Source: Shinella kummerowiae
GTDB taxonomy: Bacteria > Pseudomonadota > Alphaproteobacteria > Rhizobiales > Rhizobiaceae
Reading direction: 5' to 3'
Length of the DNA: 64,000 nt
Assembly (NCBI RefSeq): GCF_009827055.1
Contig: NZ_WUMK01000010.1
Span: 62,001 to 126,000 of the forward strand
Shown here: piece by piece, positions 1 to 64,000 of the stretch
Numbering within the stretch: position 1 is the first letter of the stretch
How the letters are laid out: each line of letters starts with the position of its first letter
The notes under the pieces: model-generated
Told to the model about the DNA's origin: nothing
The model's input: the letters and a program-made list of their open reading frames with translations, nothing else
Database searches by the model: none
Program-made: the position numbers and the translations under genes

Positions 1-1830
1 GCCACCGCACCCGAGCGGATGGTGACGGCGATCGGCGAACCGCAATTGATCGATACCAGCGCGGACGAACGCCTTGGCCGGATTTTCGGCAACCGGACCA
101 TCAAGATTTACCCCTCCTTCGCCGATTTCTACGGCATGGAAGACACGATCGAGCGGATTGTCGGCTATTTCCGCTACGCCGCCCAGGGGCTCGAAGAGCG
201 CAAACAGATCCTTTATCTGCTGGGCCCGGTGGGGGGCGGCAAATCCTCGCTCGCCGAGCGCCTCAAGAAGCTGATGGAAGAACAGCCGATCTATACGCTC
301 GCCATCGACGGCAAGATCAGCCCGGTTTTTGAATCACCCCTCGGCCTCTTCAGCCGCGAGCGCATGGGCGACCTGCTGGAGGACAAATACGGCATCGCCA
401 AGCGGCGGCTCACCGGCCTCATCTCGCCCTGGGCGACGAAGCGGCTTGACGAGATCGGCGGCGATATCTCCAGGTTCAGTGTCGTCAAGCTGATGCCCTC
501 CCGGTTGCGCCAGATCGGCATCGCCAAGACCGAGCCCGGCGACGAGAACAACCAAGACGTTTCGACGCTTGTCGGCAAGGTGGATATCCGCCAGCTCGAA
601 AACTTCAGCCAGGCCGATCCGGACGCCTATTCGTTCAGCGGCGGCCTTAACCGTACGACCCAGGGCCTGCTTGAATTCGTCGAAATGTTCAAGGCACCGA
701 TCAAGGTGCTGCATCCGCTGCTGACCGCCACGCAGGAGGGCAGCTACAACGGTACCGAAAACTTCGGCTCCTTCCCCTATCAGGGCATCGTGCTTGCCCA
801 TTCCAACGAATCGGAATGGCTGCACTTCAAGCACAACAAGAACAATGAGGCCTTTCTCGACCGTATCCTGGTCGTCAAAGTGCCCTATTGCCTGCGCATC
901 ACCGAGGAGCGGCAGATCTACGAAAAGCTGCTGCGCGAAAGCGAGCTCTCGAACAGCCCCTGCGCACCGGAAGTGCTGGAAAATCTCAGCCGCTTCACCG
1001 TCGCCACGCGGCTAACCCCGCATGAAAATTCGCCGACCTATACCAAGATGCGCGTCTATGACGGCGAGAACCTCAAGGACACCGATCCGAAGGCAAAATC
1101 GCTGCAGGAATATCGCGATGCCGCCGGCGTCGACGAGGGCATGACCGGCATCAGCACGCGGTTCGCCTTCAAGGTGCTGTCCGAGACCTTCAACTACGAC
1201 ACCAAGGAGGTCGCGGCCGACTCGGTCCATCTGATGTACATCCTCGAACAGGCGATCCGCCGCGAGCAGTTCTCCAAGGAAGTCGAGGCGAACTACATCG
1301 ACTTCATCCGCTCGGAACTGGCGAGCCGCTATGCCGAGTTCATCGGTCACGAGATCCAGAAGGCCTATCTGGAATCCTATAGCGAATACGGCCAGAACCT
1401 GTTCGACCGCTATATTTCCTATGCGGATGCCTGGCTGGAAGATCAGGATTTCAAGGATCCGGACACGGGCCAGATCCTCAACCGGGAAATCCTCGACAGC
1501 GAACTGTCGCAGATCGAAAAACCCGCCGGCATCGCCAACCCCAAGGACTTCCGCAACGAAGTCGTGAAATTCACCCTGCGTGCCCGGGCCCGCAACGGCG
1601 GGCGCAATCCGGCCTGGACGAGCTACGAAAAACTGCGCGAGGTCATCGAAAAGCGCATGTTCGGCCAGGTCGAGGATCTGTTGCCGGTCATCAGCTTCGG
1701 CTCGAAGAAGGACAGTGCCACCGAAAAGCAGCACGCCGAATTCGTCGACCGCATGACCGAGCGTGGCTATACCGTGCGGCAGGTCCGGCGGCTGGTCGAC
1801 TGGTACATGCGCGTCAACAAGGCTGGCTGA
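1..1830 (+). CDS. prkA: PrkA-family serine protein kinase, 5' end cut by window edge
   Basis: The reading frame is open from base 1, and the residues before the ATG at 19 already match PrkA/YeaG, so that ATG is internal and the gene is truncated by the window (609 codons visible; the family is about 640-650). An AAA-type P-loop (GPVGGGKSS) lies at about visible residue 75, and the family blocks AKTEPGDENNQD and SYSEYGQN are seen; the C-terminal half is the kinase-like PrkA domain. PrkA proteins are cytoplasmic Ser/Thr kinases linked to stationary-phase and nutrient stress. It is followed 21 bp later by the DUF444 gene and then spoVR, the conserved three-gene order yeaG-yeaH-ycgB, so one operon is expected. 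Identification is secure; its substrates are not known from sequence. Confidence 0.95.
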   Translation, partial: ATAPERMVTAIGEPQLIDTSADERLGRIFGNRTIKIYPSFADFYGMEDTIERIVGYFRYAAQGLEERKQILYLLGPVGGGKSSLAERLKKLMEEQPIYTLAIDGKISPVFESPLGLFSRERMGDLLEDKYGIAKRRLTGLISPWATKRLDEIGGDISRFSVVKLMPSRLRQIGIAKTEPGDENNQDVSTLVGKVDIRQLENFSQADPDAYSFSGGLNRTTQGLLEFVEMFKAPIKVLHPLLTATQEGSYNGTENFGSFPYQGIVLAHSNESEWLHFKHNKNNEAFLDRILVVKVPYCLRITEERQIYEKLLRESELSNSPCAPEVLENLSRFTVATRLTPHENSPTYTKMRVYDGENLKDTDPKAKSLQEYRDAAGVDEGMTGISTRFAFKVLSETFNYDTKEVAADSVHLMYILEQAIRREQFSKEVEANYIDFIRSELASRYAEFIGHEIQKAYLESYSEYGQNLFDRYISYADAWLEDQDFKDPDTGQILNREILDSELSQIEKPAGIANPKDFRNEVVKFTLRARARNGGRNPAWTSYEKLREVIEKRMFGQVEDLLPVISFGSKKDSATEKQHAEFVDRMTERGYTVRQVRRLVDWYMRVNKAG

Positions 1831-1851
1831 CACCGAAACGGGAGTCGGCCC

Positions 1852-3171
1852 ATGCCGAATTTCATCGACCGCCGGCTGAACCCCAAGGACCGCAGCCTCG
1901 GCAACCGGCAGCGTTTTCTGAAGCGGGTGCATGACGAACTGAAGCGCTCGATCCGCGATCAGGTCCGGTCCGACAAGATTGCCGATGTCGATGCCGCTCA
2001 TGGCGTGCCGGTACCGAAACGCGGTGCCGACGAACCCAGCTTTCGCAATGCGTCAAACAGCGGTGAACGGCATCACGTGCTGCCGGGCAACGAGACCTTT
2101 TCGGCAGGCGACCGGATCGGCAAGCCGGATGCCGGCGGCGGTCAGGGTGCCGGACGCGGCGCCGGGCGCGGCGAAGGCGATGACGACTTCCTCTTCATCC
2201 TCTCGCGCGACGAGGTGCTCGATCTTTTCTTCGAGGATCTGGAGCTTCCCGACATGGTGAAGCTCAACCTCAAGGAAACGGTGACCTACAAGCCGCACCG
2301 CGTCGGCTTCACCACCGCAGGCACACCCAGCAACATCAATGTCGGGCGCACGATGCGCAACAGCTTTGGTCGGCGCATTGCGCTGCGCCGCCCGAGCGAG
2401 AAGGAATATCAGGCGGTCGCCGACGAGATCGCGGCGCTGGAAAACGAACCAAGCCTCTCCCAGCCGCAGCGCCGGCGGCTTGCGGCACTGCGCGAGGAAT
2501 TGGAGGCGCTGGAGCGGCGGCGCAAGCGCATCGCCTATGTCGATCCCGTCGATGTGCGCTTCAATCGCTTCGAACGCCTGCCGCTGCCCAACGCCAATGC
2601 CGTGATGTTCTGCCTGATGGACGTTTCGGCCTCGATGGGCGAGCGGGAGAAGGACCTGGCGAAGCGCTTCTTCGTTCTCCTGCACCTGTTCCTCAAGCGC
2701 CGCTATGAGCGCATCGACATCGTCTTCATCCGCCACACGGATGAGGCGCACGAGGTCGACGAGGAAACCTTCTTCTTCAGCAAGCAGAGCGGCGGCACGG
2801 TGGTTTCGACGGCGCTTGAGGAGATGCAGCGGATCATTCTCGACCGCTATCCCTCGAATATCTGGAACATCTACGCTGCCCAGGCCTCCGATGGCGACAA
2901 CGCCACGGGCGATTCCGAGCGCTGTGCAGCCCTTCTGCGCGACGAGTTGATGAAGCTCTGCCAGTACTATGCCTATGTCGAGATCATCGACGAGCGGGAG
3001 AGCGAGATTTTTGGCGCAACGGACAACGGCACGTCGCTGTGGCGTTCCTATCGAAAGGTCGATGGCGCGGTGCCGAATTTCCAGATGACCCGCATTGCAA
3101 GACCTGCCGATATCTATCCGGTTTTCCGCAAGCTTTTCGCCCGGCACAAAGCCGTGCAGCTCAGCCGGTGA
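1852..3171 (+). CDS. YeaH/YhbH family protein (DUF444)
   Basis: A 439-residue protein of the DUF444 family that accompanies PrkA in proteobacteria and bacilli. The N-terminal 100 residues are basic and then Gly-rich (around residues 90-105). The C-terminal half holds a von Willebrand A-like fold with a MIDAS-type motif DVSAS (D257, S259, S261) followed by SMGE, and a second block FIRHTDEAHEVDE. The start ATG at 1852 has GGGAG about 8 bp upstream. It is second gene of the prkA-yeaH-spoVR operon, 21 bp after prkA and 11 bp before spoVR. The biochemical role is unknown; its conserved linkage suggests it acts with the PrkA kinase. Confidence 0.92.
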   Translation: MPNFIDRRLNPKDRSLGNRQRFLKRVHDELKRSIRDQVRSDKIADVDAAHGVPVPKRGADEPSFRNASNSGERHHVLPGNETFSAGDRIGKPDAGGGQGAGRGAGRGEGDDDFLFILSRDEVLDLFFEDLELPDMVKLNLKETVTYKPHRVGFTTAGTPSNINVGRTMRNSFGRRIALRRPSEKEYQAVADEIAALENEPSLSQPQRRRLAALREELEALERRRKRIAYVDPVDVRFNRFERLPLPNANAVMFCLMDVSASMGEREKDLAKRFFVLLHLFLKRRYERIDIVFIRHTDEAHEVDEETFFFSKQSGGTVVSTALEEMQRIILDRYPSNIWNIYAAQASDGDNATGDSERCAALLRDELMKLCQYYAYVEIIDERESEIFGATDNGTSLWRSYRKVDGAVPNFQMTRIARPADIYPVFRKLFARHKAVQLSR

Positions 3172-3182
3172 AGGGCGGGACC

Positions 3183-4724
3183 ATGGCAAAACGGCCCCCT
3201 TCCTCCCTGCTGTTCAACGGTTCCGAATGGAGCTTCGCAACCCTTTCGCGCGCCTATGAGGCCATCGAGGAGATCGCCGTCGGCGAGATGGGGCTGGATG
3301 TCTATCCTAACCAGATCGAGATCATCTCCTCCGAGCAGATGCTCGACGCCTATTCCTCGATCGGCATGCCGCTGATGTATCAGCACTGGTCCTTCGGCAA
3401 ACGTTTCGTCTTCGAAAGCCATTTCTACCGCAAGGGACGCCGGGGCCTCGCCTATGAGCTGGTCATCAACTCCAATCCCTGCATCACCTATCTCATGGAA
3501 GAAAACACCATGCCGATGCAGGCGCTGGTGACCGCGCATGCCGCTTTCGGCCACAACCATTTCTTCAAGAACAACTATCTCTTCCGCCAATGGACCGATG
3601 CCGGAGCGATCCTCGGCTACATGGACTTCGCCAAGAAATACATCACCAAATGCGAGGAACGGCATGGCATCGCCGCGGTCGAGGAGATTCTCGATTCAGC
3701 CCATGCGCTGATGGACCAGGGCGTGTTTCACTATCGCCGTCCGCCCCGGCTTTCGCCGGCAAAGGTGACGGAGCGGGCGCGCGAAAGGCTGGAATATGAG
3801 GAGCAGACCTACAGCGATCTGTGGCGCACACTCCCGACAGCCGTCGGCAGCGCCGGCATAGAGGAAGCGGAGAAGGAAGCGCTGGAACGCAAGAAGGTGC
3901 TGAACCTTCCGGAAGAGAACCTGTTGTATTTTCTCGAAAAACACAGCCTGATCCTGGAACCCTGGCAGCGGGAAATCCTGCGCATCGTCCGCGTCATCGC
4001 GCAATATTTCTATCCGCAGGGCCAAACCAAGGTGATGAACGAGGGCTGCGCGACCTTCGTGCATTACACGATCATCAACCGGCTGTTCGACCAGGGCAGG
4101 ATGAGTGAAGGCGCCATGCTGGAACTCTTGGCAAGCCACGCCAATGTGGTCTTCCAGCCCGGCTTCGACGACCCGCGCTTTTCCGGCATCAATCCCTATG
4201 CGCTGGGTTTTGCGATGATGCAGGATATCGAGCGCATCTGCACGAAACCGACCGCGGAGGACAAGGACTGGTTTCCCGACATTGCCGGCAATGGCGACAG
4301 CATGGGCACGCTGATCGACGCCTGGGAGAACCACCGCGACGAATCCTTCGTCCTGCAATATCTGAGCCCGGCGCTGATCCGAAAATTCCGCCTGTTCCAC
4401 CTCTCCGACCTCGCCACCGACAGGTTCTGCGAGGTCGCGTCCATCCATGACGAGCGCGGCTATTCGGCCGTGCGCGCCGCACTTGCGCGCAACTACGACC
4501 CGAGCACGCACCGGCCGGATATTCAGGTGGTGGACGTCGACCTTTTGGGCGACCGCCAGCTTCGATTGCGGCACAGGATCCGCAATGGCGTCCTGCTGGA
4601 CGAGGCCGAGCGTGACAGGACCCTTGCCCATATCCGCAGGCTTTGGGGCTATGGCGTCAGCCTGGCCGGTGTGGATAGCGCAACCGACAAGGTTCTCTAC
4701 GAGTGCTCGTCAGCACAGGCATAA
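3183..4724 (+). CDS. SpoVR family protein
   Basis: A 513-residue SpoVR/YcgB-family protein, full length for the family. The frame extends upstream to 3039, inside the preceding gene, but the ATG at 3183 follows a GGCGGGA motif just after the yeaH stop and begins with the typical N-terminus (MAKRPPSSLLFNGSEWSF), so I chose it. His-rich conserved blocks such as HAAFGHNHFFKNN and NEGCATFVHY are present, consistent with a metal-dependent domain. SpoVR was named for a Bacillus spore cortex phenotype, but most carriers do not sporulate. Here it closes the prkA operon, and its stop codon sits in the arm of a terminator hairpin. Confidence 0.93.
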   Translation: MAKRPPSSLLFNGSEWSFATLSRAYEAIEEIAVGEMGLDVYPNQIEIISSEQMLDAYSSIGMPLMYQHWSFGKRFVFESHFYRKGRRGLAYELVINSNPCITYLMEENTMPMQALVTAHAAFGHNHFFKNNYLFRQWTDAGAILGYMDFAKKYITKCEERHGIAAVEEILDSAHALMDQGVFHYRRPPRLSPAKVTERARERLEYEEQTYSDLWRTLPTAVGSAGIEEAEKEALERKKVLNLPEENLLYFLEKHSLILEPWQREILRIVRVIAQYFYPQGQTKVMNEGCATFVHYTIINRLFDQGRMSEGAMLELLASHANVVFQPGFDDPRFSGINPYALGFAMMQDIERICTKPTAEDKDWFPDIAGNGDSMGTLIDAWENHRDESFVLQYLSPALIRKFRLFHLSDLATDRFCEVASIHDERGYSAVRAALARNYDPSTHRPDIQVVDVDLLGDRQLRLRHRIRNGVLLDEAERDRTLAHIRRLWGYGVSLAGVDSATDKVLYECSSAQA

Positions 4725-4755
4725 AAAAACGCCTCGCAGACTGCGAAGCGCTTTT
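4723..4755. terminator. Bidirectional terminator between spoVR and the DUF1127 gene
   Basis: A hairpin (GCCTCGCAG / CTGCGAAGC with small mismatches) is flanked by an A7 run on the left and CTTTT on the right. Read leftward it has a strong U7 tail and serves the DUF1127 gene; read rightward it can end the prkA operon. It overlaps the spoVR stop codon. Confidence 0.8.
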
Positions 4756-4824
4756 GGAGGGCCGACCACACAAACGTGATCTGGCAATCTGTTCGACACG
4801 CGCCCGGGCGCCTGCCGGTGTGGC

Positions 4825-4974
4825 TTAGCCGAGGACCAGGAGGCCGGCAACGGCAGAGCGAATGTTGGCGCGCGAGATGCCGAGATCCTGCAGGGCGCGG
4901 TCGTCGAGGGCGCTGAGTTCGCGGACGGCACGGCGTTCGGCGGCGTTCTTCTTGAGCTTTGCGAAAACGTTCAT
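4825..4974 (-). CDS. DUF1127 family small protein
   Basis: A 49-residue basic protein. The frame extends to 5115, but the ATG at 4974 is preceded by a perfect AAGGAG six bases upstream and gives the classic DUF1127 layout: an N-terminal helix rich in Lys/Arg, then RELSALDDRALQDLGISR (arginine-rich motif with LxDLGxxR). Such proteins in alphaproteobacteria have been linked to RNA or phosphate/stress regulation, in some cases by binding RNA or degradosome partners; the role of this one is unknown. It is a monocistronic gene between two terminators. Confidence 0.88.
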   Translation of the reverse strand: MNVFAKLKKNAAERRAVRELSALDDRALQDLGISRANIRSAVAGLLVLG

Positions 4975-5026
4975 GATCAACTCCTTTGTGTTGACCTGTA
5001 GATAGTGAATCGCGTGCCCAGAAAAA

Positions 5027-5053
5027 ATGCATATGCATGCAGTGTAGGCATGC
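5027..5053. repeat. Cluster of ATGCAT/GCATGC palindromes upstream of the DUF1127 gene
   Basis: A perfect 12-bp palindrome ATGCATATGCAT (5027-5038) overlaps GCATGC (5035-5040) and is followed by a second GCATGC at 5048-5053, bounded by A6 and T6 runs. It lies 50-80 bp upstream of the DUF1127 start, within its likely promoter region. A 7-bp inverted repeat (GCTGGGT-CCC-ACCCAGC) lies further upstream at 5075-5091. A regulator-binding function is inference. Confidence 0.4.
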
Positions 5054-5113
5054 GTTTTTTGCATGGCGCCATCGGCTGGGTCCCACCCAGCGACCGCTGC
5101 ACATTTTTTAGCC

Positions 5114-5144
5114 AAAAAAAACGCCCCGCAGGATGCGGGGCGTT
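5114..5144 (-). terminator. Rho-independent terminator of glnII
   Basis: An 11-bp perfect stem (AACGCCCCGCA / TGCGGGGCGTT, 5120-5130 with 5134-5144) with a 3-nt loop, followed in the leftward direction by a U8 run (5114-5121). It is 59 bp after the glnII stop. Confidence 0.93.
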
Positions 5145-5202
5145 CTGTAGGCTTTTCCGTTGAGCGCTGCCGTTTGTCGGCGCGTTCAGGTGTCCAGCGG
5201 CG

Positions 5203-6243
5203 TTAAGCGGCCTTGCGGTTTTCCACGTCGGTCGGGACCGTGGAGATCGTCTTCAGGATCTGCGACGCGATCTGGTAGGGGTCGCCCTGCGAGTTCGGGC
5301 GGCGGTCTTCCAGATAGCCCTTGTAGTCGTTGTTGACGAAGCTGTGCGGCACGCGGATCGAGGCGCCACGATCAGCCACGCCGTAGCTGAACTGGTGGAT
5401 CGACGCCGTTTCGTGCTTGCCGGTCAGGCGCATGTGGTTGTCCGGACCGTAGACGGCGATGTGATCGGCGCGCGCTTCCGCGAAGGCAGCCATCAGCTCT
5501 TCGAAATAGTCCTTGCCGCCGACTTCGCGCATGTACTCCGTGGAGAAGTTGGCATGCATGCCCGAGCCGTTCCAGTCGGTGTCGCCGAGCGGCTTGCAGT
5601 GGTATTCGACGTCGATGCCGTACTTTTCGGTCAGGCGCTGCAGCAGGTAGCGAGCGAGCCAGATTTCGTCGGCGGCCTTGCGCGAGCCCTTACCGAAGAC
5701 CTGGAATTCCCACTGGCCCTTGGCCACTTCGGCATTGATGCCTTCATGGTTGATGCCGGCCGCCAGGCAGATGTCGAGATGCTCTTCGACGATCTTGCGG
5801 GCGAGGGTGCCGACATTGCCGAAGCCGACGCCGCAATAGTACGGCCCCTGCGGAGCGGGGAAACCGGCTTCCGGGAAGCCGAGCGGGCGACCGTTCTGGT
5901 AGAAGAAATATTCCTGTTCGAAGCCGAACCAGGCGCCGTCGTCATCGAGGATAGACGCACGCGTGTTGGACGGATGCGGCGTCTTGGCGTCGGGCATCAT
6001 GACTTCGCAGAGCACGAGGACACCGTTCTTGCGCTCAGGGTCGGGATAGACCGCGGCGGGCTTGAGCACGCAGTCCGAGCTCGAGCCTTCGGCCTGCAGG
6101 GTCGACGAGCCATCGAAGCCCCAGAACGGAAGCTGCTCAAGCGTCGGGAATGCGTCGAATTCCTTGATCAGGGTCTTGCCGCGCAGGTTCGGGGTGGGCT
6201 TGTAGCCATCGAGCCAGATGTATTCGAGCTTAAACTTAGTCAT
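5203..6243 (-). CDS. glnII: Type II glutamine synthetase (GlnII)
   Basis: A 346-residue protein colinear with rhizobial/eukaryotic GSII (about 330-370 residues), which makes glutamine from glutamate, ammonium and ATP in the cytoplasm. Seen: the beta-grasp N-terminus with FWGFDGSST, the metal/glutamate site FGFEQEYFF, the second-metal segment VAKGQWEFQ, the ATP-site stretch with NGSGMHANFST, and GKHETASIHQFSYGVADRGASI near the active site (given in part). The start ATG at 6243 is the usual MTKFKLEYIWLDG. It is monocistronic, with its own terminator and a sigma54 promoter 80 bp upstream, which fits the nitrogen-regulated expression known for rhizobial glnII. Confidence 0.96.
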   Translation of the reverse strand: MTKFKLEYIWLDGYKPTPNLRGKTLIKEFDAFPTLEQLPFWGFDGSSTLQAEGSSSDCVLKPAAVYPDPERKNGVLVLCEVMMPDAKTPHPSNTRASILDDDGAWFGFEQEYFFYQNGRPLGFPEAGFPAPQGPYYCGVGFGNVGTLARKIVEEHLDICLAAGINHEGINAEVAKGQWEFQVFGKGSRKAADEIWLARYLLQRLTEKYGIDVEYHCKPLGDTDWNGSGMHANFSTEYMREVGGKDYFEELMAAFAEARADHIAVYGPDNHMRLTGKHETASIHQFSYGVADRGASIRVPHSFVNNDYKGYLEDRRPNSQGDPYQIASQILKTISTVPTDVENRKAA

Positions 6244-6320
6244 TTCGTTCTCTCACGTGACGCTGGTTCCAAGGCTGCCGGGCAATTCAACACATGACCG
6301 ACAGCCGCTGCCTGTTAAAA

Positions 6321-6337
6321 AGCATTAATCGTGCCAA
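6321..6337 (-). promoter_or_regulatory. Sigma54 (-24/-12) promoter of glnII
   Basis: Read leftward: TTGGCACGATTAATGCT. The invariant GG (6335-6334) and GC (6323-6322) are separated by exactly 10 bp, and the -24 block TTGGCACG is perfect; the -12 block is ATGCT instead of TTGCT. It is about 80 bp before the glnII start. NtrC-dependent sigma54 control is established for glnII in rhizobia; no clear NtrC palindrome was seen upstream. Confidence 0.85.
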
Positions 6338-6546
6338 GTCGGGATCGGGGTGGGGAATCGTCGAAAAATAGCCATTCGACCACTGGTCGGCAGCAACGCT
6401 GCGATGCCGGAGCGCAAGAAAGCAGCGAATCGCACAAAAAACAGGCAAAATGCGATAGCCTTTGAGGCAATGGGGCAAATCGCAAACGCGGCGTCGGCAA
6501 TGCCCTCGGTGGGGAGCACCGCGTGCCGGTCGGTGGGAGACGATGG
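6338..6546. other. Intergenic region upstream of glnII
   Basis: With the leader at 6244-6320 this makes a gap of about 300 bp between glnII and the MFS gene. Apart from the sigma54 promoter it holds no convincing gene. It is relatively A-rich near 6415-6480 and should contain the activator-binding sites for the sigma54 promoter. A widely spaced TGCGAT...ATCGCA pair near 6450-6483 is seen but is not a recognisable NtrC site. Short frames here are not supported. Confidence 0.5.
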
Positions 6547-7770
6547 TTAACGAGGAGTTGCTGTCTGGCGCCGCTCGGCGTCCCTCTTCACCGCCGCACT
6601 CCCGCGGGCAGCAAGCAGGGAGATGGCAACGCCCGTCAGCATCAGGCCGACGGCGCAGAGCACGACGGGGCGGAATCCCTGGCCGGCGTAAACCTCACCA
6701 AGACCGATCGTGCCGGCAAAGAGTGCGAGATAGGTGACGGTGCTGTTGAGGCCCATGATCGCACCACGTTGCTGGGGATCGAGTGCCGTCAGGCGCATGA
6801 TAAGCACGTTGAGGCCGAGATGGTTGGCCAATCCCCACACGCCCATCAGGACGAGAAGGCCAATGAAACTGCCTGAGAAAACGAACATCAGGGAAAAGAC
6901 TGCCGTGACCAGCACCATGAGGACGGAGAGCAGCAGCGGGCGAGCAAGATGGGTGTCGAGGAAGCGATCCAGCAAGGCGGCCGCGCCGAAACCCATGCCA
7001 TAGAGGATCGTCGCCAGGCCGTTTGCGCTGACCGGCAAGCCGAGATCGGCATGCAGATGATCGCCGAGATAGGCGTAGACACCATAAAAGGACGCCATGA
7101 AGCAGCCGCAGACGGCAAGCAGCGGCAGCACGCCTTTCACCCTGAGCGCCGAGAGCGGCGTTTGCAGCCCGCCCGCCACCCCTTTCGTCGTCGGACGCCG
7201 GGCAATCGTGCCGGCGGCAAGGAGCGCGGCGCCGGCGAGGATGAAATAGAAGGCACGCCAGCCAAGCGTGTCGGCAATCAGGGCCGAAAGAGGCACGCCG
7301 CCGACCATGCTGAGGGTCCAGCCGGTGAGCACGATGCCGAGCGTACGGCTTTCGTGCCCGGGCGGGCCGGACACCGCCGCCAGCGTGTAGATCGCCGGCA
7401 AGGCCACGCCCGCGGCGATCCCGAGGCCGAATTGCGCGGCGATCAGCATTTCCGGGCCGATGGCTGTCCCGGCACCGGCAAAGCCGAACACCATCAGCAG
7501 CATGGTAATGGCCAGCATGCGCTGCGGCCCGATGCGGTCGATCAGTTGGCCGAGCGCAAGCGCACCGCCGGCCGTGCCGAGACCGAAGGCCGCCGAGGCG
7601 ATCATTACCGTCTGCACGCTCGTGCCGAGAGCCGCTGCCATGGCCGGCGCTATCGGCCCGAGCGCCAGCGAATTCGACCCGATGAGACCGATACAGCCTG
7701 TCAGCGTCCAGACGATGGACGGTATGGCCGATAAGGGCATGCCGGGAGTTTGTTGATTGCTGTTCTGCAT
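6547..7770 (-). CDS. MFS transporter
   Basis: A 407-residue inner-membrane protein with about 12 hydrophobic segments and a central cytoplasmic loop near residue 190. The loop-2/3 MFS signature appears as GQLIDRIGPQRML, and an ARRPTT basic stretch marks the inter-domain loop. I take the ATG at 7770 (MQNSNQQTPG); the frame continues to 7821 but would then abut the divergent Lrp gene. The YbcL/AraJ-like arrangement suggests drug or metabolite efflux, and the divergent Lrp/AsnC regulator, a pairing typical of amino-acid export genes, suggests an amino acid or related substrate. The substrate cannot be fixed from sequence. Confidence 0.85.
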   Translation of the reverse strand: MQNSNQQTPGMPLSAIPSIVWTLTGCIGLIGSNSLALGPIAPAMAAALGTSVQTVMIASAAFGLGTAGGALALGQLIDRIGPQRMLAITMLLMVFGFAGAGTAIGPEMLIAAQFGLGIAAGVALPAIYTLAAVSGPPGHESRTLGIVLTGWTLSMVGGVPLSALIADTLGWRAFYFILAGAALLAAGTIARRPTTKGVAGGLQTPLSALRVKGVLPLLAVCGCFMASFYGVYAYLGDHLHADLGLPVSANGLATILYGMGFGAAALLDRFLDTHLARPLLLSVLMVLVTAVFSLMFVFSGSFIGLLVLMGVWGLANHLGLNVLIMRLTALDPQQRGAIMGLNSTVTYLALFAGTIGLGEVYAGQGFRPVVLCAVGLMLTGVAISLLAARGSAAVKRDAERRQTATPR

Positions 7771-7821
7771 GAAGCTAGAATATGCGAACAAAATTCGGCA
7801 GCAACGAAGGAATTGAGGCAC

Positions 7822-8346
7822 ATGGAAAAAACAGATGACGTTCGGCAGAATGCCCGGCCGGTGCCACCGTCCGACGCCATGGATCGAAAACTGTTAGCCG
7901 AACTGGTGGAGGATGCGACCCTGAGCTATGCGGAGCTGGGCAAGAAAGTGGGCCTTTCCGCGCCGGCCGCGCATGAGCGCGTCAAGCGTTTGCGCCAGCG
8001 CGGCGCTATTCGCCGGGTCGCGGCGCTGATCGATCCGCAGGCGACGGACAAGACGCTTCTCGCCTTCGTTCACATCGATACGGCCGGCTGGGGCAAGACA
8101 ACGGCGCTGATGGCGATCAGACGGTTTCCCGAGGTCGAGGAAATCCACTCGGTGACCGGTGATGCCTGCATGTTGCTGAAGGTCCGCACGGACGGCGCAC
8201 ATGCGCTCGAGCAATTGCTCGGCCATCTCTATGCCACGCCGGGCGTGAAGGCGACGCGCAGCTATGTCGTGTTGTCGACCTATCTCGAACGGCCCGTCCA
8301 GGCCGAAAAGACCGAAGACTGGCCGCCCTTCGACGTCCCGGCCTGA
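7822..8346 (+). CDS. Lrp/AsnC family transcriptional regulator
   Basis: A 174-residue protein with a short N-terminal extension, then the AsnC-type winged HTH (MDRKLLAELVEDATLSYAEL region, recognition helix around SAPAAHERVKRL) and the RAM ligand-binding domain (beta-rich, with VTGDACMLLKV). The frame extends to 7750, but the ATG at 7822 has GAGG/AAGGA upstream and is chosen. It is divergent from the MFS transporter with a 51-bp gap, so it probably controls that gene and itself from a shared promoter region in response to an amino acid. Identity of the effector is unknown. Confidence 0.9.
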   Translation: MEKTDDVRQNARPVPPSDAMDRKLLAELVEDATLSYAELGKKVGLSAPAAHERVKRLRQRGAIRRVAALIDPQATDKTLLAFVHIDTAGWGKTTALMAIRRFPEVEEIHSVTGDACMLLKVRTDGAHALEQLLGHLYATPGVKATRSYVVLSTYLERPVQAEKTEDWPPFDVPA

Positions 8347-8379
8347 CAGGAACATTGGAGCTGCCGCGACCGTCTGGTG

Positions 8380-9369
8380 TCAGCCGGCAGGAGCAGGCTT
8401 GGCCTCAAGGGTTTTCTGCCGATCGGCATAGACGCGGGCGAGCCAGGCGCAGACCATCAACTGGATCTGGTGGAAGAGCATCAGCGGCAGCACGATCGCG
8501 CCGATCGACTGCCCGGCGAAGATGACGCTCGCCATCGGCACGCCGCTGGCGAGGCTCTTTTTCGAGCCGCAGAAGACGGCCGTGATGCGGTCTTCACGGT
8601 TGAAGCCGAACAGTTTTCCGCCGAGGCTCGTGATGACGAGGATCACCGCAAGCAGCAGGCTGTCGATGACGAGGAGGAGGGCGAGATCTTCCACCGCCAG
8701 CCGCCGCCAGATTCCCTCCGTCACCGCCTCGGAGAAGGCGAGGTAGACGACCATGAGGATGGAGCCGCGGTCGAAGGGCGTCAGCAGCGTCTTTTTCGAG
8801 CGCACCCAGTTGCCGATGAAGGGTTGCAGCAACTGGCCTGCGATGAAGGGCAGGAAAAGCTGCAGCATGATCTTCCAGACCATATCGAAGGACACGCCGA
8901 CATGGCCGCCCGCCGAAAACAGCAGGGCGACGAGGGCGGGTGTCAGGAAAATCCCGAGAATGTTCGACGTCGAAGCGGCGCAGATCGCCGCTGGCACGTT
9001 GCCCCCGGCAATCGAGGTGAAAGCGATCGACGACTGCACCGTCGATGGCAGGACACAGAGGAACAGCAGACCGAGATAGAGTGGCTGGTCGATCAGCCAG
9101 GGCGAGAAGAGACCAAGGCCGAGGCCGAGCAGCGGGAAAACCGCGAACGTCGTGACGAGGATGAAGAGTTGCAGGCGCCAGTGCAGGAAACCGGCAACCA
9201 CCACGTCGGTGGAGAGACGCGCACCGTGCAGGAAGAACAGGAGGGCGATGGCGATGTTGGTCGCGACGCCGAACCACTCCGCCGCCACACCGGAGATCGG
9301 CAGCAGGGACGCGAGGAGGACGGCGCCGATGAGGAGCCAGGTGAAGGTATCGGGAAGAAGGCGTTTCAT
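8380..9369 (-). CDS. Bile acid:sodium symporter-like transporter (SBF-like, YfeH type)
   Basis: A 329-residue membrane protein with about ten hydrophobic segments. The stretch LPSTVQSSIAFTSIAGGNV and the later FCGSKKSLASGVPMA carry the SBF/BASS-type crossing motifs that bind sodium. This branch (PF13593-like) is distinct from true bile acid importers and its substrates are mostly undefined organic acids. It is divergent from the LysR gene at 9449, with a 79-bp AT-rich shared gap, so the LysR protein is its likely regulator. Confidence 0.87.
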   Translation of the reverse strand: MKRLLPDTFTWLLIGAVLLASLLPISGVAAEWFGVATNIAIALLFFLHGARLSTDVVVAGFLHWRLQLFILVTTFAVFPLLGLGLGLFSPWLIDQPLYLGLLFLCVLPSTVQSSIAFTSIAGGNVPAAICAASTSNILGIFLTPALVALLFSAGGHVGVSFDMVWKIMLQLFLPFIAGQLLQPFIGNWVRSKKTLLTPFDRGSILMVVYLAFSEAVTEGIWRRLAVEDLALLLVIDSLLLAVILVITSLGGKLFGFNREDRITAVFCGSKKSLASGVPMASVIFAGQSIGAIVLPLMLFHQIQLMVCAWLARVYADRQKTLEAKPAPAG

Positions 9370-9448
9370 CTCGGTGCGTATTGTTGAGATCTCGACAGGC
9401 CGGTATTTTTAGCTATCCTATTTTACGATGCAAACAATAAGGCTTATC

Positions 9449-10330
9449 ATGGAACGTGATATGCTTGATCTCGTCCAGTTGCGCAGCTTCGTCATGGTGG
9501 CCCAGACGAAAAGTTTCACGCTTGCCGCCGAGAGGCTGAAGCTCGGCCAGTCGACGGTCAGCCAGCACCTGCAGCGGCTGGAGCGCGGGCTGGGGCGGCG
9601 GCTCGTTGACCGCGACACCCATCTCGTCCGGCTGACGGTGGATGGGGAGGCGCTGTTGCCGCATGCCCGGCAGCTTCTCGCCCTCGAGCGGCAGGCGGCC
9701 GCCCAGTTCGATGCGGATGCGCCGCGCGGACCGTTCCGCTTCGGCATCTCGGAGGACCTCGTCAGCGGTCAGTTGCCGGGGCTGCTGGAAGACTTCATCG
9801 CCGACTATCCCTCCGTCGATCTCCAGCTTTCCGTCGCGCTCTCCAAGACACTGGCCGAGATGCAGGATCGCGGTGAACTCGACCTCGTCATGGCCAAACG
9901 CCGGATCGGCGAACAGCGCGGCGATGCCATCCTGCGCGAACCACTCGTCTGGCTTGCCAGCGATCCGGAGGCGGTGCTGGCAAAACCGGCATTGCCGCTC
10001 ATCGTGTTCCCGCCGCCGAGCCTGACGCGCCTGCTTCTGATGGAAGCGCTGGAGCGCAACGGCACCCCGTGGCGTATCGTCTGCTCGTGCCAGAGCCTCA
10101 GTGGCCTGACCGCTGCGGCGCGGGCCGGCATGGGAGTGCTCGTCCAGCCGCGCAGCCTGGCGCCCGCCGGCCTTCGCGAGATTGTCCCGCCGGCTTTGCC
10201 GGCACTGGAGGACGTGGAGTTCGTGCTGGTGACATCACGTTCGGCCGATCACGCCACCGTCACCGCCTTCTCGCGCAAGGTGCGCGACCGGTTCGGCAAG
10301 GGCTTTGCCCTGCGACACGAAACATCCTGA
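9449..10330 (+). CDS. LysR family transcriptional regulator
   Basis: A 293-residue protein with the N-terminal LysR winged HTH (about residues 5-64, including SFTLAAERLKLGQSTVSQHL) and a periplasmic-binding-protein-like effector domain. Starts at 9428, 9449 or 9461 are possible; 9449 has AAGG at a good spacing and was chosen. It is divergent from the SBF-like transporter and 58 bp ahead of the gamma-glutamyltransferase gene in the same direction, so it could control either. The effector is unknown. Confidence 0.9.
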   Translation: MERDMLDLVQLRSFVMVAQTKSFTLAAERLKLGQSTVSQHLQRLERGLGRRLVDRDTHLVRLTVDGEALLPHARQLLALERQAAAQFDADAPRGPFRFGISEDLVSGQLPGLLEDFIADYPSVDLQLSVALSKTLAEMQDRGELDLVMAKRRIGEQRGDAILREPLVWLASDPEAVLAKPALPLIVFPPPSLTRLLLMEALERNGTPWRIVCSCQSLSGLTAAARAGMGVLVQPRSLAPAGLREIVPPALPALEDVEFVLVTSRSADHATVTAFSRKVRDRFGKGFALRHETS

Positions 10331-10388
10331 TACGGGGCGCGATAGCACGCTCGCCCGAGACGACACTGATACCCGGAGGAAACTAAAA

Positions 10389-11981
10389 ATGCGCAATTTC
10401 GAAAGGCCGACGCGATCCGTCGCCGTGTCCCGTCAGACGATGGCAGCGACCTCGCATCCGTCGGCGACCCTTGCGGCGCTCCAGATCATGGAGGCCGGCG
10501 GCAACGCGATGGATGCCGCCATCGCCGCCTCGGCCGTACAATGCGCCGTCGAGCCCGGTTCGACCGGCATCGGCGGCGATTGTTTCGTGCTGTTCGCGCC
10601 AAACGGCTCGGACCAGGTCATCGCCTATAACGGGTCGGGCCGCACGCCGGCAGCGCTGACACTCGACTGGTTCACCGAGCGCGGCCTTGACGAGGTCCCG
10701 CGGCAATCTCCCGCCGCGGTGACGATCCCGGGCGCCATCGATGCGTGGGCGCGGCTCCATGCCGATCACGGCCGGATGCCGTTCGCCGATGTGCTCGCAC
10801 CGGCCATCCGGTTTGCCGAAGACGGCTACGGCATCAGCCCGCGCGTTCACCGCGACTGGACGCTGGAGGAGACGGTCCTGGCGGCCGACCCGACGGCTGC
10901 GCGCATTTTCCTGCCGGCGGGGCGCGCGCCGCGGATCGGCGAGGTGCACCGCCAGCCGGAGCTTGCCGCGACCCTGAAGCGTATCGCCACAGACGGGCGC
11001 GACGGCTTCTATACCGGGCCGGTCGCCGAGGACATGGTCTCCTACCTGCGCTCACTCGGTGGGGTGCACACTCTGGAGGATTTTGCCGGTGCATCGGGTG
11101 AGTATGTCACGCCCGTCACCACCGATTTCCGTGGCCATACCGTGCACGAATGCCCGCCGAACGGCCAGGGCATCATCGCGCTGCTGATCCTCAACATCCT
11201 GAGCCGCTTCGACGCCAAGGGCGATCCGCAATCGCCCGATCGGCTCCATATCGAAATCGAGGCGACGCGGCTTGCCTATGCCGCGCGCGATGCCTGGATC
11301 GCCGATCCGGACAAGGCGGAGGTGCCGGTGGAGGAGATCCTGTCGGATGAGCTGGCCGACCGGCTGGCGTCGATGATCGACCTTCGCCACGCGCTGACCG
11401 ACCTGCCGGCGTTCGACATGCCGCTGCATCGCGACACGGTCTACATTTCCGTCGTGGACCGCGACCGCAACGCCGTCAGCTTCATCAACTCGGTGTTCTA
11501 CAGTTTCGGCACCGGTCTCGTCGCGCCGCGCTCGGGTGTGGTGCTGCACAACCGGGGCCAGAGTTTCTCGGTAAAGCCCGGCCATCCCAATGCCGTTGCA
11601 CCGCTGAAACGCCCCCTGCACACCATCATTCCCGGCATGGTGACGCGCGGCGGCCGGGTGGAGATGCCCTTCGGCGTGATGGGCGGCTACTACCAGGCGA
11701 TGGGCCACGCCCATCTTCTTTCCAAGGTCTTCGACTATGGCATGGACTTGCAGGAGGCCATCGACCTGCCGCGGGTGATGCCGCGCCCGGATGGAACGCG
11801 CGTGGAGGCCGAAGGCACGCTGCCGACGGCGACGGCGGAAGAACTGACGCGTCGCGGCTTTGACCTCGTTCCGACCGAGGACCCGATCGGCGGCGCGCAG
11901 GCGATCCGCATCGACTGGGAAAACGGCACGCTGATCGGTGGCTCGGAATCGCGCAAGGATGGTGTCGCGCTCGGCCTTTGA
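10389..11981 (+). CDS. Gamma-glutamyltransferase family protein
   Basis: A 530-residue Ntn-hydrolase of the GGT family, which removes or transfers gamma-glutamyl groups. The ATG at 10389 follows GGAGG. The predicted autoprocessing site precedes Thr350 (DTVYISVVD), aligning with the nucleophile Thr of E. coli Ggt, and the downstream FGTGLVAPRSGVVLHN and MGGYYQAMGHAH blocks belong to the small subunit. The usual TTHYS is here TVYIS, and there is no signal peptide, so the enzyme is probably cytoplasmic and may act on a special gamma-glutamyl or cyclic amide substrate. It converges with the ProC-like gene with a 10-bp gap. Confidence 0.88.
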   Translation: MRNFERPTRSVAVSRQTMAATSHPSATLAALQIMEAGGNAMDAAIAASAVQCAVEPGSTGIGGDCFVLFAPNGSDQVIAYNGSGRTPAALTLDWFTERGLDEVPRQSPAAVTIPGAIDAWARLHADHGRMPFADVLAPAIRFAEDGYGISPRVHRDWTLEETVLAADPTAARIFLPAGRAPRIGEVHRQPELAATLKRIATDGRDGFYTGPVAEDMVSYLRSLGGVHTLEDFAGASGEYVTPVTTDFRGHTVHECPPNGQGIIALLILNILSRFDAKGDPQSPDRLHIEIEATRLAYAARDAWIADPDKAEVPVEEILSDELADRLASMIDLRHALTDLPAFDMPLHRDTVYISVVDRDRNAVSFINSVFYSFGTGLVAPRSGVVLHNRGQSFSVKPGHPNAVAPLKRPLHTIIPGMVTRGGRVEMPFGVMGGYYQAMGHAHLLSKVFDYGMDLQEAIDLPRVMPRPDGTRVEAEGTLPTATAEELTRRGFDLVPTEDPIGGAQAIRIDWENGTLIGGSESRKDGVALGL

Positions 11982-11991
11982 GGGGATGCCT

Positions 11992-12786
11992 TCAGGCGGA
12001 ACCGGTGATGCGGTTGAGGACGCGGTCCAGCGCCTGCTTCAGCGCGTCGGATCCGCCCTTGCGATCGAAATCCTGAAAGACCTGCTCGTTCAGGCCGCCC
12101 TTGGTGGCGAATTCATGGCTCATCGCGATGAAGTCGACATCCTTGCCGGCAAGGAGGGCTGTCTCTGAAAGGCTGGAAAACAGAGGCGCGAGGTAGGCGC
12201 GACCCTTCTCCTCCGGCAGGCCGTTATCCGCCAGCCATTCGGTCGTGCGGTGCAGGATGCCGAAATAGGTGGCCATCAGGGCGCTGACGGCGGCGAGCAG
12301 ATCATATTCGGCTTTCGTCTCGCATTCGACGGCATTGCCCAGCACGTTGAAGACCGCGGCGGTATCCGCGTCCGGCGGATAGACGGCGGTAACGCCCTTG
12401 CGCCGTGCGACGAACGGCAGGGGGATCGCCTGGGAAAGGCGTACATCCGCGCCGATCCAGTCGAGCAGAGCGGCGCGGCCGGTGGCCGCGACCACGCTGA
12501 TAACCGTCTGGCCGTCGCAAAACCGCAGGGGTCGGATGACCTCCTCGGCGATCTGCGGGCGGATGGCCAGCACGACCGTATCGCAGCCGTCGACGATCGC
12601 CTGGTTGTCGCTCGAGACAAGCACGGCCGGGAAATCGGCGGCGAGCCTCGCCGAAATGTCGGCGCTGCGCTGTGACACCATGACATGCGGCACGGCCGCG
12701 GGTGCGGCGAGGAGGCCGCGCACCATGGCGTCGGTGATGGCGCCGGTTCCGATGAATCCGATTTTCCGGGGCAAGGGCATGATCAT
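11992..12786 (-). CDS. Pyrroline-5-carboxylate reductase-like protein (ProC family)
   Basis: A 264-residue protein with a Rossmann NAD(P)-binding N-terminus (IGFIGTGAITDAMVRGLL) and a helical C-terminal dimerisation domain, slightly short for ProC (about 270). Its ATG overlaps the GntR stop as ATGA, so the two are translationally coupled. The canonical ProC C-terminal substrate motif is poorly conserved (SSLSETALLAGKDVDF), so the substrate may not be P5C; the neighbouring hydroxyproline-type operon suggests another cyclic imine such as a pyrroline carboxylate, which is inference. A housekeeping ProC would be expected elsewhere in the genome. Confidence 0.8.
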   Translation of the reverse strand: MIMPLPRKIGFIGTGAITDAMVRGLLAAPAAVPHVMVSQRSADISARLAADFPAVLVSSDNQAIVDGCDTVVLAIRPQIAEEVIRPLRFCDGQTVISVVAATGRAALLDWIGADVRLSQAIPLPFVARRKGVTAVYPPDADTAAVFNVLGNAVECETKAEYDLLAAVSALMATYFGILHRTTEWLADNGLPEEKGRAYLAPLFSSLSETALLAGKDVDFIAMSHEFATKGGLNEQVFQDFDRKGGSDALKQALDRVLNRITGSA

Positions 12787-13502
12787 TCCGCAGCAGCAAG
12801 GGGACCGAAGGAGACGTCGGTCGTGTAGTTTTCGCGCAGAAACGCGATGAAATTGTCCTGGAACTGCCGCGTGTGCGCATGGGCCAGTTCGTCGGCCCGC
12901 TCGACATTCTTGGCGCGGATCGCGTCCAGCATCAGTTCGTGCTCGTCCGTCAGAAGGTAGCCATCGCCGGTGCGCTCCAGATATTCGAAATGCAGATGCA
13001 GCATGCGCTGGCCCTGGTTGAGCAGCCGCTCGTAGAAGGAGGCGAGATAGGCGTTCTTGCCGGCATAGGCGACGGCCATGTGGAACTGCTTGTTGGCCTC
13101 CGACATCTTCAGGTGCTGGCCGGTCTTCACCGCCGCCTCGAATTCCTTCTGCCGCTTGGCGATGATCTTGAGGTCCGCATCCGTACGCAACGCCGCGGCA
13201 AGCCGGGTGTTCATGCGCTGGGCGACGTCGAGGGCCTCGACATATTTCGGAAAGCTTGCCACCTCGATGGGCGCGACGATGGTGCTGCGGTTGGAGAGCG
13301 TCACCACCAGGTCCTCGCCGGCAAGGCGGATCAGTGCCTCGCGCACCGGCGAGCGCGACATGTCGAAGCGCTCCGCCAGCGTCGTTTCGTCGAGCAACTG
13401 GCCGGGCGGAAGGACCAGCGCAAGGATCTCGTTGCGCAGCGTGTCGTAGACGCTTTTCCAGCCCGTGCCGCGCACCCGTTTCATTTCAATTTCGTCAGAC
13501 AC
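12783..13502 (-). CDS. GntR family regulator, FadR/FCD subfamily
   Basis: A 239-residue regulator: N-terminal GntR winged HTH (about 10-78; LAERFDMSRSPVREALIRLA) and an all-helical FCD effector domain with conserved His residues (HMAVAY, HLHF, DEHELML) that bind metal or acid ligands. It is divergent from the large ABC/hydroxyproline-type operon with a 201-bp gap carrying two near-identical palindromic repeats over the promoter, so it is probably the repressor of that operon, comparable in position to HypR of Sinorhizobium meliloti. It is co-transcribed with the ProC-like gene. Confidence 0.9.
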   Translation of the reverse strand: MSDEIEMKRVRGTGWKSVYDTLRNEILALVLPPGQLLDETTLAERFDMSRSPVREALIRLAGEDLVVTLSNRSTIVAPIEVASFPKYVEALDVAQRMNTRLAAALRTDADLKIIAKRQKEFEAAVKTGQHLKMSEANKQFHMAVAYAGKNAYLASFYERLLNQGQRMLHLHFEYLERTGDGYLLTDEHELMLDAIRAKNVERADELAHAHTRQFQDNFIAFLRENYTTDVSFGPLAAAE

Positions 13503-13573
13503 TTACGTCCCTTTCCGCATTTCACGGCCATTGGGCCAGAAAAACCGGCGCGCAGCAATCGTAAAATTTCCGC

Positions 13574-13632
13574 TTGACTTTGTCGACACGTAGACGACAT
13601 AAATTATCAAGTCGACACGGAGCCGACATAAA
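13574..13632 (+). promoter_or_regulatory. Promoter with two tandem GntR-type operators
   Basis: A -35 TTGACT (13574-13579) is followed by two 22-bp repeats at 13582-13603 and 13611-13632, differing at only two positions. Each contains an inverted repeat around TCGACACG-AG-CGA (in the first copy TGTCG-N9-CGACA). The first copy lies between the -35 and an AT-rich -10 (CATAAA/TAAATT). The two are 29 bp apart. The placement predicts repression by the divergent GntR protein. Confidence 0.75.
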
Positions 13633-13703
13633 AAGACCAAATGAACGGCCAAAGCCGACGGGTGGAACCGCGCTGATCCAGCGCTCAAAAATGGGGAATG
13701 CAC

Positions 13704-14537
13704 ATGCTTTCGACAGTGATGACGTCCGCTCTGCGGGCGACGGCCGCGCTCGCCCTGCTGGCGGGCCTTTCGACCACTAATGCATCGGCCCAGACGGCCG
13801 AAGGTTACTGGCAGGGTGTCCAGAAAAGCGGCACGCTGCGCTGCGGCGCCGCCGTCGCCCCGCCCTATGTGATGCGCGACCCGGCAAGCGGCGAATATTC
13901 CGGCTTCTTCGCCGATCTGTGCCGCGAGTTTGCCGAGGTGCTGAAGGTCAAGCCGGAATTCGTCGATACGACCTGGGATAACATCGTCGCAGGCCTTCAG
14001 GCCGGAAAATGGGACGTCTCGCTGGCATTGAACCGCACGCCGGCCCGCGCCATGGCGGTGCAGTTCTCCATCCCGGCGATGGAGTACCAGATCTCGCTCG
14101 CCTACAACAAGGAGAACCCGAAGATTCCGGCCGGCGCTGCTGCGGTCGCCGATATCGACAAGGCCGATGTCACGCTCGCCGTCATGTCCGGCACGGCGCA
14201 GGACAAGGCAATCTCCGCTGCCGTCAAGAACGCGACGATCCTGCGCCTGCCCGGCAATGACGAGACACGCCTTGCCGTCGTCTCCCGCCGCGCCGACATC
14301 CTGGTCGATGCCTCCGACACCAACCAGCTCTTTACCCAGTCGAACCCGGATTGGGCGGTCGCGCTGAACCCCACTCCGGCGCTCGCCAAGCAGGGCGTCG
14401 CCTTCGGCCTGCCCCACCAGCTCGTCGCCTCCGATGTCGAAGTGGTCAACATCTTCCTCGAAGAACGCGTCGCAACCGGCCATGTCGACGCGCTGATCAA
14501 GAAGGCCGTCGACGACGTGCTCAAGGCTTCGAACTGA
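13704..14537 (+). CDS. Amino-acid ABC transporter, periplasmic binding protein
   Basis: A 277-residue SBP family 3 protein with a Sec signal peptide (hydrophobic ATAALALLAGLS, cleavage after ASA, near residue 30). The mature part has the family start YWQGVQKSGTLRCGAAV and two alpha/beta lobes. The ATG at 13704 has GGGGA six bases upstream; the ATG at 13698 is too close to it. It is the first gene of the operon and is followed by a GC-rich hairpin, then ATPase and two permeases. Operon context suggests hydroxyproline or a related cyclic amino acid as ligand. Confidence 0.9.
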   Translation: MLSTVMTSALRATAALALLAGLSTTNASAQTAEGYWQGVQKSGTLRCGAAVAPPYVMRDPASGEYSGFFADLCREFAEVLKVKPEFVDTTWDNIVAGLQAGKWDVSLALNRTPARAMAVQFSIPAMEYQISLAYNKENPKIPAGAAAVADIDKADVTLAVMSGTAQDKAISAAVKNATILRLPGNDETRLAVVSRRADILVDASDTNQLFTQSNPDWAVALNPTPALAKQGVAFGLPHQLVASDVEVVNIFLEERVATGHVDALIKKAVDDVLKASN

Positions 14538-14548
14538 ACGATCGGGGG

Positions 14549-14564
14549 GCCGGGTTCGCCCGGC
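14549..14564 (+). promoter_or_regulatory. Intercistronic hairpin after the binding-protein gene
   Basis: A perfect 6-bp stem GCCGGG / CCCGGC closed by a TTCG tetraloop, 11 bp after the SBP stop and without a U tract. It is likely to protect the upstream message or reduce read-through, raising binding protein over membrane components. Confidence 0.6.
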
Positions 14565-14595
14565 TTCCCGCCCCCGTCCCGGCTGGAGAATCCGC

Positions 14596-15372
14596 ATGAC
14601 CGCCGCATCCGCTCCGCTTGTTTCCATTCAGTCGCTGCACAAGAGCTACGGCCCGCACATTCAGGTGCTGAAGGGTCTCGATATCGAGATGAAGCCCGGC
14701 GAGCGCGTCGTTGTCATTGGCCCCTCGGGCGGCGGCAAGTCGACGTTGCTGCGCGTGATGATGGGCCTCGAAAAGATCGACAGTGGCGCCATCACCTTCG
14801 GAGGCAAGCCCTATATCTCCTCATCCGATCTGGCGGCGAAGACGGTCATCGACACCGAGGTGCGCCGCTCCATCGGCATGGTGTTCCAGCACTACACGCT
14901 GTTTCCCCATCTGAGCGTCATCCAGAATCTCGTGCTCGCCCCGTGCAAGGTGCGCGGCGAGAAGAAGGCGAGTGCCCTGCAGCGGGCGCAGGCGCTGCTT
15001 GAACGCTTCGGCCTCGGCGCCAAGGCGAATGCCTTCCCCGCCCAGCTTTCCGGCGGACAGAAGCAGCGTGTCGCGATTGCCCGCGCCCTGATGCTCGATC
15101 CGAAGCTGATGCTGTTCGACGAGGTGACCTCGGCGCTCGATCCGGAGCTGGTGGCCGAGGTCGAGCAGGTCATCCTGCAGCTTGCGAACCAGAACCTGCC
15201 GATGATGATCGTCACCCACGACATGTGGTTCGCCAAGAACATCGCCTCGCGTGTCATCTTCTGCGCCGGCGGCGTGGTGGTCGAGGACGGTCCGCCCGAG
15301 CAGGTGCTGGGCGCGCCGCGCGAGGAGCGCACGCGCGAGTTCATCGACCGCGTCTTCCACATCAAGCAATAG
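14596..15372 (+). CDS. Amino-acid ABC transporter ATP-binding protein
   Basis: A 258-residue ATPase of the polar amino-acid family. Walker A GPSGGGKST, signature LSGGQKQRVAIARAL, Walker B LMLFDEVTSALDP and the H-loop IVTHD are all intact. The ATG follows GGAGAATCCGC. It energises the two permeases that follow (gap 9 bp) and lies downstream of the SBP gene. Confidence 0.95.
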   Translation: MTAASAPLVSIQSLHKSYGPHIQVLKGLDIEMKPGERVVVIGPSGGGKSTLLRVMMGLEKIDSGAITFGGKPYISSSDLAAKTVIDTEVRRSIGMVFQHYTLFPHLSVIQNLVLAPCKVRGEKKASALQRAQALLERFGLGAKANAFPAQLSGGQKQRVAIARALMLDPKLMLFDEVTSALDPELVAEVEQVILQLANQNLPMMIVTHDMWFAKNIASRVIFCAGGVVVEDGPPEQVLGAPREERTREFIDRVFHIKQ

Positions 15373-15381
15373 GGGGCAGCG

Positions 15382-16044
15382 GTGAACTATACGTTCGATT
15401 TCAACGCCGTCTCGCTCGGTCCGCTAATCGAGGGCCTGATCGTCACGCTGGAGCTGACGGTCGCGGCCAATCTCATCGGCGTCATTCTCGGCTTTCCGCT
15501 GGCGCTTTTGCTCATGAGCCGCATCGCCGTCATTCGCTGGCCGGCAACGCTTTTCGTCGAGTTCTTCCGTTGCACACCAGCGATCGTGCAGATCGTCTGG
15601 TTCTTCTACTGCGTGCCCATGCTGTTCAACGTCTTCCTCGGCTCGATGACGATGGGCATCCTCGCGCTTGGCCTCAACCTCATGGCCTTCAACGCCGAGG
15701 CCTATCGCGCCGCAATCCAGGCCGTGCCGCGCGAGCAGGTCGATGCCGGCATCGCGCTCGGGCTGAACCCTTTCCAACGCGTGTTCTACATCGTGCTGCC
15801 CAATGCGCTGCGCGCTTCCATTCCCGTGCTGTTGACCAACGGCATCGTCATCTTCCAGCAAAGCGCACTGGTCGCCATCGTCGCGGTGCAGGATCTCATG
15901 TACCAGGCAAAGACGCTCGCCACCGAGACCTACCGCCCGATCGAGACCTTCACCATCGCGGCACTCATCTACTTCGCGGTATCGTTCCCCGTCACGCAGG
16001 TCGTCGGCTGGCTCGAACGCCGCCGCCAGGTCCTGACGAGCTAG
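15382..16044 (+). CDS. Amino-acid ABC transporter permease 1
   Basis: A 220-residue HisM/HisQ-type inner-membrane permease with about five membrane segments and the EAA loop (EAYRAAIQAVPREQVDAGIALG). It starts with GTG at 15382, with AGGGGG six bases upstream. It pairs with the second permease to form the membrane channel of this importer. Confidence 0.93.
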   Translation: MNYTFDFNAVSLGPLIEGLIVTLELTVAANLIGVILGFPLALLLMSRIAVIRWPATLFVEFFRCTPAIVQIVWFFYCVPMLFNVFLGSMTMGILALGLNLMAFNAEAYRAAIQAVPREQVDAGIALGLNPFQRVFYIVLPNALRASIPVLLTNGIVIFQQSALVAIVAVQDLMYQAKTLATETYRPIETFTIAALIYFAVSFPVTQVVGWLERRRQVLTS

Positions 16045-16053
16045 GAGGAAAGC

Positions 16054-16719
16054 ATGACGCTCGATTTCTCCGTTCTTCTCCGCTTCCAGGAAGCGCTCGC
16101 CGTCGGCCTCTGGACGACGATCAAGCTGACGCTGATCTGCGTCGTGCTCGGCTGCTCGCTCGGCTTCCTTGTCGGTCTCGCCCGAACCTCGCCGAGCATC
16201 ATCGTCCGCGGCATTGCCAGCGTCTATGTCGAATTTTTCCGGGGAACGCCGGTGCTGATCCAGCTGTTCTGGATCTTCTTCTGCCTGCCACTGGTTCTCG
16301 GCGTCGAACTCTCGAACCTCGCCTCCGGCGTCATCGCGCTGACGCTCTACATGGGCGCCATCACCAGCGAGACCTTTCGCGCATCGTTGAAGTCCGTCGG
16401 CCGCGAGCAGCTGGACGCCTGCATTGCGCTCGGCCTGCCGCGCCACGTTCAAGTGGTCAATGTGATCCTGCCACAAGCAGTGCTGCGCGCCGTTCCAACA
16501 CTGCTGTCCAACTGCGTCAGCCTGTTCAAGGAAAGCGCGCTCGTCTCGGCCGTCGGCATGGCCGACCTGATGTTCGTCGGCCAGAACATTTCCAACAACA
16601 CGGCCCGACCCGTCGAGGTGCTGACCATCGTCGCGCTCATCTACTTCGCCATCGCCTTCCCGCTGACACGCGCCGTCACGCTCATCGAAGGCCGCATCCT
16701 CAAGAAACTCGCCATCTAG
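16054..16719 (+). CDS. Amino-acid ABC transporter permease 2
   Basis: A 221-residue HisM-type permease with about five membrane segments and the EAA loop (SETFRASLKSVGREQLDACI). The start has AGGAGG directly upstream. It follows permease 1 by 9 bp and precedes the DapA-like gene by 10 bp. Confidence 0.93.
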   Translation: MTLDFSVLLRFQEALAVGLWTTIKLTLICVVLGCSLGFLVGLARTSPSIIVRGIASVYVEFFRGTPVLIQLFWIFFCLPLVLGVELSNLASGVIALTLYMGAITSETFRASLKSVGREQLDACIALGLPRHVQVVNVILPQAVLRAVPTLLSNCVSLFKESALVSAVGMADLMFVGQNISNNTARPVEVLTIVALIYFAIAFPLTRAVTLIEGRILKKLAI

Positions 16720-16729
16720 GAGAAAAACC

Positions 16730-17605
16730 ATGAAACTGTCCGGCGTTATGCCCGCCCTCGTCACCCCCTTCGACGCCAACAACCGGGTCGACTTCAAGGC
16801 TTTCGAAAAACACCTGACCAACCTTCGCGCCGCAGGCGTCACCGGCTGGGTGCCGCTGGGCTCGACCGGCGAATATTTCTCCATGTCGAACGACGAGCGC
16901 GAGGACGTGCTGAAGTTCGTCAAGGATTTCGCCAAGGAAGGCGAGGCGCTGATCGCCGGCACCAATGCGCCCGCCACCCGCGAGGTCATCGAGAACACCT
17001 TGCGCGCCAAGGAAATCGGCTATGACACCGTGCTGCTTGCCACCCCCTTCTACACGCGCCCGACGCAGGACGAGCTTCTCGCCCATTACCGCGCGGTGCT
17101 CGACGCCGCCGACGTCAATCTGGTGATGTACAACTACCCGCCGAAGGACGGCATCGAGATCGGCTTCGATCTGATGGATGCGCTGGCGGACGACCCGCGC
17201 GTCATCGGCATCAAGGAAAGCTCGGGCGTGCTGCAGCGCGCCGTCGATATTCACGCCCGCTATAACGGCCGTATCGACCTCATCTCCGGCTCGGACGATA
17301 TCGCGCTCGACTTCATGTTCTGGGGCGCCGATTGCTGGATCTGCGGCCCGGCGAACTGCATGGCGGAGGCCTGCGTCGATCTCGACCGGACCTTCCGCTC
17401 AGGTGACCTTGCCAAGGCACGGGAGAAGATGACGGTACTCTACCGGGCCATGAACATCCTGGAGAGCGGGAAGTTCGTGCAAAAGATCAAATATGGTTGC
17501 GAGCTCCAGGGCACGCCGGTCGGTACCTGCCGTGCGCCGCTCGGCGAACTGACCGAGTCGGAAAAGGTCGATTTCCGCGCGGCCATCGCGCCGATCCTCA
17601 ACTGA
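16730..17605 (+). CDS. DapA-family deaminase/aldolase, probable pyrroline-4-hydroxy-2-carboxylate deaminase
   Basis: A 291-residue TIM-barrel enzyme of the dihydrodipicolinate synthase/N-acetylneuraminate lyase family. The Schiff-base lysine is K162 (GIKESSG), the conserved tyrosine is Y134 in YNYPPKDG, and the GSTGEYFS loop binds the carboxylate of the substrate. Most members of this kind outside lysine synthesis act in catabolism. Between a hydroxyproline-type importer, a DadA-like oxidase and an aldehyde dehydrogenase, the best fit is the HPC deaminase (HypD) that yields alpha-ketoglutarate semialdehyde; this assignment is from context. It is certainly of the DapA family. Confidence 0.85.
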   Translation: MKLSGVMPALVTPFDANNRVDFKAFEKHLTNLRAAGVTGWVPLGSTGEYFSMSNDEREDVLKFVKDFAKEGEALIAGTNAPATREVIENTLRAKEIGYDTVLLATPFYTRPTQDELLAHYRAVLDAADVNLVMYNYPPKDGIEIGFDLMDALADDPRVIGIKESSGVLQRAVDIHARYNGRIDLISGSDDIALDFMFWGADCWICGPANCMAEACVDLDRTFRSGDLAKAREKMTVLYRAMNILESGKFVQKIKYGCELQGTPVGTCRAPLGELTESEKVDFRAAIAPILN

Positions 17606-17614
17606 CGATACCGA

Positions 17615-17635
17615 GCCGGAGGCACTGCCTCCGGC
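17615..17635 (+). promoter_or_regulatory. Intercistronic hairpin between the DapA-like and FAD genes
   Basis: An 8-bp perfect stem (GCCGGAGG / CCTCCGGC) with loop CACTG, 10 bp after the stop and 22 bp before the next start. It has no U tract, so it is more likely an mRNA-processing or stability element than a terminator. Confidence 0.5.
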
Positions 17636-17657
17636 GCTTCGTCCCAGGAGCAGTCCC

Positions 17658-18896
17658 GTGTCATCCATTGCCGTTGTCGGCGCCGGCATTATCGGCACCA
17701 CCATCGCCTACGCTCTCCAGCGCCGCGGTTTTGCCGTGACGCTGGTCGACCGCGATGCGCCCGGCAAGGGCGCCTCCTACGGCAATATGGCGAGCATCGC
17801 CGTCACCGAGTTCATGCCCGCCTCGCGCCCCGGCGTGTGGGCGCAGATGCCGAAATGGCTGCTCGATCCGGAGGGGCCGGTACGCATTCGGCCCGCCTAT
17901 ATGCCGAAACTCGTGCCGTGGTTCCTGCGCTTCCTGGCGGCCAGCCGTCCTTCGAAACTGCGCGAACTGGAGGCGGCAGGAGCAGCACTTTGCGGCCGCG
18001 TCCATGAAGATCTCGATGCCCTGTTGAGGGAAACCGGCCTCACCTCGATGCTGAGCACGGAAGGTTGTCTCAGCCTCTATGCCGACGAGGCGGAATTCCG
18101 CGCCGACCGCGAACACATCGACATCCTCGAACGCTTCGGCTTCCGCCACGACATCCTCGGCGGCAATGCCATCCGCGATCTCGAACCGGCCTTGACGACG
18201 ACGATCGCCAAGGCCGTGCGCTTCCCCGACAACCGCTCCATTGCCGATCCCTATAAGCTGGTGACGGCACTTGCAGCACAGTTCCAGGCCTTGGGCGGCG
18301 TGATCCAGACCGGCGACGTCGTCGGCTTCGATGAAGGCGAGGGGAGCGTTTCGGCGCTGCGGCTGGCCGATGGCCGCCGTCTCGCCGCCTACCGTGTCGT
18401 GCTGGCGGCCGGCGCCTTCACGGGGCGCCTGTCGAAACTGCTCGGCGAGCCCATCCCGCTCGAAACCGAGCGCGGCTACCACACGCAGATCATGGCGCCC
18501 GGCATTTCCATGCGCCACTCGATCATCTGGCCCGCCCGCGCCTTCATGGTGACACCAACGGCCGGCGGCATCCGCGTCGGCGGTACGGTCGAGATGGCCG
18601 GCCTCGATGCGTCACCGGATTACCGCCGCGCCAGAATATTGGTCAAACGCGCGAAGGAAGCGCTGCCAAACCTCAAGGCCGAACAGACGAGCGAATGGAT
18701 GGGCCATCGCCCCGCCTTGCCGGACACCGTACCGGTCATAGGCCCATCGGCAAGGCTCAGGAACGTACTGTATGCTACCGGCCACGGCCATCTCGGTCTA
18801 ACCTACGCCGCCACGACAGGTCGGCTGATTGCCGATCTCGTGACGGGCGCCAAGCCGGCCATCGACCTCAAACCTTACCGCGTCGACCGTTTCTGA
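17658..18896 (+). CDS. FAD-dependent oxidoreductase (DadA-like, probable D-hydroxyproline dehydrogenase)
   Basis: A 412-residue DAO-family flavoenzyme. An N-terminal dinucleotide-binding motif (VVGAGIIGTTIAYAL) ends in an acidic residue (LVDRD); the C-terminal GHGHLGLTYAATTGRLIADL is the second FAD contact typical of DadA. Length matches D-amino acid dehydrogenase (about 415). It starts with GTG at 17658 preceded by CAGGAG. In the hydroxyproline pathway a DadA-like enzyme (HypO) oxidises cis-4-hydroxy-D-proline to the pyrroline carboxylate handled by the DapA-like enzyme; context supports this, but a general D-amino acid substrate cannot be excluded. Confidence 0.87.
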   Translation: MSSIAVVGAGIIGTTIAYALQRRGFAVTLVDRDAPGKGASYGNMASIAVTEFMPASRPGVWAQMPKWLLDPEGPVRIRPAYMPKLVPWFLRFLAASRPSKLRELEAAGAALCGRVHEDLDALLRETGLTSMLSTEGCLSLYADEAEFRADREHIDILERFGFRHDILGGNAIRDLEPALTTTIAKAVRFPDNRSIADPYKLVTALAAQFQALGGVIQTGDVVGFDEGEGSVSALRLADGRRLAAYRVVLAAGAFTGRLSKLLGEPIPLETERGYHTQIMAPGISMRHSIIWPARAFMVTPTAGGIRVGGTVEMAGLDASPDYRRARILVKRAKEALPNLKAEQTSEWMGHRPALPDTVPVIGPSARLRNVLYATGHGHLGLTYAATTGRLIADLVTGAKPAIDLKPYRVDRF

Positions 18897-18907
18897 AAGG
18901 ATTTTTC

Positions 18908-20383
18908 ATGCGTAGCGAACTCTATATCGACGGCAAGTGGAAAGCCTCGTCCGACGGCGGAACCTTCGAGGTGATCAATCCGGCGACGGAGGCGGTGATC
19001 CACCATATCGCCGCCGCCACCGCCGAGGATGTCGACGCGGCCGTCAAAGCCGCCCGCCGCGCTTTCGACGTGGACGGCTGGCCAGAGACATCGGGCGCCG
19101 AGCGGGCAAAATACCTGCGCGCCATCGCCGCCGGCATCCGCGCCCGGCAGGCCGAGATCGCCGGCCTCGAAGTCATCGACAACGGCAAGCCCTTCCCGGA
19201 AGCCGCCTGGGACATTGCCGACGCGGCCGGCTGCTTCGACTTCTATGCCGGCCTTGCCGAGCAGCTCGACACCAATCCGGAAGAGCCCATTCCGCTTGCC
19301 GACGATCGTTTTACGTCCAAGGCGGTGCGTGAGCCGATCGGTGTCGCCGGCGCCATCATCCCGTGGAATTACCCACTGCTGATGGCATCTTGGAAGGTCG
19401 CCCCGGCGCTCGCCGCCGGCTGCACGGTCGTGTTGAAGCCCGCCGAGATCACCTCGCTGACCGCGCTGGAACTTGCGGCCATCGCCGACGAGGCCGGCCT
19501 GCCGCCCGGCGTGCTCAACATCGTCACCGGCGCGGGCTCCGTCGCCGGCCAGGCGATCATCGATCACAGCCAGGTCGACAAACTCGCCTTCACCGGCTCC
19601 GGCCCGGTCGGCTCGAAGATCATGGCCGCCGCCGCCCGCGACATCAAGCGCATCAGCCTCGAACTCGGCGGCAAGTCGCCCTTCGTCGTCTTCGATGACA
19701 GCGACATCGAAAAGGCCGTGGAGTGGATCCTCTTCGGCATCTTCTGGAACCAGGGCCAGGTCTGCTCCGCCACCTCGCGTGTGCTGGTGCAGCAGGGCAT
19801 CTACGAAAGGCTGCTGGCGCGGCTGATCGAGGAGACGAGCCGCATCCGCATCGGCAGCGGCCTTGAGGACGGTGTGCTGCTCGGCCCGCTCGTCTCGAAG
19901 AAACAGTACGAACAGGTCGTCGCCGCCATCGAGGCGGCGAAGGTGGCGGGCGCGACGGTGGCCTGCGGCGGCACGCGGCCGGAGGGTTTTGATAAGGGCT
20001 ATTATCTTCGCCCGACCGTTCTGACCGACGTGCCGCTCGACAGCGCCGCCTGGAGGGAAGAGATTTTCGGACCGGTCGTCTGCCTGCGTCCTTTCACGTC
20101 GGAAGAGGAGGCGATCGCTCTCGCCAACGACAGCCGCTTCGGTCTCGCCGCCGCCGTCATGTCGGCGGACGATGCACGTGCCGAGCGCGTGGCGAAGGCC
20201 TTCCGCGCTGGCATCGTCTGGATCAACTGCTCGCAGCCGACCTTCACCGAAGCGCCCTGGGGCGGTTACAAGGAATCCGGCATCGGCCGAGAACTCGGCC
20301 GCTGGGGTCTCGACAACTATCTGGAGACCAAGCAGATCACGAAATATGTGAGCGAAGAACCCTGGGGCTGGTACATCAAGTAG
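18908..20383 (+). CDS. NAD(P)-dependent aldehyde dehydrogenase, probable alpha-ketoglutarate semialdehyde dehydrogenase
   Basis: A 491-residue ALDH-superfamily enzyme. The frame is open from 18695 inside the preceding gene, but the ATG at 18908 has AAAGGA upstream and gives the standard N-terminus. Catalytic Cys286 (GQVCSAT) and Glu252 (LELGGK) are present, as are the NAD-site IIPWNYPLLM and the FTGSGPVGSKI loop. The C-terminal end (KYVSEEPWGWYIK) resembles betaine-aldehyde dehydrogenases. In this operon oxidation of alpha-ketoglutarate semialdehyde to alpha-ketoglutarate is expected (HypH role), but the sequence alone would also fit another aldehyde. Confidence 0.87.
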   Translation: MRSELYIDGKWKASSDGGTFEVINPATEAVIHHIAAATAEDVDAAVKAARRAFDVDGWPETSGAERAKYLRAIAAGIRARQAEIAGLEVIDNGKPFPEAAWDIADAAGCFDFYAGLAEQLDTNPEEPIPLADDRFTSKAVREPIGVAGAIIPWNYPLLMASWKVAPALAAGCTVVLKPAEITSLTALELAAIADEAGLPPGVLNIVTGAGSVAGQAIIDHSQVDKLAFTGSGPVGSKIMAAAARDIKRISLELGGKSPFVVFDDSDIEKAVEWILFGIFWNQGQVCSATSRVLVQQGIYERLLARLIEETSRIRIGSGLEDGVLLGPLVSKKQYEQVVAAIEAAKVAGATVACGGTRPEGFDKGYYLRPTVLTDVPLDSAAWREEIFGPVVCLRPFTSEEEAIALANDSRFGLAAAVMSADDARAERVAKAFRAGIVWINCSQPTFTEAPWGGYKESGIGRELGRWGLDNYLETKQITKYVSEEPWGWYIK

Positions 20384-20394
20384 GGGCCGGCGCC

Positions 20395-21426
20395 ATGCAT
20401 TTCGAAAAATCCCTCGACCTGCTGCTCGTCCATTGCCAGGGCGAGCTTGGCCATGTGCTGATGGGCGGTGCGCCGGAAATCCCCGGCGCCACCATGCTCG
20501 ACAAGATGAACCATATCAACACGGTGGATGACAGTCTGCGCCGCTTCGTCACCTTCGAGCCGCGCGCCCATGTTGCCCAGTCTGTGAACCTCATCATTGC
20601 GCCCACGCGGGACGGGGCGGATGCCGGCTTCATCGTGCTACAGGCCGACCGGGCGCACCCGATGTCCGGCAGCAATTGCATCTGCGTCGTCACGGCCCTT
20701 CTCGAAAGCGGCCGGGTGGCGATGCGCGAGCCTGAGACCGTGGTTCGCCTCGATACGCCGGCCGGCCTTGTCGTGGCGCGGGCGCGCTGCGAGGGCGGGC
20801 GCTGCCTTTCCGTCAGCCTCGACAACGTGCCGAGTTTTGCCGAACTGCTGGATCACGCCATCGACACGTCCTGGGGCCGCATCACGGTCGATATCGCCTT
20901 CGGCGGCGTCTATTATGCGCTGGTGGATGTCGGCCAGGTCGGCCTTGTCATCGCGCCGGACAATGCAAGGGCACTTGCCGAAGCCGGCATCGAACTGAAA
21001 CGGCTTCTCGCCGATCAGGTGAAGGTGCGGCACCCGACGCTGAGTGGCGTCGATGAGATCGCCTATGTCATGTTCCGCGACCGCGAGCCCGACGGCGCTA
21101 TCCGCACCTGCACCACGCTCCAACCGGGGCGGGTCGACCGGTCGCCCTGCGGCACGGGAAGTTCCGCCAATCTCGCCACGCTGTTTGCCCGCGGCGCGGT
21201 GTCGGTGGGTGATGCCCGCACCTCCCGCTCCATCATCGGCGGAGAATTTCTGGCCGAGGCGATCGGCGAGGCCGAGATCGGCGGGCGCCGCGCCGTGCTG
21301 CCGCGCATCACAGGGCGCGGCTATGTCTATGGCCGCTCGCAACTGCGTGTCGATCCGGGCGATCCCTTTGCCGCCGGTTTCGCGCTGTCGGATACGTGGG
21401 GACCGCAGGTCGGTCTGTTGGGGTAG
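20395..21426 (+). CDS. Proline racemase family protein (4-hydroxyproline epimerase / 3-hydroxyproline dehydratase type)
   Basis: A 343-residue protein of the proline racemase superfamily. The first catalytic position is Ser91 (HPMSGSNC) and the second is Cys252 (DRSPCGTGSS). In the family, Cys/Cys pairs mark proline racemase or 4-hydroxyproline 2-epimerase, Thr/Cys marks trans-3-hydroxy-L-proline dehydratase, and Ser/Cys members are a less settled group with reported dehydratase and epimerase activity. The operon context (D-hydroxyproline-type oxidase, HPC deaminase, semialdehyde dehydrogenase) calls for an epimerase. Which activity dominates here is open. Confidence 0.88.
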   Translation: MHFEKSLDLLLVHCQGELGHVLMGGAPEIPGATMLDKMNHINTVDDSLRRFVTFEPRAHVAQSVNLIIAPTRDGADAGFIVLQADRAHPMSGSNCICVVTALLESGRVAMREPETVVRLDTPAGLVVARARCEGGRCLSVSLDNVPSFAELLDHAIDTSWGRITVDIAFGGVYYALVDVGQVGLVIAPDNARALAEAGIELKRLLADQVKVRHPTLSGVDEIAYVMFRDREPDGAIRTCTTLQPGRVDRSPCGTGSSANLATLFARGAVSVGDARTSRSIIGGEFLAEAIGEAEIGGRRAVLPRITGRGYVYGRSQLRVDPGDPFAAGFALSDTWGPQVGLLG

Positions 21427-21430
21427 ACAT

Positions 21431-22189
21431 ATGGAAAAACCATTGCAGGGACAGACCGTTCTCGTCACCGGCGCATCGGGCGGCATTGGCGCCGCCATCG
21501 TCGAGCGCCTGGCGGCAGAGGGCGCCCGGCCGATCATTCACTATGGGCGCGATGCTGCGGCTGCCGAGGCGCTGCTTGCCCGCATCAACGGCAACGGCCT
21601 GCTGGTGCAAGCGGATCTTGCGGCACCGGACGGCCCGTTTGCGCTGTGGCAAAAGGCGCTCGCCGCCGCCGGACGCATCCACGGCCTCGTCAACAATGCC
21701 GGCATCCGCACGGAGATTTTCATCGACGCTGCGCCCGAAGACTGGAAAGCCGCGTGGCAACGGGAGTTCCAGATCAACTTCTTCGCCGCCGCCGATCTCT
21801 GCAAGGAAGCCATCCGCCACTTCAAGGCGACAGGCGGCGGGCGCATCGTCAATATGGCGAGCCGTGCCGGACAGCGTGGCTATGCGGCCGATGCCATGCC
21901 CTATGGCGCGACCAAGGCAGCGCTAATCAATCTCACGAAATCCATCGCCCGCAGTTTTGGCGCCGATGGCGTGACGGCCGTGGCCATCGCCCCCGGCTGG
22001 GTGCGCACCGACATGGCCGAAGACTTCATCGCCACGCACGGCAAGTCCGTAGCGGTCGCGGACATCCCCATCGGCGAGATGGCGTCACCCGCCGAGGTGG
22101 CCGAACTCGTCGCCTTCGTCCTGCGCCCCTCGCAGGCCTCGCTGAACGGCGCAACGCTCGACGTCAACGGCGGCAGTTACATCCGGTAA
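21431..22189 (+). CDS. SDR family oxidoreductase
   Basis: A 252-residue classical short-chain dehydrogenase with the nucleotide motif TGASGGIG, the NNAG element (LVNNAGIRTE), catalytic Ser in NMASRAG, and YGATK. The ATG at 21431 is 4 bp after the stop of the racemase-family gene; the much longer upstream frame is a shadow. The sugar- or hydroxyacid-type substrate is unknown; with the next SDR it may process a second substrate of this operon. Confidence 0.88.
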   Translation: MEKPLQGQTVLVTGASGGIGAAIVERLAAEGARPIIHYGRDAAAAEALLARINGNGLLVQADLAAPDGPFALWQKALAAAGRIHGLVNNAGIRTEIFIDAAPEDWKAAWQREFQINFFAAADLCKEAIRHFKATGGGRIVNMASRAGQRGYAADAMPYGATKAALINLTKSIARSFGADGVTAVAIAPGWVRTDMAEDFIATHGKSVAVADIPIGEMASPAEVAELVAFVLRPSQASLNGATLDVNGGSYIR

Positions 22190-22204
22190 GATCAGGAGGT
22201 TTCC

Positions 22205-22960
22205 ATGAAGCGTTTCGAGAACAAGGTCGCGGTCGTCACCGGGGCCGGCGGCGGCATCGGTTCGGCGATTGCGCGGCGGCTGGCTGCCGAGGGCGCGCTG
22301 GTGGTGGTAACGGATGTCAACGGCGACGCCGCGGCGACGGTGGTGCAGGATATCGCGCAGGATGGTGGTCGCGCGGTGGTGATTGCCGCAGATATCACGC
22401 GGAAAGACGCGTGTTTCAACCTTGTCAAACAGGCTTTTGCGCTTGAAGGCCGGGTCGACGTGCTGGTCAACAATGCCGGCATCAACCGGCGTGGCAATCT
22501 GCTGTCGCTGTCTGACGAGGATTGGGCCACGAGCTTCGCCGTCAACCTGGATTCGATGTTCCATCTCTGCCGCGCCGTGCTGCCGCACATGATCGCGGCC
22601 GGCGGCGGCGCGATCGTCAACACCGCCTCGCAATGGGGCCTCCATCCCGCGCCGAACCATATCGCCTACAACACGACCAAGGCGGCAGTCGCCGCCTTCA
22701 CGCAAAATCTCGCCCGCGACTACGCGCCGGACAAGGTGCGCGTCAACGCCGTCTGCCCCGGCGAAATCCACACACCAATGCTGGAGGCCGGCGTCAAACG
22801 CTCCGGCCGCACCATCGCCGATCTCGACAGGCTCGTTCCCTTCGGCCGCATCGGCAAACCGGAAGAGGTCGCGGCCCTTGTCGCCTTCCTCGCCTCCGAA
22901 GAGGCCGCGTTCATGTGCGGCTCCTTGGTGGAGATCACCGGGGCGCAGGCTGTCGCCTGA
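22205..22960 (+). CDS. SDR family oxidoreductase
   Basis: A 251-residue classical SDR with TGAGGGIGS, LVNNAGIN, catalytic Ser in NTASQWG and YNTTK; a C-terminal segment FMCGSLVEITGAQ replaces the usual GQ-VDGG end. The start has AGGAGG upstream. It is the last gene of the operon that begins at 13704 and converges with dctD (25-bp gap). Only about a third to a half of the sequence appears shared with the neighbouring SDR, so it is unlikely to be a recent duplicate. Confidence 0.88.
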   Translation: MKRFENKVAVVTGAGGGIGSAIARRLAAEGALVVVTDVNGDAAATVVQDIAQDGGRAVVIAADITRKDACFNLVKQAFALEGRVDVLVNNAGINRRGNLLSLSDEDWATSFAVNLDSMFHLCRAVLPHMIAAGGGAIVNTASQWGLHPAPNHIAYNTTKAAVAAFTQNLARDYAPDKVRVNAVCPGEIHTPMLEAGVKRSGRTIADLDRLVPFGRIGKPEEVAALVAFLASEEAAFMCGSLVEITGAQAVA

Positions 22961-22985
22961 CGCGACGCCTATCGGATTTCGGGTC

Positions 22986-24347
22986 TCACGGGTTTTCCCC
23001 GTCCGCCTTGCCCGAAAACGCGCGCCGGACGATGCCGTGGCGTTGCAGTTTGTCGTAGAAGGTCTTGCGCGGAATGCCGAGGGCGGCAATCGTCTCCTGC
23101 ACGTCGCCGCCATGGGTGGAGAGCGTGTCCCGGATGATCTCCGCCTCCAGCCGCTCCAGCCGTTCCGGCAGCGTACCACCAGCATCGAGCACCGGGGGCG
23201 CGGACGCCACAGGCGGCATCGGTGTCACGCCCAGCACGGTTCGCTCGGCGAAATGGGCGAGTTCACGCACATTGCCCGGCCAGTCATGATCGGCAAGATG
23301 CCGCAGGATGCCGGCGGAAAGGGCCGGCACGTCGCGCTGGAAGCGCTGGGCCGCGCGTTCGGCGAAGTAACTGAAGAGAAGCGGAATGTCGTCCCGGCGC
23401 TCGCGCAGCGGCGGGATGGAGAGCGAGATGACGTTCAGGCGGTAGTAGAGATCCTCGCGGAACGTCTTGCGCTGCTCGGGATCGGCAAGGTCGACCTTGG
23501 CCGCCGCGACGACGCGGATATCGACGGGCCGCACCTCGTTGGTGCCGAGCGGCGTGACCTCGCGCATTTCGAGCACGCGCAGCAACTGCACCTGGGTCGA
23601 AAGCGGCATGCTTTCCAACTCGTCGAGGAAGAGCGTGCCGTCGCTTGAATGTTCGATGCGGCCGATGCGCTTCTTCTGGGCGCCGGTGAAGGCACCCGGC
23701 TCGTGGCCAAACAGCTCGCTTTCGATCACCTGTTCCGGCAGCGCGCCGCAATTGAGGGCGACGAAACTGCCCTTCGAGCGACGGCTCCAGCCGTGCAATA
23801 GACGCGCCACCACCTCCTTGCCGCTGCCCGTTTCGCCGGTCACCAGCACGTCGACATCCGTGTCGGCGATCTGGCGCAGCGTCTGGCGCAGACGGTCCAT
23901 CACCGGCGTCTGGCCGATCAGCGGAAAATCGTCCTCGGCCTGCCGGGCTGCCTCCCTGAGGCGGCGGTTTTCCAGCACGAGGCCGCGTTTTTCGGCGGCA
24001 CGGTGCACACACTGGATCAGCCGCTCAGCGGGGAAGGGCTTGGCGATGAAATCGTAGACGCCATCCTGGATGGCCTTGACGGCCGTCGGAATGTCGCCGT
24101 GGCCGGTGACGAGGATCACCGGAACTTCCGGGTCGATGCCGCCGATGCGTTCGAACATTTGAAGCCCGTCCATGCCGGGCATGCGAATATCGGACACGAC
24201 GACGCCGGCGAACGTCCTGTCGATGCGGGCCAGCGCGTCTGTGGCGGCACCGAACGGCGTGACGTCGAAGCCGGCCAGTTCCAGCGTCTGGGCGGTCGCA
24301 TGCAGAAGCTGCCGGTCGTCGTCGACGAGGAGGACGGGCATGGTCAT
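22986..24347 (-). CDS. dctD: C4-dicarboxylate response regulator DctD (NtrC family)
   Basis: A 453-residue sigma54 activator: receiver domain (about 1-120, phospho-acceptor Asp in [12 protein letters not shown]), AAA+ domain (about 145-380) with Walker A GETGSGKE, the sigma54-contact loop GAFTGA, Walker B GTLFLDE, and a C-terminal Fis-type HTH (about 405-440). Phosphorylated by DctB, it activates dctA with sigma54. It overlaps dctB by 4 bp (ATGA), and dctA lies divergently beyond dctB with DctD sites and a -24/-12 promoter. Confidence 0.95.
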
Positions 24348-26182
24348 GGTAGAACCTTTCGCAGATGGACCTTGAAGCAGGCCCCGCCGGCATCCGTCTC
24401 GACCTCGAGCCGCCCGCCATAGTCGGAGACGATGTCCTTGGCGATGACGAGGCCGAGCCCGAGGCCCTTTTCCTTGGAGGTGTTGAAGGGCTCGAAGAGC
24501 GAGCCCAGAATGGTCGGTGAAATACCGGGGCCGTTGTCGGCCACTGAAATGGCGACCTCCCCATCGGTGACCGCGATGGACACATCCACCCGCCCGTCCG
24601 TTCGCTCCGCAACGGCTTCCAGCGCGTTCTGGAAGAGATTGATGAAAACCTGTTCGAGCCTGAGCCGGTTACCCAGGACGGCAAGACCCTGGGGCATCGG
24701 GCTTATGATCAGCCGCTCAAGCCGGCCGGTAAAGCGGCTGCGCAGCAGCATGATGGCACCGTCGATGACCTCCTGCAGCACGACCGGTTCCTCACCCGAC
24801 CGGCCCTTGCGCGCCAGCGCCTTCAGGTCCTCGGTGATCGTCGCGATCCGGTCCGTCAGATCGGCAATGAGGCCGAGATTTTCGAGCACCGGCTCGGGCT
24901 TGCTGCGCGCCAGAAAGACCTTGGAATTGTCGGCATAGGCACGGATGGTGGCGAGCGGCTGATTAATCTCGTGCGCCACACCGGCCGCGACCTGACCGAG
25001 AATGGCCAGCCGGTTGGCCTGCACGAGATCCTGCTGCACGGCCTGCAATTTCGTTTCGGTTTCCCGATGTTCGGCGATTTCGACTTGCAGGTGGTCGCGG
25101 GCAAGGCTGAGATCCATCGTGCGCTCGATCACGCGGCGCTCCAGTTCGTCGCGCGCCGCCTGGTCACGGGCGGCGTTGGCAAGCGATGTCTGGCGGCGGC
25201 GCAGCCAGATCGCCGCGGCGATCGTGGTCACTCCAATCGCGATGAGGGCGAGAAGCTGCGCCTCGCGCATGCCGGCCGAGACCGGGCCGGCGACCGGTAC
25301 GAGATATTCGAACTGCCAGGGCGTCGAGACCACCGGCGCGGTGATGCGCAGATAGGTTTCTGCGCCGCCGCCCGGCTGTACGGCGCGAAGCAGGCCGTCC
25401 GCCATCCGCTCGAAGGGCAGCGGCGTCAGCGGCGCTTCGCCGAATTGCAGGCTCTCGCGAATGGCCGCAAGGTTTTCTGCCGGCAGCGGCTCGGTCGTCA
25501 TGAAACGCCAGGAGGGGATGCTGGTGATCAGCACCACATGGTCCGCATCGACGATATAGGAGGGGCGTCGCGTCTCGTGCCAGTCGCGTTCAAGCTGGTC
25601 GAACTCCATCTTGACGACGACGACGCCGAGCGGGGCGGCGGCCGGGCCGATGCGGTGCGAAATATAGAGGCCTGGCCGTTTGCTGACCGAGCCGAGCGCA
25701 AAATGTTCGGCCGTGCCGTCCTTCATCGCGCGGGAGAAATAGGCGCGAAACGAATAATCGTTGCCCACGAAACTCGTCGGTTCGCGCCAGTTGCTCGCTG
25801 AAATCGCGACACCTTTCGTGTCGATGACATAGATCACCGCAGCACTGGTGCCAGCCACCAGTTCCTCCAGCTTGCGATCGAGAAAGGAACGCCGGGCGGA
25901 GTCCGATCCGGCCAAAGCCTCGGTGACGTCCCGGTCGCGCGACAGCAGGAAGGGGAGGGCGCGCGGGCGTTCCAGCACGGCGCGCAGCAGCGCGACCTTG
26001 AGACTGGCATCGGCATGCCCCTGTTCCTCCAGCGCCGACAGGGCCGCGGACCGGCCATAGACGCCGGCTGCATGGAGTGCCGCGATGGTGATCAGCAGGA
26101 GGGCAAGGGCGAAAGCGATCCATTGCCGCCGTGCTGTGCGGGAAAGGTCTGCCGCTGTGCGGTTTGGTGAGGGCGCCTGCAT
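24344..26182 (-). CDS. dctB: C4-dicarboxylate sensor histidine kinase DctB
   Basis: A 612-residue sensor kinase. A transmembrane segment near residues 18-40, a large periplasmic PAS/Cache-like sensor (about 45-300), a second transmembrane segment near 310-328, a coiled-coil linker, the dimerisation/phosphorylation box [11 protein letters not shown], and a HATPase domain with DNGPGIS and GLGLGLVIA. This is the DctB layout; it senses C4-dicarboxylates in the periplasm together with DctA and phosphorylates DctD. The ATG at 26182 is used. It is divergent from dctA. Confidence 0.94.
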
Positions 26183-26192
26183 TTATAATTTT

Positions 26193-26241
26193 GAGCATGA
26201 AACCGCACGAAACTCAATGCATTGCGTGCGGAAAACCGCAC
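26193..26241. promoter_or_regulatory. Two candidate DctD-binding sites upstream of dctA
   Basis: A perfect palindrome GTGCGG-AAAA-CCGCAC (26226-26241) and an imperfect copy GAGCAT-GAAA-CCGCAC (26193-26208). Their centres are 33 bp apart, about three helical turns, and the perfect site is about 76 bp upstream of the -24 element. Known rhizobial DctD sites have a GTGCGG...CCGCAC core and occur as tandem sites of unequal strength. Confidence 0.8.
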
Positions 26242-26314
26242 AAGATGCAACAGTCGTCTTACGGGGTGAAAAAATAATCATATATTTACAATCGGTTACA
26301 AGCCATCGCGTGGT

Positions 26315-26331
26315 CTGGCACGCCCCTTGCT
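26315..26331 (+). promoter_or_regulatory. Sigma54 (-24/-12) promoter of dctA
   Basis: CTGGCACGCCCCTTGCT: the -24 block TGGCACG and -12 block TTGCT are both consensus, with GG (26317-26318) and GC (26329-26330) exactly 10 bp apart. It is about 75 bp before the dctA start. Confidence 0.95.
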
Positions 26332-26403
26332 GAACATGTTCCAGTTTCAGCAAGTCACCCCGGGAAGAGCCGGTTTCCGGTTGGGGTGCGAATGGAGGAA
26401 GCC

Positions 26404-27735
26404 ATGCACATTTCGTCTGTCGACACGCAACCGCGTGCTCCCCTGCCTTTCTACCGCCATCTCTATTTCCAGGTGATCGTCGCCATCGTCGCCGGCATGC
26501 TGGTCGGCCATTATTATCCGGAGTTCGGCGCCAGCCTGAAACCATTCGGCGATGCCTTCATCAAGCTCGTCAAGATGATTATCGCGCCGGTGATCTTCCT
26601 GACGGTCGCCACCGGCATTGCCGGCATGTCGGATCTGAGGAAAGTCGGTCGCGTCGCCGGCAAGGCCATGATCTACTTCCTCACCTTCTCCACGCTGGCG
26701 CTGGCCATCGGCATGCTGGTCGCCAATGTGGTGCAGCCGGGTGCCGGCATGCATATCGATCCCGCCTCGCTCGACGCCAATGCGGTGGCGACCTATGCGA
26801 GCAAGGCGCATGAATCGACCATCACCGGCTTCTTGATGAACATCATCCCGCAGACCATCGTCGGCGCCTTCGCGGAAGGCGACATCCTGCAGGTGCTGTT
26901 CTTCTCGGTGCTGTTCGGCATCGCGCTCGGCATGGTCGGCGAGCAGGGCAAGCCGGTCGTCGATTTCCTTCAGGCACTGACGAGCCCGATCTTCCGGCTG
27001 GTCGCCATCCTGATGAAGGCGGCGCCGATCGGCGCTTTCGGCGCCATGGCCTTCACCATCGGCAAATACGGCATCGGCTCGGTCGCCAACCTCGCCTTCC
27101 TGATCGCCACCTTCTACATCACCTCGCTTCTCTTCGTCTTCGTGGTGCTGGGCGCCGTCGCCAGATACAACGGCTTCTCGATCCTCGCGCTCATCCGCTA
27201 CATCAAGGAGGAACTGCTGCTCGTTCTCGGCACCTCGTCCTCCGAAGCGGCACTGCCGGGCCTGATGCAGAAGATGGAAAAGGCCGGCTGCAAGCGCTCG
27301 GTCGTCGGCCTCGTCATTCCCACCGGCTATTCGTTCAATCTCGACGGCACCAACATCTACATGACGCTCGCAGCCCTCTTCATCGCACAGGCGGTCGATA
27401 TCCCGCTGTCGTTCGGTGATCAGCTGCTTCTTCTCCTCGTCGCCATGCTGAGCTCGAAGGGTGCCGCCGGCATCACGGGCGCCGGCTTCATCACGCTTGC
27501 CGCCACGCTTTCGGTCGTGCCCTCCGTGCCGGTCGCCGGCATGGCGCTGATCCTCGGCATCGATCGTTTCATGTCGGAATGCCGCGCGCTCACCAACTTC
27601 GTCGGCAACGCCGTCGCCACCATCGTCGTCGCCCGCTGGGAAAACGAACTGGACGAGGCGAAGTTGAAGGAAGTGCTGGGCGGCGCCGCACCGGAAACGC
27701 TGATCGAGGAACCCGTTCTCCAGCCGGCTGAATAA
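26404..27735 (+). CDS. dctA: C4-dicarboxylate transporter DctA
   Basis: A 443-residue sodium/proton:dicarboxylate symporter (GltP/DctA family, usual length about 430-450). Eight membrane helices and two hairpins; the substrate-site motifs [10 protein letters not shown] and [14 protein letters not shown] are intact. The ATG at 26404 has GGAGGAAG directly upstream; an earlier in-frame ATG lacks this. It imports succinate, malate and fumarate. Transcription is from the sigma54 promoter under DctBD, and an intrinsic terminator follows. Confidence 0.96.
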
Positions 27736-27762
27736 TCATCCGGCCGGCAAACGCACCAGTAC

Positions 27763-27796
27763 GAGGCGCCGCTCTCCGTGCGGCGCCTTTTTGTTT
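27763..27796 (+). terminator. Rho-independent terminator of dctA
   Basis: An 8-bp GC stem (AGGCGCCG / CGGCGCCT, 27764-27771 with 27781-27788), a 9-nt loop and TTTTTGTTT. It is 28 bp after the dctA stop. Confidence 0.9.
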
Positions 27797-27829
27797 GCGC
27801 CAGTCGCTACCCGCCGTCGGCTCGTGGTG

Positions 27830-29788
27830 CTATTGCGCGGCGAACATCGGCCCGCCCTTGTGAGCGGGAAAGCCGTAACCGTTAATCATGACCAGATCGA
27901 TGTCGCCGGGTCGCGTGGCGACCCCCTCCGCGAGCAATGCTTTCCCCTCATCGACCATGGCCATGAGCAGACGATCCATGATTTCCTCTGCCGTAAAAGC
28001 GCGCGGAACGATGTCTTTCTTCACCCGCGCCGCGTCGATCAACGCCGTCACGACGGGATCGACCATGCGTTCGCCGTTTGCGTAGGTGTACCAACCGAGG
28101 CCGGTCTTGCGGCCAAGACGACCAGCCTCGCACAGTCTGTCGGCGATCTCGACATAGCGCTCCGCCGGGTCGCGGGCTGCAGCCTGTCGCTTGCGGCGCG
28201 CCCAGGCGATGTCGAGGCCGGCCATGTCATTGACGGCGAAAATGCCCATCGGAAAGCCATAGGCCTCAAGCGCGGCATCGATCTGGTACGGCAGGGCGCC
28301 ATCCTCGAGCATGAACTCCGCCTCGCGGCGATAGGCAGAGAAGATGCGGTTGCCGATGAAACCTTCGGTGACGCCGCAGACCACGGCTAGCTTGCCGAGG
28401 CGTTTGACGAAAGCGAGCGCGCTGGCCAGCACATCGGGCGCGGTTTTCGCGCAATCGACGACCTCCACCAGCCGCATGACATTGGCCGGCGAGAAGAAAT
28501 GCAGGCCGACCACCCGGGACGGATCGGCCGTGGCGGCCGCAATCGTATCCGGATCGAGATAGCTCGTATTGGTCGCCAGAATGGCGCCCGGCGCCACGAT
28601 GCCGTCGAGCGTGCGAAACAGCGCCGTCTTGACGGAAAGATCGTCGAAGACGGCTTCCACGACGAGGTCGGCGGTCGCAAGGTCCTTCGCCTCGGCGGTC
28701 GTTTCCAGCCGGGCAAGGCATGCATCGCGTGCCTCCGCCGTCAGACGCCTGGATTGCACGGCCTTGTCGAGAAGGCCGGCGATGCGCTCGTGTCCACTGG
28801 CCGCGGCCTCGCGAGTCTGCTCCAACGCGACGACGCGGTAACCGCTGGTCAGCGCCGAGACAGCAATGCCGGAGCCCATCAGCCCGGTGCCGACCACCCC
28901 GACGGTGTCGATCCGCCGCGGCGCCACATCGGCGAGCGTTTCGACCTTGCCGGCGGCGCGCTCGGCGAAAAAGACGTGCCGCAGGGCCGCCGATTCCGTG
29001 GAATCGCGCAAATGCAGGAATGTGGCGCGCTCCTCCGCCAAGCCCTGTTCGAGGCCGAGGCTGCCTGCGGCCCTCACAAGGCGAACAGCCTCAGCGGGGG
29101 CGGACTGGCCGCGGCTCTTGGCAATGATCTTTGTCGCCGCCATGTCGATAGCGGCGCTGTCCGCGGCGGGAACATTCATCCCGCCGGTGCGGCGAAGCGG
29201 TCGCCCAGCATTGTCACGCACGGCCGCAACGGCCGCCGTGAGAGGGTCGGCAACGACGGCATCGGCGAGGCCGAGCGCTAAGGCTTCGTCCGCCTTTGCC
29301 GCCCGCCCCGTTCCGATGAGGTCGATGGCTGCAATCGTGCCGATCAGGCGCGGCAGCCTCTGTGTTCCACCGGCACCGGGAACGATGCCGAGTTTCACCT
29401 CCGGCAGGCCGAACGTGGCGGTCTCGCCGGCAATGCGCCCATGGCAGGCGAGCGCGACCTCGCAACCGCCGCCAAGTGCTGCACCGTTCACGGCGCAGAT
29501 TACGGGTTTATCGAAAGCCTCGATCCGGTCGATCACGTCAGGCAGCGACGGCCCGACCGGGGGCGTGCCGAACTCTCGGATATCCGCCCCGCCGATAAAG
29601 GTGCGGCCTGCGCCCGAGATGACAAGCCCGACGATATGCGATGCGTTGACAGTGTAATCCAGCGCTGCGACCAGCCCGGACCGGACATGCACCGAGAGGG
29701 CGTTGACGGGCGGATTGTCGATGGCAACGACGAGCACGCCGCCCTCCAGGCGGGCAGAAACACTCTGCGAAAATCGCATCTCGGCCAT
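27830..29788 (-). CDS. Bifunctional enoyl-CoA hydratase/3-hydroxyacyl-CoA dehydrogenase (FadB/FadJ-like)
   Basis: A 652-residue fusion: N-terminal crotonase domain (about 1-190, with oxyanion-hole segment ISGAGRTFIGGADI and ALGGGCEVALACHG), then an NAD-binding 3-hydroxyacyl-CoA dehydrogenase domain (about 290-475, VGVVGTGLMGSGIA) and its C-terminal helical domains (GFIGNRIFSAYRREAEFML). It is shorter than FadB (about 730) but typical of the peroxisomal-type fusion. A GTG at 29803 overlapping the RidA stop is an alternative start; the ATG at 29788 has GAGG upstream. As last gene of the aminobenzoyl-CoA operon it can hydrate and oxidise the ring-derived CoA ester. Confidence 0.9.
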   Translation of the reverse strand: MAEMRFSQSVSARLEGGVLVVAIDNPPVNALSVHVRSGLVAALDYTVNASHIVGLVISGAGRTFIGGADIREFGTPPVGPSLPDVIDRIEAFDKPVICAVNGAALGGGCEVALACHGRIAGETATFGLPEVKLGIVPGAGGTQRLPRLIGTIAAIDLIGTGRAAKADEALALGLADAVVADPLTAAVAAVRDNAGRPLRRTGGMNVPAADSAAIDMAATKIIAKSRGQSAPAEAVRLVRAAGSLGLEQGLAEERATFLHLRDSTESAALRHVFFAERAAGKVETLADVAPRRIDTVGVVGTGLMGSGIAVSALTSGYRVVALEQTREAAASGHERIAGLLDKAVQSRRLTAEARDACLARLETTAEAKDLATADLVVEAVFDDLSVKTALFRTLDGIVAPGAILATNTSYLDPDTIAAATADPSRVVGLHFFSPANVMRLVEVVDCAKTAPDVLASALAFVKRLGKLAVVCGVTEGFIGNRIFSAYRREAEFMLEDGALPYQIDAALEAYGFPMGIFAVNDMAGLDIAWARRKRQAAARDPAERYVEIADRLCEAGRLGRKTGLGWYTYANGERMVDPVVTALIDAARVKKDIVPRAFTAEEIMDRLLMAMVDEGKALLAEGVATRPGDIDLVMINGYGFPAHKGGPMFAAQ

Positions 29789-29799
29789 TGCGGCAAGCC

Positions 29800-30195
29800 T
29801 CACTCTGGGACGACCGCGGTGGCCTGGATTTCGATCTTGGCGCGATCCTCTACCAGTGCGACCACCTGCATCGCCGCCATCGCCGGATAATGCCTGCCGA
29901 TGGTCTCGCGGTAGGCCTGGCCAATGCCGCGCAGGTTGCCGAGATATTCCTGCTTGTCGGTGAAATACCAGGTCATCGTGGTGATGTGATGGGGCTCGGC
30001 GCCGCCTGCCGCGAGCACGGCGACGACGTTCTTCAGTGTCTGGCGCACCTGTTCCACAAAATCGTCGGTCTCGAATTCGGAGCGCTCGTTCCAGCCGATC
30101 TGGCCGCCGACGAAAAATGTGCGGCCCGTTGCCGCCACGCCGTTGGAATAGCCGATGGGCTTCGCCCAGCCTTCAGGTTGCAGGATGGTGTGCAT
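29800..30195 (-). CDS. RidA family protein (reactive enamine/imine deaminase)
   Basis: A 131-residue YjgF/RidA-family protein. Family blocks FFVGGQIGW and the C-terminal ALVEDRAKIEIQATAVV are seen; the conserved Arg of active RidA is not obvious at its usual place, so deaminase activity is not certain. It overlaps the thioesterase gene by 23 bp and sits in the CoA-catabolic operon. Products of 2-aminobenzoyl-CoA reduction carry an enamine that must be hydrolysed, and a RidA-like protein would suit this step; that is inference. Confidence 0.87.
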   Translation of the reverse strand: MHTILQPEGWAKPIGYSNGVAATGRTFFVGGQIGWNERSEFETDDFVEQVRQTLKNVVAVLAAGGAEPHHITTMTWYFTDKQEYLGNLRGIGQAYRETIGRHYPAMAAMQVVALVEDRAKIEIQATAVVPE

Positions 30196-30601
30196 GGGGC
30201 GTCTCCAGATGAGATGTCAGTGCGGTGCGAATATCGTCCGGCCAAGGAAGCGAGGCGTGGCTGTCGAGCGAGGTGGCGACGATGCGGTGTTTGGCGGTCC
30301 AGAGCTCAATGCCCCGCGCCGACACCGTATGCTCCATGTCGAGTGACGAACGGCCGATGCCGTGCACCGCGAGCGCGAAATCCAGTTCGTCGCCCTGAAA
30401 GCCTGGGCGGCGGAACGTGAGGTCGAGGCGCACCGTCGGCACGCCGATGCGCCGCTCGTCGGTCATCGCCTTCCAGGGAAAACCGAGTGAGGCGAAGAAA
30501 TCCTCCAGCACGCCCACGAGGATGTTGAGATAGGACGGGAAGTAGGCGATCCCCGAAGGGTCGCAATCCCCGAACCGCAGCGGCTTTTTGGTCGTGTACA
30601 C
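30173..30601 (-). CDS. Acyl-CoA thioesterase (4-hydroxybenzoyl-CoA thioesterase type, hotdog fold)
   Basis: A 142-residue hotdog-fold protein. I choose GTG at 30601, preceded by AGGAGG about 10 bp upstream; the frame further upstream runs through the acyl-CoA dehydrogenase end and has no family match. The motif RFGDCDPSGIAYFPSYL contains the Asp of the 4HBT active site (D-x-x-G). It would release CoA from a dead-end or product thioester within this operon. It lies 14 bp after the acyl-CoA dehydrogenase. Confidence 0.85.
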   Translation of the reverse strand: MYTTKKPLRFGDCDPSGIAYFPSYLNILVGVLEDFFASLGFPWKAMTDERRIGVPTVRLDLTFRRPGFQGDELDFALAVHGIGRSSLDMEHTVSARGIELWTAKHRIVATSLDSHASLPWPDDIRTALTSHLETPHAHHPAT

Positions 30602-30615
30602 GATGGCCTGCCCTC

Positions 30616-31803
30616 CTATCGCGCCGAGCTCTTCATCAGCTCGCGGCCGATGATGAGCTTTTGCACTTCCGTCGCGCCCTCGTAGATGCGCAGTGCCCTG
30701 ATCTCGCGGTAGAGCCGCTCGGTGATCTCGCCGGAGCGCACGCCGCGGCCACCGAAAAGCTGGAGCGCCTGGTCGATGACCCACTGCGCATTTTCCGTCG
30801 CCGTCATCTTCGCCATCGCCGCTTCACGCGTCGTCGACAGCTTCTGCACATCGCGCTTCCACGCGGTGCGGCATGTCAGCAGCGCCGCGGCATCGATGGC
30901 GGTCGCCATCTCGCCAAGCGTGCTTTGCGCTGTCGGCAGATCGGCCAGCGTCGCGCCGAACATCTTTCGGTTTTTGGCGTGCGACACCGCTTCATCGAGT
31001 GCGCGGCGCGCGAAGCCGGTGGCGGCGGCGGCGACCGATGGGCGAAAAATGTCGAGCGTGCGCATGGCGATCTTGAAGCCTTCGCCGGGGCTTCCGAGAA
31101 GCTGTGTTGCCGGAATGCGGCAATTGTCGAAACGGATGCGGGCGAGTGGATGCGGTGCAATCGTCTCGATGCGCTCGGCAATCGTGAAGCCTGGCGTATC
31201 CGCGAAGACGACGAAAGCGGAAATGCCGCGCGTGCCGGGCGCCTCTCCGGTGCGGGCGAAGACCGTGTAGACATCGGCAATGCCGCCGTTCGAGATCCAG
31301 GTTTTTTCACCGTCGAGCACGAAATCGTCGCCGTCGCGGCGCGCCGCACAGGCAAGGGCAGCGACATCCGATCCGGCCTCCGGCTCGGAAAGCGCAAAAG
31401 CCGAGATCCATTCGCCGGTCGCGACCTTGGGCAGGATGCGTTCCTTCAGCGCCTGCGAGCCGGAAAGGCTGATCGCGCCGGTGCCGAGCCCCTGCATGGC
31501 GAAGGCGAAGTCGGCGAGGCCATCGGCATAGGCAAGCGTCTCGCGCGCAAGGCAGAGTGCCCGGCTGTCGATCTCCTCGCGCGCACCGCCGAACGCTCCT
31601 GGCACGCAGTGGCGAAGAAGGCCAGCGGCACCAAGGGCTCCCACCAGCTGCCGGCAGGCGGCATCGACATTGCTGTGATCGACGTCGTCGAGGCCGCCAC
31701 GGGCAATGAAACCGTCAAGCTCGGCCGCAAGGGTGCGATGGCTCTCGTCGAAGAACGGCCAGTCGAGGTGATCGCGTGTCGGCGTCTTCGGGTCGGCGTG
31801 CAT
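30616..31803 (-). CDS. Acyl-CoA dehydrogenase
   Basis: A 395-residue FAD-dependent acyl-CoA dehydrogenase, full length. Signatures: [15 protein letters not shown] (FAD/substrate loop), [18 protein letters not shown], and the C-terminal [19 protein letters not shown] segment near the FAD adenine. The ATG at 31803 has GGGGAACTGACC upstream; longer upstream frames are shadows of the hydratase gene. In the operon it would oxidise an acyl-CoA to enoyl-CoA, one of the beta-oxidation-like steps after ring dearomatisation. Confidence 0.92.
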
Positions 31804-31805
31804 GG

Positions 31806-32648
31806 TCAGTTCCCCTCGAAGACCGGCTTCGTCTTGGCGGCAAAGGCGTCGAAGGCGCGACGGAAATCGCCGGTCGCCATGCAGATCGCCTGCGCCTGCG
31901 CTTCCGCCTCGATCATCTGGTCGATGCCCATCGCCCATTCCTGATCGAGCATCTTTTTCGTCATGGCATGGGCGAACCACGGACCATCGGCGATCGTGCG
32001 GGCAAACTTTTGCGCTTCGGCGAGCAGCGTATCGCGCTCGTGCACGGCATTGTAAAACCCCCAGGCATGGCCTTCCGCCGCCGTCATGACCCGTCCGGTG
32101 AAGAGCAACTCGGCGGCACGGCCCTGGCCGATGATGCGGGGGAGGATACCGCAGGCGCCCATATCCGCACCGGCAAGCCCGACACGGGTGAACAGGAACG
32201 CCGTCTTCGCCTCCGGTGTTGCGATACGGAAATCCGCGGCCATTGCCAGAATGGCGCCGGCACCGGCGCAAATGCCATCCACGGCCGCGATGATCGGTTG
32301 CGAGCAGGCGCGCATCTGGCGCACCAGTTCGCCGGTCATGCGGGTGAAGTCGAGAAGATCCGGCATAGCCATGCGCGTCAGCGGCTCGATGATCTCGAAC
32401 ACATCCCCGCCGGAGGAGAAATTGGCCCCGGCGCCGGTCAGCACGACCACGCGGATATCGCTGGCGCGCGAAAGTGCCCGGAAGAGATCGCCAAGCTCTT
32501 CATAGCTTTCGAAGGTCAGCGGGTTCTTCTTGTCCGGGCGGTTGAGCGTGATCGTGGCGACGCGGCCGTCGGCATCCGTTTCGAACAGGAAGTGTTTTGC
32601 CTCATGACCCTTGAAGGGACGTTTCTTGGCCTGCATGGGGTTCGTCAT
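31806..32648 (-). CDS. Enoyl-CoA hydratase/isomerase family protein
   Basis: A 280-residue crotonase-fold protein with an N-terminal extension of about 20 residues. Oxyanion-hole residues lie in [15 protein letters not shown] and [19 protein letters not shown]. The usual second acidic catalytic residue region reads [16 protein letters not shown] take the ATG at 32648, which follows GAGGAGAG, 11 bp after the SDR stop; a GTG at 32663 overlapping that stop is an alternative. It acts in the CoA-ester pathway of the operon, perhaps in ring cleavage or hydration. Confidence 0.9.
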
Positions 32649-32659
32649 GTCGTCTCTCC

Positions 32660-33430
32660 TCACAGGATTTCGCCGCCGGCGACCGCGATGGCCTGGCCGG
32701 TGATCGCAGTCGCCTTTTCCGAGACGAGCCAGGAAATGGTGTGGGCCACCTCGCCGGGTGTCACCAGCCGGCCCTGAGGATTGGCGCGGGCGAGGGTAGC
32801 GCGGGCGTCCTCGCGCGAGCGGCCGGTCTTCTCGCTGATCGTGTCGAGCGCGCCATCGATGAGCGGCGTGTCGGTGAAACCCGGGCAGACGGCATTGACG
32901 GTCACGTCGCTACGCGCCAGCTCCAGTGCCAGCGCCCGCGTCAGACCGATGACACCATGTTTGGATGCGCAATAGGCCGAGACATAGGCGTAGCCGGTAA
33001 GGCCGGCGGTGCTGGCGACATTGACGATCCGGCCGTTCCCGGCCCGGCGCACGGAGGCGAGTGCGGCCTGCGTCACCAGAAAGACGCCCGTCAAGTTGAT
33101 GGAAAGGACCCGTTGCCAGAGCGCCAGGTCGGTTTTCTCGAAAGGCGCGGACGGCGCCTCGCCGGCACAATTGACGAGGACCGCAATATCGTCGGCTTGC
33201 GCGATGGCGCCGGCGATCCCGCGTTCTACCGACCCGGCATCGGTCACGTCGAAACCGTGGTGAACGAAGGCCTCTCCGCCTGACGCACGGATTTCATCGC
33301 GCACGGCCTCCAGCGGGGCTGCGCGCCGGCCTGCAAGGCTCACGGTATGGCCATCGGCTGCGAGGGCAAGCGCTATCGCCTTGCCAATGCCGCTGCCGGC
33401 GCCTGTGACGAGAGCGTGCCGTCTGCTCAT
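32660..33430 (-). CDS. SDR family oxidoreductase (3-hydroxyacyl-CoA dehydrogenase-like)
   Basis: A 256-residue classical SDR with [20 protein letters not shown], catalytic Ser in NVASTAG and YCASK, and the C-terminal [13 protein letters not shown]. It overlaps the flavoprotein gene by 4 bp (ATGA). Its place between the monooxygenase/reductase and the hydratase suggests reduction or oxidation of a cyclic 3-hydroxyacyl/ketoacyl-CoA. Confidence 0.9.
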
Positions 33431-35748
33431 GACTTGCCCGCCGTCGTTGCCGCACGGGCGAGGTTATTCACATATTGCCCGCGGGCGGAATGGTACTGTT
33501 TTGGCCAGGGCTGGGCGTCATAGCCGATCTTCGCCGCCTCGTGCAGGACGAAGGAGGGGTCGGCCAGATGCGGGCGGGCGACGGCGCAGAGATCCGCACG
33601 GCCGGCTGCGATGATCGAATTGGCGTGGTCGGCCTCGGAAATCGCCCCAACGGCAATGGTCGGCACCTGGATCTCATTGCGGATCTTGTCGGAGAACGGC
33701 GTCTGGAACAGGCGGCCATAGACCGGCTTTTCCTCCTTCACCACCTGGCCGGAGGAGCAATCGATCATGTCAGCGCCGGCCTCCTTGAACATCCGGGCGA
33801 AAATCGCCGCGTCCTCCGGCGTGTTGCCGCCTTCGAGCCAGTCATGCGTCGACAGGCGCACCGAGATCGGCTTGTCCTCGGGCCACACCTTGCGGATGGC
33901 GTGGAACACTTCGAGCGGGAAGCGGGCGCGGGCCGCGTGCTCGCCGCCGTAGCCGTCGGTGCGCCGGTTGGTCAGCGGCGACAGGAAGCTCGACAGCAGA
34001 TAGCCGTGCGCGGCGTGCAGTTCGAGGATATCGAAGCCGAGATCACGCGCCCGTTCGGTCGCCTGCACGAAGTCGTCGATGACGCGGTCCATATCTTCTC
34101 GGGTCATTTCACGCGGCGTCTGGGAATGGGCGAGATAGGGTAGCGCGGAAGCAGACATCAGCGGCCAGCCGCCCTCCGCAAGCGGCTGGTCGATCCCCTC
34201 CCAGGCCAGCTTCGTGGCGCCCTTGCGTCCCGCATGGCCGAGCTGGATACCGATCTTGGCCGGCGTCTGATGGTGGACGAAATCGACGATGCGCTGGAAG
34301 GCCTGTTGCTGATCGTCGTTCCACAGGCCAAGGCAGCCGGGCGTGATGCGGGCATCGGGCGACACGCAGGTCATTTCGGGGAAGACGAGGGCGGCACCGC
34401 CCATGGCGCGCGCGCCGAGATGCACGAGGTGGAAATCGCCCGGCACGCCGTCCGTCGCCGAATACATCGCCATCGGCGACACCACGATGCGGTTGCGCAG
34501 CGTCAGGCCACGGAGTTTGAACGGTGTGAACATCGGCGGCGGCACCGTGCCGTTTGCCGCAGGCTCCGCGCCCGCCTGTTCGGCGAACCAGCGCTCGAAA
34601 CCTTCAAGCCAGACCTTGTCGCGCAGGCGAAGATTCTCGTGGCTGATGCGCTGCGAGCGGGTCAGCATCGAATACATGAACTGCTCGGGCTCCAGCGTAT
34701 CGGCATAACGCGTGCCGACGACCTCGAACCATTCCATGGCGTTGCGCGCGGCATTCTGGATGCGGGCGACGTCGACGCGGCGCACGTCTTCGTAAGCCGC
34801 GAGCACGGCGGAGATTTGCGCCTTGTCGTGGCCGAGCCTGTCGAATTGACGGGTCAGCTCGATCGCATCGTCGATGGCGAGCTTGGTGCCCGAGCCGATG
34901 GCGAAATGGGCGGTATGAGCGCTGTCGCCCATCAGCACGACATGGCTGTTGCCGTTGAAATGGCTCCACTTCTCGCAGATCAACCGGCCGAAGTTCAGCC
35001 AGGCCGAGCCGCGCTGATGCCGCGCATTGGTCATCAGCGAATGGCCGTCCAGCGTGCCGGAAAAGAGCTTTTCGCAGAACTCGATGGACTGTTGCTGGTC
35101 CATCCGGTCAAGGCCATGGGCCTTGTAGACGTCGTCCGTCGTCTCGACAATGAAGGTCGAGGTCGTGTCGTCGAAGCGATAGATATGCGACTGGAACCAG
35201 CCGTGCTCTGTGCGCTGGAAATCGAAGGTGAAGGCATCGAACAGCTTGTTGGTGCCAAGCCAGATATAGCGGTTGGGCCGCACGACCATGTCGGGTTGGA
35301 AGACTTCGGCATATTTGTTGCGGATGCGCGAATTGACACCATCCGACGCGATGATGAGATCCGCATCGGCAAATTCCGCCTCGCTTTCCACATCGCGCTC
35401 GAACAGCAGTTCGACGCCGAGTTCCAAGCAGCGGTCCTGCAGGATGTTGAGCATCTTCCGGCGGCCGATGCCGACGAAGCCGTGGCCCGTCGTGCGGATC
35501 TTGCGGCCCTTGAAGACGAGTTCGATGTCGTCCCAATGGTTGAAGGAGACCTCGATCGCCTCCGCCGTCTCCGGATCCCATTGGCGCATCGACTGCATGG
35601 TGGCATCGGAAAAGACCACCCCCCAGCCAAATGTATCGAATGCGCGGTTGCGCTCGACGACAGTGATCTGGTGTTCCGGGTGCTGGCGTTTCATGAGCAG
35701 CGCAAAGTAGAGACCGGCAGGCCCACCACCGATACAGACGATCCGCAT
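33427..35748 (-). CDS. Two-domain flavoprotein: 2-aminobenzoyl-CoA (or salicylyl-CoA) monooxygenase/reductase
   Basis: A 773-residue fusion. Residues 1 to about 390 form an FAD aromatic hydroxylase domain ([17 protein letters not shown] at the N-terminus, [21 protein letters not shown] in the middle). From about 406 an old-yellow-enzyme domain follows ([34 protein letters not shown]). This exact architecture is known from 2-aminobenzoyl-CoA monooxygenase/reductase of Azoarcus evansii and from salicylyl-CoA 5-hydroxylases. The ATG at 35748 has GGAGGAGAAC upstream. With a ligase, kynureninase and beta-oxidation genes nearby, 2-aminobenzoyl-CoA is the best substrate guess: monooxygenation and reduction dearomatise the ring. 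It leads a seven-gene operon. Confidence 0.92.
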
Positions 35749-35840
35749 GTCGTTCTCCTCCCGAGGTCCGGCTGCGCGTGTCGCTGTCAAGACGCTGGGC
35801 GTCTCGGACTGCGGGAAGCAAGGTGGACCCGTTCGAAAGA

Positions 35841-35858
35841 AATTTCAAGCTTAAAATT
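35841..35858. promoter_or_regulatory. Candidate MarR operator upstream of the monooxygenase/reductase operon
   Basis: An 18-bp near-perfect palindrome, AATTTCAAGCTTAAAATT, in which 8 of 9 symmetric pairs match. It lies 92 bp upstream of the flavoprotein start and downstream of the MarR gene. A related 18-mer (15 of 18 identical) occurs at 49794-49811 upstream of the ligase operon. Confidence 0.65.
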
Positions 35859-35945
35859 GTTTTGGGCGTGCCGATGTCGTCCAGCCGACGCTCTAAGCGG
35901 GGCCGACCCGTCTCAAGCGGACATCAGAAAGGACGAGAGGGCGCC

Positions 35946-36470
35946 TCAGGCACCCTTGGCGAGGGACGCGACGATAGAGCGTTTAAGCTTGGCAAGCTCA
36001 TCCATCAGCACGCCGCCATCGTTCGGTGCCAGGCCGGCGAAGAGGTCCGAGATCCAGTCGGCATGGCGGGCCGCCATTTTCTCGAATTCGCCACGGCCGA
36101 AGGGGGTAAGCGCGATGATCTGCACGCGTCGGTCGGTCGGCAGCGTCGTGCGACTGAGATGCCCGCTCTCGGTCAGCCGCTCCACCAGAACCGTGATATT
36201 GCCCGGCGAGACCATCATGCGCTTGGAGACTTCGCCGAGCACCATGCCATCCGGCGCACGTTCGAGCTGGGCCATCAGGTCGAAGCGCGGCAGGGTCGAA
36301 TCGAATTCTTCCCTCAACCGCCGCCGCACCTCGCTCTCGACCAGGGTCGAACACGTCAACAGGCGCAGCCACAGCCGAAGCTCGGCGCGGTGATCGTGCG
36401 GAGCCTCCAAGACCTTGGTTTCGCCATCCAGCCAATCCGGCGCGATGTCGAACGTGTCGTCACCCGTCAT
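35946..36470 (-). CDS. MarR family transcriptional regulator
   Basis: A 174-residue MarR-type winged-helix regulator: N-terminal dimerisation helix, HTH and wing around LGEVSKRMMVSPGNITVLVERL and RTTLPTDRRVQIIALTP. Members of this kind often repress aromatic-acid CoA-pathway genes and respond to aryl-CoA esters. It is just upstream of and codirectional with the monooxygenase/reductase operon (197-bp gap with an operator-like palindrome). Confidence 0.9.
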   Translation of the reverse strand: MTGDDTFDIAPDWLDGETKVLEAPHDHRAELRLWLRLLTCSTLVESEVRRRLREEFDSTLPRFDLMAQLERAPDGMVLGEVSKRMMVSPGNITVLVERLTESGHLSRTTLPTDRRVQIIALTPFGRGEFEKMAARHADWISDLFAGLAPNDGGVLMDELAKLKRSIVASLAKGA

Positions 36471-36550
36471 TGCAAATGCCCGCTTTCTATCCCGTCACCT
36501 TGTCTTTTAGAGATGTTTCCAGCGCTTGGACAGGCCGGACCGTCGCGCCG

Positions 36551-37312
36551 TCATTTCGGCAGTTGCGTGCGCGGAACGGGCAGGGCGCCACCGCCGTCTT
36601 CGGATTGCACATAGACATTGACCGTAAAGCCGATGTGGTCGGCCATCAGCGCCTGCGCGTGGCTGGCGTTCCGGTCGAGCGCGGCCTCCATGAGTTCCGT
36701 GTGGTGCTCGATCGCCATGGCGTCGCGCAGCGCGGCAACCGCCTCCTCATACCCCTCGCTCCTGCCTTCGGCGGCCCGTATCGCCGGGGCGAGGCTGAGG
36801 AACCGGTGATGCCGGCGGAGCTGGTCGGAAATGGTCGCCTGAAACCGCAGGAGCCAGGTCGACCGCGCCGCACTGATCAGCGCCGCATGGAAGGCGGTGT
36901 GCTTCTCATCCCACTCGTCGATCTCGCTTTCGGTCGCGGTCTCGACGACGAGTTTGCAGCGCGACAGCCGATAATGCGCCGTGACGACCGCGGATTCCCA
37001 GTCGCTGCCGCCGTTTTCTATCGCCTCAAGGAGAAGCGGGACTTCGACGACCAGACGCGCGCGGGTGAGATCCTCAAGCTCCTCGCGCGAGACCGGCGCC
37101 ACGGCAAAACCGCGATTGCTGATTGCGGTGACAAGCCCCTCCGCCTCCAGGCGCGACAGCGCCTCGCGGAGCGGGGTCCAGCCGAGCTCGTAGCGGTCGC
37201 GCAACGCGCTGAGCTTCATCGGCGCGCCGGGCCTCAGCCGCGTCGCGAGAATGTCGCGCCGCAGAAGCCGGTAGGCGGATTCGGTTTTGGTCGATTGCCC
37301 CTGATCTTGCAT
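36551..37312 (-). CDS. GntR family regulator, FCD subfamily
   Basis: A 253-residue regulator with N-terminal winged HTH (about 12-80, LSALRDRYELGWTPLREALSRL) and FCD domain (AFHAALISAARSTWLLRF; metal-type His). The ATG at 37312 has AAGGGA upstream; a GTG one codon earlier is possible. It is divergent from the TrpX-type importer and kynureninase genes. A large AT-rich inverted repeat fills the shared promoter, so autoregulation and control of the importer operon are likely, perhaps in response to kynurenine, tryptophan or anthranilate. Confidence 0.9.
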   Translation of the reverse strand: MQDQGQSTKTESAYRLLRRDILATRLRPGAPMKLSALRDRYELGWTPLREALSRLEAEGLVTAISNRGFAVAPVSREELEDLTRARLVVEVPLLLEAIENGGSDWESAVVTAHYRLSRCKLVVETATESEIDEWDEKHTAFHAALISAARSTWLLRFQATISDQLRRHHRFLSLAPAIRAAEGRSEGYEEAVAALRDAMAIEHHTELMEAALDRNASHAQALMADHIGFTVNVYVQSEDGGGALPVPRTQLPK

Positions 37313-37345
37313 CACGTTCCCTTAACGCCTGCACCCGATGGACAC

Positions 37346-37388
37346 AAATATATATAGTTTGTCGCTGTCTTCAAAACTATATATATTT
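37346..37388. promoter_or_regulatory. Overlapping divergent promoters within a 15-bp inverted repeat
   Basis: Perfect 15-bp arms AAATATATATAGTTT (37346-37360) and its complement (37374-37388), 13-bp spacer. Rightward: TTGTCG (37359-37364), 17-bp spacer, TATATT (37382-37387). Leftward: TTGAAG (37374-37369), 16-bp spacer, TATATT (37352-37347). Each -10 lies inside an arm, so one bound repressor could shut both the GntR gene and the importer operon. Confidence 0.75.
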
Positions 37389-37471
37389 ATTTGACAAGAA
37401 AGCCCTCCATCGCCATGATCCTCGCAAGCCGCTGAGGAACGGCGGCCGCTTGTCATCTCTGGGAGGATTTC

Positions 37472-38458
37472 ATGAGCAGCCTTAAGAAGAACTGGATTTC
37501 CGGACTGTTGGTCGCCGGCGCCCTCGCATGGGGCGCGGGAACAGCGGTGGCCGAGCCCATCCGCATCGGCATCGCCAATTTCGGCGAACATCCGCAGCTC
37601 GCCGCATCGATCGCCGGCTTCAAGAAGGCTTTGGCGGAAAACGGCTTCGTCGAGGGAACCGACGTCGTCTACTCCGAGAGCCACACCAATTTCGACGCCT
37701 CGCTGGTGCCGCAGATGATCGCCAAGCTCCAGGCCGAACAGCCGAAGCTGATCTATACGATCACCACGCCCGTCTCGCAGATCGCCAAGAAGGCGCTTGC
37801 CGGCTCCGGCATTCCGGTGGTCTTCTCCGCCGTCACCGACCCGGTGGCCGCCAAGCTGGTACCCTCCTGGGAGGCCGGCGACGAGGGAATGACCGGGGCG
37901 ACGGATCTTCAGGACGTCGCCGCCGTGATGGAATTCACCCACAAGCTGCTGCCGAATGCCAAGCGCTTCGGCGTGCCCTACAATCCGGGCGAGGCGAACG
38001 ACGCGGCACTGCTGGAAAAGATCAAGGAAGCGGCCCCCGCGGCTGGCTTCGAGGTGACGGACGTCGGCATCGACAATGTCAACGACATCCAGCAGCGCAT
38101 CGCCTCCTTCGCCGGCAAGGCCGACGTGATCTATACGCCGGCGTCCAACCTGCTCCAGCCGGCGATCGCGGCCGTTTCCGCCGCCGCGCGCCAGGCACAG
38201 ATCCCGATCGTCAATTCCGATGACGGTGCGGTGCGCGATGGCGTCGTTCCGGCAAGTTTTGCCGTGAACTACGAGCAGGTCGGCCTTGCCGCCGGCAAGA
38301 TCGCCGCGGAAATCCTCAAAGGCAAGGACCCGAAGTCCATCGCTCCCTGGCGCCCGGCCTATGAGGACCACAAGCCGCTGATCTCGAAGAAGACGCTCGC
38401 CGCCTTCGGTCTCGACGTGCCGGCGTCACTTGCCGATTGCGGTTGCCTGATCGACTGA
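37472..38458 (+). CDS. TrpX-type ABC transporter substrate-binding protein
   Basis: A 328-residue protein of the ABC_sub_bind (TrpX) family with an N-terminal signal peptide (GLLVAGALAWGAG, cleavage after AVA near residue 27). The two-lobe fold shows IRIGIANFGEHPQL and the later TDPVAAKLVP and YTPASNLLQPAI blocks. The start has GGGAGGATTTC upstream. Homologues in Firmicutes are regulated by tryptophan and thought to import it. Here it is followed by its own ATPase and permease, and kynureninase next, so tryptophan or kynurenine is the likely ligand. Confidence 0.9.
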   Translation: MSSLKKNWISGLLVAGALAWGAGTAVAEPIRIGIANFGEHPQLAASIAGFKKALAENGFVEGTDVVYSESHTNFDASLVPQMIAKLQAEQPKLIYTITTPVSQIAKKALAGSGIPVVFSAVTDPVAAKLVPSWEAGDEGMTGATDLQDVAAVMEFTHKLLPNAKRFGVPYNPGEANDAALLEKIKEAAPAAGFEVTDVGIDNVNDIQQRIASFAGKADVIYTPASNLLQPAIAAVSAAARQAQIPIVNSDDGAVRDGVVPASFAVNYEQVGLAAGKIAAEILKGKDPKSIAPWRPAYEDHKPLISKKTLAAFGLDVPASLADCGCLID

Positions 38459-38468
38459 TCTGCGAACC

Positions 38469-38495
38469 GGTGGCGGCGCACCAAGCGCCGTCACC
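38469..38495 (+). promoter_or_regulatory. Intercistronic hairpin after the TrpX-type gene
   Basis: An 11-bp stem (GGTGGCGGCGC / GCGCCGTCACC, one G-U pair) with loop ACCAA, 10 bp after the SBP stop and 21 bp before the ATPase start. It lacks a U tract. Confidence 0.65.
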
Positions 38496-38516
38496 CAACA
38501 ATAAAGGGGGAAGCCA

Positions 38517-39296
38517 ATGCTGGAAATCCGGTCAGCCCGCAAGGTGTTCTACAAGGGGCAGGCAGACGAGAAGACCGCCCTCAACGATCTCAATCTGCGC
38601 CTCGAAACCGGTGAATTCGGCGTCGTCATCGGCTCGAATGGTGCCGGCAAGAGCAGCATGCTCAACGCCATTTCCGGGGCGCTCGTCCTCGATACGGGCA
38701 AGGTTCTCATCAATGGCGACGACGTGACAGCCATGCCCGTGCACAAGCGCGCCATCCGGCTCGCCCGCGTGTTCCAAGACCCGATGAAGGGCACGGCCGC
38801 CTCGATGACGGTGGCGGAAAACATGCTGCTCGCCGATCTCAGGAGCAACAGGCGCACACTCCGCCGCGGCCTCAATCCCGTGCGGCTGGCGTCCTACAAG
38901 GAGCGCCTCTCGCTGCTGGGCCTCGGCCTCGAAAACCGCCTCGACACACGGGTGGAGCTGCTTTCCGGCGGCCAGCGGCAATCGTTGTCGCTGATCATGG
39001 CGGTCGGCGGTTCGCCGGAATTGCTGCTGCTCGACGAGCACACCGCGGCGCTCGATCCGCGCACCGCCGACATCGTCATGCAGGCGACGATCCGCGCCGT
39101 CGAGGCCCTCAAGCTGACGACCCTGATGGTGACGCACAACATGCAGCACGCCGTGGATTTCGGCCACCGGGTCATCATGCTCGATGCCGGCCGCGTGCGC
39201 CTGGAAATCGCCGGCAGAGAAAAGGCCGCGATCACGGTCCCCGACCTGATCGGCCATTTCTCCGTCAAAACCGACCGCATGTTTCTGGCGAGCTGA
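38517..39296 (+). CDS. ABC transporter ATP-binding protein (TrpZ-like)
   Basis: A 259-residue ATPase with Walker A GSNGAGKSS, signature LSGGQRQSLSLIM, Walker B LLLLDEHTAALDP and switch His in MVTHNMQHAVDFG. It belongs to the uncharacterised branch that pairs with TrpX-type binding proteins and PnrA-unlike permeases. It is 5 bp from the permease gene. Confidence 0.92.
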   Translation: MLEIRSARKVFYKGQADEKTALNDLNLRLETGEFGVVIGSNGAGKSSMLNAISGALVLDTGKVLINGDDVTAMPVHKRAIRLARVFQDPMKGTAASMTVAENMLLADLRSNRRTLRRGLNPVRLASYKERLSLLGLGLENRLDTRVELLSGGQRQSLSLIMAVGGSPELLLLDEHTAALDPRTADIVMQATIRAVEALKLTTLMVTHNMQHAVDFGHRVIMLDAGRVRLEIAGREKAAITVPDLIGHFSVKTDRMFLAS

Positions 39297-39301
39297 CGAT
39301 C

Positions 39302-40225
39302 ATGGATTTTCTTCAAAACACCCTCGCGAGCTTCATCGCCCTCGTTCCCGTCACGCTGGCACAGAGCCTCATCCTCGCCTTCGTCGTGCTCGGCATCATG
39401 ATCCCCTTCCGCATGCTGAGCTTTCCGGACCTGACCAGCGAAGGGGCATTTCCACTCGGCGGCTGCGTCTGCGGCGTGCTGATGGCCGCCGGCATGGCGC
39501 CGCTCCCGGCGATCCTGATTGCGCTCATTGCCGGTTTCGTCGCCGGCTGCTGCACGGCCTTCATCCATCTGCGCTTCCGCATCCACACCCTGCTCGCCGG
39601 CATCCTGATGATGACGATGCTCTACTCGATCAACCTTCGCATAATGGGCCGCTCGAACCTCTCGGTCTTCGGCTCGACGACGGTGTTCGACTGGGTGCCG
39701 TTTCTCCAGCCCGGTTTTCCGGCGAGCAAGATCGTCATGGCGGGCACAATCGGCCTCCTCGTCTTCGTCCTGCTGCTCTATTTCTTCCGCACCGAGAAGG
39801 GCACGGCCGTCCGCGCAGTCGGCGCCAATCCCGATATGGCCGAGGCGCAGGGCATCAATGTCTGGCTCGCGACCATTGGCGGTGTCGGGCTTGCCGGCGC
39901 CTTTTCGGCTGTTGGTGGCGCGCTGATGGTGCAGTCGCAGGGCTTTGCCGACGTCAATATGGGCCTCGGCATCCTGATCAACGGGCTAGCCGCCCTGATG
40001 ATCGGCGAGGCGATCGTCGGCAAACAAAGCGTGCCGCGCCAGCTCGCCGCGCCCTTCGTCGGCGCCATCGTCTATTACCAGCTCGTTTCCTTCTGCCTCG
40101 CCGCCGGCATGCCGCCGCCGGACCTGAAGCTGGCGACCGGCCTGTTCGTTCTGGCCATGCTGGCGCTGCCAAGTCTCAAGCGCAGCCGCGGGCCGGCCGC
40201 CGCCCGCGAAACCGTTCGTGAATAA
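39302..40225 (+). CDS. ABC transporter permease (TrpY-like)
   Basis: A 307-residue inner-membrane permease with 8-9 hydrophobic segments, of the branched-chain/ribose-type fold (BPD_transp_2). The loop AVGANPDMAEAQGINVW is the coupling region that contacts the ATPase. It completes the importer and is followed 15 bp later by kynU, so transport and degradation are in one operon. Confidence 0.92.
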   Translation: MDFLQNTLASFIALVPVTLAQSLILAFVVLGIMIPFRMLSFPDLTSEGAFPLGGCVCGVLMAAGMAPLPAILIALIAGFVAGCCTAFIHLRFRIHTLLAGILMMTMLYSINLRIMGRSNLSVFGSTTVFDWVPFLQPGFPASKIVMAGTIGLLVFVLLLYFFRTEKGTAVRAVGANPDMAEAQGINVWLATIGGVGLAGAFSAVGGALMVQSQGFADVNMGLGILINGLAALMIGEAIVGKQSVPRQLAAPFVGAIVYYQLVSFCLAAGMPPPDLKLATGLFVLAMLALPSLKRSRGPAAARETVRE

Positions 40226-40240
40226 TCCAAGGACCATCCG

Positions 40241-41488
40241 ATGACTGCACTTCCCGATTTCACCCGGATCGAGGCCATGGATGCGGCCGATGGGCTGCGT
40301 TCCATGCGCGAGCGCTTCATCCTGCCCTCTGGCCTCATCTATCTCGACGGCAATTCCCTCGGCGTCGCCTCGCATGCCGCCTTCGCCGAACTGCAGAAGG
40401 CGGCGACGGAAGAATGGGGGCAGAACCTCATCCGCAGTTGGAACACCGCCGGCTGGTTCGACATGCCGCTGGCGCTGGGCGACCGCGTCGGACGGCTGAT
40501 CGGCGCCGCCGCCGGCCAGACGGTCGTCTGCGACACGACGTCGATCAACATCTACAAGGCCCTGCATGCGGCGATGGCACTGCGGCCAGACCGCTCGGTC
40601 ATCGTCAGCGAAGGCGGCAGTTTTCCGACGGACATCTATATGGCCGAGGGCGTGGTTTCGACACGTCCCGGTGCATCGCTCCGTCTCGAAGGTGTCGACG
40701 CACCAAGCATCGAAGACCTCATCGACGGCACTGTCGCGGTGGTTCTCGTCAACCACGTCAACTACAAGTCAGGCGAGTTGCGCGACATGGCGGCGCTGAC
40801 GCGGAAGGCTCACGAGCACGGTGCGCTCGTCATCTGGGATCTTTGCCACACGGCCGGCGCGCTGCCGGTCGATCTCGACGGCGCGAATGTCGATTTCGCC
40901 GTCGGCTGCACCTACAAGTACCTGAATGGCGGCCCAGGCGCACCGGCCTTCATCTATGCCGCCGAGCGGCACCATGGCGATATCAGCCAGCCGCTCAGCG
41001 GCTGGTGGGGTCATGCCCGGCCCTTCGCCTTCGAAAAGCATTATGCCGCCGGTGAAGGCATCCGCCGCTTCCTGTGCGGTACACAGCCGATCCTGTCGCT
41101 TCGCGCATTAAAGGGCGCACTCGACATCTGGGACGAAGTCGACATGGCCGCCCTGCGCGAAAAGAGCCTCGGCCTCACCGATCTCTTCATTGCGCTCGTC
41201 GAAGAAAAATGCGCCGGCCATGGCCTCGAACTGGAAAGCCCGCGCGACCGCGCAAAACGCGGCAGCCAGGTGTCGTTCAGCCACCCGAACGCCTATGAGA
41301 TCATGCAGGCATTGATCGCTCGCGGCGTCATCGGCGATTTCCGCGCCCCCTCGACCCTGCGCTTCGGCTTCACGCCGCTCTATGTCCGCTATGCGGATGT
41401 GTGGCAGGCGGTGGTGATCCTCGAAGACATTTTGCGCACCGGCGCATGGCAGGACGCGCGTTTTGCCGTCCGTGCGGCCGTGACCTGA
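40241..41488 (+). CDS. kynU: Kynureninase
   Basis: A 415-residue PLP-dependent kynureninase (family about 405-420), which splits L-kynurenine into anthranilate and L-alanine. The PLP lysine is K226 (CTYKYLNGGPGAP); the N-terminal YLDGNSLG and the phosphate-binding DTTSINIYKAL are typical, as are the WWGHA and LCGTQPILSL stretches. The start has AAGGA upstream. It stands in the importer operon, and its product anthranilate feeds the CoA pathway encoded on both sides. Confidence 0.95.
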   Translation: MTALPDFTRIEAMDAADGLRSMRERFILPSGLIYLDGNSLGVASHAAFAELQKAATEEWGQNLIRSWNTAGWFDMPLALGDRVGRLIGAAAGQTVVCDTTSINIYKALHAAMALRPDRSVIVSEGGSFPTDIYMAEGVVSTRPGASLRLEGVDAPSIEDLIDGTVAVVLVNHVNYKSGELRDMAALTRKAHEHGALVIWDLCHTAGALPVDLDGANVDFAVGCTYKYLNGGPGAPAFIYAAERHHGDISQPLSGWWGHARPFAFEKHYAAGEGIRRFLCGTQPILSLRALKGALDIWDEVDMAALREKSLGLTDLFIALVEEKCAGHGLELESPRDRAKRGSQVSFSHPNAYEIMQALIARGVIGDFRAPSTLRFGFTPLYVRYADVWQAVVILEDILRTGAWQDARFAVRAAVT

Positions 41489-41557
41489 TTTTGCGACTGC
41501 GGGCGGCGCGCTGTCCGCAGCCTCTCATCCTCAAAGGATATCAGGGGGATTTTCGCC

Positions 41558-42526
41558 ATGACGACACCACGCCGCCCGACCCTCGACGAGATCACCGAGG
41601 CACGCATACGCATCGCGCCCCACCTGGCCCGCACGCCGCTCGTCAAGCTCGATCTTGGCCTCCCGGACCGAACGATCTTCCTGAAGCTGGAAACCTTGTC
41701 GCCGATTGGTGCCTTCAAGCTCCGGCCGGCGCTGAACGCCGTGTTGTCACGTGATCGCTCGGCCCTCGGCAACGGCGTCGCCGTTACCAGTTCCGGCAAC
41801 ATGGCCTATGGCATGGCCTGGGCCGCGCGGCGCGCCGGCGTCCCGATGGTCGCCTATATGTATCGCGGGGCGCCGCAGACCAAGATCGATGGGGTGCGTG
41901 ACCTTGGCGGGGAGGTGCGTTTCATCAGCGCGCAAACCTGGTGGGATTACATTGTCGCTGCGGATCGGCCAGATGCGCCGGAATTGCTGATCAACCCGGT
42001 GACCGACCAGGCGGTGCTGGCCGGCAATGGTTCGATCGGCATGGAAATCGTCGAGGATCTGCCTGACGTCGATACCGTGCTTACACCCTATGGCGGCGGC
42101 AGCATGACCACCGGGGTTGCAAGCGCGCTGAAGGCCGTATCGCCGCGGGTGCGCGTCTTTGCGGTCGAGGACGACAGCGCCGCTCCGGTTGGCGCCGCCC
42201 TTGCAGCCGGCAAAATCGTCACGGTGGAAACCCGTCCGTCCTTCATCAAGAGCATCGGCGGCCCGTCGCTGGTGCCGCAGCTCTGGTCCGTCGCACGCGC
42301 TTTGATCGACGGTGCCATCGCCGTCAGCCCCGCCGAGGTGACCGAGGCGATGCGGCTTTTGTTCAGGAAGGCGAAGGTCGTCGCAGAGGGGGCGGGTGCC
42401 GCATCTCTTGCTGCCGCGATGGCACGACCCGATCTGACGGGAAATATCGTCTGCGTCATCTCCGGCGGCAATATTGATGCGGAGGCCTATTCCGTGGTGC
42501 TTGGCGGCGGCGTTCCGGCCGCCTGA
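41558..42526 (+). CDS. PLP-dependent threonine/serine dehydratase-like protein
   Basis: A 322-residue fold-type II PLP enzyme. The Schiff-base lysine is K54 (SPIGAFKLRPA), the Asn loop is SSGNMAYG and the phosphate-binding Gly loop is TPYGGGSMTTG. It lacks the C-terminal regulatory domain of biosynthetic IlvA, so it resembles catabolic threonine/serine dehydratases or racemases. The gap from kynU is 69 bp and includes a small hairpin (CTGCGG / CCGCAG at 41497-41520). A role with kynurenine catabolism is possible, for example amino-acid deamination, but nothing in the sequence fixes the substrate. Confidence 0.85.
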   Translation: MTTPRRPTLDEITEARIRIAPHLARTPLVKLDLGLPDRTIFLKLETLSPIGAFKLRPALNAVLSRDRSALGNGVAVTSSGNMAYGMAWAARRAGVPMVAYMYRGAPQTKIDGVRDLGGEVRFISAQTWWDYIVAADRPDAPELLINPVTDQAVLAGNGSIGMEIVEDLPDVDTVLTPYGGGSMTTGVASALKAVSPRVRVFAVEDDSAAPVGAALAAGKIVTVETRPSFIKSIGGPSLVPQLWSVARALIDGAIAVSPAEVTEAMRLLFRKAKVVAEGAGAASLAAAMARPDLTGNIVCVISGGNIDAEAYSVVLGGGVPAA

Positions 42527-42533
42527 GCAAGTA

Positions 42534-43220
42534 TCAAACGCCGAGATAGCGGTCCTGAAGTTCCGGGGTCAGCCCCGCCGGCGTGCCTTCGAAGACCGTT
42601 GCGCCCTTTTCCAGCACGAAACACCGGTCGGCCACCGGAAGCAGTTCCGAGAGCGTCTTGTCGACGACGAGGATCGACTGGCCGGCGGCCTTCAGCTTGC
42701 GGATCGCGGACCAAATGTCTTGCCGGATGACGGGTGCCAGACCCTCGGTGGCTTCGTCCAGAATGAGCAGCCTTGGATTGGTCATCAGGGCACGGCCGAC
42801 GGCAAGCATCTGCTGTTCTCCGCCGGACAGCGTGCGGGCATACTGGTCGCGCCGCTCGCCAAGGCGGGGGAAGAGATCGATGACTTTCGCAAACGTCCAT
42901 TCGCTGCCGCGCGCCGTGGCGACGAGATTTTCCATCACCGTCAGGTTGGGAAAGCAGCGCCGTCCTTCGGGCACGAGGCCAAGGCCGAGCCTGGCGATGC
43001 GATGCGGCCGCATGCCGAAAATCGCCTTGCCACCAAAATTGATCACACCGGCGCGCGGGCGCACAAGGCCGATGATCGAGTTGATCGTCGTCGTCTTGCC
43101 CATGCCGTTGCGCCCCATGAGGGCCACGACTTCGCCTTCCCGAATGTCGAGATCGACGCCGAACAGCGCCTGCGAAGCGCCGTAGAAGGTTTCGAGGCCT
43201 TTGAGATCAAGGAGGGTCAC
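42534..43220 (-). CDS. Branched-chain-type ABC transporter ATP-binding protein (LivF-like)
   Basis: A 228-residue ATPase with GRNGMGKTT, LSGGEQQMLAVGRAL and LLILDEATEGLAP, and the short LivF form. It is the last gene of the Liv-type cluster and overlaps the LivG-like gene by 4 bp (ATGA). The importer shares an operon with a ligase and tryptophan dioxygenase, so an aromatic amino acid or acid such as anthranilate is a better guess than leucine. Confidence 0.93.
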   Translation of the reverse strand: MTLLDLKGLETFYGASQALFGVDLDIREGEVVALMGRNGMGKTTTINSIIGLVRPRAGVINFGGKAIFGMRPHRIARLGLGLVPEGRRCFPNLTVMENLVATARGSEWTFAKVIDLFPRLGERRDQYARTLSGGEQQMLAVGRALMTNPRLLILDEATEGLAPVIRQDIWSAIRKLKAAGQSILVVDKTLSELLPVADRCFVLEKGATVFEGTPAGLTPELQDRYLGV

Positions 43221-43966
43221 GCGGTTTCTCCCAAATAGGCGCGGCGCACGTCCGGATCGCGGCGAATTTCATCGACCGTGCCCGTCGCGATGATGCGGCC
43301 ATAGACGAGCACCGAGATGCGGTCTGCCAGTGCAAAAACCGCATCCATGTCGTGCTCCACCAAGAGCATCGGCGCTTCGTGGCGCAGGCCATCGAGGAAC
43401 GATGTCAGCTGCTTGGAGCCCTCCGGCCCCATGCCCGCCATGGGTTCGTCGAAGAGGAAGGCTTTGGGCGAGAGTGCGAGCGCGATGGCGATTTCAAGCT
43501 GGCGGCGTTCGCCATGCGATAGCTCCGCCGCCGGTACCTTCGCGCGCGCGGCAAGGCCAACTCGCTCCAGCATGGCCATGGCCGGATCAATCAGGCTTCT
43601 GTCACTTGCCACCTGCCGGAAGAACCGGAAGCTGCTGCCCTCCTTCGCCTGGATCGCCAGCATGACGTTGCGCAGCGCGGAGAATTCCTGCGCGAGCGAG
43701 GAGATCTGGAAACTGCGGGCAAGCCCGAGCCTTGCCCGCGCCGCCATGTCGAGCCCGCCTATATCCTGGCCGAGAAAGCGGATCGTACCGCTGTCGGCGG
43801 CAAGCGAGCCGGAGATCTGGTGGATGAGCGTGCTCTTGCCGGCACCGTTCGGGCCGATCAGCGCGTGGATCTGGCCGGGATGAAGGTCGAGGCTGACGCC
43901 ATCCGTGGCCTTCAAGGCATTGAAGGATTTGCGCAGATCGCGGATTTCGAGAATGGGCTCAGACAT
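43217..43966 (-). CDS. Branched-chain-type ABC transporter ATP-binding protein (LivG-like)
   Basis: A 249-residue ATPase with GPNGAGKST, a variant signature LSHGERRQLEIAIAL and Walker B AFLFDEPMAGMGPEGS, typical of LivG. The ATG at 43966 gives MSEPILEIRDLRKSF; the longer frame upstream is in the LivM gene. It overlaps the LivM-like gene by 8 bp. Confidence 0.93.
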   Translation of the reverse strand: MSEPILEIRDLRKSFNALKATDGVSLDLHPGQIHALIGPNGAGKSTLIHQISGSLAADSGTIRFLGQDIGGLDMAARARLGLARSFQISSLAQEFSALRNVMLAIQAKEGSSFRFFRQVASDRSLIDPAMAMLERVGLAARAKVPAAELSHGERRQLEIAIALALSPKAFLFDEPMAGMGPEGSKQLTSFLDGLRHEAPMLLVEHDMDAVFALADRISVLVYGRIIATGTVDEIRRDPDVRRAYLGETA

Positions 43967-44930
43967 GGCGCGGCTTTCCCGAGAGCAGGCCGAGCAGCCC
44001 GCCACGCGCGAAAAGCACGATGCCGAGCAGGATGAGGCCGAGGAAGAACTGCCAGCGCTCGGTGATGCCGCCGAGCACATATTCGAGGCAGACGAAGATC
44101 ATCGCGCCGGCAACAGGCCCGAAGAGCCGCCCCTTGCCGCCGAGGATGATGAGCACCATGAGCTCGCCCGACATGTGCCAGGAGAGCATGGATGGGCCGA
44201 CAAAACGATTGAGATCGGCATAGAGCGCGCCGGCAAGGCCGGTGATCATCGCCGAGAGCGTGAAGGCGACGAGCCGTATCTGGAAGGGCGGGATGCCGAC
44301 AGCGGCAAGGCGCACCCCATTCTGCCGGGCCGCCTGCAGCGCGCTGCCAAAGCGCGAGCCCTCGACGAGGCGAAACAGCAGGAGCGCTGCCATCAGCACG
44401 GCAAAACAGATCAGGAAATAGGGCAGCGGTTGCGCGGTGTTGATGCCGGGAAAGGCGTTGCGCACATAGATCGACAGGCCGTCCTCGCCGCCATAAGCCG
44501 GCCAGGAGATGGCGAAATAGTAGATCATCTGCGCGAAGGCGAGCGTGATCATGATGAAGTAGACGCCGGTCGTGCGCAGGCTGATTGCGCCGATCGGCAG
44601 CGCGACCAGCCCGGCGACCACGACCGCAGCCAGCCAGATCAGCGGCATCGAGGTTGTGCCGGGAATGCCGGCAAAGAGCGGTTCGGCGTTGAACGCATGG
44701 GTCGCCAGAATGCCGGCGACGTAGCCACCGAGGCCGAAGAAGGCGGCGTGCCCGAAAGACAGCAGCCCACCGAGCCCCAGCGCAAGATTGAGGCCGACGG
44801 CAGCGAGCGCGAGCACGACGACACGGGTGGCGAGCGTCACATAGAAGGGTTCGCCCATGCCGGCCGCGACGAGCGGCAGGCCAAGAAGAAGGAGGGTGAT
44901 GAGCAGGTTGACGGTGGTTTCGCGGGTCAT
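43959..44930 (-). CDS. Branched-chain-type ABC transporter permease (LivM-like)
   Basis: A 323-residue permease with about nine membrane helices and the LivM-specific LGLGGLLSFGHAAFFGLGGY. The ATG at 44930 (MTRETTVNLL) is 7 bp after the LivH-like stop. It forms the channel together with the LivH-like protein. Confidence 0.93.
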   Translation of the reverse strand: MTRETTVNLLITLLLLGLPLVAAGMGEPFYVTLATRVVVLALAAVGLNLALGLGGLLSFGHAAFFGLGGYVAGILATHAFNAEPLFAGIPGTTSMPLIWLAAVVVAGLVALPIGAISLRTTGVYFIMITLAFAQMIYYFAISWPAYGGEDGLSIYVRNAFPGINTAQPLPYFLICFAVLMAALLLFRLVEGSRFGSALQAARQNGVRLAAVGIPPFQIRLVAFTLSAMITGLAGALYADLNRFVGPSMLSWHMSGELMVLIILGGKGRLFGPVAGAMIFVCLEYVLGGITERWQFFLGLILLGIVLFARGGLLGLLSGKPRHV

Positions 44931-44937
44931 CGGATCC

Positions 44938-45858
44938 TCACGACCGGGTCGCGAACAGGCCGCTCGGCCTGAAAGCGAGAATGAGCGCCATGACGACATA
45001 GATCAGCATCGAGGCAAGCGCTGCGCCGATCGTGGTGGCCTGCGCGGCCGGCATGGTCAGCGCAAGCAACGACGGCAGCAGGAAACGGCCCATCGTATCG
45101 ACAACGCCGACGATGACCGCGCCGACGAGTGCGCCCTTGATGGAGCCGATGCCGCCGATGACGATGACGACGAAGGCGAGGATGAGCACCGGCTCGCCCA
45201 TGCCGACCTGAACCGACTGGAGCGCACCGACCAGGGCACCCGCGAGACCCGCAAGCGCGGCGCCAAGCGCGAAGACCACGGTGTAGAGCGTGCTGATATC
45301 GACGCCGAGGGCGGCGATCATCTCGCGGTCGGATTCGCCAGCGCGAATGCGCATGCCGAGCCGCGTGCGGGAAATCAGGAGATAGAGGCCGATGGCCACC
45401 GCAATACCGACGGCGATGATCGCCAGACGGTAGAGCTGGTACTGGCCGCCGCCCGGCAGCGGCACCGCCCCTTGAAGCTGTTTGGGAATATCGAGATAGA
45501 GCGGGAACGAGCCGAAAAGCCAGCGCGCGCCCTCGGACAGGATCAGGATCAGCGCGAAGGTGGCGAGCACCTGGTCGAGGTGGTCGCGGTCGTAAAGCCT
45601 TCGGATGACCGCGACTTCGATCAGCGCCCCGACGCCGGCGGCGGCGGCAAGGCTGGCGACGAGGCCTAACCAGAAGGAGCCGGTGGCCGCGGCCACCGCG
45701 GCGCAGGCGAAGGCGCCGATCATGTAGAGCGAGCCGTGGGCGAGGTTGATCAGGCCCATTACGCCGAAAATCAGCGTCAGGCCGGCGGCCATAAGAAACA
45801 GCATGACGCCGAGCTGGAGCCCGTTCAGGAGTTGTTCGATGAGGAGTGCGGTGAACAC
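44938..45858 (-). CDS. Branched-chain-type ABC transporter permease (LivH-like)
   Basis: A 306-residue permease with eight or so helices, the LivH block FGVMGLINLAHGSLYMIGAF and the cytoplasmic loop RTRLGMRIRAGESDREMIAAL. The start is a GTG at 45858 with a weak ribosome site. It is preceded by a 94-bp gap from the binding-protein gene, holding a very stable hairpin. Confidence 0.92.
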   Translation of the reverse strand: MFTALLIEQLLNGLQLGVMLFLMAAGLTLIFGVMGLINLAHGSLYMIGAFACAAVAAATGSFWLGLVASLAAAAGVGALIEVAVIRRLYDRDHLDQVLATFALILILSEGARWLFGSFPLYLDIPKQLQGAVPLPGGGQYQLYRLAIIAVGIAVAIGLYLLISRTRLGMRIRAGESDREMIAALGVDISTLYTVVFALGAALAGLAGALVGALQSVQVGMGEPVLILAFVVIVIGGIGSIKGALVGAVIVGVVDTMGRFLLPSLLALTMPAAQATTIGAALASMLIYVVMALILAFRPSGLFATRS

Positions 45859-45896
45859 GGCGTCGGTCCGGGCTTGAGGTCGGGATCGCGTAGCCC

Positions 45897-45936
45897 ATCG
45901 CCCGGGCGCCGGCAGAAAGCCGAACGCCCGGGCGAT
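45897..45936 (-). promoter_or_regulatory. Intercistronic hairpin between the binding-protein and LivH-like genes
   Basis: A perfect 12-bp stem ATCGCCCGGGCG / CGCCCGGGCGAT (45897-45908 with 45925-45936) whose loop contains a second 4-bp stem (CGGC / GCCG). There is no U tract. It lies 16 bp beyond the SBP stop. Confidence 0.75.
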
Positions 45937-45952
45937 CAGACGTCAGGAGGCG

Positions 45953-47089
45953 TTACAGGCCGCACTGGTCGGCATAGACGTCCTTGTGATTTTCGAAGGC
46001 GGTCGCAACGATCTTGTTGGTCAGCATATCGCCATCCTTCACTACCTCGCGCACATAGATGTTCTGGATCGGGTGCTGGTTCTTGTTGAAGGCGAACGTG
46101 CCACGCACGGATTTGAAGTCGGCCGCCTTCAGTGCCGCGCGGAAGGCATCCTTGTCCTTGACGCTTGCCTTGGACAGCGCCGAGAGGATCAGGTTTGCCG
46201 TGTCCCAGCTCTGCGCCGCATAGACCGAGGGAAGGCGGTTGTACTCGGCCTTGAAGCTTTCGACGAAGGCCTTGCTGGCCTCGTTGTCGAGGTCCGGCGA
46301 CCAGCTGGCGGAATTCTTCACGCCGAGCGCTGCATCCCCGACGGCCGGCAGCACGTCCTGATCGAAGGAGAAGCCAGGGCCCATGACCGGAATGCCGACG
46401 CCCGACTGGGCATATTGCTTCATGAAGGCAATGCCCATGCCGCCGGGCAGGAAGAAATAGACGGAATCGGCGCCCGATGCGCGGATCTGCGCGATCTCGG
46501 CCGCATAGTCCGTCTGGCCGACCTGGGTGTAGACCTCGCCGGCCAGGCTGCCTTTATAGAAGCGCTTGAAGCCGGTCAGCGCATCCTTGCCCGCCGGGTA
46601 GTTGGGCGCGAGGATGAACGAGTTCTTGTAGTCCTTGTTGGCATATTCGCCCATGCCTTCATGGAAGTTGTCATTCTGATAGGCCACGTTGAAATAGTTC
46701 GCGTTGCAGTTCGTGCCGGCCAGCGCCGAGGGGCCGGCGTTCGGCGAAAGATAGATGACGTCCTGCGCCACCGTGTTCGGCACGACGGCCATGGCGAGGT
46801 TCGACCAGATGATGCCCGTCATCAGATCGACCTTGTCGCCCTGGATCATCTTTTCCGCGATCTGCACCGCCAGTTCCGGCTTCTGGGCGTCGTCCTCGAT
46901 CACGAGTTCCACGTCCTTGTTGCCCGACTGCTTGATGGCGAGCGTGAAGGCGTCGCGCATGTCGATGCCGAGGCCGGCACCGCCGCCCGAAAGCGTGGTG
47001 ATGACGCCGATCTTCACCGGTTCTGCATAGGCAAGGCTGGATGTCGCGAGAGAAAGGCCAAAGAGGCTCGCTGCCAAAATACGGTTCAT
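45953..47089 (-). CDS. Branched-chain-type ABC transporter substrate-binding protein
   Basis: A 378-residue Peripla_BP_6 protein with a signal peptide (ILAASLFGLSLATSSLAYA, cleavage before EPVKIGV). The mature part is the type I fold (IGVITTLSGGGAGLGIDMRD). Members of this branch often bind aromatic acids. It lies between the tryptophan dioxygenase (39-bp gap) and the permeases, so anthranilate, kynurenine or tryptophan are likely ligands. Confidence 0.92.
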   Translation of the reverse strand: MNRILAASLFGLSLATSSLAYAEPVKIGVITTLSGGGAGLGIDMRDAFTLAIKQSGNKDVELVIEDDAQKPELAVQIAEKMIQGDKVDLMTGIIWSNLAMAVVPNTVAQDVIYLSPNAGPSALAGTNCNANYFNVAYQNDNFHEGMGEYANKDYKNSFILAPNYPAGKDALTGFKRFYKGSLAGEVYTQVGQTDYAAEIAQIRASGADSVYFFLPGGMGIAFMKQYAQSGVGIPVMGPGFSFDQDVLPAVGDAALGVKNSASWSPDLDNEASKAFVESFKAEYNRLPSVYAAQSWDTANLILSALSKASVKDKDAFRAALKAADFKSVRGTFAFNKNQHPIQNIYVREVVKDGDMLTNKIVATAFENHKDVYADQCGL

Positions 47090-47128
47090 GCTGTTCTCCT
47101 CATAAAGTTCGGTTTTTATTGTGTTCTA

Positions 47129-47965
47129 TCAAAGGTCTGTACGAACATGCCATAGCTCGGGGAAGAGTTCCACTTCCAGCATCTTCTTGAGATAGGATGC
47201 ACCGGAGGTGCCGCCGGTGCCGCGCTTGAAGCCGATGATGCGCTCGACCGTGGTAACGTGGTTGAAGCGCCAGCGCCGGAAATAATCCTCGAAATCGACC
47301 AGCTTTTCGGCAAGCTCGTAGAGCATCCAGTAGCGCTGCGGGTTGCGATAGACGGTCTGCCAGGCTGCAAAAACCTTGCCGTTCTCGGCGCGCGTCTCGC
47401 GCCAGTCGCCGCGTTCCGCCTCGTCGCCGATGTCGAAGCCGTTGCGGCCCAGAAGCCGGATCGCCTCGTCGTAAAGCGAAGGTGCGGCGAGAATGGCTTC
47501 CAGCTTTTCCATGATATCGGGGCGATGCGCGTGCGGGCGCAGCATGGCGAGGTTGCGGTTGCCGGCAAGGAATTCGATCGCCCGGTACTGCCAGGACTGG
47601 AAACCCGAGGATTGCCCAAGCGAATCCCGGAACTCGGTATATTCGCTCGGCGTCATCGTGCGCAGCACGTCCCAGGCGCTGTTGAGCTGTTCGAAGATGC
47701 GAGCGACGCGCGACAGCATCTTGAAGGCGGGCTCCAGATGATCCTCCCGAAGCGACCGGATCGCCGAACTGATCTCATGCAGGGCAAGCTTCATCCAGAG
47801 TTCCGAGGTCTGGTGCTGGATGATGAACAGCATCTCGTCATGCGCGTCCGACAGCGGCGCCTGCGCCGTCAGCACCTTTTCCAGCTTGAGATAATCGCTG
47901 TAGGACATGCGTTCCTTGAACGACATCTGCGCGCCTTCCGTGGAAGGGTCGTACGGCTTGCTCAT
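47129..47965 (-). CDS. kynA: Tryptophan 2,3-dioxygenase
   Basis: A 278-residue heme dioxygenase, the size of bacterial TDO. The distal-pocket His is in [18 protein letters not shown] and the heme-ligand His is in [19 protein letters not shown]; the substrate loop [16 protein letters not shown] follows. The ATG at 47965 has GGAG upstream. It converts L-tryptophan to N-formyl-L-kynurenine, the first step of the pathway completed by the formamidase at 49892 and kynureninase at 40241. The gap to the ligase gene is 1 bp. Confidence 0.96.
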
Positions 47966-47966
47966 T

Positions 47967-49586
47967 TCAATGCTCCGTGCGCAGGCGAAAACGCTGGATC
48001 TTGCCCGTCGGCGTCTTCGGCAGGGCATCCAGGAATTTCACCGAGCGGGGGTATTTGTAAGGGGCGATCAATGCCTTCACATGATCTTGCAGGCGCTTTA
48101 TCGTCGCCTCGTCGGCCGAAACGCCGGCCACCAGAACGACATGGGCCTCGACGATCTGGCCGCGCTCGCTATCGGTTGCACCGATCACGGCGCATTCTGC
48201 CACGTCCGCATGGGCGATCAGGGCCGCCTCTACTTCAGGGCCGGCGATGTTGTAGCCCGCGCTGATGATCATGTCGTCGGAGCGGGCGGCGAAGTGGAAA
48301 AAGCCGTCCTCGTCCTGCAGGAAGGCGTCGCCCGTGAGGTTCCAGCCGTCGCGCACATAGTCGCGCTGGCGGGCATCGGCCATGTAGCGGCAGCCGGTCG
48401 GGCCGCGCACCGCAAGCTTGCCGACCGTACCACGCGGCAGTTCCTGCATCTCCTCGTCGACGATCCGCGCCTCATAGCCGCCCACGGGTTTGCCGGTGGA
48501 GGCCGCCTTGCGGTCTTCAAAACGGTTGGAAATGAAGATGTGCAGCATTTCGGTTGCGCCGATTCCATCGAGGATCGGCTTTCCGGTCTTTTGTGTCCAT
48601 TCGTCGAAGACCGGACCGGGCAGCGTTTCACCGGCGGAGATGGCGACACGCAACGACGAGAGGTCCGCGCCGGCATCCATCGCCTTCAACATGGCGCGGT
48701 AGGCGGTGGGGGCGGTAAACGAGATCGTCGCCTTGTAGGTTTCTATGATCTCCACCATCAGCGCCGGCGTCGCCTGCTCGAGCAGCGTCGCGGCCGCGCC
48801 GAAGCGTAGCGGAAAGATGGCAAGACCGCCGAGGCCGAAGGTGAAGGCGAGCGGCGGCGAGCCGACGAAGACGTCCTCGGGAGTCACCGTGAGAACTTCC
48901 TTCGCATACCCGTCGGCGATTACCATCAGGTCGCGGTGAAAGTGCATGGTCACCTTCGGCACGCCCGTGGTGCCGGATGTGAAACCGAGCAGCGCCACGT
49001 CATCGCGTCCCGTTCGAACGGCGTCGAAGGTGACCGGCTTGTCGAGCGCGACACGGTCTAGTTCCGCATCATGGTTCGCGGTACCGTCAAAGCCGATGAC
49101 CTGTTTGAGATAGCGGCTGTCCTTGGCGCAAGCGATCATTTCGTCCATCAGGCGCGTATCACAGAGCGCCAGGCTGATTTCGGCCTTGTCTACGATCTTC
49201 GTGAGTTCGCCTGCGCGCAGCATCGGCATCGTATTGACCACGACGGCGCCCGCCTTGGTGGCGGCAAGCCAGCAGGCAACCATGGCCGGATTGTTGGCCG
49301 AGCGGATGAGGACGCGGTTGCCGGGCTTCACGCCGTAATTTTCAACGAGCGCATGCGCCAGCCGGTTCGTCCAGTCGGAGAGTTCCTTGTAGGTGCGCCG
49401 CCGCCCGTTGCCGATCAGCGCGGTCCGGTCGCCCACACCCTTCGCGACCATTGCATCCGTCAGTTCCACGGCGGCGTTGAGATGGTCCGGATAGTCGAAG
49501 CCGTCGAGCAGGAAATCCGGCCATTCCCCCGGCGGCGGCAGGTTGTCGCGGGTGAACGTATCGACATGTGCGGTCGGTCCAAGCAT
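47967..49586 (-). CDS. Aromatic acid-CoA ligase, probable 2-aminobenzoate-CoA ligase
   Basis: A 539-residue acyl-adenylate-forming enzyme. ATP-binding loop [11 protein letters not shown] followed by the MHFHRDL block seen in benzoate/2-aminobenzoate-CoA ligases, [31 protein letters not shown], and the C-terminal catalytic Lys in [14 protein letters not shown] choose the ATG at 49586 with GGGGAG upstream; the upstream frame to 49805 is not conserved-looking. It leads the operon ligase-TDO-SBP-LivHMGF and would activate anthranilate for the monooxygenase/reductase at 33427. Confidence 0.92.
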
Positions 49587-49891
49587 GTAGCGGCTACTCC
49601 CCTGTTCCAGTCCTACCTGTTTCCCAGGCGCGTTCAAAGCCGATGAGATGGTGTTTGGCCGCGCAATGACACTCGTCCGGGCATGGCTTCGCCGGATCGC
49701 GTCGTCGCGCAACAAATGCATCGATGGTGATGGGCACAGCGAAGACCTCCACTTCTGCGCTGAACATGGAGCAGCATCGCATCTGTCAAAAATTATTTCA
49801 AGCATAAAGTTTCTCGTCCGATGGCATTGCCTTTGCCGACGGTCCGGGCGATTGCTATGGCGCTGGCCGCATCAACGGGAGGAGTGCAGCG
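49587..49891. other. Intergenic region between the ligase operon and the formamidase gene
   Basis: A 305-bp divergent control region. No supported gene. Its centre (49785-49815) is AT-rich and holds the candidate MarR operator, placing that site where it could control both directions. Confidence 0.5.
49794..49811. promoter_or_regulatory. Candidate MarR operator upstream of the ligase operon and formamidase
   Basis: TATTTCAAGCATAAAGTT matches the 35841-35858 palindrome at 15 of 18 positions, sharing the core TTTCAAGC-TAAA. It lies in the divergent gap, 208 bp from the ligase start and 81 bp from the formamidase start. Confidence 0.55.
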
Positions 49892-50722
49892 ATGCTGGAA
49901 TACCGCATTTCGGATTGGGACGACGCCTATGCCAATGGCGTGAACATCGCACGCAGCGATCGTTGGCCGGAGGCCTGGACCCGGCCCGCCGAGGCGTTCC
50001 GCGACACATTGCTTTCGGCCGGGCGCGCGAAACTCGACCTCGCCTATGGCGAGCGTCCGCGCAACCGCCTGGATCTCTTTCTCCCGGAAGGGTCAGCCAA
50101 AGGCCTGGTCGTCTTCGTGCATGGTGGCTTTTGGCTGCAGACCGATAAAAGCGTCTGGTCGCATCTGGCCGCTGGTGCCATCGCGAGCGGTTTCGCCGTT
50201 GCCATGCCGTCCTACACGCTGTGCCCGGAGGTTCGCATCGCAGAGATCGTAAGGGAAGTCGCCGCAGCCATCGGGGAAGCCGCAAAGCGCGTCGAAGGCC
50301 CGCTGATGCTGACCGGGCACTCCGCCGGCGGACATCTCGCCAGCCGGATGGTCACGGCGACGTCGCCTCTCGCGCCCCACGTTCAGCAGCGCATCCGCAA
50401 TGTCGTCTCCATTTCCGGCCTGCACGACCTGCGCCCGCTTCTATCCACCGCGATGAACGAAAAGCTTGCCCTCGACGAAGCGGAAGCGCTTGCCGAAAGC
50501 CCGGCGCTGCTGCGGCCGATGGAAAATACCCGCATCACCTGCTGGGTTGGCGGCAGCGAACGCGCGGAATTCCTGCGCCAGACCGCGTTGCTCGCCAATA
50601 TCTGGACGGGGTTGGGCGCGACCACCGCAGAGGTCGTCGAGCCCAACAAACATCACTTCGACATTCTCGACGGCCTGACCGACGCGGCGCATCCGCTGAC
50701 CCGGACCCTGCTGTCGGCGTGA
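49892..50722 (+). CDS. Alpha/beta hydrolase, probable kynurenine formamidase (AFMID type)
   Basis: A 276-residue esterase-fold protein. Oxyanion-hole motif HGGFW starts at H77 and the nucleophile is Ser144 in GHSAGGH; Asp and His of the triad are expected near residues 210-255 (KHHFDIL). HGG(F/Y)W with GHSAGGH is typical of eukaryote-like arylformamidases, which hydrolyse N-formylkynurenine to kynurenine and formate. It is divergent from the operon with tryptophan dioxygenase. The unrelated metal-dependent KynB of pseudomonads is absent from this window. Confidence 0.85.
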   Translation: MLEYRISDWDDAYANGVNIARSDRWPEAWTRPAEAFRDTLLSAGRAKLDLAYGERPRNRLDLFLPEGSAKGLVVFVHGGFWLQTDKSVWSHLAAGAIASGFAVAMPSYTLCPEVRIAEIVREVAAAIGEAAKRVEGPLMLTGHSAGGHLASRMVTATSPLAPHVQQRIRNVVSISGLHDLRPLLSTAMNEKLALDEAEALAESPALLRPMENTRITCWVGGSERAEFLRQTALLANIWTGLGATTAEVVEPNKHHFDILDGLTDAAHPLTRTLLSA

Positions 50723-50771
50723 CGGCACCGTTGGAAAGACGAGCCAGCCGACAGCGCGACCGTCGCAGGCG

Positions 50772-51377
50772 TCAGTCGGCGACAGAAATGTCGGGGGCTA
50801 CGGAGCCGATATTGTATCCCTCCAGTTGCGCGGCCATCCTGTCGCGGGCAGGGAAGTTGAGAATGGTCGCGGTTCCCGGCGTCACCGGGACGACGCGCGA
50901 CGGCGGAAGATCGAGGAATTCGTGGCAGACGGCGCGGATGACACCGCCATGCGCGACGATCAGCAGATCGCCGCGCGTGCGTGACATCCAGTCCCCGACG
51001 CCGTCCGCGATGCGCTTGCGAAACGCAATCCAGGTTTCGGCGTTGACCGGCGTGAACGTGCCGGCCCGCCAGGCCGTGTAATCGTCCGGCCGCTCGGCGA
51101 TCAGGTCCGGCTTGCGCCGCCCGGTCCACTCTCCCATGTCCAGTTCACGGAACCGCTCGTCGGACGGCGCCTCCGGGTGGCCGATGAGCGCGACCGTCTG
51201 CCGCGTCCGGCCGAGATCGGAGGCAATGACGCGGGCAGGCTGCAGTGCCTTGGCATAGGGGCGGAAGCGCCGAACCTGGGCAATCCCGCGCTCGGAAAGC
51301 AACGAATTGTCCTGGCCCTGGAGACGTTGTTCGGCGTTCCATTCCGTCTCGCCATGACGCATGAGGATCAGCCTCAT
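50772..51377 (-). CDS. Histidine phosphatase family protein
   Basis: A 201-residue phosphoglycerate mutase-like phosphatase with the N-terminal LMRHGET (catalytic His), the RTRQTV segment with the second Arg, ELDMGEW acid donor region and the second His in VAHGG. It overlaps the ABC ATPase gene by 4 bp (ATGA), so it is the last gene of the transporter operon. It could dephosphorylate the imported compound, which would fit a sugar-phosphate or phosphate-ester importer. Confidence 0.9.
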   Translation of the reverse strand: MRLILMRHGETEWNAEQRLQGQDNSLLSERGIAQVRRFRPYAKALQPARVIASDLGRTRQTVALIGHPEAPSDERFRELDMGEWTGRRKPDLIAERPDDYTAWRAGTFTPVNAETWIAFRKRIADGVGDWMSRTRGDLLIVAHGGVIRAVCHEFLDLPPSRVVPVTPGTATILNFPARDRMAAQLEGYNIGSVAPDISVAD

Positions 51378-52474
51378 TGATGTATCCTTTCTCCTGTGGT
51401 CGCGAAGACCGCATCGGGTGTGCGAATGAACGAGAGGGCGACGGGCTCTCCGGGGATCGCGCTGAAATAACCGTCGGCCATGCCGGTGACCCGCAGGTCG
51501 TCGATCGTCGCCGTCACCATGGTGCGCCCGGCGATCGGCGCGGCCTCGGCAAAACGAGCCACGAGCGTGGGTACACCGGGCACCACACCGACGCCGACAT
51601 CTTCGGCACGATAGAGCAGCTGCACCGCATCGCGCCCGGCAGCAAGGCTCGACGGCGCGAGCACAGTCTCGCCGAAGACCAGGTTTTCGCCCACGCGACG
51701 GACCGGCAGCAAGTTTGCCGGCGGTGTGCCCAGGAAGGTCGCGACGAAGCTCGTTTCGGGGTTGCGCAGGAGGTCGATGGGCCTGCCGAACTGCTCGACG
51801 CGGCCATTGTTGAGCACGGCGACATGGGTCGCCATCGTCATCGCCTCGACCTGATCATGCGTGACGTAGACGGACGTGGCGCCGGTGGCTCGGTGGATGC
51901 GCATCAATTCGCTGCGCATCTCGATGCGCAATTTGGCATCGAGATTGGAAAGCGGTTCGTCGAAGAGCAGGATGCTGGGTTCCGGCGCGATCGTGCGGGC
52001 GATCGCCACACGCTGCTGCTGACCGCCGGAGATTTCCGCCGGGTATCGCTCGGCAAGGACGTCGATACCGAGCAGGGCAAGCACTTCCGCGACCCGCTTC
52101 GCACGCTTCTCCCGCGGCCATTTCGCAACCTTGAGCGGCCAGGCGATGTTGCCGGCGACAGTCATGTGCGGCCAGAGCGCGTAGCTCTGGAAGACGAGAC
52201 CGGCATTGCGCCGGCCGGCATCGGCAATGACGCCACCCGCGCCGCTGGAAACGGTTTGCCCGACGAAGGCGATCTCCCCTTCGCTCGGGCTTTCCAGCCC
52301 CGCCAGCATGCGCAGCAAGGTCGACTTGCCGCAACCCGAGGGGCCGACGAGAACGAGAAAGGAACCGGCCGGAACCGAAAGATCGACATCCTTGACGGCA
52401 GTGAAGGTGCCGAACCGTTTGACGAGATTGCGTATCTGGATGGCGTTCGCGGCGCCTGTCGCGATGGCGTTCAT
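51374..52474 (-). CDS. Fe3+/spermidine-type ABC transporter ATP-binding protein (FbpC/AfuC-like)
   Basis: A 366-residue ATPase with GPSGCGKST, ISGGQQQRVAIARTI, ILLFDEPLSNLDAKL and a C-terminal TOBE domain (about 280-360). The ATG at 52474 overlaps the permease stop as ATGA and has GGAAAGAG upstream; a GTG at 52486 is an alternative. The family covers Fe3+, putrescine, phosphonate and sugar-phosphate importers. Confidence 0.92.
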   Translation of the reverse strand: MNAIATGAANAIQIRNLVKRFGTFTAVKDVDLSVPAGSFLVLVGPSGCGKSTLLRMLAGLESPSEGEIAFVGQTVSSGAGGVIADAGRRNAGLVFQSYALWPHMTVAGNIAWPLKVAKWPREKRAKRVAEVLALLGIDVLAERYPAEISGGQQQRVAIARTIAPEPSILLFDEPLSNLDAKLRIEMRSELMRIHRATGATSVYVTHDQVEAMTMATHVAVLNNGRVEQFGRPIDLLRNPETSFVATFLGTPPANLLPVRRVGENLVFGETVLAPSSLAAGRDAVQLLYRAEDVGVGVVPGVPTLVARFAEAAPIAGRTMVTATIDDLRVTGMADGYFSAIPGEPVALSFIRTPDAVFATTGERIHQ

Positions 52475-54216
52475 GACTCTTTCCACTTCTGAACGCGGTT
52501 CTGCAGACTGTGAGCCAGAAAGGAGGCTGCGAGGCAGACCACGAGGATGACGAGGGTGATGGCATTGGCAAACTGCATGAAGCCTTCCGCCGCGTAACGG
52601 TAGGCAACCATGCTGAGCACCGGCGACGTGGCCGTGAACAGCAGCACGACAAGCGAAAGATCCCGCACCATCTTGACGAAGACGAGGATCGCCCCGGCAA
52701 ACAGGCCGCGGATCGCCAGCGGGAAGATGATCGCAAACAGCCGGCGGATGAGACCCGCCCCGGTCAGTCGGGCGCTTTCCTCGATGTCGGCCGAAATCTG
52801 GCCGAGCACGGACCGGCCGGATTGCACGGCGAAAGGCAGGTTGTGCGCCGATGCGGCAATGACGAGCAGCACGAACGTGCCATAGAGCGACGGGAACGGC
52901 CCGATCGGCGCACCAAACAGTGCGATATAGGCTGCGGCAAAGGCGATGCTTGGCACCAGCAACGGCAGGAAAGCGAGCTGGCTGAGGAGCGTGGCGAGCA
53001 AGCTGCCCCGGCGCTGCACGATGGTATAGGCCAGTGCGAGCCCCAGCAACATGGTTGTGAAGGCGACGACGAGGCCCAGGCGGATCGTGCTCCAGATGGC
53101 ATCGAGCAGAACGGGATTGCGGAAGATGCCGGCCTGGCCCTGCGCCATCTCGCCGCCGCCCTCGCCGATCCAGAAATGCAGCGTCCAGTTGGAAAACAGC
53201 GCCCCGCTCTGTGGCGCAAGGCTGGATGCGGCAAGCACGAGCACCGGCACGATGGTGGTCAGCAGGCCAATGGCGGCGGCGACGGCGAAGAGCGGCCAGC
53301 GCCAGGCTCCGAGCGGGAAGCGTTTGGTGCGCCCACCCTTACCGGTGACGGTGATGAAGGCCTTGCGCCCGGAAACGAGACGGTCGGACAGGAAGAGGAA
53401 CAGCGCCGAAACGGCAATCAGCAGCAGCGCGATGACAAAGCCGCGTTCGTTCTGCCCGGTCTCGATCATGCCGAAGAGACGGGTGGAAAGGGTCTGCATG
53501 CGCACCGGCAGGCCAAGCAAGGCGGGCGCCGCAAAATTGGCGACGGCACCGGCAAAGGTCAGTGAGGTCGCGGCGATCAGCGCCGGCGTCACGACCGGCA
53601 GAATGATGCCGAAGAAGATACGGGGGCGTTTTGCACCCGCCATCTGGCCGGCCTCGACGAGATCGGCACCGACCGAACTGAGCGCCGCAGCAATGATCGT
53701 ATAGGCGAGCGAATAGTAGTGCGCGATCAATACGATCGCCGTGGGGATGAGCCCCCAGGCCAGCCAGTCGGGAATGGCAAGGCCACTGGTCTCGAAAAAG
53801 CCTGCGGAGCCGCCAAGGCGGGAATTGCGAAACAGCGTGCCCCAGGCAAGTGCCGCAGCAAAGCTCGGAATCATGTAGGGCAGCATGGCCATCATGCCGA
53901 TGAGACGCCGTCCAGGCACGTCGGTGAGCACGACAAGCCAGGCGAGAAAGCCACCGATGATCAGGCAGCCGCTCGCGACGCTGAAGCCGAGGATCATCGT
54001 GTTGAACAGCGGCCGCCACCACAGATTGGCGGAAAGCGGGCTGGCCAGCACGGCCTTCCACGCCGCCATCCCCTCCGGTGTCAGCGTGGAGAGCACGATG
54101 CGGGCGAGCGGCGCCACCACAAGTATGGCAACGATTGCGACAAGAAGAACCGGCAAAAGGAAACCTGATCGGAGCAGCCGGCTGCCCGATGGCACGAAAA
54201 GCGAAGTCGATGTCAT
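52471..54216 (-). CDS. Fe3+-type ABC transporter permease, fused two-domain (FbpB/AfuB-like)
   Basis: A 581-residue permease made of two homologous halves with about six helices each. Each half has an EAA loop: SSVGADLVEAGQMAGAKRPR in the first and ISADIEESARLTGAGLIRR in the second. The ATG at 54216 has GGAGGG upstream. It sits between the binding protein and the ATPase. Confidence 0.92.
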   Translation of the reverse strand: MTSTSLFVPSGSRLLRSGFLLPVLLVAIVAILVVAPLARIVLSTLTPEGMAAWKAVLASPLSANLWWRPLFNTMILGFSVASGCLIIGGFLAWLVVLTDVPGRRLIGMMAMLPYMIPSFAAALAWGTLFRNSRLGGSAGFFETSGLAIPDWLAWGLIPTAIVLIAHYYSLAYTIIAAALSSVGADLVEAGQMAGAKRPRIFFGIILPVVTPALIAATSLTFAGAVANFAAPALLGLPVRMQTLSTRLFGMIETGQNERGFVIALLLIAVSALFLFLSDRLVSGRKAFITVTGKGGRTKRFPLGAWRWPLFAVAAAIGLLTTIVPVLVLAASSLAPQSGALFSNWTLHFWIGEGGGEMAQGQAGIFRNPVLLDAIWSTIRLGLVVAFTTMLLGLALAYTIVQRRGSLLATLLSQLAFLPLLVPSIAFAAAYIALFGAPIGPFPSLYGTFVLLVIAASAHNLPFAVQSGRSVLGQISADIEESARLTGAGLIRRLFAIIFPLAIRGLFAGAILVFVKMVRDLSLVVLLFTATSPVLSMVAYRYAAEGFMQFANAITLVILVVCLAASFLAHSLQNRVQKWKES

Positions 54217-54228
54217 GAAAACCCTCCG

Positions 54229-54264
54229 CGCAGACCGGCATACCATTTGGCACTCCGGTCTGCG
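54229..54264 (-). promoter_or_regulatory. Intercistronic hairpin between the binding-protein and permease genes
   Basis: Perfect 10-bp arms CGCAGACCGG / CCGGTCTGCG (54229-54238 with 54255-54264) separated by 16 bp, 6 bp after the SBP stop. No U tract. Confidence 0.7.
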
Positions 54265-54270
54265 GGTCCG

Positions 54271-55392
54271 TTACTGAAGCGTGATGATGAGGTCGCCGAT
54301 CCGCCCGCGCGCGGCCGCCGTCTTCGCCGGGTCGATCGTCCAGGCTTTCAATTCGCCCAGTTTCACGGAATCGGGATGGTGGGCAATGGAGGTGCGCGTG
54401 GCATAGTCGCCCGGCACGTTGAACGGTTCGAAACCCGCTCCACCGGTCGGTGTGTCATCACCGAACATGAAGTCGATCAACAGGCGGGCGGCAGCAGGAT
54501 GGGGCGCCTTGTCGGCGATCGTCAGGACCGCCGGAAACAGGATGCCGTTCGCCGGCTCGACATTGTTGGCGACCTGTAACGCCCAGCCTTCCTTTTCATT
54601 GTCGCGGCGATCCGAATAGGTGCCGAAACCGACCGGCGGGTTTTTGGCATTCGCGTCGCCGACCGACTTGTTGAGCACATCGCTGTTGGGCACCAGGATC
54701 AGATCGTTTTCGAACAGCGCCTTGATGAATTGCTCACCCGCACCTTCAAGGCCTTCTTCAATCTCGATGTCCTTGCCGTAGTGCGCCTTGTAGGCAGCGG
54801 CCATCTCGTCCGGATGCAGGGCGATCTCCGTCAGAAGATCAAGCAGTTCACCACGCTGGCTCGGATCGACCATCAGCACCCGACCTTGCCATTCAGGCTC
54901 AGTCAGCTGCCAGAGGTTGCTCACCGGCGAGCCGTCTGGAAAGGCTTTTTCATTATACATCAATACCTTAGTCGAGAGGCGCTGCGTCAGGAGCGGCGCC
55001 TTGTAGCGGTCCTCCAGCTCGCTCTCCACACGCGGCGGCACGTAGTTCACGATGCGCTTGCCCTCCAGAAGCTTCGTGAAGACGACGGGTGTATCGGCGA
55101 TATACAGCACGTCGACGGCATGGACCCCGGCCTGCTGTTCGGCTTCGATACGTGCGATCTGCTTGGTCGAGCTCATATCGAGACCGATCAGGTCGACGCC
55201 CGGATAGGCGGCCTCGAAGGCCGCTTCCACCTTGGCGATGCGGCTCGACAGCGAAAAGACGGTGACGCTGCCCTCCTTCTGGGCAAGCGGCAGCAATTGC
55301 TGCGGCGTCAGGCCGTCAAGATCATCCGCGAGAGCCAACCCCGGCAGAACGAAACAGGCCGCGATGGCGGATGCGTATAAGCGTTTCATCAT
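54271..55392 (-). CDS. Fe3+-type ABC transporter substrate-binding protein
   Basis: A 373-residue SBP family 1 protein (Fe3+/AfuA-like) with signal peptide LYASAIAACFVLPGLALA. The mature N-terminus reads LLPLAQKEGSVTVFSLSSR. The paired iron-ligand tyrosines of FbpA are not evident, so iron is not assured. AfuA-like relatives were found to bind hexose phosphates, and the operon has an RpiR regulator and a phosphatase, which point the same way. The start has GGAGGAAACC upstream. Confidence 0.88.
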   Translation of the reverse strand: MMKRLYASAIAACFVLPGLALADDLDGLTPQQLLPLAQKEGSVTVFSLSSRIAKVEAAFEAAYPGVDLIGLDMSSTKQIARIEAEQQAGVHAVDVLYIADTPVVFTKLLEGKRIVNYVPPRVESELEDRYKAPLLTQRLSTKVLMYNEKAFPDGSPVSNLWQLTEPEWQGRVLMVDPSQRGELLDLLTEIALHPDEMAAAYKAHYGKDIEIEEGLEGAGEQFIKALFENDLILVPNSDVLNKSVGDANAKNPPVGFGTYSDRRDNEKEGWALQVANNVEPANGILFPAVLTIADKAPHPAAARLLIDFMFGDDTPTGGAGFEPFNVPGDYATRTSIAHHPDSVKLGELKAWTIDPAKTAAARGRIGDLIITLQ

Positions 55393-55415
55393 GGTTTCCT
55401 CCTCCATTTTATCAA

Positions 55416-56252
55416 TCAGTCGAAGTCGTTGAATAGCTCCGACAGTTTTTCCAATCGTCCGATGACCTCCCGCTCATGCCGTCCGGCGATCGTCAGCACG
55501 ATGCCGTTGACGATCGCGAAGGGGATCGTCGGCGTCTGGAATTCGCTTCCCGAGCGCCCACGCGGCGCCGCCAGCATGAGATCGGCGGACGGCTCCATGA
55601 GTGGCCCGACAAGGTCCGAAATCAGGATGGTCCGTGCACCGACAAGTGCGGCGTGGCGCATAAGCGGCGCGTAACTTTGCGGCTGCTTGCGAAAGGCAAG
55701 CGCAACAACGATGTCATTCGCCTCCATGGCGGCCAGGCGCTCGGCTATGTCGCGGCCGCGCCCGGTCAGCGCGATCGTCGTCATGCCGAACCTATCCAAC
55801 CGGCGCTGCAGGAAACCGGCAACGGATTGCGCATGCCCCTGACCGAACACGAAGACGCGACGTGCCTCGAAGACCATATCGGCCGCGCGGTCCACATCCG
55901 CCTGCGGCACCGACCGGGCGAGCGTCTCAAGCGCCGTGATCTCGGCGGCGATAAGGTCGGTCAGATAATCGCCATGTTCGACCTTGGCGACCGACCGGCG
56001 CATGCGGTTGGCAGCATCCTGATCCAGCAGCACCTCACGCTGAAGTTCGGAGCGCAGATCAGGAAACCCTTTGTAGCCAAGCTTCTGCGCCAGCCGTGTC
56101 GCCGTTGCCTCGTGCACGCTGGCGCGTTGGGAAAGCTGCGGCCCGGACAGGAACGCCGCCTCCGCACGGTTCTCCAGCATGGCCGCGATCAACTTCTGAT
56201 CCGCTACCGTTAGCTTCTTGGACTTGGCCTTTATGCGATCCAGAATGGTCAT
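55416..56252 (-). CDS. RpiR family transcriptional regulator
   Basis: A 278-residue regulator with an N-terminal HTH_6 domain (about 1-75; LSQRASVHEATATRLAQKLG) and a C-terminal SIS domain (about 120-260; VFVFGQGHAQSVAGF, VVALAFRKQP) that binds phosphosugars. It is the first gene of the operon regulator-SBP-permease-ATPase-phosphatase (23-bp gap to the SBP). Two palindromes at its promoter make autoregulation likely. Confidence 0.92.
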   Translation of the reverse strand: MTILDRIKAKSKKLTVADQKLIAAMLENRAEAAFLSGPQLSQRASVHEATATRLAQKLGYKGFPDLRSELQREVLLDQDAANRMRRSVAKVEHGDYLTDLIAAEITALETLARSVPQADVDRAADMVFEARRVFVFGQGHAQSVAGFLQRRLDRFGMTTIALTGRGRDIAERLAAMEANDIVVALAFRKQPQSYAPLMRHAALVGARTILISDLVGPLMEPSADLMLAAPRGRSGSEFQTPTIPFAIVNGIVLTIAGRHEREVIGRLEKLSELFNDFD

Positions 56253-56291
56253 GGGCGCTCGATACGATTGTTTGCAGCCCCAATCGTTATC

Positions 56292-56335
56292 GCAAGTAAA
56301 CTTGCAGTCAATACGCGCTTAGCAAGATTCCTTGC
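56292..56335 (-). promoter_or_regulatory. RpiR-type operators and promoter of the transporter operon
   Basis: GCAAGTAAACTTGC (56292-56305) and GCAAGATTCCTTGC (56322-56335), 30 bp apart, share 5-bp arms GCAAG/CTTGC. A leftward -35 TTGACT (56311-56306) lies directly beside the first site, which therefore covers the -35/-10 spacer; an imperfect -10 (AACGAT) follows after 17 bp. Confidence 0.75.
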
Positions 56336-56665
56336 AAGGCGCTGCAAGGGTGAGCAGCCGTGCTATCGTCTAAGAGAGCCCGTGCACCGCGTATAAAGCT
56401 TTCCGATATCCGGCGGATCAGACAGCGTCTCAATGCCGGCCAGAAAAGGCCCGCTGACCGCGATAGGCGGCAGGACACGCGCCGATAGTGTCACCGGTTT
56501 GCCTGCCAACGCCTCCAAATAGCCGGCCCATCGAATTCCGCCCGCTGTTGGCCGCAGGCGTTGTCTCGAGATGCCGACAGCCCGGAACCCACGACCGTGT
56601 CGATTTCGCGCTGTGCGGACTCTCACTCGACCAACAAACACGCCTACAAAGGTATATTTTCTGAT
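56336..56665. other. Intergenic region between RpiR operon and recombinase
   Basis: About 330 bp with no supported gene. It has short leftward frames without ribosome sites. The last 40 bp before the recombinase start are AT-rich and may hold its promoter or a recombination site. The region could be debris marking the edge of the plasmid-maintenance segment. Confidence 0.4.
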
Positions 56666-57622
56666 ATGCTCTTATTTGTACAATTTTCGGAAAGCACAAA
56701 AGCCTTGGCAAAAGCTGCAAACCTCGGCGCCTCCCCACCACCACAAAGGCTGATCGGATACGCGCGTGTTTCGCCGGACGATCAGTTCAACGACACACAA
56801 GTCGACGCGTTGCGGGCGGCAGGCTGCGAGCGTATCCATCACGAACAGGGGTCCGGCGCATCCAGTGCGAGACCAATGCTGGCTAGGCTTCTCGCCGATC
56901 TCGCTGCCGGCGACGTTCTTGTAGTCGTAAGCCTGGACCGGCTGGCACGATCGGTCAGCCATCTGCTTGATGTCATCGAAAACTTGCAAAAGCGCGGCGT
57001 GCATTTCCGCTCCTTGCATGACCCGATCGATACCTCCACACCACAAGGGATATTCGCCCTGCTGGTGCTTGGCTCAGTCGTCCAACTCGAGCGCGCGGTG
57101 CTCGTGGAGCGAACCAAGTCCGGCATGAAGGCGGCCAAGGCGCGTGGCAAGATTGCGGGCAATCCCGGCCTTCGGGAACGGCGGCCGGAAGCAATCCGCG
57201 CTCTCTCCCTGGCCCGCGAGCGCGCCTACCTCGAGGATCTCATCGCGTCGGCACCGGCATGGCTGCCGATGGTGCGCCAGTTGCGGCCGCAGCACAGCTG
57301 GGAGAATGTCGTGCTGATCCTCAATCGTCAGGGACAGGACTGGACCGTCGAGCGCTTACGTCGCGCCGTCCACCGAATGGCACGGGAGAAACTTGTCGAA
57401 CCGGAACTGATTGCCCGGTCACCACGACGACCTCCTGAGCATCATCTGGCGCAGGTCGTTGCCAGGATCGCCATTGCGGACCCGGATCTGTCGCTGCGCG
57501 GGATTGCTGCCCGGCTGGACCAAATGAGTGAAAGGCCACCGCGAGGGGGCCGGAAATGGCAGCCATCATCGGTCAGGGCATTGTTGGACGATGCGCGCCG
57601 TCTTGGCTTCATGCGTTCTTGA
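56666..57622 (+). CDS. Serine recombinase (resolvase/invertase family)
   Basis: A 318-residue serine recombinase. The catalytic serine is Ser36 in YARVSPDDQ, with SLDRLARSVSHLLD and the family segment ERTKSGMKAAKARGK after the catalytic domain (about 30-170). Unlike small resolvases (about 185) it carries about 130 extra C-terminal residues with a second HTH-like repeat (NVVLILNRQGQDWTVERLRR and a related copy). The ATG at 56666 is used; an upstream ATG at 56561 is less likely. Next to repC it may resolve plasmid multimers. Confidence 0.88.
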   Translation: MLLFVQFSESTKALAKAANLGASPPPQRLIGYARVSPDDQFNDTQVDALRAAGCERIHHEQGSGASSARPMLARLLADLAAGDVLVVVSLDRLARSVSHLLDVIENLQKRGVHFRSLHDPIDTSTPQGIFALLVLGSVVQLERAVLVERTKSGMKAAKARGKIAGNPGLRERRPEAIRALSLARERAYLEDLIASAPAWLPMVRQLRPQHSWENVVLILNRQGQDWTVERLRRAVHRMAREKLVEPELIARSPRRPPEHHLAQVVARIAIADPDLSLRGIAARLDQMSERPPRGGRKWQPSSVRALLDDARRLGFMRS

Positions 57623-57922
57623 GGGGGCAGCGGATGAGCCAATACAGGAAACGAGGCGAACTTCGGCTACCGACCTGCCATTGGTGCAACCATTCAGGCG
57701 AACTGAGCCAAGAGCCCCGCACTGAACACGGTCTGGCGAGACCAATTCCACCAAGGACGACGATTCACGGTCAGCATATTTCCCTGTGCTCGCCATCTTA
57801 GTTGCCACCCCACGGGACGTCGGCGTAATCAGCCCACTTGGCCCTCCAAGCGCGTGGAGAGTATTCATCCAATCCAACCTTCTGGCCTTTACCTGTCTCC
57901 ACAGCAGCTTAACGCTGCAACC

Positions 57923-57944
57923 GCAATTGGATAGGCCCAATTGC
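57923..57944. repeat. Inverted repeat downstream of repC
   Basis: Perfect 8-bp arms GCAATTGG / CCAATTGC with a 6-bp spacer. No U tract on either side. Confidence 0.55.
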
Positions 57945-58000
57945 CCTCAGTCCAGGTGCTATATCGCGCCAACCAACTGAAAGTATTGGTGAAAACAGGT

Positions 58001-58019
58001 ATTTGTACGGCTGACAAAT
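58001..58019. other. Candidate parS (RepB-binding) site 1
   Basis: ATTTGTACGGCTGACAAAT has perfect 6-bp arms ATTTGT/ACAAAT. Its core TGTACGGCTGACAA recurs at 60621-60634 between repA and repB. Known repABC parS sites follow GTT-N4-GC-N4-AAC; here the N4-GC-N4 core and flanking A-rich half are kept but the outer bases differ. Confidence 0.5.
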
Positions 58020-58209
58020 CTCGGTCGCCGTTGGAAATGGGTTTTCATGGCGTCCTGCTACCGGATAGCCTTCACGTCATTATCGGCGACCGGATCCAGT
58101 GAATTGGATTCAGGCCTCTTTCCGGCGGCGGGTAGACGTTATGTCTGCATCAAACTGCAAGGCCACTGCTCACGGCAATGCCGTTAGGCAAGCGCGCCAC
58201 AACGATTTC

Positions 58210-59424
58210 TCAGCCTGTTTGTCGCGTGCCATCACTTTGCAAGCGCAAGAGAGCCATCAACATCGGCCCGAGGGAAAACTCTCCGCGTCGCGCTTTCTCG
58301 GTCAAATCACGCAGGTAAGCGCCGGCTGAATTGATATGCTCCGCTCGCTCAAGGATGCACGCCACCAGAACCGCAGCATTCTCTGGTCCCACGGTCTCGC
58401 AGGCGTGCTGGTAGACGGAGGGACTTATTCCCAGTGCCGAACGGGCGACAACGGCGGCCGTCATCAGATCACGCCATCCGGCAACCGCGCCGGTTTGCGC
58501 ATACATGGCGATCTCCGGGCAAGCACGCAGTACCATTCCTAACGGGAAGGTTGGAGCCTGGATCGTACGGCGTTCGATATTTGCGCCCGACGAGCCACCC
58601 AGCTCTTTTCCAGAGCCCGGTTCAGATTCAATGATAGATTCAGTATTTGAATTCTGTTTGTGCTGACGGATATCGTTGTCATTGGTGACGGATTTTTCCG
58701 GAATAATTTGGTTTTCCAGCATGTTGATGACCTCGCTGCGAAGGAGGAGGAGATCATCAAGGCACTCTGTGAGAGTTTGCAGGGTTCTTGCCGATCGCAA
58801 CTCGCTTACCGCGGCGAGATAATAGGTCTCGACCATCTCCCAGTCGCCAGGGACACCTTCCTCGATCGCGGCCGTCATCAGCTTTCGGATGTCTCGCCGG
58901 GTGATCGTGATGCGTTCCTTGACGAGCTTCAGGCGCCTGTTTTCCTCGGCGATCTGCTGCGCGAGCAACGCCAATTCTCCGGAGCGGGCGAGGAGCGGGG
59001 CCAAGCTGAACCCATAAGCGGCCTCGATCGATCCGTCTCGGGCTTTCCGTGCGTAGCGCTTGCCGTTCGGGCTGTCGTTGCGGTGGATAAGACCTGCCTG
59101 CGTGAGCAGTGCGAGGTTTTCGCGCAGGGTCGTTCCCGCAATGCCGTTCGCCCGCGCCGTGAGCTGTGCATTGGATGGAAACACAATGAGATTGGCTTTA
59201 TCCCGGAGATCGGTTTCGGGATAAAAGGACAGCAGTGCATGGAGCACGGCAAGGGCGCGGTCTCTAAGGCCGAGCAAGGAACGGGCTTCGCACGCGTCGC
59301 GATAGACCTTCCACTTGTCGACGGATTTCCCGCGGGTGACATCGGCGGTCTTGAACTGGTTTTTCACCAGCGCAAGCGTCATTGACCGCCGCCCAAAGGG
59401 CGTCGTTACGCTTCCACTTTGCAT
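58210..59424 (-). CDS. repC: RepC replication initiator
   Basis: A 404-residue RepC, the initiator of repABC replicons. The N-terminus MQSGSVTTPFGRRSMTLALV is the standard one; the ATG at 59424 has AAGGTG upstream. The N-terminal half is the DNA-binding winged-helix domain (LTARANGIAGTTLRENLALL), then an AT-rich linker region coding for NDNDIRQHKQNSNTESI, then the C-terminal domain (LGISPSVYQHACETVGPENA). RepC normally acts on the oriV inside its own gene. It is the last gene of repA-repB-repC and is controlled by the antisense RNA upstream. Confidence 0.96.
   Translation of the reverse strand: MQSGSVTTPFGRRSMTLALVKNQFKTADVTRGKSVDKWKVYRDACEARSLLGLRDRALAVLHALLSFYPETDLRDKANLIVFPSNAQLTARANGIAGTTLRENLALLTQAGLIHRNDSPNGKRYARKARDGSIEAAYGFSLAPLLARSGELALLAQQIAEENRRLKLVKERITITRRDIRKLMTAAIEEGVPGDWEMVETYYLAAVSELRSARTLQTLTECLDDLLLLRSEVINMLENQIIPEKSVTNDNDIRQHKQNSNTESIIESEPGSGKELGGSSGANIERRTIQAPTFPLGMVLRACPEIAMYAQTGAVAGWRDLMTAAVVARSALGISPSVYQHACETVGPENAAVLVACILERAEHINSAGAYLRDLTEKARRGEFSLGPMLMALLRLQSDGTRQTG
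58619..58720. other. Probable oriV within repC
   Basis: About 100 bp of clearly AT-rich DNA inside the otherwise GC-rich repC, in the linker-coding part. In characterised repABC plasmids the origin is an AT-rich stretch inside repC, so this is the best candidate. Inference from position and base composition. Confidence 0.45.
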
Positions 59425-59517
59425 GTCTTTCACCTTTCAAAAGGCAAAAGAAATCCGCTCACCAAAATTGGCGTCAAAGTCTCTTGACTAGGATTCGTGG
59501 AAATGCGATTCTCTGAG

Positions 59518-59567
59518 TGTCTAGTTCGGAGAGAGGCTTCCACGGGTAACCGTTTGGGGGCCTTTTT
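59518..59567 (+). ncRNA. Antisense counter-transcribed RNA (ctRNA, incA-type) between repB and repC
   Basis: Antisense to the rep genes in the 153-bp repB-repC gap. Promoter: TTGACT (59484-59489), 17-bp spacer, GATTCT (59507-59512). The predicted transcript ends in a hairpin (GGCTTCC-ACGG / CCGT-GGGGGCC, around 59535-59562) followed by TTTTTCTTTT. repABC plasmids use such an RNA to limit RepC translation and set copy number and incompatibility. Confidence 0.8.
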
Positions 59568-59577
59568 CTTTTGCGAT

Positions 59578-60564
59578 CTACCTTTCTTCAGCTTTTGTTG
59601 ACGTCAGGAACTCTGCGTGCAGGCGCTCAAGGTTGTCCGCGATGAAGCGGCCAAAGCGGCCGGCATCGTGGGACTTGAGCGCAATCGAATAACTTTTGCC
59701 GGCGCCCTGGAATTCCGCGCGCACGCTTGCGTCCCCGGCCTGCCACTCTCCACCGGCTTTTTGCCGCTTGGGCAGACGACCAGCCTTCTTGATGCCATTG
59801 GCTACGAATTCAAACCGCGCGTCGGATTGCAGCGGTGCGAACGTGTTGCTTGTGACAAGCTCCTCGGCCAAGGCCGCAGCCGATGGCTTTTCGATCTGCT
59901 GGGCGAGGTCAATCCACCGGTCCCGGCCAATCCCCTTCGCTGCCCCAATCGCCTCCACGATGGTCTTGGGAACCCGGCTGCTTACCGACAGCATGCGCGT
60001 CAGCATCGGTGCGTCCACGGACAGGGCTGCCTGGATCGTCGGCCTATCGTGTCCGAGGGACAGGAGTTTGTGCGCGAAGATCGCGCGTTCGATAAAGGAC
60101 AGGTTTTCGCGAGCGGAGTTTTCCTGCCCCTGGGCGATGACGTGATCGCCGTCCGACACCTCCCGGACGATGGCACGGACCGGCCGTCCCAAGGCTTTTG
60201 CTGCGCGAACGCGACGATGGCCAAAGACGATTTGGTACTGGCCGTCGGTCGTCGGGTGAGGGCGCACCAGGATCGGTGTATCCTGGCCGCGCTCCTTGAT
60301 TGCTTCCAGCAACTCGGCAAAAGCTGCATCATCGTCTCCAAGGCGATCGGAGACAAACGAGTTTTCGACCAAAGCGGTGTCCAGCTCAACGATCGCGTCC
60401 GCCGACTGGTTCTGGTCGGCAAGTGCTGCTTTTTCGGCAAGCTCGTGCAAGGAATTGATCATCGAGCGCGAGGCACCACGCGTTGCGTAGCCCGGCGCGG
60501 CGCGGCGTTCGGTGCCGGAGCCCTGTGGGGCCGTGATGTTTGCAAAGACGTCCTTACGAGCCAT
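59578..60564 (-). CDS. repB: RepB plasmid-partitioning protein (ParB family)
   Basis: A 328-residue ParB/Spo0J-like protein that binds parS. The N-terminal ParB/Srx domain (about 60-170) holds ILVRPHPTTDG, VFGHRRVRAAKALG and the CTP-site-type QGQENSARENLSFIERA; an HTH follows (about 175-215, TIQAALSVDAPMLTRMLSVS), and the C-terminal part is basic. It lies 74 bp downstream of repA, with a candidate parS in the gap. Confidence 0.95.
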   Translation of the reverse strand: MARKDVFANITAPQGSGTERRAAPGYATRGASRSMINSLHELAEKAALADQNQSADAIVELDTALVENSFVSDRLGDDDAAFAELLEAIKERGQDTPILVRPHPTTDGQYQIVFGHRRVRAAKALGRPVRAIVREVSDGDHVIAQGQENSARENLSFIERAIFAHKLLSLGHDRPTIQAALSVDAPMLTRMLSVSSRVPKTIVEAIGAAKGIGRDRWIDLAQQIEKPSAAALAEELVTSNTFAPLQSDARFEFVANGIKKAGRLPKRQKAGGEWQAGDASVRAEFQGAGKSYSIALKSHDAGRFGRFIADNLERLHAEFLTSTKAEER

Positions 60565-60620
60565 CTCAAAGTTCCTTGAGCGCGTTCAACGCGCGCGTAT
60601 CGTTGTAGAAAATCGGGGTC

Positions 60621-60634
60621 TGTACGGCTGACAA
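60621..60634. other. Candidate parS (RepB-binding) site 2
   Basis: TGTACGGCTGACAA, identical over 14 bp to the core of the site at 58004-58017. It sits in the repA-repB gap, a known location of parS in several repABC plasmids, within wider AATCGG/CCGATT arms. Confidence 0.5.
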
Positions 60635-60638
60635 CCGA

Positions 60639-61826
60639 TTACGCACTGCGCCGCCCCCAAACCCTGTTCAACAGTTCGGTGACCTCTGCATTGACGGCGT
60701 CCATCGATTCCCGCGCGCGATCGTAGGTCGCTGCTGTAAACTGAGCCCTCTCGACTTCATAGAGGCTTTGCTTCGTCAGGCCGGCATCCGAAACCGCGGT
60801 CGATTTCACCATGTGATGCTTCATCATCTGCTGGGCAAACATGGATTGCATGAACCCGACCATCTGCTGCTGTGGGATGTCGATGGGCTCATAACGCGTG
60901 ATCAAGTATCGGAACCAGTCGAGCGAAACATTTACCCCGACGTCCTCGACGCTCTTCAAGATGTCGCCGAGCATCAGGAGGAATTGCGACATCGACATGA
61001 TGTCCAGCATCTGCGGATGAACCGTGATGAGGACCGAGGTCGCGGCCGTCAGGGCCGTCAGTGTGAGGTAGCCAAGCTGGGGAGGGCAATCCACAACGAC
61101 GACGTCATACTGCTCATCAACCTCGCCCAGGGCATCGCCGATGCGCGTGTAAAACAGCTTGCCGGCGTTCGAATCCTTGCGCTGCATGGCGATCGGCGTG
61201 TCGTATTCGTATTCCTGCAGCTCAAGATTTGCCGGCACCACGTCCAGATTGGGGAAATTGGTGGGCTGTATGATGTCGACAATCGACTTGCGCTGATCGT
61301 CGTAGCGAAGGGCCTCGTAGAAGGATGCGTTCTGGTCGAGCTCCGGCTGTATGCCGTACAGCGCCGTCAACGATGCCTGCGGGTCGAGATCGACCGCCAA
61401 TACGCGATAGCCTCTGAGAGCAAGATATTGGGCCAGATGGGCCGCGGTGGTCGTTTTGCCGGAACCGCCCTTGAAGTTCACCACCGCGAGAACCTGAAGC
61501 TTTTCAGTGCCCTTGCGATGGGGCGCGCGGTCGAGCAGCGTCCGCAACTCGTTCATCTGATGTGCGGTATAGTACCGGCGGCCAGTCGACGTGGTGCTGG
61601 GCTCGACGCCCTTGCCCTGCAGGTGCAGTTTTTTGAGATAGCTTTGCGATACGCCGACAAATTCGGCGACCTCAGCAAGCGAGAACTGGCGAAGGGTTTT
61701 TTGCGCGTTCGGCGGGAATTTCTCCTGCCGCAACATGTCGAGCTTCGAGGAGATGTCGCTACCCTGCTCGAGAATCGTATCCGCGAAACTCGTCACTTTT
61801 TCCGAAGTGGCCATTTTCACGTTCAT
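60639..61826 (-). CDS. repA: RepA plasmid-partitioning ATPase (ParA family)
   Basis: A 395-residue ParA-type ATPase. The N-terminal part has a MerR-like HTH (FSLAEVAEFVGVSQSYLKKL; about 45-105) used for repression of the operon. The deviant Walker A is VNFKGGSGKTT and Walker A' is VDLDPQASLTALYG. It works with RepB for segregation and represses repABC through the upstream operator. The ATG at 61826 has no clear ribosome site. Confidence 0.96.
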   Translation of the reverse strand: MNVKMATSEKVTSFADTILEQGSDISSKLDMLRQEKFPPNAQKTLRQFSLAEVAEFVGVSQSYLKKLHLQGKGVEPSTTSTGRRYYTAHQMNELRTLLDRAPHRKGTEKLQVLAVVNFKGGSGKTTTAAHLAQYLALRGYRVLAVDLDPQASLTALYGIQPELDQNASFYEALRYDDQRKSIVDIIQPTNFPNLDVVPANLELQEYEYDTPIAMQRKDSNAGKLFYTRIGDALGEVDEQYDVVVVDCPPQLGYLTLTALTAATSVLITVHPQMLDIMSMSQFLLMLGDILKSVEDVGVNVSLDWFRYLITRYEPIDIPQQQMVGFMQSMFAQQMMKHHMVKSTAVSDAGLTKQSLYEVERAQFTAATYDRARESMDAVNAEVTELLNRVWGRRSA

Positions 61827-61845
61827 TTAGGGATCTGCCTCTAAT

Positions 61846-61880
61846 CACGATATTATCGCTGTTTCGTACGAAATATCGTG
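61846..61880 (-). promoter_or_regulatory. Probable RepA operator upstream of repA
   Basis: Perfect 9-bp arms CACGATATT (61846-61854) and AATATCGTG (61872-61880), with a 12-bp palindrome TTTCGTACGAAA (61862-61873) overlapping the right arm. It is 20-54 bp upstream of the repA start, the expected place for autoregulation. Confidence 0.7.
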
Positions 61881-62106
61881 ACAGTTACCCGATTCCCCGA
61901 TTCTGGCAAGGAAAATAGGGTTGCCAGGACCTTAACACCATCTGCCCGCTATCGCAGCCAAGGCTTTGTGCAGCAGCATTGCCGGCCGGCGCGGTTTCGA
62001 AAACGCGCAGCCCCTGTCTTCTCGGAAGGTCATTCCGAGCGCATAATCTTCACCCTGCCTGGCCTAATCTTGCGGCGCCAGCTCTCTGCCGAAATTTCAA
62101 CGCCGT

Positions 62107-62159
62107 GTTCAAACGCGCATGTGACCTTTGGAAATAGGTAGACCGTTGCGCGTTCGAAC
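62107..62159. repeat. Long imperfect inverted repeat near the repABC boundary
   Basis: 13-bp arms GTTCAAACGCGCA (62107-62119) and TGCGCGTTCGAAC (62147-62159) pair at 12 of 13 positions, with a 27-bp spacer. It lies 18 bp beyond the ThDP stop codon. Confidence 0.55.
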
Positions 62160-62176
62160 CTCTCGACCACCCGCCA

Positions 62177-63805
62177 CTAAGGCTTGGCAGTTGACGTGGT
62201 CTCGCCCGTCGCCAAGAAGGGCGCATTTTCGCGCAAGTGGATGACAGTCGGGCCGCCCGCGCCGAAGGCGGTTTTGACCGCAGCTTCCAGCTCCTCGAAA
62301 CTTTCCGGTTCGGCGGTCCGGCAGCCATAGGCTTCGGCGAGCTTGACGAAATCCGGATTGTGCTGATTGACGCCGATTGTCGGGATGTCGCGAACGATCA
62401 TGCCGTCGCGGATCTGGGCGAGGCTGTCATTATTCCAGAGGATGATGGCGAGCGGCAGCTTGTTTTCGACCGCGGTGCCGAGTTCCTGGAGGGTGAACTG
62501 GAAGCCGCCGTCGCCGACGATGACGGCGACCGGCGTTTCGGGGCTTGCGATCTTGCCGCCGATCGCCGCCGGCAGGGCGTAGCCCAGCGTGCCGAAGCCG
62601 GCCGGGAAATGCCAGGTGCGTGGCAGGGCGCTGCGGAAAAAGGCATAGCCGGTATAAGCGAGCTGAGTCATGTCGGTGTAGATGACGCCGTCGTCGGGGA
62701 TGGCATTGCGCAGGCTGTCGAGTACGCGGACATGTTTTTGTTCAAGCGGCGTCAGGCCGTCGCGCTCGGTGGCGCGCAGTTCGGCAATGGCGTTGCTGTC
62801 CTTGAAGCCTTTCGCCGGCGAGACCCTTTCGGTGATCGCTGCCACGGCCAGTTTCGCATCCGCCTCCATGGCGACGTCCACATCATAGTCGCGCACCAGC
62901 GTCGCGGGGTCGATGTCGATGCGGATGAGCCTGCCGACCATCGGCAGCGGTCCGTCAAGCCAGATGTCGGGTTCGGCAAGCTCGGTTCCGATGAGCAGCA
63001 CCGCATCGGCATCGCGCACGAAGGCCTGGGTGGCGCCGCGATCCGCCGTCACCTCCAGGGCGAGCGGGTGGTCGTCCGGCAGGATGCCCTTGGCGGCGAT
63101 GGTCGGCACCACTGCTGCGCCGATCTTTTCCGCCAGCGCCCTGACCTCGGTCGCTGCCGAAACCGCGCCGCCGCCGGCAAGGATCACCGGGCGTTTCGCC
63201 GCGTTGAGGATCGCGGCGGCCGTCTCGACCTGTGTGGCATCGGGCGCGCGGCGGCGCGCTGTGGTGCGTCGGCTTGCCGGCCTGTCGTCGGGCGCCTTGA
63301 ACACGTCGAGCGGGATCGAGACATGCACCGGGCGCGGGCGGCCGCTTTCGAACAGCGCGAAGGCACGGGCGATATATTCGCGCACCTGCTCTGGATTGGT
63401 GGCTGTTTCCGAGAAGGCGGTGAGGGGACGGGTGACAGCGGACTGGTCGGTGATCTCGTGCAGCGTGCCGCGGCCCATGCCGAGATCCTTGTTCGCCGCG
63501 ACGGAGGTGATGACCAGCATAGGCACGCTGTCGGAATAGGCCTGGCCGATGGGGGTGGCGGCATTGGTGACGCCGGGTCCGGAAATCAGCACGCAGACGC
63601 CCGGCTTGCCCGACATGCGGGCATAGCCGTCGGCCATGAAGCCGGCGCCCTGTTCATGGCGCACGCCGATATGGCGGATGCCGGCGGCATCCATGCCGCG
63701 ATAGGCTTCGAGTGTGTGCACGCCGGGCATGCCGAAGACGGTGTCGACGCCATAGGCCTTCAGGATCTGCATCAGGCGGCTGCCGCAGGAAATGGTCTCG
63801 TTCAT
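62177..63805 (-). CDS. Thiamine diphosphate-dependent decarboxylase, AruI-like (5-guanidino-2-oxopentanoate decarboxylase)
   Basis: A 542-residue ThDP enzyme of the acetolactate synthase/2-oxoacid decarboxylase superfamily. Catalytic Glu is in VRHEQGAGFMADGYAR; a central NAD/FAD-like domain (about 190-330) and the C-terminal ThDP motif VIVGDGGFQFTLQE...LWNN follow. It most resembles 2-ketoarginine decarboxylases of the arginine transaminase pathway, which make 4-guanidinobutyraldehyde. It is 27 bp after an upstream gene, so the two share an operon. Other ThDP substrates cannot be excluded. Confidence 0.82.
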   Translation of the reverse strand: MNETISCGSRLMQILKAYGVDTVFGMPGVHTLEAYRGMDAAGIRHIGVRHEQGAGFMADGYARMSGKPGVCVLISGPGVTNAATPIGQAYSDSVPMLVITSVAANKDLGMGRGTLHEITDQSAVTRPLTAFSETATNPEQVREYIARAFALFESGRPRPVHVSIPLDVFKAPDDRPASRRTTARRRAPDATQVETAAAILNAAKRPVILAGGGAVSAATEVRALAEKIGAAVVPTIAAKGILPDDHPLALEVTADRGATQAFVRDADAVLLIGTELAEPDIWLDGPLPMVGRLIRIDIDPATLVRDYDVDVAMEADAKLAVAAITERVSPAKGFKDSNAIAELRATERDGLTPLEQKHVRVLDSLRNAIPDDGVIYTDMTQLAYTGYAFFRSALPRTWHFPAGFGTLGYALPAAIGGKIASPETPVAVIVGDGGFQFTLQELGTAVENKLPLAIILWNNDSLAQIRDGMIVRDIPTIGVNQHNPDFVKLAEAYGCRTAEPESFEELEAAVKTAFGAGGPTVIHLRENAPFLATGETTSTAKP

Positions 63806-63832
63806 AATGGAATCCGTTCGGGAAAATGGTTT

Positions 63833-64000
63833 TCAGGGTTTTGCTGCGTCTTCGAGGCCGGTCCAGATGGAGCCGTATTCGTCGGCCACCACCATCAGGC
63901 TTGCGCCGAGTTCCTGGGCGAAGGCGCGCTCGGAGCGCGACCATGCGGGCATGATCCACGGCTTGCCGGCCTTTCGCGCGGCCTCGGCGATCTTGCGGAG
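63833..64000 (-). CDS. 3' end of a gene, possibly HpcH/HpaI-type aldolase
   Basis: The frame enters from the right edge and ends at 63833, leaving 55 C-terminal residues (IAEAARKAGKPWIMPAWS, then LGASLMVVADEYGSIWTGL). The pattern AxKAGKP followed about 15 residues later by LGAS..VVADEYG resembles the C-terminus of HpcH/HpaI aldolases (LG.TFVAVGSDLG), but the match is weak. It is upstream of and codirectional with the ThDP gene. Confidence 0.4.
   Translation of the reverse strand, partial: LRKIAEAARKAGKPWIMPAWSRSERAFAQELGASLMVVADEYGSIWTGLEDAAKP

Follow-up and report, generated by a model that had tools for sequence, protein, structure and literature searches.

A predicted tryptophan, kynurenine and anthranilate catabolic island in Shinella kummerowiae with an arginine-less Rid protein as a candidate enzyme of the aminobenzoyl-CoA pathway

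Genes and borders of the island

The window, a 64,000-nucleotide stretch of Shinella kummerowiae DNA, contains a gene island of approximately 23 kb (window 27830-50722) whose genes are listed in Table 1. These genes form four units: one running from the ACMR-type flavoprotein gene to the FadJ-like gene (-), one with a TrpX-like importer, kynureninase (KynU) and a PLP enzyme (+), one with the CoA ligase, tryptophan 2,3-dioxygenase (TDO) and a Liv-type importer (-), and the AFMID-like hydrolase gene (+). A sequence-only reading had proposed three or four adjoining transcription units, and profile matches and refined starts located all of the genes that it named; the MarR, GntR and serine/threonine-dehydratase-like genes had been missed.

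Table 1. Features identified in the island (window positions; values after > or < are model cut-offs)
Feature	Position	Strand	Basis
FadJ-like fused enoyl-CoA hydratase/3-hydroxyacyl-CoA dehydrogenase	27830..29788	-	NCBIfam FadJ 423 bits < 869
RidA-family protein, Met106 for catalytic Arg	29800..30195	-	PF01042 71.8 > 27.3 bits; TIGR00004 56.3 < 106.25
YbgC/FadM-type thioesterase, GTG start	30173..30601	-	weak TIGR02799/TIGR00051 matches; refined start
Acyl-CoA dehydrogenase	30616..31803	-	NCBIfam matches < cut-offs; 5jsc 505 bits; refined start
Crotonase-fold protein (PRK08258)	31806..32648	-	470.5 > 330 bits; without hydratase glutamates, Asp167 kept
SDR family dehydrogenase/reductase	32660..33430	-	NCBIfam PHB_DH 226 bits < 307
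ACMR-type fused flavoprotein (2-aminobenzoyl-CoA monooxygenase/reductase)	33427..35748	-	PRK08255 1351 > 1078 bits; refined start
MarR regulator	35946..36470	-	weak MarR-family NCBIfam matches
GntR regulator (CsiR-like)	36551..37312	-	148.6 bits < 218
TrpX-type substrate-binding protein	37472..38458	+	TrpX 175.6 bits < 390
ABC ATPase of TrpX-type importer	38517..39296	+	profile match
ABC permease of TrpX-type importer	39302..40225	+	weak permease matches; conserved with TrpX
Kynureninase	40241..41488	+	TIGR01814 362.2 > 246.4 bits; 1qz9 485 bits
Serine/threonine-dehydratase-like PLP enzyme	41558..42526	+	EutB 207 bits < 413
LivF-type ATPase	42534..43220	-	profile match
LivG-type ATPase	43217..43966	-	profile match
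LivM-type permease	43959..44930	-	profile match
LivH-type permease	44938..45858	-	profile match
LivK/UrtA-type substrate-binding protein	45953..47089	-	profile match
Tryptophan 2,3-dioxygenase	47129..47965	-	TIGR03036 430.5 > 390.7 bits; 2nox 382 bits; refined start
Anthranilate-type CoA ligase	47967..49586	-	TIGR02262 367.9, slightly short of 375.25; refined start
Alpha/beta hydrolase, candidate N-formylkynurenine formamidase	49892..50722	+	HaHSL 375 > 320 bits

The island edges were compared across 17 plasmid records covering at least 80% of window 27000-51900. At the left edge, 15 of the 17 start at query 829-844 (window 27828-27843); at the right, nine stop at query 23660-23738 (window 50659-50737) and the other eight near query 22590-22640, inside or just before the ligase start. 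The 2.2-Mb plasmid of Sinorhizobium sp. RAC02 covers 95% of the island at 90.7% and 100% of the left flank at 91.2%, and is absent among the eight matches listed for the right flank. Island copies in Sinorhizobium/Ensifer, Shinella and Aminobacter are carried on plasmids. Placement on a secondary replicon, as previously claimed, is likely by homology for this 41-contig draft assembly.

From tryptophan to 2-aminobenzoyl-CoA

TDO and kynureninase both exceed their model cut-offs, as expected for the anthranilate branch of the kynurenine pathway. Alignment with 1qz9, the Pseudomonas fluorescens kynureninase, showed that W64, G281 and T282, residues that set the preference for kynurenine over 3-hydroxykynurenine, are retained in the island enzyme. 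The formamidase candidate matched structure 2pbl at 268 bits and, weakly, kynurenine formamidase 4e11 at 62 bits; the HaHSL-type hydrolase family takes its name from lipases. The best KynB match in the genome scored 45.4 bits, below the cut-off of 223. Judged by family membership, TDO would open the indole ring, the AFMID-like hydrolase would remove formate, and kynureninase would release alanine and anthranilate.

The ligase, whose top solved relative is the anthranilate-CoA ligase 4wv3 (284 bits, compared with 225-254 bits for benzoate-CoA ligases), would then form 2-aminobenzoyl-CoA. The PRK08255 match spans residues 1-763 of the 768-residue ACMR protein, which has a VioD-like N-terminal domain and a C-terminal domain resembling NADH:flavin oxidoreductases/xenobiotic reductases; a structure model from the single sequence was unusable (pLDDT 36.5). 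From its gene context, ACMR is predicted to act on 2-aminobenzoyl-CoA, and ring hydroxylation with partial reduction would give 2-amino-5-oxocyclohex-1-enecarbonyl-CoA, the ACMR product described for Azoarcus in the available text of PMC4539516.

Other routes were searched for across the genome. No anthranilate 1,2-dioxygenase (AntA/AndAc) was found over cut-off among its four PF00848 alpha subunits: three scored 111-123 bits against anthranilate dioxygenase cut-offs of 672 and 750, the fourth had no listed match to these models at an E limit of 1e-30, and all four ring-hydroxylating subunits are nearest to GbcA. No 3-hydroxyanthranilate dioxygenase exceeded its cut-off in the genome. A pcaH gene is present, and three intradiol dioxygenases of the catechol type score under their cut-offs. 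We infer that degradation may proceed without catechol.

Neighboring genes were tallied around ACMR in two sets of loci: the best 80 named loci listed, which are closest relatives and an uneven sample, and 40 loci outside the family, fetched from 55 over-cut-off ACMR places and in several cases ending at contig ends. The TrpX-type importer accompanies KynU in all 16 TrpX-bearing loci among the best 80 listed, and its predicted cargo is probably tryptophan or kynurenine. In nine of the best 80 loci listed the Liv-type importer lies near ACMR with KynU and TDO absent from the fetched 10-kb flanks; its predicted cargo is probably anthranilate or a similar acid. A MarR gene (at least 38% identity) is near ACMR in 42 of the best 80 loci listed, and the ligase is inside the fetched flanks in 29 of them. 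At the 40 outside loci, MarR was found at 34, acyl-CoA dehydrogenase, crotonase and ligase at 32 each, and Rid at 28.

The Rid protein and the steps after ACMR

The island Rid protein has the Rid fold, and a structure model built from 41 sequences was good (pLDDT 92.1). It had earlier been read as RidA, but the catalytic Arg of RidA imine deaminases is missing. At this site (105 in Salmonella enterica), Met is present in 94 of 95 distinct orthologues, Ile in the remaining one, and Met again in 28/28 Rid sequences from outside the family. Tyr16 (S. enterica Tyr17) is kept in 99/99 distinct orthologues, and Glu122 (S. enterica Glu120) in all 95 that cover the site; both are kept in 28/28 outside the family. 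The alignment comprised 106 loci, including genomes fetched twice, and gave 99 distinct sequences, four of which miss the Arg site. Met at this position alone is not diagnostic. By eye, the 13 Rid proteins of the genome have Arg (8), Met (2), Trp (1), Ala (1) and Ser (1), with the second Met-type protein (L224) on a different contig from ACMR, and a Rid protein of the archaeon Haladaptatus has Leu. According to the available text of PMC4433059, the Arg of Rid deaminases binds the substrate carboxylate, and the site is Trp in Rid4 and Rid7 and variable in Rid5 and Rid6.

The Rid gene closely follows ACMR across 151 family genomes. An orthologue is present in 88 genomes and two-domain ACMR in 89 (both 88, Rid alone 0, ACMR alone 1, neither 62), after 6 of 99 Rid rows were dropped (five at 33-39% identity and one fragment carrying a stop). 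Among the best 80 named loci listed, 79 have Rid close to ACMR. We suggest, tentatively and at slightly less than an even chance, that a dedicated, Arg-less Rid clade supplies the step at which the aminobenzoyl-CoA pathway releases ammonia, for which an enzyme has been missing. The protein would hydrolyze the C2 enamine of the ACMR product to 2,5-dioxocyclohexanecarbonyl-CoA and ammonia. Tyr and Glu of Rid position water; we propose that they stay while Arg is replaced by Met because a CoA thioester hides the carboxylate of the enamine. Such deamination of 2-amino-5-oxocyclohexenecarbonyl-CoA would fit the C7H8O4-CoA reported from anthranilate-grown Arthrobacter in the available part of PMC3534580. 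We found no publication tying Rid to this pathway, in a search that covered few subscription papers and leaves absence unproven.

A somewhat less probable, though substantial, alternative is that Rid has another job, either scavenging 2-aminoacrylate from the neighboring PLP enzyme or a non-catalytic role. The serine/threonine-dehydratase-like gene lies in the island, and published Arg-less Rid proteins showed no deaminase activity in the accessible portions of PMC4433059 and PMC8113886. However, ACMR has the PLP gene nearby in just 12 of the best 80 loci listed and 0/40 outside the family, compared with 79 and 28 for Rid; the genome profile of Rid tracks ACMR, and every orthologue that covers Tyr16 and Glu122 retains them. 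Both the missing Arg and this distribution weaken the case for an ordinary RidA that disposes of 2-aminoacrylate from the PLP enzyme.

If Rid does act on the enamine, the crotonase-fold protein may come next. It had been read as a stand-alone hydratase, but it carries neither hydratase glutamate: at the alignment columns of the two catalytic positions, Ile/Met and Arg/Lys occur in all 121 distinct sequences (124 loci), and an Asp aligned with that of 4fzw_C (PaaG) is kept in all of them. The protein is a possible ring-opening hydrolase or isomerase, and would open the 1,3-dicarbonyl ring. The resulting linear C7 acyl-CoA would reach central metabolism through the SDR, acyl-CoA dehydrogenase, FadJ-like protein (gene start placed by a Shine-Dalgarno-like site) and an outside thiolase. 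This predicted order of Rid, crotonase and the remaining enzymes is held with a little under half confidence. In Ensifer and Aminobacter, the counterpart of the island thioesterase carries the annotation 'thioesterase family protein'. To call the pathway apparently complete was too strong, as no thiolase was found among the identified island genes and the post-ACMR steps were without assignment; in the Ensifer copy a pcaF-type thiolase adjoins the island.

Distribution, function and known systems

The joined gene set had been thought unusual, yet it is common in the family. ACMR, TDO and KynU occur together in 62 of 151 genomes; in 31 of these, all three genes lie inside a stretch of 25 kb. 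ACMR and TDO are associated (both 64, ACMR alone 16, TDO alone 9, neither 62; Fisher p 1.7e-17, kinship of genomes ignored). The TDO tally comprises 69 matches over cut-off and four full-length ones below it, omitting fragment-only genomes (G009, G084, G102) and a second, 194-bit match of G100; the kynureninase tally keeps 80 of 87 genomes, with sub-cut-off matches dropped. Control stretches, 20 in all, were placed at round coordinates picked arbitrarily in 20 genomes of the family. Chance co-location was rejected, given the trio's recurrence in several gene orders and the edges shared by plasmid records.

The joined route from tryptophan to 2-aminobenzoyl-CoA with importers, as first proposed, is borne out by sequence and context; the passage through kynurenine and anthranilate is well supported by these data, and the island is quite probably a tryptophan/kynurenine/anthranilate catabolic unit. 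A review (PMC6221969, available text) reports genetic proof in an indole degrader that an aminobenzoyl-CoA cluster serves anthranilate breakdown. Several points count against the catabolic reading: the ligase score just under its cut-off, the lipase-derived name of the hydrolase family, no thiolase among the identified island genes, the modest number of loci with the ligase or, outside the family, Rid near ACMR, and the absence of deaminase activity in published Arg-less Rid proteins. Growth on anthranilate is a prediction, and Cupriavidus metallidurans CH34, despite annotated abm, kynU and kyn genes, did not grow on it (PMC8879955, available text).

It is unlikely that the island's main role is to clear anthranilate or kynurenine, as rhizosphere signals or toxic overflow, without providing a growth route. 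A related CoA cluster of Rhodococcus BG43 lies with the quinolone-cleaving gene aqdC1, and CH34 has abm genes yet did not grow on anthranilate, but the two importers and beta-oxidation-like set suggest carbon or nitrogen use. Degradation of salicylate to gentisate is very improbable: NCBI names the flavoprotein a salicylyl-CoA 5-hydroxylase (PRK08255 is titled bifunctional salicylyl-CoA 5-hydroxylase/oxidoreductase), but 31 genomes carry its gene, TDO and KynU inside 25 kb, no gentisate enzyme is among the identified island genes, and the fused reductase domain fits ACMR, whose product is non-aromatic.

Under the catabolic reading, the 62 sampled genomes would break tryptophan down via CoA thioesters and not catechol. 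The Rid proposal, if true, would tie an overlooked Arg-less protein to a defined substrate, give its clade a function and fill the first step after ACMR; one assay could address both the role of Arg-less Rid and the loss of the amino group in aerobic CoA-dependent anthranilate breakdown.

In pseudomonads, the kynurenine branch comprises TDO, a formamidase (KynB) and kynureninase, and anthranilate dioxygenase converts anthranilate to catechol. The island shares TDO and kynureninase with that branch, whereas its formamidase candidate is AFMID-like and anthranilate dioxygenase was not found in the genome. With the aerobic 2-aminobenzoyl-CoA pathway of Azoarcus evansii (PMC4539516, available text) it shares anthranilate-CoA ligase, monooxygenase/reductase and beta-oxidation-type enzymes, a likeness by description and not sequence, and adds TDO, the formamidase candidate, kynureninase and two importers. 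A published genome reconstruction of C. metallidurans CH34 also speaks against the set being unusual: its accessible text (PMC8879955) lists abm, kynU and kyn genes in one genome, though it leaves their adjacency unstated. That strain differs in also having the 3-hydroxyanthranilate route.

The Rid relatives RidA, RutC (PMC8113886) and AmnE (PMC6742747) have the same fold, and all keep the Arg that is Met in the island protein; by the available parts of these sources, RutC deaminates a beta-enamino acid and AmnE works in aromatic-amine breakdown. Plasmid pAL1 of Arthrobacter sp. Rue61a likewise has an upper pathway feeding anthranilate to a ligase and ACMR, with ligase activity and CoA intermediates measured (PMC3534580, available text). 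That upper pathway degrades quinaldine, and FAH-family and cupin genes near ACMR replace the crotonase/SDR set, but the pAL1 Rid gene likewise has Met at the Arg site.

Gene content and enzyme identities

When 30 reading frames within and next to positions 27830-50722 were scanned with NCBIfam profiles, every gene named in the sequence-only reading was recovered; a few frames were spurious and had no matches. Gene starts were adjusted by ribosome-site-like sequence and annotated relatives. The gene set was therefore confirmed, and its interpretation stood as to the route, from tryptophan through kynurenine and anthranilate to 2-aminobenzoyl-CoA, but not as to rarity or completeness. The island is flanked by DctA on the left and by a phosphatase and a PhnT2-like transporter on the right. 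The block at 50772-56349 is kept on Shinella plasmids, and on two Ensifer/Sinorhizobium replicons roughly 26 and 37 kb separate it from the island; the 12007-22967 segment, judged by its annotated relatives, is perhaps a hydroxyproline degradation cluster.

Units of the island, other segments of the window, and two related loci
Feature	Location	Strand	Content
Unit 1		minus	ACMR-SDR-crotonase-acyl-CoA dehydrogenase-thioesterase-RidA-FadJ-like; MarR and GntR genes upstream
Unit 2		plus	TrpX-type ABC importer, kynureninase, serine/threonine-dehydratase-like PLP enzyme
Unit 3		minus	CoA ligase, TDO, five-gene Liv/Urt-type importer
Unit 4		plus	AFMID-like hydrolase
Transporter block	window 50772-56349		phosphatase, PhnT2/PhnU2-like ABC transporter, MurR/RpiR-type block
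Segment	window 12007-22967		similar to rhizobial plasmid segments with proline racemase, dihydrodipicolinate-synthase-family and FAD-binding oxidoreductase annotations
Deinococcus psychrotolerans ACMR cluster	L212:16360-18773		cyclase-family (KynB-like?) gene and ThDP-binding enzyme between ligase and RidA
Haladaptatus caseinilyticus (halophilic archaeon)	L215:9016-19371		ACMR-like protein, RidA with Leu for Arg; benzoate-CoA ligase, acyl-CoA dehydrogenase, SDR, enoyl-CoA hydratase

The fused 2-aminobenzoyl-CoA monooxygenase/reductase-type flavoprotein (ACMR) scored 1351 bits against an NCBIfam cut-off of 1078; among solved structures, its N-terminal domain is related to VioD and its C-terminal domain to NADH:flavin oxidoreductases. 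The kynureninase matched 1qz9 at 485 bits and three other solved kynureninases at 119-137 bits, these structures presumably coming from P. fluorescens (1qz9) and human; it retains W64, G281 and T282, which we take to be marks of kynurenine preference. The best solved match of the tryptophan 2,3-dioxygenase (TDO) was 2nox, and that of the ligase was an anthranilate-CoA ligase. The alpha/beta hydrolase belongs to a lipase-named family and weakly matches kynurenine formamidase 4e11; nowhere in the genome does a KynB reach the family cut-off, which makes this hydrolase the leading candidate for the formamidase.

Two-domain ACMR occurs once in the genome. No anthranilate-to-catechol route was found among the ring-hydroxylating alpha subunits, all four of which fell far below the anthranilate dioxygenase cut-offs and had GbcA as nearest family, and the best 3-hydroxyanthranilate dioxygenase match reached 21.9 bits against a cut-off of 145.95. 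Catechol itself is perhaps cleavable, since the genome carries pcaH (368.5 bits, above 296.4), an adjoining second intradiol gene (L145) and three catechol-type intradiol dioxygenases that fall below their cut-offs. According to a review, the part of an aminobenzoyl-CoA cluster in indole breakdown has been proved genetically (PMC6221969). In the literature searched, a single paper covers both halves of the pathway: for Cupriavidus metallidurans CH34 it reconstructs a genome with abm, kynU and kyn genes and gives growth on anthranilate as absent (PMC8879955). This absence counts against a simple prediction of growth, as made from the sequence.

Frequency of the joined pathway and its importers

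In an even draw of 151 Rhizobiaceae genomes, the source genome included, ACMR exceeded its cut-off in 80; TDO was counted in 73 and kynureninase in 80 (TDO 76 and kynureninase 87 with weaker matches). All three occurred together in 62 genomes and within 25 kb in 31, with one more carrying a sub-cut-off ACMR; p-values for the co-occurrence take no account of kinship among the genomes. At the DNA level, 266 plasmid records matched positions 27000-51900, at least 80% being covered in 17 (Sinorhizobium, Ensifer, Shinella and Aminobacter). Of 40 loci from outside the family, several ended by contig ends, 6 have TDO close to ACMR and 5 have kynureninase there, and ACMR on the Ruegeria pomeroyi megaplasmid is adjoined by TDO and an alpha/beta hydrolase. 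These counts refute the earlier view that the joining is unusual. Gene order varies between genera, which argues for repeated functional linkage.

Some records call for comment. Contig L083 (JAHREI010000003.1), titled Bacillus subtilis SK6B4, holds an ACMR cluster of alphaproteobacterial type (75% to the window) with the gene order of Pseudochrobactrum locus L092, and is probably contamination or wrongly labelled. Plasmids H90 and H102, named Roseateles sp. XES5, carry blocks 79-84% identical to the window and otherwise match Shinella/Rhizobium, reflecting either a mislabelled organism or transfer. On plasmids H164-H166 (Bradyrhizobium elkanii, B. barranii) the ACMR match was confined to residues 15-260 at the E-value used, which suggests truncated copies.

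Among the 80 named loci listed, which are the closest ACMR relatives, the TrpX-type importer was accompanied by kynureninase in all 16 loci having it. The Liv-type importer lay near ACMR with kynureninase and TDO absent from the flank, which ends at 10 kb, in nine (L033, L041, L043, L050, L051, L060, L061, L069 and L072). We infer tryptophan/kynurenine as substrate of the former and anthranilate or a similar acid as that of the latter.

A Rid protein lacking the catalytic arginine

The most constant ACMR neighbour was a RidA-family gene (Rid), present at 79 of the 80 named loci listed (SDR 76, acyl-CoA dehydrogenase 66, crotonase 63) and in none of 20 control stretches. Of the 40 outside-family loci, 28 had Rid near ACMR, against 34 for MarR and 32 for each of acyl-CoA dehydrogenase, crotonase and ligase. 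With orthologues taken at 45% identity or more, and two-domain ACMR counted over or under cut-off, Rid occurred in 88 and ACMR in 89 of the 151 family genomes: both in 88, Rid alone in none and ACMR alone in one (G056, roughly 2.6 Mb spread over 310 contigs). Of 93 Rid genes, 73 had an ACMR no more than 20 kb away. Copies are also present in Deinococcus, Arthrobacter, Rhodococcus, Ruegeria and Haladaptatus; Rid was not annotated in the flanks of the Cupriavidus taiwanensis plasmid ACMR locus. The site aligned with the catalytic Arg holds Met in 101 of 102 covering loci (94 of 95 distinct sequences), and Ile in the other; outside the family all 28 have Met. The equivalents of Tyr and Glu are invariant.

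We propose that Rid would deaminate the predicted ACMR product, 2-amino-5-oxocyclohex-1-enecarbonyl-CoA, to 2,5-dioxocyclohexanecarbonyl-CoA. Anthranilate-grown Arthrobacter Rue61a, whose plasmid pAL1 encodes an Arg-less Rid, contains a C7H8O4 acyl-CoA that, as the reporting study suggests, might be cyclohexanedione-carboxyl-CoA (PMC3534580); if so, it would be the deaminated ring, and we count it as supporting Rid deamination. Three points count against the Rid role: the deamination may be spontaneous, 12 of the 40 outside-family loci have no nearby Rid copy, and the Arg-less Rids described in print showed no deaminase activity (PMC4433059, PMC8113886).

Possible ring opening and comparison with known Rid proteins

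If Rid acts as proposed, it would yield a 1,3-dicarbonyl, a ring that a hydrolase of the crotonase type could open. The island crotonase has lost both glutamates at what we take to be the hydratase positions and keeps an Asp aligned with that of PaaG, which argues against an ordinary hydratase. The SDR, acyl-CoA dehydrogenase and FadJ-like protein, together with a thiolase encoded outside the island, could complete the breakdown, in an order and on substrates that are predicted; a pcaF-type thiolase gene adjoins the Ensifer copy of the island. ACMR loci from Arthrobacter, Rhodococcus and Cupriavidus (L213, L214 and L217) have fumarylacetoacetate-hydrolase-family (FAH) and cupin genes in their flanks, where neither crotonase nor SDR is annotated. 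Since FAH-type enzymes cleave 1,3-dicarbonyls, one may be the ring opener there. The ligase-RidA interval of the Deinococcus cluster possibly encodes an alternative ring-opening enzyme.

The enzymes of the island are known ones, and the joined pathway that they form is widespread; one overlooked element, the Rid protein, is new and testable. According to Niehaus et al. (PMC4433059), the catalytic Arg binds substrate carboxylates and imine hydrolysis almost ceases when it is lost; Rid4-7, which do not have this Arg, are given as families of unknown function. The conserved cleft residues of AmnE, a Rid deaminase of 2-aminomuconate, include Arg117 (PMC6742747). RutC, which has the Arg, deaminates the beta-enamino acid 3-aminoacrylate and is inactive as R104A (PMC8113886). 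The predicted ACMR product, a beta-enamino thioester, would share the chemistry of the RutC substrate but lack the free carboxylate for Arg; replacement of the carboxylate anchor alone, with the water-positioning residues kept, is what would be expected of an enzyme for such a thioester.
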